A stretch of 22,759 bases of DNA from Baffinella frigidus (Eukaryota > Cryptophyceae > Cryptomonadales > Baffinellaceae). The notes beneath the pieces were generated by a model. It was not told the DNA's origin, ran no database searches, and was given only the letters and a program-made list of their open reading frames with translations. Every line of letters begins with the position of its first letter. Position 1 is the first letter of the stretch. Both the position numbers and the translations under genes were made by a program. Positions 1 through 22,759 of the stretch are shown piece after piece. Location of the stretch: contig MU646498.1 in NCBI GenBank assembly GCA_026770585.1, forward strand, positions 20,753 to 43,511, given 5' to 3'.

Positions 1-53
1 CCCCGCGGCGCGCGGAGATACCCCCCATGTCAACTTTTGTGGCGTTTGCCCAG

Positions 54-1229
54 AAAGAGAGGGCCGACGCTGCGGCGGCCACTGGTAACCATGAACTCCA
101 AACCCTCAACTCTAAATCCTTAACCCTCATCCCTAAACCCGGATAAGACAACCCTCCCTGTTGACCCTCCTAAACCCCAAACCCTCCACTGTTGACCCTG
201 AACCCTACACCCCAAACCCTACACCCTACACCCTAAAGCAGGTACCATCAACCCTAACCCCTACACCCGAAAGCAGCAGCAGCCGACAAGGCAGAGAAGG
301 AGGCGGCCGAGACAGCGCAGGCGGAAGCTGCTGCGGCCGCAGCAGCCGCGGCGGCCGAGACTGCGCAGGCGGAAGCTGCGGCTGCTGCCGCTGCTGCTGC
401 TGCTGCTGCTGCTGCCGCGCCCGCCGCTGCGGTGCCCTCAACCCTACACCCTACACCCCACACCATATACCCTAGACCCGGCACACTAAACCTCTGCGGC
501 CGCTGCTGCTGCTGCGGTGCCATAAACCCTACTCACTAAACCCTACGCCACCCTGAACCCTACACCCTACACCCTAAACCCTACACCCTACACCCTACAC
601 CCTACACCCTACACCCTACACCCTACACCCTACACTCTAAACCCTACACACGAAACCCTACACACTAAACCCTAAACCTTAAACCCTAAACCCTAAACCC
701 TGAACCCTAAACCCTAAGCCGTAAACCGTAAACCCGAAAGCAGGCGGCCGAGCCGGCAGCCGCGCCGGTCGAGGTTCTCCAACCCTAAACCCCAAACCCC
801 TAAAACCCGAAACCCTGAAAACCCCAAACCCCTAAAACCCCAAACCCCAACCCCCTAAAACCCCAAACCCCTGAAACCCCAAACCCATAAAACTCCACAC
901 CCCTAAAAACCCAAACCCCTAAAACCGTCAACCTGAAGCCCTGAATGCGGATAAGGCCGCTCCGCTCGAGGTGGCAGCCCCGCCAACCCTACAACCCACC
1001 CCCCTAAACCTAAACCCCTAGACCCTAAACCCTGACCCCTGACCCCTAAACCCTAAACCCTAAACCCTAAACCCGGATATGACATCCCTCCACTGTTTAC
1101 CCTAAACCCTGAACCCTAAACCCTAAACCCTAAACCCCAAAGCCTAACCCCTCACCCCTACCCCAGGAGGCCCCCCCTGCGGGAGACGGCGCTGTGGAGA
1201 GCACGGCGGACTCTGCGGAGGGGATCTGA
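54..1229 (+). CDS. 3' end of a gene with an Ala/Glu-rich C-terminal tail (several exons, partial)
   Basis: Candidate exons are 54-84, 277-431, 744-773 and 1167-1229, possibly with a tiny one at 956-970. Each starts after AG (GCCCAG, GAAAGCAG twice, CCCCAG) and ends before GT (GTAACC, GTGCCC, GTTCTC). Phases agree: exon 54-84 leaves one base and 277-431 supplies two, then the joins are in phase 0. The product reads KERADAAAAT, then an ADKAEKEAAETAQAEA-type stretch with long alanine runs, AAEPAAAPVE, and finally EAPPAGDGAVESTADSAEGI before TGA at 1227-1229. The tail is low-complexity and acidic/alanine-rich, so no function can be assigned, and the 5' part lies outside the window. The introns are almost entirely CCCTAAA-like heptamers. 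The regular phase and final stop argue for a real gene. The exact exon set, especially 956-970, is uncertain. Confidence 0.6.
91..1160 (+). repeat. CCCTAAA-type interstitial telomere-like arrays in introns of the left gene
   Basis: Degenerate heptamers on the + strand fill the gaps between the short exons. Sub-blocks differ in variant: CCCTACA around 545-650, CCCTAAA around 665-715, a CCCCTAAAA/CCCCAAA octamer-like form at 785-930, and CCCTAAA again at 1020-1140. The C-rich strand is the sense strand of the gene. Confidence 0.9.
494..515 (+). repeat. Relic copy of an exon 3' end (Ala-rich)
   Basis: GCCGCTGCTGCTGCTGCG followed by GTGCC repeats the 3' boundary of exon 277-431 (GCTGCG|GTGCCC), embedded in the following CCCTAAA array. 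No acceptor precedes it, so it looks like a dead exon fragment. Confidence 0.5.
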
Positions 1230-1253
1230 TGGTCAAACTCAATTTGACCATCA
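1227..1253. repeat. Perfect 11-bp stem hairpin overlapping the stop codon
   Basis: TGATGGTCAAA, a 5-base spacer, then TTTGACCATCA. The left arm begins with the TGA stop of the left gene. It could be a 3' UTR structure or the footprint of a short inverted-repeat element. Confidence 0.6.
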
Positions 1254-1391
1254 ACTCCAAAGCTCCGGGGACGGTGGCGCCCGGGTTTCAATCGGGACCA
1301 GGCGCCCCACCCGAACACCACCCCCCCCGGTGTGGTAGGAGGGTGTATTTCCTGACACAGTTGTAGTGCACGTGACTGTGTAGAGTCAATC

Positions 1392-1514
1392 CTACAGGGG
1401 TACCTCGCTCATAAGAAACCGCCAACCCCCTAGGACCACCTTAGGACCATAGGCATGGTCCTACTGTAGGGTCCTAGGAGGGGGTGGTTTCTAATGGGCG
1501 AGGTGCCCCTGTAG
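1392..1514. mobile_element. MITE-like element, family C copy 1
   Basis: Terminal inverted repeats CTACAGGGGTACCTCGCTCA and its complement (GAGCGAGGTGCCCCTGTAG, one mismatch), followed inward by AAGAAACCGCC/GGTGGTTTCT. The core is CCTAGGACC/GGTCCTACTGTAGGG. The whole 123 bp can fold into one hairpin. There is no coding capacity. Confidence 0.8.
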
Positions 1515-1537
1515 GTCCTCACTCCGCCCGCCGCTAC

Positions 1538-1695
1538 CCACCAGCCATCCCAAGTGCCTCAAAGAGTGCCCTGGAAGGTCTTCGATTTTACCTTGGATCG
1601 GGATCGGATCCGACCCCGATCCGATCCGACCCCGATCCAAGGTAAAATCGAAGATGCCCCAGAGCACTATTTGAGCCACTTGGGATGGCTGGTGG
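1538..1695. mobile_element. MITE-like element, family F copy 1
   Basis: Ends are CCACCAGCCATCCCAAGTG and CACTTGGGATGGCTGGTGG. The centre is a nested palindrome, ACCTTGGATCGGGATCGGAT with its complement. A 2-bp AC duplication flanks it (1536-1537 and 1696-1697). Length 158 bp. Confidence 0.8.
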
Positions 1696-1763
1696 ACGGT
1701 GCCGCCACCCGCCGCTGGCGAGTGGAACGACCCAAGCGGTGAAATGGCTCAAACGATCCGTAA

Positions 1764-1869
1764 TATCCCTTAAGTGGCGAGTAGGCTCATACGCCCTACG
1801 GTAGGGCCCTATGACCTGCCTAGGACCTCTTGGCGGTCAATTTTTGACCGCCTCGCCACTTACGGGATA
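1764..1869. mobile_element. MITE-like element, family D copy 1
   Basis: Ends are TATCCCTTAAGTGGCGAG and CGCCACTTACGGGATA. The inner part is CGCCCTACGGTAGGGCCCTA then CCTAGGACCTC, followed by a GGCGGTCAA/TTGACCGCC hairpin. The core resembles families B and C. Confidence 0.8.
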
Positions 1870-1975
1870 GGCGAAGGACGCCTCGCCCTGAGGGGGGGAC
1901 ACGGGTTTTAATAAATTGGTGGTAATTAAGGTCTCTCTTTCTCATCAAGGTCTCTCTCTGCCGCGGGCCGCTGCA

Positions 1976-2097
1976 GTACAGGGGTACCTCGCTCATCAGA
2001 AACCGCCTCCCCCTAGGACCCTACGTTAGGCCTATGCCTGGGGACCTTTGGTGGTCCTAGGGGGGGGCGCTTTCTTATGAGCGAGGTACCCCTGTAC
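1976..2097. mobile_element. MITE-like element, family C copy 2
   Basis: Same ends as copy 1 (GTACAGGGGTACCTCGCTCA and GAGCGAGGTACCCCTGTAC), the same AGAAACCGCC inner arm, length 122 bp. Confidence 0.8.
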
Positions 2098-2305
2098 ATA
2101 CCATGTTTGCACACTGCTAAGCCTGCACACGACAGGGAAGTTGGGAGAGTGCACACAGTTTCCCGTGAGAAAGGAAGCAGGGCTTTCCTGCAGAACTAGT
2201 TCCAGTGTCCGCCTATGGTGGGACTTAAACAAATCTTAAGGACCTAAAGGAGACCCCCCCCCCCCCCAGGACCCCCATCTGAGGTGAGACTTTCATTGAT
2301 CACAA

Positions 2306-2416
2306 CTGAGTACATAAGAAACTGCCCCCCCCTAGGACCACCGTAAGGCCCTAGGCATAGGCCTACTGTAGGGTCCTAGGGGGAGGCAGTTTCTTATGAG
2401 CGAGGTACCCTTGTAG
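2306..2416. mobile_element. MITE-like element, family C copy 3 (left end decayed)
   Basis: The right end, TTATGAGCGAGGTACCC, is intact. The left end is reduced to GAGTACATAAGAAACTGCC. The palindromic core CCTAGGACCACCGTAAGGCC is present. Confidence 0.7.
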
Positions 2417-2760
2417 CTAGCGAGGATCTAGCGAGGATCTAGCGAGGATCTACAGGGGTACCTCGCTCTTAAGAAACCGCCTCCCCCTCGGACCTTACAG
2501 TACATGTAGGCATATGCCTAGGGCCCTACGGTGGTCCTAGGGGGGGGGCGGTTTCTTATGAGCGAGGTGCCCCTGTAGCGAGGATCTAGCGAGGATCTCG
2601 CGTCGATCTAGCAAGCATCTGGCGTCGGTCTAGGTAGGATCTAGCGTCGATCTAGCGAGGATCTCGCAACGACCTAGCGTGGATCTAGCGTGGATCTAGC
2701 TAGATCGAGGATCTAGCGTCGATCTGAATTTAGCGAGGATCTAGCGTGGATCTAGCGAGA
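2417..2760 (+). repeat. 11-bp tandem array (GCGAGGATCTA unit), split by an element
   Basis: Units of GCGAGGATCTA and variants (GCGTCGATCTA, GCGTGGATCTA) occupy 2417-2449 and 2577-2760. Between them sits family C copy 4, apparently inserted into a pre-existing array. The distal end of the array runs into the putative last exon of the minus-strand gene. Confidence 0.8.
2450..2578. mobile_element. MITE-like element, family C copy 4
   Basis: Ends are CTACAGGGGTACCTCGCTC and GAGCGAGGTGCCCCTGTAG, with AAGAAACCGCC/GGCGGTTTCTT inner arms. Inserted in the 11-bp array, which continues on both sides. Confidence 0.85.
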
Positions 2761-2844
2761 TGGAGGCGCGAAAGGAGGGCAGGGAGGCGGCGGAGCGCTG
2801 GCGGGGGGTCGTCCCAGCACGCGGAACATGCCTTCGCCTCCGAC
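2752..2844 (-). CDS. Candidate last exon (VGGEGMFRVLGR... then proline-rich, stop)
   Basis: Between GGGCAG| and a TAG at 2752-2754 it encodes VGGEGMFRVLGRPP and a proline-rich end. Shorter relatives lie at 2967-2992 and 3386-3421. The latter reads VGGEGVLERQP then TAG and is the first one reached from exon 5259-5325. Which is used is undecided. The opposite strand is also open here (AEHAFASDL), but telomere-like introns ending CAG in front of two copies favour the minus strand. Confidence 0.4.
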   Translation of the reverse strand, partial: VGGEGMFRVLGRPPASAPPPPCPPFAPPSR

Positions 2845-5800
2845 CTGCCCGCCGCGGACGCAACCGGGATCAGTCGCGACCCCGATCCAAGCTAAATTCC
2901 AACACCTTCCAGGGCACTATTTGAGCCACTTGGGAGGGCTGGTGGATCTAGGGCGGGCGTCCCAGCACGCGGAACACGCCTTCGCCTCGGACCTGGTTTG
3001 GGGTTTGGGGTTTAGGGCATCTCCCCCCCTAGCTCCATACCGCGGTCGTGTTTGTCGACTTATTAAACCTCGTTCCCCCCCCGTCTGGGGTTCGGCTCGG
3101 ACCTGTCCGCCGCAGACGCAACAGGGATCAGTCGCGTTGGAGTGGGATCCGTCAAACACAACAGGCATCACTTGCGATCAGTCCTAGCAACGACAGGGAG
3201 CAGTCCGTCAGAAGCAACAGGGGTCAGTCGCTTTACACTATCCACTCGGCCTTGGAGGTGGCTCACATAGTGCTCTGGAACATTTTCGATTTACCTTGAC
3301 ATCGGGGTCGGATCCGACCCCGATGCAAGGTAAATTCGAAGACCTTCCAGGGCACTGTTTGAGCCACTTGGGATGGCTGGTGGATCTAGGGCTGGCGTTC
3401 CAGCACGCCTTCGCCTCCCACCTGCTTTGGGGTTTGGGGTTTGGAGTTAAGGGTTTAGGGTTTAGGGTTTAGGGTTTAGGGTTTAGGGTTTAGGGTTTAG
3501 GGTTTAGGGTTTAGGGTTTAGGGTTTAGGGTTTAGGGTTTAGGGTATAGGGTATAGGGTTTAGGGTTTAGGGTGTAGGGTTTACGATTTAGGGTGTAGGT
3601 TGTAGGGTTTACGATTTAGGGTGTAGGGTGTAGGGTTTAAGATTTAGGGTGAAGGGTGTAGGGTATAGGGTGTAGGGTTAAAGATTTAGGGTGTAGGGTG
3701 TGTAGGGTGTAGGTTTTAGGAAGTAGGGTGTAGGGTGTAGGGTGCAGGGTTGAGGGTGTCGGACCGGAGAAGGTCCGCCAGCACTGTCGAGAGGCGATCC
3801 AAGCCAACGTACCTGCCCAGGAGAATGCATGCCACGCTTACTCTCCACACACCGGACTACAAAGCCATTTGAGGCCCAAATCGGGCCACCTGTCCGTTAC
3901 CTTATCCGTAGGATTCCGACCTATGTCCCTACGGGTTGCCTACCGTAGGTTGCGATGGCCGATGCTGTCTAGCGGTAGAGCGTGCGACATACGCCAGGTG
4001 CGACATACGCCAGGTCCACTTTTCAAAAGGTTTGGAGAGTAATAAAGCAGCAGAAGAAGAAGAAGAAGAAGAACCCACTTAGCAGCCAACGGGGGCTTCA
4101 CGGACACAGTCCATCTGAACGATCTGTACTAGAATCTTATCCATTGCGCTGGAACCTAACCGGAATTTCACCTTGCGTTCAAGGTGAAAAGGTCCTCGCC
4201 CGCTGCCAAGTGGCCTGGGGCGGGCTTACCATTGGCCATTCCTTCGGGGGTCATTCAAGCGTCAATTTTCCAGGATTGGATACCTTAAGTTGCACTCGGC
4301 GCGAAAGTGGCGGAGGGCCGCGTGATTCCTGGCAGCCGGTTTCGCCGCCAGGTTGCGCGTCGCCTGCCACGCCAGGTCACAAATGCAAACTTCAATCGCA
4401 ACGTTTCGCGCTAAAAGTGTTTTGTGGCACAAAAAAACGTCGTAGCGGCGACAAAGAGCTCCAATCCCCAAGCTCCCAGGTTTCGTGTCGCCTGCCACGC
4501 CAGGTCATAAATGCGAATTTCACACGCAACGTTTCGCGCCACAAGTGTTTCGTGGTGCAAAAAAACGTTGTAGCGGCGGCATTTAAATTAAAGACTCGGG
4601 ATTTCCCCACATGCACGACAATTACTACACAACGGGACGTACGAGTCGTGTCCAAAAGCGGGGTTGGTAGGGGTCCGATCTTCTGGACCTTCTGGAGACG
4701 AGAGCGGCGCAGACACACGCATACAACGTCCCTTCTGTGTTTTATTGTACAATTCGGGTTGGCTTGGATTCGGGGTCGGGTCGGCAAATTCGAGAAAATG
4801 AAGTTTTATGCTATCTTATGCATGAGATTGATGACAAGATAGCATCTCCCACCCCCAATGTGACACAGAACGGCGCATTTTTGTCAGATTTCCGCCCGAC
4901 CCGACCCTGAAAAAATCCAAGACAACCCGAATTCTACAATAGAATACTCGGGCAGATGGGCCACACGGTGGACTACGACCCTTTCATCAAAAGTCAACTT
5001 GCCTTGATGCAGTTAACTTTAAGGATTTTCTGGTGCAATCTGGTGACGTAACACCCTGAATTCCAGCCCCAACGAAACCTTGGTAGCCCACCGTGTGGTA
5101 GGTCTAGGGTGCAGGGGTTCAGAGTTTAGAGTTTAGGGGTTAGGTCTATGGTTCAAGCGTTTCGGGCGTCGTGTTTCGGGATTAGGTTAAGGGTCCAGGT
5201 CCAGCGTTTGGAGTTGGTTGAGTGTTGGAGTTAGTTGGGTGTTTGGAGTCGGTCCGACCTTCTGGACCTCGGACACGAGAGTGGCGCAGACAAACGCATA
5301 GAACGTCTCGAACGAGTGCCCCGTCCTGCCATCCACGCCAGGTCACATGCGCCATTTTCATACGCACTCGTTCGCAATAGATGGCTTATCCTGGTACAAA
5401 TTATTTTTTAAATCATTATACCGCCCAGCAACACCCGCTAGGGCCATGACAATTCTCTGTTTTAATTGAACAGTCGGAAACGCGTACAACGTCTCGAACG
5501 AGTGCAGCGTCCTGCCATCGCCATCAAATCGTGACACAGACCGCCTCCGAGATCTCGCGCGCTCATCAGCGCTCTGGCGCTGCCGCAGCTGCCGCCGGAT
5601 ATCACCCCGCCAGTTGTTTGAATTCAATGCTCGCGGACTGGACAGGCCACTCGAGGCTAGAAGAGGGAGTATTTCAAATGTGGGGTTGTTAAATTTAGTA
5701 CCAGTCACGGGCAGGCTTGGTCACGTAGCTCAAGGAATTCCTTGAGCTACGTGAACAAACGCCCCCATTTGTGTAAAAAATACTACACACTCCCCCCCCC

Positions 5801-8800
5801 CCTTCACTTGTAAAATAAACCCTGTTTTAAAATAGTCACACTTCTAGCCTCGAGTGGTTGCGGCTAGATTTTATGGAAATTCCAGTATTTTCTTACCAAT
5901 TTCCACAAAAACCTAGCCGCAACGTCCAGTTTTCGAGCATTTGATATAGCTGGCAGGATAAGATTCAGTTCTCATCCTGTGCATGTACCACTCGAGAACG
6001 TAAGAGGGACCCATTTACATCTGGGGTTGTGAACATTTGTACCAGGGTAGGGTGTTCCAACCTCGCGTCTAGGCTAGTTTTTACTAGAATGGCTCCAAAG
6101 GCAATAAAAGTTACTACACACAGGCTACATGCCGGTTTTAAATAGGGCCCTCTAACATTCGTGTGTGGTAGCAGACCACACAGCGGGCTACGAGGGGATG
6201 TTCGGCCCAAATCGGGCCACCTTTCCGTTACCTTATCCGCAGAACCCCCCCTATGCCCCTACGGGTTGCCTACCGTAGGGTCCTAGTTCTTATCGCTTAG
6301 GGGTTATTCAACATCCCTTCGAAGTCCGCTGAGTGGAGCAGGGGAGTGACCGAAATTCGAGGATATCCTGGGCAGTGCACTCGTCCGACGCCAGCTCTGC
6401 GCCGCCGTCTCGCACCACCTTTTGAGGGTTTCGGGTTTCGGGTTTCGGGTTTCGGGTTTCGGGTTTCGGGTTTCGAGTTTCGGGTTTCGGGTTTAGGAAG
6501 GCTCTGATCAAAACGTGAGTCCATTTTACTCAGGCAGAGCTTAACAGCCACCAACCCTCACGGGAGGACCAAATCATCGATTTTCGATCTTTTGTGCAAA
6601 GCACTTTTAAAACTCTAAGAAGTCGGTAGGGTTTAGGGTTTAGAGGTTCGGATCTACCTGGTCACGCTCCTGCGAGAGGAAGAGCTCTTCCTCTCGTGGC
6701 CAGGATGTTGGAGCCATTGATCCAGTGCCATTTCTCGTCCATCTAAACCATTCCTAGTACAAACCCAGACATTTTCAACCCCCTTAAAGTAAAAAATGGC
6801 TCCAACGCCAATCTGAAACAAAAAATGGTCAGGACCGCGAAGACCTGGTCGCGCTCATCGGAGAGGAAGCGCCACGTGGCGAGGATGTTGGCGCCGTTGA
6901 GCCAGTTGTGGTTCACGCTCAGCGCCGCATCCAGGTTCATAACCTGCTCACGTATCCGGCATGTCACGTGACCGTGCTATCCGGCATGTCACGTGACCGT
7001 GCTATCCGGCATGTCCCGTGACCGTGCTCCGCGGTATAAAACTATGTATAGGCTCTGTAAATTGCAATCACGGCGGTATCCCTTAAGTGGCGAGTAGGCG
7101 CACACGCCCTACCGTAGGGCCCTAGGGTCTGCCTAGGACCTCTTGGGGGTCAATTTTGACCCCCTCGCCACTTGAGGGATAACTGTTTGTAGGCTCTTTG
7201 AGTCTCAATCGTCGCATCCAGGTTCCGAGCCTGCTCAAGTATCCGATGTGTCACGTGACCGTGCGGTCAACCCTAACTCCTAACTCCTAACTCCTGACTC
7301 CTCTCCTAACTCCTAAATCCTAACATCTAACATCTAACACCCAACTCCTAGCTCCAAACACCAAACTCCTAACTTCTAACTCCTAACTCCTAACTCCTAA
7401 CATCTAACACCTCTCCTAACTCCTAACTCCTAACTCCTAACTCCTGACACCTCTCCTGATTCCTAACACCTAACACGTAACTCCTAACTCCTAACACCTA
7501 ACTCCCAACTCCCAACTCCCAACTCCCAAGTCCCAACTCCCCAATCGTAACTCGTAACTCGTAACTCGAAACTCGTAACACCTAACACCTGACTCATAAC
7601 ACCTAACTCCTAACTCCTAACTCCTAACTCCTAACTCCTAACACCTAACTGCTAACACCTAACTGCTAACTCCTAACTGCTAACACCTAACTTCTAACTC
7701 TTAACTCCTAACTCCTAACTCCTCACACCTCACACCTCACACCTGACACCTCACACCTCACAGCTAACTGCCAACTGCCAACTGCCAACTGCCAACTGCT
7801 AACTGCTGACTGCTAACTCCTAATTCCTAGTTCCTAGCTCCGTCAACTTCTACGCGCCCGGACGCTCTTGGAGTTGACGGTTTAGACTGGGGCAGAGCTA
7901 GGACCCTACGGTAGGCAACCCGTAGGGGCATAGGGGGGTTCCTACGGACCTGGTGCCACCACCCACTCGGCACGAACATCACCTGCGTAGGAGGTGGAGT
8001 TTGGTTAGGGTTTGGTTAGGGCCCTAATTAACAGTTTGGTTAGGGTCCTAATTAATCTTCGTACTTTGGTTAGGGCCCTAATTAACCTTTGGCTAGGGCT
8101 CTTATTAATTTGGTTAGGGCCCTAATCAACCTTCCTCCGACTCCCATCAAACGGGATTCCAGCGGTAGGAGGTGGAGTTAGAATCCATCCGGAAAATGCT
8201 CGTCTGGAAAATGCTCGGCCGACACGGGGTACAGTGGTGGCACAATGCGTCGAGTATGTGCGGCGCTGACGCTGGTTGTTTGGCAATAAGTTGTCAATCT
8301 CTCTCTCCTGCGTGCCAGGCCGTGTTTCGGACTTAGGGTCCACGGTTTAGGGTATAGGGCTTAGGGTTTAGGGTTTAGGGTTTAGGGTTTAGGGTTTAGG
8401 GTTTAGGGTTTAGGGTTTAGGGTCCAGGGTTCAGGGTTCAGGGTTTAGGGTTCAAGGTTTAGGGTTTAGGGGTCAGGGTTTGGGGCTTAGGGTTTGGGGT
8501 CCAGGGTTTAGGGTTTAGGGTTTAGGGTTAGGGTTCAGGGTTTAGGGTCCAGAGTTTAGGGTTTACATTTAGGGTTTAGGGTTCAGGGATTAGGGTTTAG
8601 GGATTAGGGTTTAGGGTTTAGGGTTTAAGGTTGAGGGTTTAGGGTTTAGGGTTCAGGGTTCAGGGTTTAGGGATTAGAGTCATGCACTCACACACCACAC
8701 AGCGGATTTTCTCTGAACCTCTCTCTCTCTCAACCTCTCTCTTTCTCTCTCTTTCTCTCTTTCTTAACCTCTTTCTCTCTCTCTCAACCTCTCTTTTTCT

Positions 8801-8869
8801 CTCTTCCTCTCTCTCTCTCTCTCAACCTCTCTCTCTCTCGCTCTCGCGCGCGCTCTCTCTCTCTCTCAG

Positions 8870-8922
<53 letters not shown>

Positions 8923-11900
8923 CTTTCTCTCTCTCTCAACCTCACCACACAGCGGACCTCAAAGGGATTTCGAATAACCCTTAAGCGATAAGACCTAGGA
9001 CCCTACGGTAGCCAATCCGTAGGGACATAGGGGGGGTTCCTACGGATAAGGTAACGGAAAATCGGCCCGAAATGGGGCAAAAATCCCCTCGTAGCACGCT
9101 GTGTGGCGTTGAGCGCTTCGTCACCCCCCCCCCAAAATCATCAAACCAGATCGACAGTCAAACGCAACATGTGATGTATGTGTGAAGGGGTGTTGCCCAC
9201 GCCCCCCCGGGTTACCAGGTTCCAGGGTTCAGGGTTTGGGGTTTAGGGATTAGGGTTTAGGGTTCAGGATTTAGAGTTTAGGGTTTGGGAGGTGTCGGAC
9301 CTCGCCCGGACGCTGGTCCACAAGGATCAGCTTCTCGAGGGCCTTGCTCGCCCCTGGGAACCTGCGTCTCCGTTTCGGGTTGAGGCGTGAGGGGTGAGTG
9401 TTTGAGGGTGAGTGTTTAGGGTTATTGATGAGAGTTTCGGGCTTAGGGGTTGTTGATTAGGATTTAGGGTTTATGGTTTAGGGTTTAGGGTTGGAGTTCA
9501 GGGTTTAGGGTTTAGGGTTTAGGGTTTAGGGTTTAGGGTTTAGGGTGTAAGAATTGGGAGTTAGGGTTGGGGTTTATGGTCTTGGGTTTGGGGTTAATGG
9601 TTTATGGTTTAGGGCTTAGGACTTAGTGTTTCGGGTTTCGGGTTTCGGATTTCGGATTTCGGGTTTAGGGCTTAGGGCTTAGTGTTTCGGGTTTCGGGTT
9701 TCGTGTCTCGGGTTTACGGTTCAGGGTTTAGGGTTTAGGGTATAGGGGCTGGGGTTAGGGTTCAAGTGTGGGGGGACCTGGCGTGGTCCACGTCACGGAT
9801 GTCGAATAGCTGCGTCCCCTGCGTTTCAGGGGTTTAGGGTTTGGGGTTTGGGGTTTGTGGTTTGTGGTTTGGGGTGCAGGGGTTAGGGTTTAGGGTTTGG
9901 GGTTTGGGGTTTGGGGTTCAGGGGTTAGGGGTTAGGGGTTAGGGGTTTGGGGTTCAGGGTTTTGGGTTTGGGGTTTGAGGTTTGGGGTTCAGGGTTCAGG
10001 GGCTAGTGCTTAGGGGGTCCAAGATCCGGAGGGCAGCCACTCGAGAATGCTGGAGGATCCTATTTATATGTGGGGTTGTAAATATTTCTACCAGGATAAG
10101 GTGTTCCAACCTCGCGCCTGGCCACCATATGGCTAGTTACGTGACCAATCGACGAAAGTTACTACACAAATGCCCACTTGTAAAAGCTCATTGGTTTTAA
10201 ATAGGCCCTCTCTCTGAGTATGAGGCTTCACCTGGACGTCGCGTGGGGAGGGGCCCGCCTCGGGACGCACGGGCCCGCCTCAGAGAGGGTGGATTTTGAC
10301 CTTTTTGTCGCGGAGGGAGGGGCCCGCCTCGGGAGGAAGCATCCACCACCGCGGAACCAGGATAAGATAAAAGTAACCTCGCGCCTGGTATAAGTTTCAC
10401 CGGGCAAGAGGTTACTTTACCTTATCCTAGTACAAATATCTACAACCTTTCCCCCCCACATATAAATAGGCCCCTCTAGCGTTCTCGTGTGGTCTGAGGC
10501 TTGACCTTTTTGTCGCGTAGGGAGGGGCCCGCCTCGGGGGGCAGCATCCACCAGCGCTTACGCCCCGCGATGCTCCATGGGTTCTAGGACAGGCCCGCCT
10601 CGGTGTGTCAGGGCGGACGGGCCCGCCTCGGTGTGTCAGGGCGGACGGGCCCGCCTCGGGACCCGAACCGAGCACGTCCTAGAACGGGGCTTCACCTTTT
10701 TGTCGCGGAGGGCGGGGCCCGCCTCGGGAGGGAGCATCCACCAGCGTTTGCGCCCCGAGATGCTCGCGCTCCACGAGAAGCTGTTCAGCGTGTCCTTGTG
10801 CAGGGGGGTGAACGTGCCCTGTCAGAGCGACCGGCGTTAGAGCGGTTTTCGCATCTGTCGGCCACCAACCGATATGAAATTTGTGAACAAGGGCTCCAAT
10901 TCCGGCCACTTTTGGCATTTTTATCACAAAATAAAACTCTAAAACTTCAGAATCACGCCAAAAGTTGCCGGAATTGGAGCCCTTGTTCATATTTTCATGT
11001 CGGTGAGTGGCCGACAGATGAGAAAACCGCTCTAGTACCAACACGCCCGCCGTGTGCCCCCCCCCCCCCCACGGAGGCTGTGTTGGAGCAGGACTCGATC
11101 GCGCTCCACGAGAACGCGTCCAGCGTGTCCTTGTGCTGGGGGGTGAACGTGCTCTGGGGCAGGGCTTCGGGTTTGAGGTTTGGGGTTTGCTGAGGCGGTT
11201 TGGGGTTTGAGATGGCCCCCCTCCACGGAGGCTGTGTTCAAGCAGGAAATCCTGTTGACGGGTTGACGGACTATTGCTGACGGGGTGGCGAACTTTTCAC
11301 AAGTTGACGGTGCGGGCGCGCGGTACACCCCCGTCAACTTACGAGGGGCCTCCCACCAGCCTTCACGGCGTGGGCAAATCGTCGATTTTCGATTTCCAGA
11401 TTTCAAGGGGAATTGGAGCCGTTGAAGCCTCATTCCTTCTTCATTCAAGGTGAAAATGGCTCCAAAAAATCGATGGTTTGCCAATCTGTTAGGGTAGAGG
11501 CTCGCAACCTTGGTCAACTTACGAGGGGTGGAGGTCCTAGGTCAACTTACGACCCCCGCCAACTTACGAGGGGTGGAGGCTCGCAACCTTAGCGCCGAGG
11601 TACACGAAGCGGTGGTCGGAAGCAATTAACTTTACAAGTGATTTTACCGCTAGAAGGGCTCTGGCCGCTAGAAGGGCTCTGGCGTGGAACCTTCGCGCCG
11701 AGGTACACGAAGCGGTGGTCCGAGGCGGAGTCGCGCTCGTAGTCGTTCAGCCTGCGATTTCATCCCGGCATTTCAAATTGGGGGGGCGGCGAAATAATGG
11801 CGAGCCCAAATCCAAGTGGGGCAGAGCTAGAACACGCTCGCTGGTAGCAACCGTGAAACGTCCTGGTACGCGTTGTAGCGGCGCGGGAAGGCGTTAGCGT

Positions 11901-14900
11901 TTTGGGTTTAGGGATGAGGGATTAGGATGTAGGGTGTAGGGGTTAGGGGTTGGAGTCTAGGGGTTAGGATGTGGGGTGTAGGGGGTCAGGGGTTTGTTTT
12001 TTGGGTTTTGGGTTTGGGATTTAGGGTATTGGGGTTTGGGTTTAGGGTTCCGGGTTCCGGGTTTCGGGTTTCGGGTTTAAGTTTCAAGGTTTAGGGGTTT
12101 GGGTTTAGGGTTGAGGGTGTGGGGTTTTGGGTTTAGGGTGTAGGGTTTACGGTTTAGGTTAGGTGAGGGTTCATGGTATACCAGTCCTCGCGGAATAGGG
12201 CGGGCCACTCGTAGAGCTTGTATTCGGGAAACTCCTTCTCAAAGTTCCAATCTTTCAGGTACAGCAGCTCCCCCTCCNNNNNNNNNNNNNNNNNNNNNNN
12301 NNNNNNNNNNNNNNNNNNNNNNNNNNNNNNNNNNNNNNNNNNNNNNNNNNNNNNNNNNNNNNNNNNNNNNNNNNNNNNNNNNNNNNNNNNNNNNNNNNNN
12401 NNNNNNNNNNNNNNNNNNNNNNNNNNNNNNNNNNNNNNNNNNNNNNNNNNNNNNNNNNNNNNNNNNNNNNNNNNNNNNNNNNNNNNNNNNNNNNNNNNNN
12501 NNNNNNNNNNNNNNNNNNNNNNNNNNNNNNNNNNNNNNNNNNATCCCCCACGTGCCCTAATCCGGGGACATGTTTAATTTCAAAGAAAATATATCCCTAT
12601 GTGTTCATAGGAGTTGGAACAAGATTAATTAGGGCCCTAAGTAAATTTAATTAGGGCAGAATCCAGTTTGATAGGCCATTTTCTTTTAAATTGAACATGT
12701 TCCCGGATGAGCCCATGGCGACGCACGGTCTTATCTCACACAAAGTATTATTAATTGGTTTTAGAAAGTCAACTCCCCCAAAAAATCGTCCACTCAATAT
12801 TTTAATGAGTAATAATAAACAATAAGTTGACTATTTTGTGGGGGAGTTGACTTTCTAAAACCAATTAACAAATACATTGTGTGAGATAAGGTCACAGTGG
12901 CTCTCTTGGAGGCATCCCGCGCTGCCACACCCGCGTTCACCCCCAAAGTTGACACCCAGCCCGAAGTTGAATTTCCCCCGAGAATCCGGGGGAAAATATC
13001 TTCGGTCGCTGCTAAGTGGCTGCCTAGCCACCAGCCCTCAGAAGTGAATCAAATCGCGATATGGAGAGTTCAGGGCAATTCTCCTGGGTGGTAAATCCTG
13101 AGCATTTACCACCCGGATCAACTTTTGCGATGGTTGGATTTGGTAAGTGGATGTAGACCTTGGCGTGAAGACCACCACGCAAGGTACTCCTTCACCTGGT
13201 TTCGGGTCTGCGCTTCAGGATTGAGGGTTTAGGGTCTAGGGTTTAGGGTTTGGGGTCTAGGGTTCAGGGTTTGGGGTTTAGGGTTTGGGGTTTAGGGTTT
13301 GGGGTTAAGGGTTTGGGGTCTAGGGTTTAGGGTTTGGGGTTTAGAGTTTGGGGGTTAGACTTTGGGGGTTAGGGTTTAAGGTTTAGAGTTTCGGGTTGAG
13401 GGTTTCGGGTTCAGGGTTTGGGGTTTGGGGTTTGGGGTTTCGGGTTCAGGGTTCGACTCTAAACCCGGAACCCTGAACCCTAAACCTTACAAAATGAACC
13501 CTAAACCCCAAATCGGGGGTTACCGTCATTTCGCGCGTGCGCAGCTGCGACATCCCTGCCACCTGTTTAGGGTTTGGGGTTTGGGGTTTAGGGTTTAGGG
13601 TTTGGGGTTTAGGGTTTGGGGTTTAGGGTTTAGGGTTTGGGGTTTAGGTTTTTTTGGGGGGGGTTTAGGGTGTAGGGTTTAGGGTTTAGGGTGTAGGGTT
13701 TAGGGTTTAGGGTGTAGGGTTTAGGGTTTAGGGTGTAGGGTTTAGGGTGTAGGGTTTAGGGTTTGGGGTGTGGGGCTGCCCGCCACCTGCTTCCGTACAA
13801 TTTGTTTTTTACAATTATGGTTGTTACAACTACACCCCCCCCCCCCCAGAATCTTGTCACCGTTTTCGGTCGAAGACCTTTGGATTTGTCCGCAAAGCTG
13901 GATTCTATGCACGACATAATCACATCATTCGCAAGTGAAAGTGGACCTCACACGGTATACAAGCTTTCTCTAGCGTGGCTCTAGCGTGGCTCTAGCGTGG
14001 CCGGTGCCTGGCTGGCGCACTCGTGCACGGTGACTCACGCAATTCCGCAACAACTATTGTAGGCCCTCAGAATCCATTTGAGGCCCTCAGAATCCAACAA
14101 CTATCTTAGGCCCTCAGAATCAACTTTATCGGCCGAAGCATATCTGGATTTCCCCCTGCTCTAGCGCGGCTGTCTCCATACACAGCGGACTTCAAAGGAA
14201 TTTCGAATAATCCTTAAGCGACAAGACCTAGAACCCTACGGTAGGCAATCCGTAGGGACACAGGGGGGGTTCCTACGGATAAGGTAACGGAAACTCGGGC
14301 TCTCAGAGCCCAACACCCCCTGCGTAGCCCGCTGTGTGACTAGCGCGGCTGGCTCTATCGTGGTGTGGTGCATGGGTGGCGCCCCAGCCTGGCTGGCGGA
14401 CTCGTGCACGGTGACGCGCGCGCTCCCGCAACAACGATTTCAGGCGCTCATAATCCTGTCAACGTTTTCGGCCGAATCCGGATTTCCCCCTAAGCTTTTT
14501 CTAGCGTGGCTCTAGCGTGGTCGGTGCCTGGCTGGCGCAGTCGTGGACCGTGACGCGGGCGGTGCCGCACAGCGCTTCGATGCCCTCCGGCCGCACCCTC
14601 CCGTCCCGCCCCACCTGATCAGGATCCACTCACCACTTCACTCACCAGCCACCGGGGGCTTCACGGATACAGTCCATCTAAACGATTTGCACTAGAATCG
14701 CCGAACAGCGCTTCGATACCCTCCGCTGTGAACAGCGCTTCGATACCCTCCGGCCGCACCCTGCCGTCTTCGATACCCTCCGGCCCCACCTTTTCGGGTT
14801 CCGGGTTCAGGGCTTTTCCACCGTTGCCGTAAGTTAACGGAGGTGCTACTTTTGCTTTGAGACGTTCCACTCTCGACTTTTGTCCCTCAGGTTGACCGAC

Positions 14901-17572
14901 TATTCTCAAGTTGGCATCCCGGGTCCGCGGTACAAACCCGTCAACTTTGGAGCGGGAAACAGCCCGGTCTCGCCAAATTCGTGAGACTAAATAGACAGAG
15001 ACAGACCACACAGCGGGCTTCGAAGGAATTTTCGGCCCGAATCGGGCCACCGTTCCGTTACCTTATCCGTAGGAACCCCCCCTATGTCCCTACGGATTGC
15101 CTACCGTAGGGTCGTAGGTCTGATCGCTTAAGGGTTATTCGAAATCCCTTCGAAGTCCGCTGTGTTGGCTAGGTGTCGTCCAGGCTTGCGCGCTTTCAAC
15201 ACAGCGGGTGGTGCTCAGCGTATCCCTCGAGTGGTAAGAGCCTAGTAGGCTCTTGCGCCCTACCGTAGGGCCCCAGGACCGGCCTAGGGCGAGTTAGGGC
15301 GAATATTCGCCCGTCCGCCACTTAAGGGATATGAAAGGTGGGGCGGTGTGGGTTCTCCCACCAACCCTCACGGGAGGACCAAATCAACGATTTTCGACCT
15401 TTTGTGCAAAGCACTTTTAAAACTCCTAAACCCTGTGAGAGAAGCGTCTATTGGGCCATTATAAAATCAGAGGGGTCGATTCGACCCCTCTGCAAGGGGA
15501 AAATGGCTCCAAGAAATCGTTGATTTGGTCTCACCGTGAGGGTTGGTGGTCAGGGGCGTACCCACTCCCGCGAGATCCGCCACGCGTCCGTGAGACCCGA
15601 CACCAGCACCTGGGGCGCAGCGCAGGTCAGCCACTTAGCAGCCATCGGGGTTTTCACGGATGCAGTCCATTTAAACGGTTTGAACTGGAATCTTATCCAT
15701 TGCTATATATTCCAACCGGAATTTCCCCCGAGAATCCGGGGGAAAATATCTTCGGTCGCTGCTAAGTGGTCAGGCAAAGAGTCACGCTCGGGCGTGACTC
15801 TCCTAAACCCCACGCCCCAAACCCCAAACCCGAACGCGAATTTCGCAACCTCGAACGCCAACAAGACCAGACGTCCGTGACCAGATGTCTGTGAGACCCG
15901 ACACGAGCACCTGGGGGGTAGAGCAGTGTTCATGAAAAGAATGGAACAACGCCAACCCGCTGGCCTGAGAGTAATGAAGCCAAGCAATACGGAGGGCTTC
16001 GCAGATGGGCCTGTGTATTTTCGTGGCACTCATTCAGAATTGCTCGGTACAAAGACATGCTATTTCCCGACATTTCGACCAGGTTTCTGGTCGAAATTTC
16101 CTGCGAACTGCGTGGGAGAAGATGAACGGTGATCAGATCGGAGGTTCGAACGCTGCCGTTTCCGTCGTGACGCGCATCGTCGTTTCGACCACTCATCTCC
16201 AGGCTTGAGAGAAATAAAGAGGATGGAGTTTTTAACAGCATGCCGCTCAATTGAAAGCGTGCCGAAAAGGGGAGTAGGGGATGCGGACCTAGCTCTTTCG
16301 TTTTGGGCTCACGACTGAGTCGTCGTGGCCACTTAGCAGCGACCGAAGATACCCCCCCCCGGATTCTCGGGGGAAATTCCGGTTGGAATCCATAGCAATG
16401 GACACGATTCTAGTACAAATAGTTTAGATGGACTGCATCCGCGAAGACCTCGGTGGCTGTTTGCTAAGTGGCAGGATCGCTGCTAAGTGGATCACCACTT
16501 CGGCGAGACCGGGTCTCAGTCCACCCTACACTTGATTGATTCGTTCTGCAAACCCAGAGTGACAACCTTTAATCGCCATGGAAGTATCAATCATTTGCTT
16601 TTGGGCAACGAAAATAACTACACGATTTGCTCATAAAAGTAATAAAGCATTTGTGTAGAAAATTTCGTTGCGCCAAAAGCAATTGATTAATACTTTTGTG
16701 GAGATGAACTTGCGAATCGTCCGTGAACGCGAGTGGGGCAGAGCGAAGATGAAGACCTCTAGGGTTCAGGGTTTGGGGTTTAGCGTTTAGCGTTTAGGGT
16801 TCAGGGTTTTTGAGGGAAAGGGTTTCGGGTTTCGGGTTTCGGGTTTCGGGTTTAGGGTTTGGGGTTCAGGGTTTAGGGTTTAGGGTTTAGGTTTTAGGGT
16901 TTAGGGTTCAGGTTTTAGGGTTTAGGGTTTAGGGTTCAAGGTTTAGTGTTTAGGGTTTACCACGCCAGAGTGGAGGAGGGGGTAGGCTTTTAAAGGGCTA
17001 TAATCCCCCCCTTGATTTTGTACCAGGACGTGACGCCCGTGAAGTCAGTTATGAGTTTTAAAAAAGAATCGTGATTGGTTCCAGGACTCATCACGTCCTT
17101 TAGAAGGACTCATCACGTCCTTTTGCGACCCTTTCTCGTCAAATCTTCTGCACGTCCTTCCTGGACACGTTACTGACAGACATTTCGGGATCTAGACCCT
17201 TCGATTCAGAAAAATATTGTGGACGTGACAGCTTCCTCAACACCCAGGGGCGCCACCTCGGCCACTTTTGGCGAAAGTTCAACCCGCCCAAACGGGCGGG
17301 TTAAAATATTTTTCCTCCTCCTCCACTCTGGCGTGGTAGGTTTAGGGTTTAGGGTTTATTGGGAGAATGGTTTAGGGTTTGGAACCGGCGTGTTGGCGAG
17401 CATGAACTCCTCCCAGAAGCGCTCCAACGGGAGGTCCTCCGCCGCCACGCGCGCGATCCCCTCTGAGAGAGTTGATTGGTTACACGACCAGCATGCCCAC
17501 ATATGAAGACCCCCAGCGGAGGTTTTGGACCCTCTGCGGTTCCAACCCTAGCTCTGTGACGCGCGTCCCCAT
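2752..17572 (-). CDS. JMJD4: JMJD4-like JmjC 2-oxoglutarate/Fe(II) oxygenase, about 15 exons
   Basis: Spliced model on the minus strand, upstream to downstream: 17531-17572 (tentative start), 17386-17460, 15562-15609, 14528-14614, 13524-13562, 13159-13195, 12182 into the gap, 11691-11751, 10696-10818, 9778-9818, 9301-9361, 7950-7982, 6845-6943, 6351-6418, 5259-5325, then a last exon at 3386-3421 or 2752-2844. Acceptors are AG and donors GT, except one GC (exon 14528-14614). Every checkable junction keeps one frame. Diagnostic stretches are LYLKDWNFEKEF, DHRFVYLGAK, TPLHKDTLNSFSWS, GRKRWW, FVPSGWWHQ and NHNWLNGANILATWRFL, all typical of the JMJD4 branch of JmjC proteins. The iron ligands HxD (HKD) and the distal His (WWH) are present. 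Known animal JMJD4 hydroxylates a lysine of release factor eRF1 and acts in translation termination; that role here is inferred. The summed exons give roughly 325 residues plus the gap. Introns carry TTTAGGG arrays and MITEs, and many exons have partial duplicates nearby. Confidence 0.85.
2880..2945. mobile_element. Family F, right half
   Basis: CCCCGATCCAAGCTAAATTC through TTGAGCCACTTGGGAGGGCT to GGTGG matches the right half of the 1538-1695 element. Confidence 0.65.
3120..3235 (+). repeat. Diverged short repeats around AACAGGGATCAGTCGC
   Basis: AACAGGGATCAGTCGC (3120), AACAGGCATCACTTGC, GACAGGGAGCAGTCCG and AACAGGGGTCAGTCGC follow one another. A related AACCGGGATCAGTCGC lies at 2862. This looks like local duplication of a short segment. 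Confidence 0.55.
3250..3383. mobile_element. MITE-like element, family F copy 2
   Basis: Central palindrome GGGGTCGGATCCGACCCC, arms TTCGATTTACCTTG/CAAGGTAAATTCGAA, and right end CCACTTGGGATGGCTGGTGG. The left end is degenerate (GGAGGTGGCTCAC). Confidence 0.75.
3386..3421 (-). CDS. Alternative last exon VGGEGVLERQP
   Basis: 36 nt after AAAGCAG|, which closes the 3425-3770 telomere-like array. It ends at TAG in phase with the upstream exon. A family F element (right end 3383) directly abuts the stop. Confidence 0.4.
   Translation of the reverse strand: MGGEGVLERQP
3425..3770 (-). repeat. TTTAGGG interstitial telomere-like array
   Basis: Near-perfect TTTAGGG units at about 3447-3545, decaying into TGTAGGG variants. 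It lies in the last intron of the minus-strand gene and ends at a CAG acceptor (minus strand). Confidence 0.95.
3845..3950. mobile_element. Family B element, truncated
   Basis: CCACACACCGGACTAC end, GGCCCAAATCGGGCC inner hairpin, and the conserved CCGTTACCTTATCCGTAGGA and TTGCCTACCGTAGG blocks. The right end is missing. Confidence 0.65.
3982..4013 (+). repeat. Two perfect 16-bp tandem units
   Basis: GTGCGACATACGCCAG occurs twice in a row. Confidence 0.9.
4075..4213. mobile_element. MITE-like element, family A copy 1
   Basis: Ends CCACTTAGCAGCC and GCTGCCAAGTGG. Inner CAGTCCATCTGAACGATCTG and TACTAGAATCTTATCCATTG are shared with copies at 15631-15769 and 16329-16471 and half-copies near 12960-13022 and 14633-14700. 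An AGA trinucleotide run (about 4050-4073) precedes it. Confidence 0.75.
4351..4580 (+). repeat. 128-bp direct tandem duplication (family E unit)
   Basis: GTCGCCTGCCACGCCAGGTC, then AACGTTTCGCGC and CAAAAAAACGT(C/T)GTAGCGGCG, occur at 4351-4478 and again from 4479. A related end lies at 5328-5350. Confidence 0.8.
4689..4730 (-). pseudogene. Partial duplicate of exon 5259-5325
   Basis: Minus strand reads TLYACVCAALVS, then a decayed boundary (AGAAGGTCCAGAAG). It corresponds to TFYAFVCATLVSEVQK of the real exon. No acceptor precedes it; an element (4743-4941) starts next to it. Confidence 0.65.
4743..4941. mobile_element. MITE-like element, family Q, long inverted repeats
   Basis: Left end TATTGTACAATTCGGGTTGG with TTCGGGGTCGGGTCGG; right end carries CCCGACCCGACCCTG and CAACCCGAATTCTACAATA. 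Arms are about 45 bp. Confidence 0.8.
4961..5098. mobile_element. MITE-like element, family R
   Basis: Ends CCACACGGTGG and CCACCGTGTGG, perfect 11-bp inverted repeats, 138 bp apart end to end. Confidence 0.6.
5259..5325 (-). CDS. JMJD4: JMJD4-like exon TGHSFETFYAFVCATLVSEV
   Basis: 67 nt from GGCAG| to |GTCGGA. The SFETFYAF motif resembles the C-terminal '(N/S)FEEFYHFL' helix of JMJD4. Partial copies sit at 5482-5511 and 4689-4730. Confidence 0.7.
5482..5511 (-). pseudogene. Partial duplicate of exon 5259-5325
   Basis: After GGCAG| the minus strand reads (G)RTLHSFETLYA, matching RTGHSFETFYA, then runs into GTTTCC. It keeps acceptor and reading frame but loses the second half. Confidence 0.65.
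5647..5857. mobile_element. MITE-like element, family M copy 1, with a central palindrome
   Basis: Perfect 17-bp ends CCACTCGAGGCTAGAAG and CTTCTAGCCTCGAGTGG. The middle (5721-5754) is a perfect 34-bp palindrome centred on GGAATTCC. Related copies are at 5988-6168 and 10039-10212. Confidence 0.85.
5857..5923. mobile_element. Short hairpin element abutting family M
   Basis: GTTGCGGCTAGATTTTATGG pairs with the complementary right arm ending CTAGCCGCAAC. 67 bp in total, beginning at the last base of the neighbouring element. Confidence 0.7.
5988..6168. mobile_element. MITE-like element, family M copy 2
   Basis: Left end CCACTCGAGAACGTAAGAGG, inner TGGGGTTGTGAACATTTGTA and GGTGTTCCAACCTCGCG, right end CCCTCTAACATTCGTGTGTGG. 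Confidence 0.7.
6177..6336. mobile_element. MITE-like element, family B copy 1
   Basis: Ends CCACACAGCGGGCTACGAGG and CCTTCGAAGTCCGCTGAGTG, inner GGCCCAAATCGGGCC, CCTTATCCG, and GGGTTGCCTACCGTAGGGTC. It lies just downstream of exon 6351-6418. Confidence 0.8.
6351..6418 (-). CDS. JMJD4: JMJD4-like exon VVRDGGAELASDECTAQDIL
   Basis: 68 nt from AAAAG| to |GTCACT, ending two bases into a codon. The next exon (5259-5325) begins with one base, giving Arg, so the phases match. Conservation is low here, so the model rests on phase and boundaries. Confidence 0.6.
6424..6495 (-). repeat. TTTCGGG heptamer array
   Basis: About nine units of TTTCGGG, a homogenised variant of the telomere-like heptamer, in the intron just upstream of exon 6351-6418 (minus strand). 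Confidence 0.9.
6658..6728 (-). pseudogene. Partial duplicate of exon 6845-6943 with a palindromic scar
   Basis: The minus strand reads HWINGSNILAT, then a palindrome (6673-6696, 24 bp, centred on GAGCTC), then CAGGAGCGTGACCAG| before GTAGAT. It matches NHNWLNGANILATW...ERDQ. The palindrome replaces the WRF part and breaks the frame. Confidence 0.75.
6845..6943 (-). CDS. JMJD4: JMJD4-like exon VMNLDAALSVNHNWLNGANI...
   Basis: 99 nt, 33 codons, GAGCAG acceptor and GTCTTC donor. It reads through NHNWLNGANILATWRFL to SDERDQ. This is the best conserved post-catalytic block of the subfamily. Two partial duplicates flank it (7210-7266 and 6658-6728). Confidence 0.92.
6956..7029 (+). repeat. 25-bp tandem repeat, three units
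   Basis: CCGGCATGTCACGTGACCGT plus GCTAT occurs three times (third unit with one change). It contains a CACGTG palindrome and sits at the acceptor side of exon 6845-6943. Confidence 0.9.
7077..7181. mobile_element. MITE-like element, family D copy 2
   Basis: Ends TATCCCTTAAGTGGCGAG and CGCCACTTGAGGGATA, with CGCCCTACCGTAGGGCCCTA and CCTAGGACC inside. It separates exon 6845-6943 from the relic at 7210-7266. Confidence 0.85.
7210..7266 (-). pseudogene. Duplicate of the acceptor side of exon 6845-6943
   Basis: The segment matches 6923-6980: exon start (AACCTGGATGCGACG), the AGCAG acceptor and the upstream CACGTGACCGTG. It spans the intron/exon boundary, so genomic DNA, not mRNA, was duplicated. 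Confidence 0.75.
7264..7830 (+). repeat. CTCCTAA heptamer array, opposite polarity to the rest of the gene
   Basis: Degenerate CTCCTAA/CACCTAA units over more than 550 bp, with local variants (CTCCCAA, CTCGTAA, CTGCCAA). The C-rich strand is +, although the host gene is on the minus strand. Confidence 0.85.
7841..7881. repeat. CCGTCAACTT ... GAGTTGACGG inverted repeat
   Basis: A 41-bp interrupted palindrome related to the GTTGACGG/CCGTCAAC blocks at 11261, 14891, 20866 and 22433. Confidence 0.6.
7901..7949. mobile_element. Family B core fragment abutting an exon
   Basis: ACCCTACGGTAGGCAACCCG then TAGGGGCATAGGGGGGTTCC and TACGGAC, without ends. It forms the first 49 bp of the intron after exon 7950-7982. 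Confidence 0.7.
7950..7982 (-). CDS. JMJD4: JMJD4-like 33-nt microexon VMFVPSGWWHQ with distal iron His
   Basis: 11 codons, phase 0, ACGCAG acceptor and GTCCGT donor. The His of WWH is the third iron ligand. The donor GT lies at the edge of a truncated family B element (7901-7949), so the element supplies the start of the intron. Confidence 0.9.
8003..8130 (+). repeat. Five copies of TTTGGTTAGGGCCCTAATTA
   Basis: Tandem, slightly diverged units of about 25-30 bp containing the palindrome TTAGGGCCCTAA. The same palindrome recurs inside the family I elements. Confidence 0.8.
8156..8302. repeat. Dispersed repeat T, copy 1 (inverted copy at 20942-21083)
   Basis: GCGGCGCTGACGCTG, CCGACACGGGGTACAGT and GGATTC/CATCCGGAAAAT blocks match the reverse complement of 20942-21083 across about 145 bp. 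No ends or ORF recognised. Confidence 0.7.
8340..8680 (-). repeat. TTTAGGG interstitial telomere-like array
   Basis: Runs of perfect TTTAGGG (about 8363-8423) and variants TTCAGGG, TTTGGGG. Intron of the minus-strand gene. Confidence 0.95.
8708..8940 (+). repeat. (CT)n pyrimidine microsatellite
   Basis: CTCTCT with interspersed CAACCTCT and CTTTCT. It lies between a stray CCACACAGCGG end (8695) and the family B copy at 8945. Any open frame here is low complexity. Confidence 0.95.
8945..9106. mobile_element. MITE-like element, family B copy 2
   Basis: Ends CCACACAGCGGACCTCAAAG and CCTCGTAGCACGCTGTGTGG. Inner AACCCTTAAGCGATAAGACC, CCCTACGGTAGCCAATCCGT and CCTACGGATAAGGTAACGGA. Confidence 0.85.
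9301..9361 (-). CDS. JMJD4: JMJD4-like exon FPGASKALEKLILVDQRPGE
   Basis: 61 nt between TGCGCAG-type acceptor CGCAG| and |GTCCGA. The first base completes Arg, and the exon ends with QRPGE in phase 0, directly before VMFVPSGW. The sense 'Q..GE.(V/M)FVPSGW' is strongly conserved in the family. Confidence 0.85.
9778..9818 (-). CDS. JMJD4: JMJD4-like exon GTQLFDIRDVDHA
   Basis: 41 nt between ACGCAG| and |GTCCCC, ending two bases into Arg, which the next exon completes. It fits the 'G.LPYDV' segment after the LRD motif. Confidence 0.8.
10039..10212. mobile_element. Family M, copy 3 (right end lost)
   Basis: CCACTCGAGAATGCTGGAGG, TATATGTGGGGTTGTAAATA and GGTGTTCCAACCTCGCG match copy 2. Its right part ends at TTTTAAATAGGCCCTCTCTC, then exon-derived repeats begin. 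A half-copy in inverted order occupies about 10356-10496. Confidence 0.65.
10213..10665 (-). pseudogene. Cluster of duplicated fragments of the catalytic exon
   Basis: Minus-strand fragments at 10506-10573 (SIAGRKRWWMLPPEAGPSLR, donor kept) and 10301-10353 (RWWMLPPEAGPSLR, donor kept) repeat exon 10696-10763. The block GGGCCCGCCTCGG (coding PEAGP) alone recurs about eight times between 10251 and 10730. Two perfect 28-bp tandem units lie at 10593-10648. Confidence 0.8.
10696..10818 (-). CDS. JMJD4: JMJD4-like catalytic exon with Fe(II) HxD motif
   Basis: 123 nt, 41 codons, phase 0, GACAG acceptor and GTGAAG donor. It begins GTFTPLHKDTLNSFSWSAS and continues GRKRWWMLPPE to LRDKK. H and D of HKD (codons 7 and 9) are the first two iron ligands. 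The K/R-W pair after 'G-K' is typical of the 2-oxoglutarate-binding strand. Parts of this exon are repeated at 11098-11153, 10506-10573 and 10301-10353. Confidence 0.92.
10838..11034. mobile_element. MITE-like element, family O
   Basis: Ends TAGAGCGGTTTT and AAAACCGCTCTA, with further complementary arms (CATCTGTCGGCCAC, GGGCTCCAATTCCGGC). Length 197 bp. It separates the catalytic exon from its duplicate at 11098-11153. Confidence 0.85.
11098..11153 (-). pseudogene. Duplicate of the 5' half of the catalytic exon
   Basis: After CCCCAG| the minus strand reads STFTPQHKDTLDAFSWSAI, then diverges. Compare GTFTPLHKDTLNSFSWSAS. It keeps HKD. As an alternative cassette it would give an out-of-context tail, so it is probably a relic. 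Confidence 0.75.
11261..11340. repeat. Dispersed block S copy 1 (GTTGACGGACTATT ... CCGTCAACTT)
   Basis: GGTTGACGGACTATT, CACAAGTTGACGG, GCGGGCGCGCGGTACA and CCGTCAACTT in this order. It recurs at 14891-14948, 20866-20941 and 22433-22490. Confidence 0.75.
11380..11480. mobile_element. Inverted-repeat element related to family P
   Basis: CAAATCGTCGATTTTCGATT at left and AAAATGGCTCCAAAAAATCG then ATGGTTTG at right form inverted arms. The same pieces occur at 6580-6605 and in the full element at 15358-15549. Confidence 0.6.
11589..11620 (-). pseudogene. Duplicate of the 3' end of exon 11691-11751
   Basis: GACCACCGCTTCGTGTACCT then CGGCGCTAAG|GTTGCG equals the exon's DHRFVYLGAK plus donor. The stretch between the copies includes a CTCTGGCGTGG element end (11677-11687). 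Confidence 0.8.
11691..11751 (-). CDS. JMJD4: JMJD4-like exon LNDYERDSASDHRFVYLGAK
   Basis: 61 nt from CGCAG| to |GTTCCA. The first base completes Trp from the previous exon, then 20 codons follow. DHRFVYLGAKG leads directly into the catalytic exon. A partial copy (11589-11620) lies 100 bp away. Confidence 0.85.
11897..12170 (-). repeat. TTTAGGG-like degenerate array
   Basis: GGGTTTAGGG, TGTAGGG, TTTCGGG and TTTTGGG units in the intron between exons 12182 and 11751. Confidence 0.9.
12182..12277 (-). CDS. JMJD4: JMJD4-like exon LYLKDWNFEKEFPEYKLYEW (5' end in gap)
   Basis: The visible part reads EGELLYLKDWNFEKEF and continues to WPALFREDW, ending two bases into a codon at |GTATACC. The next exon supplies the final G of Trp. 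LYLKDW is a hallmark of this subfamily. The acceptor lies in the N run. Confidence 0.85.
12278..12542. other. Assembly gap (265 N)
   Basis: A run of N inside the minus-strand gene. It hides the 5' part of exon 12182-12277 and possibly one further small exon. Confidence 1.
12563..12705. mobile_element. MITE-like element, family I copy 1
   Basis: ATCCGGGGACATGTTTAATT at left, complementary AAATTGAACATGTTCCCGGA at right, and GATTAATTAGGGCCCTAAGT inside. An inverted copy lies at 19972-20116. Confidence 0.8.
12730..12890. mobile_element. MITE-like element, family K, about 50-bp inverted repeats
   Basis: CTTATCTCACACAAAGTATT and AATTGGTTTTAGAAAGTCAA at left, complementary arms at right ending TGTGTGAGATAAG. 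Flanked by GT on both sides. Confidence 0.85.
13086..13114. repeat. Hairpin GGGTGGTAAAT/ATTTACCACCC
   Basis: Perfect 11-bp stem, 7-base loop, centre of a longer imperfect palindrome (about 13026-13152) whose ends resemble family F (CCACCAGCCCTCA). Confidence 0.7.
13159..13195 (-). CDS. JMJD4: JMJD4-like exon VKEYLAWWSSRQ
   Basis: 37 nt between AACCAG| and |GTCTAC, leaving one base for the next exon, which should begin in the assembly gap. The KEYLAWW motif fits the helix just before the 'LYLKDW' strand. Confidence 0.75.
13222..13510. repeat. Telomere-like array with an internal polarity switch
   Basis: TTTAGGG/TTTGGGG units from 13222 to about 13455, then an abrupt change to CCCTAAA-type units (CTCTAAACCCGGAACCCTGA) up to 13510. 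The junction is head-to-head. Confidence 0.85.
13524..13562 (-). CDS. JMJD4: JMJD4-like exon VAGMSQLRTREMT
   Basis: 39 nt, phase 0, flanked by AACAG| and |GTAACC. The REMT end joins VKEYLAWW in the next exon, matching the family's 'MTLRDY..YW' helix. Confidence 0.75.
13563..13775 (-). repeat. TTTAGGG/TGTAGGG array
   Basis: Alternating TTTAGGG, TTTGGGG and TGTAGGG units, beginning one codon away from the acceptor of exon 13524-13562. Confidence 0.95.
13971..14000 (+). repeat. CTCTAGCGTGG tandem units
   Basis: Three CTCTAGCGTGG units here, two at about 14499-14520, and single CTAGCGCGGCTG copies on each side of the family B element (14161 and 14340). These may be remnants of another inverted-repeat end. 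Confidence 0.7.
14008..14430 (-). pseudogene. Two relic copies of the RVTVHDCASQ exon end
   Basis: 14008-14035 (VTVHECASQ) and 14389-14425 (ARVTVHESASQ), each followed on the minus strand by CAG|GC. They match the 3' end of exon 14528-14614 and lie on the two sides of the element at 14180-14338. Confidence 0.8.
14180..14338. mobile_element. MITE-like element, family B copy 3
   Basis: CACAGCGGACTTCAAAGGAA at left, GCCCGCTGTGTG at right, inner CCCTACGGTAGGCAATCCGT and CCTACGGATAAGGTAACGGA. Confidence 0.85.
14528..14614 (-). CDS. JMJD4: JMJD4-like exon VGRDGRVRPEGIEAL... with GC donor
   Basis: 87 nt, 29 codons, GATCAG acceptor. It reads through RVTVHDCASQ and stops at CAG|GCACCG. Only a GC donor keeps the join to VAGMSQLRTREMT in frame, and two neighbouring relic copies carry GC at the same place. 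Non-canonical GC donors are common in some protists. The segment aligns by position with the 'GD..VPVANC' strand of JMJD4. Confidence 0.7.
14703..14794 (-). pseudogene. Three tandem fragments of exon 14528-14614
   Basis: Minus strand: GPEGIED, GRVRPEGIEALF and AEGIEALF in the same open frame, matching VRPEGIEAL of the exon. This is a local tandem amplification of a 20-40 bp exon segment. Confidence 0.8.
15006..15167. mobile_element. MITE-like element, family B copy 4
   Basis: CCACACAGCGGGCTTCGAAG and CTTCGAAGTCCGCTGTGTTG ends; inner GGCCCGAATCGGGCC, TTGCCTACCGTAGGGTCG. Confidence 0.85.
15221..15331. mobile_element. MITE-like element, family D copy 3
   Basis: TATCCCTCGAGTGG and CCACTTAAGGGATA ends; CGCCCTACCGTAGGGCCCC inside and a GGGCGAATATTCGCCC palindrome. 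Confidence 0.8.
15358..15549. mobile_element. MITE-like element, family P, full copy
   Basis: CCACCAACCCTCACGG at left and CCGTGAGGGTTGGTGG at right, then GACCAAATCAACGATTTT arms and a central GAGGGGTCGATTCGACCCCT palindrome. A 2-bp TC flanks both sides. Confidence 0.85.
15562..15609 (-). CDS. JMJD4: JMJD4-like exon VLVSGLTDAWRISREW
   Basis: 48 nt, phase 0 at both ends, CCCCAG acceptor and GTACGC donor. The reading resembles the 'PCVF...F..GW..R..W' segment of the family. A diverged partial copy lies at 15879-15910, with a family A element (15631-15769) between them. Confidence 0.8.
15631..15769. mobile_element. MITE-like element, family A copy 2
   Basis: CCACTTAGCAGCC and GCTGCTAAGTGG ends, GGAATTTCCCCCGAGAATCC hairpin inside. 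TCAG is found on both sides (4 bp). Inserted between exon 15562-15609 and its relic. Confidence 0.85.
15879..15910 (-). pseudogene. Relic copy of exon 15562-15609
   Basis: After CCCCAG| the minus strand reads VLVSGLTDIW, then diverges. Compare VLVSGLTDAW. Confidence 0.8.
15911..16328. other. Intron interior without recognised features
   Basis: Short open frames exist on both strands but none shows family resemblance or splice context. A TTTCGACCAGG...CTGGTCGAAA inverted repeat at about 16075-16098 is the only structure I see. Confidence 0.6.
16329..16471. mobile_element. MITE-like element, family A copy 3 (opposite orientation)
   Basis: CCACTTAGCAGCGACCGAAG with GGATTCTCGGGGGAAATTCC and GTTTAGATGGACTGCATCC, ending TTTGCTAAGTGG. 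A second GCTGCTAAGTGG end follows at 16479-16490. Confidence 0.8.
16535..16730. mobile_element. MITE-like element, family L
   Basis: GAAGTATCAATCATTTGCTT, GGGCAACGAAAATAACTACA at left and complementary arms GTGTAGAAAATTTCGTTGCG and AGCAATTGATTAATACTTTT at right. Confidence 0.75.
16765..16958 (-). repeat. TTTAGGG/TTTCGGG array
   Basis: TTTAGGG-like units with a TTTCGGG block at about 16822-16852. The array stops exactly at the TA flanking the next element and resumes after it (17338-17365). Confidence 0.9.
16960..17336. mobile_element. Long (377 bp) member of family G inserted in a telomere-like array
   Basis: CCACGCCAGAGTGGAGGAGG and CCTCCTCCACTCTGGCGTGG ends, TA on both sides. Inside are two copies of GGACTCATCACGTCCTTT and a perfect AACCCGCCC/GGGCGGGTT hairpin (17281-17302). 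No ORF of note. Confidence 0.85.
17386..17460 (-). CDS. JMJD4: JMJD4-like exon, N-terminal (GIARVAAEDLPLERFWEEF)
   Basis: The 75-nt exon between CTCTCAGAG| and |GTTCC encodes 25 codons including LPLERFWEEFMLANTP. This matches the 'F..F....PVL' entry region that precedes the JmjC fold in JMJD4 proteins. The next exon begins VLVSGLTDAW, continuing the conserved 'PVLVSG' join. The acceptor could instead be two bases upstream (17462), but the phase favours 17460. Confidence 0.7.
17531..17572 (-). CDS. JMJD4: Tentative first exon of the JMJD4-like gene
   Basis: ATG at 17572 on the minus strand opens MGTRVTELGLEPQR and stops at a GTCCAA donor in phase 0, which fits the phase-0 acceptor at 17461. 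There is no further support; a longer first exon or another start is possible. Confidence 0.35.
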
Positions 17573-18692
17573 GCTGCAGCCGAGGCCCTCGCTCACACAT
17601 GCCTGCCGTGACCGGGTGCTCGGTTGTCGCGTGCACACGGAACAAGAGGCGAGAGCGCTGGTGTGGTGCTACTCCGCGTCACGACAGCCAGGAAAGGGGC
17701 GCGCGTGTGGAGGAATACCGGGGGACGCGCCAGGCCCTGCCCCCTCCTCCTCCCGGCGCCGCCGCGGCATTTTGAGGAGTTGCGAGATCTTCAATGCCCC
17801 CGGTGCGACGTGTTCTCCCCGGGCCCTGGACCTCTTGCAACGCCGCCGGATCGTCGACGAGCAGATGCTGCGATCAAGGCGGGGAACTCCGGAGGTGACC
17901 AAAAAAGAATCGTTCTTTTTCATGAAGAGCCCGCCTCGGACCGACTCAGACCGTTTCTTACGGGGCAAGAAATAGGAAATAGGAAATAGCGAATTGGGGC
18001 TTCTGATGTCATTTGACCCCCTCTATTTGCTATTCAGCGATTTTCGAAGGCAAATAGAAGGCAAATACTACCTCTATTCCAGCCTTTTTTGAGGAGCTCT
18101 GGAATAGTGGATTCGTGGGGCGACCCCTGCCTGCCCGGCCCCTAGCTCCGCGCATGGAGGGGGCATGGGCGCGCTAGACACTGGGATCGGCGGAGTAGAC
18201 CCACCGCTACGGGCGGGCGCCCCGGATCGGGACCGAAAGCGCGGCCAACGCGCGTGGTTGCCGGATCCTGGCGCCCGGGCGGATCCCCGGGGCGGCCCAC
18301 GCGCATCACGGCCGTTTTCCGGCGCCGGCGGTGACGCGGCTTGCTCTCGGTCCCAGAGGGCAAGCATGTGCGTCGAATGACGCCTCGACACCCCTGCTGG
18401 CTTCCCGAATGGCGGAGCTATCCCCCGCGCCGTCCCCAGCCCCTCGCCATTTCGCTCTCGGTCTTTTCCGTAGAGGTTTATTTGAACATACAATAGTTTT
18501 ATGGCTCTGTAATGGCTCCAAGTGCCTCTCATCGGGGGATCCCTTTTCAGGCCATCTATTGTCGATTTCAGCTATTTCGTCTTTTCTATTTCTTGCCCCG
18601 TAAGAAACGGTCTCACACGAAAACAGGATTTCCGGGGTTTGGCTCCTCAGGTTTCAGGGAGGAGCGGGTGGCTGGGGCGCCTTTGGGGCACG
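17573..18692. promoter_or_regulatory. Intergenic region between divergent genes (putative bidirectional promoter)
   Basis: GC-rich 1.1 kb between the start of the minus-strand gene and the ATG at 18693. Frames of 100-167 codons exist on both strands but overlap each other and lack recognisable domains. I infer promoters here only from gene orientation; no TATA box is evident. Confidence 0.4.
17949..18612. repeat. 27-bp perfect inverted repeats 664 bp apart end to end
   Basis: GACCGTTTCTTACGGGGCAA plus GAAATAG at 17949-17975 and its exact complement at 18586-18612. They could be ends of a longer element or paired regulatory sites in the divergent promoter. A CTATTCCAG/CTGGAATAG hairpin lies at about 18072-18109. 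Confidence 0.8.
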
Positions 18693-20573
18693 ATGCCTCC
18701 CACCAACGACTACTTTGACGTGCGTTCTGACCGGGTGGGGGTTCCGAGAGACCCGGCGCAGCCCGGAGAGGTCCGCTTCCCCTCTTGGGATAATGTGACA
18801 GCATCGCTGAATGCCTTCGTTCCTGGCGTCAAGAAGAGCCGCCCGGAGCTCTTCGCGGTACCTGCCCGGCCCCAGTTCACCGACTTCCCCTCCCGAACAT
18901 GTAGTGGGCCGCTTTGCTTGTGATGGCTGTGTGGTTCGTTTGGCGGGGGGGGCAGTGGGAGGGCGTTCGGAGGCGCCTGCTTCCACTCATCGGACTGGCT
19001 GTGTGGTCTGACCAAGAGCCGCGCTGCGGTTGCGTGCTGCCGCTGTGTATGGGCTTGGAGTTCTGTGCTGTTGCAGGTACAAAGAAGGGCGGTGTTGTGA
19101 CACGGGGTGCTTGTGTTCGCCGCTCACCTAAACCCTGAACCCTAAACCCCAAACCCCAAACCCTCAACCCCCAACCAGGCAAGCAAAGCAGGGGGTGGCA
19201 TGCCGATGCAGGAGCACGGGCGCAAGAGCGTGGCCATGATCACTAAGACCCAGTTCCCTGAAGACCCTTCGCGCGACCTGTCGGTCAACCAGCTGGTAAC
19301 CCCTAAACCCCTAAACCCTCGACCCTCAACCCTCAACCCTCAGCCCTCAACCCTCAACCCCCAACCCTAAACCCTAAACCCTAAACCCTAAACCCTAAAC
19401 CCTAAACCCTAAGCCCTCAACCCTTAACCCTAAACCCTAAACCCTAAACCCTCAACTCTACACCCTAAATCAGGCTAAGGAGCTGATGTCGATCCGCATC
19501 GACCCCACGGGGGACGCGCGCGCGGTACACCCTACACCCTACACCCTAGACCCTAGACCCTAAACCCTAAACCCTACACCCTACACCCTGAACCCTAAAC
19601 CCTAAACCCTAAACCCTACACCCTACACCCCAAACCCTAAACCATGAACTCTAAACCCTCAACACTAATCACTACACCCTACACCCTAAACTCTCAACCC
19701 TAAACACCAAACCCTAAACCCTTAACCCTAAAAACTACACACTAAACCGTAAACCCGAAACCCTGAACTAGGTGATGAACATCATCGTCGACCCGAAAAG
19801 CCCCAGGACCACGCCAGATTGCAGGAGGGGGTTGAATTTTTTAGAACGTATCTGGATACGTTCGTTGACTTTTGAAAACCACTGCCTTCAAGAGGAATCG
19901 ACTTTTGGCGAACCCTTCCAAGACTCTGGCGTGGGAGGCGCCCACCTTGGAGCAGACCCGAAACTCATCCGGGAACACGTTTGATTCAAAAGAAAATGGC
20001 CTATCAAACCGGATTCTGGTCCTAATTAAATTTACTTAGAGCCCTAATTAACCTTCGTCCAACTCCTATGAACAAATAGGGGTCCGTTTTCTTGTAAACC
20101 AAACATTTCCCCGGATTGAAGCCGCTGGAGGCGCCCACCTTGGAGCAAACTTATCTCGGAAAAGCCTTTTTAGAAGTCGTTTTCTTAAGTCAACCCCCCC
20201 ACAAATATGTCAACTTATGCGTAGAGAAAAGAATAAGTTGACGAATTTTAGGGGAATTGACTTAAGAAACGACTTTTAGAAAGGCTTTTTTGAGATTAAA
20301 CCCCTAAAACCTCAACCCCTACAGGTGATGAACCTCATCATCGACCCGAAAAGCCCCAGGAGGCGCCCGCCTTGGAGCAAACACTAAACCCTCAACCCTA
20401 AAACAGGTTATGAACTTCGTCATCGATCCGAAGCCCCAAGAGGCGCCCACCTTGGAGCAGCTCGCCGCGCGCGAGGCCGCCACTAAGTACTTGATCTGCC
20501 CCAGTCGGGTTGACTCATCGTTTCCCTTCACCCAGCCTCTCTCTCTGTCTCTATGTCTGTCTCTCTCTGTCTC

Positions 20574-20638
<65 letters not shown>

Positions 20639-22645
20639 TGCGCGCGACGCCGCGGCCAAGTACTAGCTCTGCCCCAGTTGGGTCGACTGATCGTTTCCAC
20701 CCCCAAAATTGGCGGATGCGTACCACAAAACAGGGGAATCAACTTCCGGTCTCGTAATTGACGAGACGAGATTAACAGAGGCAGCGCTAGAAGTACACCC
20801 TAACCCCTGGACCTTGACCCCTACGGCTTGAGCCCTGGCTCCGTTGCCTAGCTCCGCCTCAGTCGGGTTCACGGACTATCCACAAGTTGACGAGGACTAT
20901 CCAAAAACTCACTTTCCGGGCGCGCGGTACAACCGCGTCAGAGATTGGCAATTGATTGCCAAAAAAACAGCGTCAGCGCCGCACATGCCTTACGCATTGC
21001 GCTACATACTGTACCCCGTGTCGGCCGCTCTTACGAGATTTTCCCGGATGGATGCTGTCTCCACCTCCTACAACAACCGCGTCAACTCTGGCGGTGGGCA
21101 GCCAGAGCCCTCTGGCCTCATCCCACCTCTCCCCCTGGCTCCACGCCGCGTTCGTGTATGTCAACTTTGGGGGTGGGCGTCAACTTTCGCCCTGGGTGCA
21201 GGCACGACCGCATCGGGCAGATCATCGGGAATGGCTCCAACGAACCGTGGTTCCCCAACGTGGACGCTATGGTGCGTTGCCCACCTCTGAATCCTACCAC
21301 CAGCAACCCGAAGTGAGCCAGATCCGGGCAGTGAGCGTTTTTGACCCTACGGTAGCAAACCCCTAGGGACCTATTGATTTCCTACGGGGGCGAATAGATG
21401 GCTGGATTTGTTTTTGGAGAAAATTACCGCAGGGGGTCGCCCTGATCTGGTTCACTTGGAGGTTACAACCGGCTCCAACGAGCCGTGGTTCCCCAACATG
21501 GACGCTATGGTGCGTTGCGCGCCCACCTCTCCACGCCAGATTCTTGGAAGGGGTTGCCAAAAGTCAATTTCCCCTGAAGGCAGTGGTTTTCAAAAGTCAA
21601 AAGTCCTATCCTGTAAGGTTCTAAAAAAATCAACCCCCTCCTGGGCTCTGGCGTGGCTGGATCCTACCACCAGCAACCCGAAGTGAACCAGATCCGGGTA
21701 GTGAGCGTTTCTTTCGGTCACAAGGACCCTACGGTAGCAAACCCCTAGGGCCCTATTGATTTCCTACGGGGGCGAATAGATGGCTGGTACACTCATTTTT
21801 GAAAAAAACTTTGGAGAAAATTACCGCAGGGTGTCGCCCTGATCTAGTTCACTTAGAGGTGACAGCCGGCTCCAACGAAGCGTGGTTCCCCAACATGGAC
21901 GCTACGGTGCGTTGCACGCCCACCTCTCGATCCTACCACGCCAGAGTCTTCGAAGGGGTCGCCAAAAGTCAATTCCCGTTCAAAGCAGTGGTTTTCAAAA
22001 GTCAACACCTGTGTCCTGACACGGTTTTTTGAAAATAGCCCCCTCCAAGACTCTGGCGTGGTATCTCTGTCTCTCTACGCGTTCTCACACCCTTGCAGAG
22101 GCTTTCTATTTTTCAAGCTACAACTCGGCCACTTTTGGAGTGTTTTTCCAGGTAAAAGACACCCAACCCAACTCTACTGCAAGCCATAACATTTCACCAC
22201 TCCCGGCAACTCACTGCCGATGATCAGCTAGGTCGACTTACGGCGAAATATTCTGGATGGCAGTTGGCAGTGAACTCTGAATCCTAGCCCTGTCTCTGTC
22301 CATTTGTCCTCACCAATTTGTTGAGCGCGGGCTCTTTCCCGACCCAAATTTGACGGGTGTGTACCGCACACCCAGCATGTCACCCTTAGAATGGTCGGTT
22401 AACCCGAGTGAGGCAGCGCTAGGAATCGGCCGGGTTGACGGACTATTCACAAGTTGACGTTGCGGGCGCGTGGTACAACGTCGTCAACTTCGGGGGTGGG
22501 CGTCATCTTTGGGGCTGGGTGTCAACTCCGGGGTGGGTGTCAACTTTGGGGCTGGGTGTCAACTTCGCGCTGGGTGTCAACTTTGGGGGTGGGTGCAGGT
22601 GCGCGGAAGCGTGGCCAACGTCGAAGCCCAGGGCCTCAAGCGCCG
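18693..22645 (+). CDS. 5' part of an unrecognised multi-exon gene (continues off the window)
   Basis: Supported exons: 18693-18857 (ATG start, 55 codons, MPPTNDYFDVRSDRVGVPRD...), 19179-19295 (ASKAGGGMPMQEHGRKSVAM...), 19474-19524 (AKELMSIRIDPTGDARA), 20407-20486 (VMNFVIDPKPQEAPTLEQLA...), 21202-21271 (HDRIGQIIGNGSNEPWFPNV...), 22599-22645 (VRGSVANVEAQGLKR). A mini-exon 19077-19091 is possible. Acceptors are CAG and donors GT. Phases fit: exon 20407-20486 leaves AA and the next supplies G (Lys), the others join in phase 0. I do not recognise the protein. It is not a JmjC protein and shows no obvious membrane segment. The introns contain CCCTAAA arrays, MITEs and several relic copies of exons. 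It is transcribed away from the JMJD4-like gene. Confidence 0.75.
19131..19770 (+). repeat. CCCTAAA arrays in introns of the right gene
   Basis: Blocks 19131-19172, 19298-19470 and 19525-19768 separate exons 19179-19295, 19474-19524 and the copy at 19772. Variants are CCCTCAA, CCCTACA and CCCTAGA. The C-rich strand is the sense strand. Confidence 0.95.
19809..19934. mobile_element. 126-bp family G element inside an exon copy
   Basis: CCACGCCAGA and TCTGGCGTGG ends, GA duplicated on both sides. The uninterrupted copy at 20345-20362 (CCCCAGGAGGCGCCC) shows the empty site. Confidence 0.9.
19972..20116. mobile_element. MITE-like element, family I copy 2
   Basis: ATCCGGGAACACGTTTGATT and AAACCAAACATTTCCCCGGA ends, AAAGAAAATGGCCTATCAAA and TTACTTAGAGCCCTAATTAA inside. 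Inverted relative to 12563-12705. Confidence 0.8.
20152..20296. mobile_element. MITE-like element, family J
   Basis: ATCTCGGAAAAGCCTTTTTA with GTCGTTTTCTTAAGTCAA at left, complementary GACTTAAGAAACGACTTTTA and AAAGGCTTTTTTGAGAT at right. It begins right after an exon fragment and ends at a CCCTAAA stretch. Confidence 0.8.
20537..20646 (+). repeat. (CT)n/(CTGT)n microsatellite running into (CG)n
   Basis: CTCTCTGTCTCTCTGTCTGT, then (CT)n to about 20624 and CGCGCGCGCG to about 20646, in the intron after exon 20407-20486. The polypyrimidine strand is the sense strand. Confidence 0.95.
20640..20692 (+). pseudogene. Duplicate of the exon end and intron start at 20474-20520
   Basis: GCGCGACGCCGCGGCCAA|GTACTAGCTCTGCCCCAGT with GGTCGACTGATCGTTTCC repeats GCGAGGCCGCCACTAA|GTAC and the first 35 bp of the intron. 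It includes the splice donor. Confidence 0.8.
20942..21083. repeat. Dispersed repeat T, copy 2
   Basis: ATTGCCAAAAAAACAGCGTC, GCGCCGCACAT and TACTGTACCCCGTGTCGGCC match the reverse complement of 8156-8302. It starts right after dispersed block S copy 3. Confidence 0.7.
21233..21935 (+). repeat. Threefold repeat of an exon end plus intron (about 240-270 bp unit)
   Basis: Units begin at 21233, 21471 and 21868 with GGCTCCAACGA, include CGTGGTTCCCCAACRTGGAC and the donor |GTGCGTTGC, and continue with CCTACCACCAGCAACCCGAA, CCCTACGGTAGCAAACCCCT and AAATTACCGCAGGG. Unit 2 contains a family G insertion that unit 1 lacks. Only the first exon copy has the CAG acceptor (21199-21201). Confidence 0.85.
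21531..21656. mobile_element. 126-bp family G element with empty-site allele in a neighbouring repeat unit
   Basis: CCACGCCAGATTCTTGGAAG and CTCTGGCGTGG ends, CT on both sides. Unit 1 of the tandem repeat (CACCTCTGAATCC at 21281) is the unoccupied site. Confidence 0.92.
21936..22061. mobile_element. 126-bp family G element
   Basis: CCACGCCAGAGTCTTCGAAG and CAAGACTCTGGCGTGG ends, TA on both sides, same length and interior (CCAAAAGTCAATT, GTGGTTTTCAAAAGTCAA) as 21531-21656. Confidence 0.92.
22062..22432. other. Intron interior, little recognised
   Basis: A CTCGGCCACTTTTGGAGTGT stretch is similar to parts of other elements, and GACGGGTGTGTACCGCACAC is near-palindromic. I see no exon. Confidence 0.6.
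22433..22490. repeat. Dispersed block S copy 4
   Basis: GTTGACGGACTATTCACAAG, TTGACGTTGCGGGCGCG and GGTACAACGTCGTCAACTT. Confidence 0.8.
22482..22597 (+). repeat. About 20-bp tandem repeat (GTCAACTTTGGGGNTGGGT) before an acceptor
   Basis: About six units of GTCAACTTTGGGG-TGGGT run into GTGCAG| of exon 22599-22645. Two similar units precede GTGCAG| of exon 21202-21271, so both intron 3' ends share an origin. Confidence 0.85.
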
Positions 22646-22647
22646 GT

Positions 22648-22759
22648 CTCAAACCCTCAACCCTCAACCCTCAACCCTAAACCCTAAACCCTAAACCCTA
22701 AACCCTAAACCCTAAACCCTAAACCCTAAACCCTAAACCCTAAACCCTAAACCCTAAAC
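22648..22759 (+). repeat. CCCTAAA array reaching the window end
   Basis: After a few CCCTCAA units the last about 85 bp are perfect CCCTAAA. The G-rich strand runs inward, so this is not the outward end of a right-hand telomere. It is probably the next intron. Confidence 0.95.

Follow-up and report, generated by a model that had tools for sequence, protein, structure and literature searches.

Why should the introns of a gene hold decayed pieces of the exons that border them? The question is raised by a 22,759-nucleotide stretch of the Baffinella frigidus genome (the window; coordinates below are counted from its first base), in which partial copies of exon ends lie in the introns of two genes. 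One, on the minus strand, we take to be JMJD4-like, and the other lies to its right on the plus strand; 20 exons, all predicted, were modelled in the two, and the scope of the analysis is this one window. The birth and growth of introns is an old open question for which few recent cases have been caught in the act, and the locus offers main copies that are still 76–95% alike, many introns that are absent from the open reading frame of a metagenome relative, and one step (at the donor of exon R4) whose order can be read. If the pattern proved general in the genome, many genes could serve to measure what kind of lesion, transposon or repair pathway makes introns longer, and whether splice borders serve as targets.

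Exon models and the copies of exon ends

The Pfam domains listed for relatives of the JMJD4-like gene are PF13621 and PF02373. In a reading-frame check seven of its exons join in one open frame, with GT after each and AG before all six that have a known upstream intron; six of the seven end in AG, and all six that follow an intron start with G. The remaining exons of this gene were read by eye and partly matched to relatives, with several exon ends placed by hand; E12 and E13 are provisional, and the E2 model needs a GC donor. The spliced model of the right-hand gene is 97% identical, over the whole query, to P0015 (T484DRAFT_1797350, from the cryptophyte Baffinella frigidus), the deposited protein of the same genome. 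A Pfam scan of long read-through frames, made on the plus strand only (three frames per half) and so lying outside the minus-strand JMJD4-like gene, gave just two weak matches, neither of which reached the curated cut-off, and Rfam gave no match at gathering scores.

Copies were detected by self-BLAST at E ≤ 1e-3 with tandem repeats masked, and were called local when direct and separated by a gap of less than 800 bp. Over the two gene regions this masked self-comparison yields 30 pairs that are local and direct, and these fall into 12 families. Partial copies in an adjacent intron were found for E1, E2, E6, E7, E11 and E13 of the JMJD4-like gene and for R4 and R5 of the right-hand gene, at 13 splice junctions where 17 pairs were examined. 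The earlier note had counted at least seven such exons in the JMJD4-like gene, one more than this threshold returns (a seventh, near 7950–7982, is suggestive by eye), and two or more in the right-hand gene, which agrees with R4 and R5; the three copies that it named (7210–7266, 11589–11620 and 20640–20692) are all recovered as self-BLAST pairs, at 85%, 92% and 85%. The other 12 of the 20 modelled exons have no copy at E ≤ 1e-3, and several of these adjoin introns made mostly of TTTAGGG-type repeats, which were masked in the search. Copies on the donor side reproduce the 3′ end of the exon and those on the acceptor side its 5′ end, and most of them include the splice site; the E2 acceptor alignment and one of the E2 donor alignments (E2don-a) end a few bases before it.

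In the JMJD4-like gene (all exons on the minus strand), the acceptor-side segment 15586–15625 of predicted exon E1 (15559–15614) recurs at 15887–15926 (88%), with a terminal inverted repeat (TIR) element at 15630–15772 in the gap. Predicted exon E2 (14522–14612) has a copy set spanning 14002–14768: donor-side copies at 14387–14430 and 14002–14034, together with related intron segments (14006–14075 and 14387–14456), and acceptor-side copies at 14732–14768 and 14700–14725, with TIR elements at 14180–14338 and 14639–14699 in the gaps. The frame-checked exon E6 (11691–11751; LNDYERDSASDHRFVYLGAK) has a 39-bp donor-side segment (11688–11726) copied at 11585–11623 (92%), and the 64-bp insert there terminates in GCTCTGGCGTGG, which resembles the terminus of the MITE-A family. 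Exon E7 (10696–10818; GTFTPLHKDTLNSFSWSASISGRKRWWMLPPEAGPALRDKK; frame-checked) is copied from both ends, the acceptor side 10764–10821 at 11099–11156 and the donor side 10688–10765 at 10498–10575 (90% each), with further partial donor-side copies at 10296–10351 and 10224–10265 and TIR elements at 10838–11034 and 10356–10431 in the gaps. For the frame-checked exon E11 (6845–6943; VMNLDAALSVNHNWLNGANILATWRFLSDERDQ), the acceptor side 6923–6977 is copied at 7210–7264 (85%; E = 0.036 masked and 2e-11 unmasked), with a MITE at 7077–7181 between, and the donor side 6843–6906 at 6656–6726 (76%). The provisional exon E13 (5265–5325; C-terminal ...HSFETFYAFVCATLVSEVQK) has its acceptor side 5292–5333 copied at 5478–5519 (90%) and its donor side 5251–5307 at 4672–4730 (86%), the latter gap containing a TIR element at 4737–4947.

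In the right-hand gene (plus strand), the copy set of exon R4 (20407–20490; VMNFVIDPKPQEAPTLEQLAAREAATK) spans 19770–20459. Its acceptor-side copies lie near 19770–19964, 20118–20150 and 20304–20379, the last being a near-pure 80-bp tandem repeat, and its donor side 20467–20525 is copied at 20640–20698 (85%) with (CT)n between. The residues VMNII of the deposited P0015 match the first of the R4 exon copies (19772–19786), which points either to a genuine micro-exon or to a mistaken annotation. The set of exon R5 (21200–21277; HDRIGQIIGNGSNEPWFPNVDAMVR) spans 21233–22061; its 3′ end and donor are repeated at 21471–21530 and 21868–21939 in a tandem array that is 81% alike over 406 positions, which suggests a drift of about 0.10.

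Could such copies be an artefact of assembly, or haplotypes left unresolved? The window contains an N gap (12278–12542) and the assembly is therefore scaffolded. However, the main copy pairs are 5–24% diverged, which argues against an assembly effect, and the gaps between them contain different DNA; the full-length match to P0015 points the same way, but that protein was deposited from this very genome and so offers no independent test. An artefact is thus very improbable.

Intervening DNA and the order of insertion and duplication

A complete TIR element lies in nine of the 18 gaps between copies, against 1.8 under random placement (0 of 5000 placements reach nine). The count used a hand-made list of 23 elements and excludes a tenth gap element, which starts five bases early; moreover, a gap exists only where an insertion occurred, so the figure shows that MITEs are common inserts, which is not to say that they cause the copies. 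The earlier statement that copies usually bracket a MITE-like element therefore holds for half of the gaps; in the others the DNA is (CT)n, tandem repeats of 18 or 28 bp, or unclassified. Among neighbouring pairs, 11 of 16 have largely unrelated DNA between direct repeats of 37–78 bp, although two of these gaps are not wholly foreign (the E2 acceptor gap holds the exon piece 14700–14725, and that of E7don-a consists mainly of a 28-bp tandem repeat) and three show stray 14–15 nt matches to the outer flanks. The other pairs are plain tandem repeats (the R4 acceptor, with 80-bp spacing and a 4-bp gap, R5don-a and R5don-b) or complex (E2don-b and the E7 acceptor).

Related TIR elements recur in several introns. 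MITE-A is present at 19808–19938, where it interrupts an R4 copy, and at 21526–21656 and 21932–22062, and a second family (CCACACAGCGG) occurs at 6172, 8945, 14180 and 15002. Several elements lie with an end 0–8 bp from a copy (20153, 19967–20116, 21526, 10356, 14699, 15630 and 4737). Target duplications legible by eye are short, 2–6 bp (the R4 donor element has AAGTAC and MITE-A two bases), and no intron was noticed to consist of one element end to end. The first intron of the JMJD4-like gene also holds an insert of about 380 bp (16958–17338) with 25-bp inverted ends, which carries CCACGCCAGA/TCTGGCGTGG, as does MITE-A.

At one junction insertion and duplication can be placed in order. An imperfect TIR element (20664–20790, plus strand) with AAGTAC on both sides (20658–20663 and 20791–20796) sits at the R4 donor, and the relative P0016 passes from the exon straight into sequence like that at window position 20791, from which the exon is here separated by the element. 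A 59-bp segment comprising the R4 exon end and the end of the element is duplicated around (CT)n. So the element came first here and the duplication second.

We infer, in a judgement evenly poised between right and wrong, that the exon ends in the introns were left behind when DNA breaks at exon-intron borders were repaired time and again. Such a break would have staggered ends, as after two nicks on opposite strands some tens of bases apart, possibly initiated by transposon activity, and filling in and rejoining would duplicate the 37–78 bp between the nicks; alternatively, a larger unit may have been tandemly repeated (80 bp at R4, 238 bp at R5). The other DNA present between the copies of most pairs (MITE, (CT)n or unclassified) would lie there as if captured. 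An extra copy would be tolerated only on the intron side, where splicing removes it, and further rounds with later MITE insertions would give longer introns in which decaying exon ends are buried. Break and fill-in would be the cause, with MITEs as trigger or filler and selection acting through splicing. Such repair fits the exclusively direct orientation of the copies, their variable length (below about 100 bp) and the unrelated DNA in 11 of 16 pairs; small tandem duplications are described as arising at nick-induced breaks with single-strand overhangs in the accessible part of PMC8355091. Two readings had been offered earlier, intron gain by tandem duplication of AG|GT-containing segments and break repair that copies flanking DNA, and it is the second that fits these observations better.

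The elements themselves might instead have driven the process: a MITE or introner inserting at splice-site motifs, with a long or imprecise target duplication or by one-ended insertion, would create insert and exon copy together, and repeated targeting of the border would lengthen the intron. The frequency of TIR elements in the gaps, the closeness of several element ends to a copy and the two MITE-A elements whose insertion points within the repeated R5 unit differ slightly all favour this explanation, which would also account for the bias toward exon borders. However, the legible target duplications fall far short of 37–78 bp, the length of the repeats varies, gaps contain different element families or none, and the R4 acceptor and R5 donor arrays are tandem duplications. 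It is therefore possible but doubtful. Three further candidates were dropped on inspection: alternative exons (the copies carry one exon end only), a retroposon making long target duplications (the gaps show no insert in common) and capture of exons by MITEs (the copies are local).

Intron age and the copies as proposed scars of intron birth

The metagenome relative P0001 (67% identity, 72% query coverage) is a single ORF of 239 residues. The window introns from E3|E4 to E10|E11 fall inside this uninterrupted frame, so many of them look young. Past the end of E11 the window reads on into VF, as does P0001, and the E11|E12 intron thus looks shared; the start of P0001 similarly points to an E2|E3 intron that looks shared. 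P0001 residues 33–55 find no match in the window, and the N gap lies there. Viral contigs scanned with P0001 and with the MITE pattern gave no relatives. P0016 is continuous across R2|R3 and R3|R4, both of which contain telomere-like repeats here, and then runs into sequence of the R4|R5 intron (window 20791–20868; 73%, E = 9e-9). The absence of introns from P0001 and P0016 is read from uninterrupted frames and intron-like tails. Telomere-like repeats of the TTTAGGG type dominate introns at 19297–19473, 19526–19773, 13224–13453, 13565–13769, 9457–10001 and 8333–8677.

If introns here were born by tandem duplication of exon segments containing AG|GT (the Rogers/Hellsten model), the copies would be scars of that birth. 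The many young-looking introns inside the P0001 frame are in keeping with this, as are the AG ends and initial G of the frame-checked exons. However, the model expects the start of the next exon at the 5′ end of the intron and the end of the previous exon at its 3′ end, an order found at none of the 13 junctions; at all 13 the copy instead repeats the end of the exon that it adjoins, on that same side, and intron gain of this kind, which the earlier note had raised, finds no support as a general explanation. Nor do the copies follow intron age. That note expected duplicates to flank lineage-specific introns, yet they are present in all three introns that relatives seem to share (E2|E3 and E11|E12 by comparison with P0001, R4|R5 with P0016) and in only four of the ten that lie inside the relatives' reading frames (E6|E7, E7|E8, E10|E11 and R3|R4), so the copies do not mark new introns. 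In addition, P0001 has EDAAGTK at the place where a donor-side copy of E7 reproduces a stretch of intron (GTGAAGCC/GTCAAGCC), and that intron is thus probably older than the duplication. Birth by AG|GT duplication is accordingly quite improbable as the source of the copies.

Concentration of the copies at exon borders

Eleven of the 12 repeat families touch an exon. Random placement of the exons gives 5.0 ± 1.6 such families (0 of 2000 placements reach 11), and circular shifts give a mean of 5.6, with 11 reached in 0.5% of 1837 shifts, the unshifted state included. Of masked rows sharing at least 12 bases with an exon there are 19, every one direct and within 800 bp, and no inverted or distant masked row of the window self-comparison overlaps an exon; the far or inverted rows listed without masking (for far direct rows, 12 of 21) overlap E3, E8, E9 and R3, exons with telomere-like repeats as flanks. 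Decay of both arms makes intron-only duplications harder to see: when both arms drifted by 0.11, 134 of 200 simulated ones were detected, compared with 192 of 200 when a single arm was left to drift, and at 0.15 per arm 43 of 200. With 1551 possible start positions that touch an exon and 9829 others, uniform events should nevertheless have left about 49 intron-only families (about 16 with the stronger drift), and one is seen. Lower detectability does not explain this scarcity; within this window the surplus at exon borders is genuine, and it is the most puzzling of the findings.

These numbers bear on a more ordinary account, in which replication slippage or unequal exchange made local tandem duplications and MITEs inserted at random afterwards, the clustering at exons merely reflecting better recognisability there. 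The R4 acceptor and R5 donor sets are indeed plain tandem repeats into which MITEs were inserted. On the other hand, the loss of detection is too small for the exon excess, other DNA lies exactly at the joint in 11 of 16 pairs, and random insertions should often split copies, which is seen only in the R4 copy 19770–19964 and the R5 units. We consider this account improbable.

The shortfall of intron-only families argues that something directs the events to exon borders, and break repair by itself offers nothing of the kind. A transposase that prefers splice-like sites may do so, or lesions linked to splicing; alternatively, the gene may until recently have had few introns and consisted mostly of exon, which agrees with P0001 though not with copies lying in introns that are shared. 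A broader reading, speculative and rather unlikely, is that in this cryptophyte these borders are a genome-wide hot spot at which a transposase, or a lesion coupled to splicing, time and again duplicates the border and takes up filler; introns would then grow outward by serial duplication of their own splice sites, in a ratchet separate from intron gain. The copies also tend to end at the splice site, with a mean intron share of 0.21 at the 13 junctions. Under neutral drift this has P = 0.0005, 0.0095 and 0.43 at 0.11, 0.15 and 0.22 per arm, respectively, in a simulation that used lengths of 45–100 bp, above those observed, and the result is not relied on.

A 2014 study by Vaughn and Bennetzen reportedly links, in its title, natural rice insertions to tandem duplications. 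Among known systems, the small tandem duplications at breaks are similar in being direct and mostly shorter than 100 bp, as far as the accessible text describes them (PMC8355091), but here they are concentrated and recurrent at exon-intron borders and often flank MITE-bearing DNA. Introners resemble the present elements as MITE-like TIR elements in protist introns, many apparently lineage-specific (PMC9860276; PMC7789003, both in the portions consulted). Their insertion-site repeats are given there as 3–9 bp (PMC9860276) and the direct repeats over the exon/intron boundary as 3–5 nt (PMC7789003), unlike the exon-end copies of 37–78 bp that lie here at a distance around mixed inserts. Intron gain by tandem duplication, in the available parts of the potato RdRp report (PMC4974935) and a review (PMC3443670), shares local duplication that includes splice signals; the duplications here differ in being own-end and non-reciprocal and in occurring in shared as well as new introns. 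Direct repeats near intron borders have been ascribed to insertion and break repair in the accessible sections of PMC11782384, but those are 4–30 bp long (mean 11.4), whereas these measure 37–78 bp and number up to four copies. Among the matches listed, subscription papers and supplements aside, no paper deals with copies of exon ends in the nuclear introns of Baffinella or of cryptophytes, none concerns Baffinella introns by title and abstract, and the main text of the introner survey does not name Baffinella.

Four related palindromic elements lie clustered to the left of the JMJD4-like gene (1391–1515, 1976–2097, 2313–2415 and 2453–2575), and local copies at 2803–2878, 2951–2995, 3091–3136 and 3404–3425 encode QHAEHAFASDLPAADATGIS-like pieces, which are perhaps exon copies of another gene.
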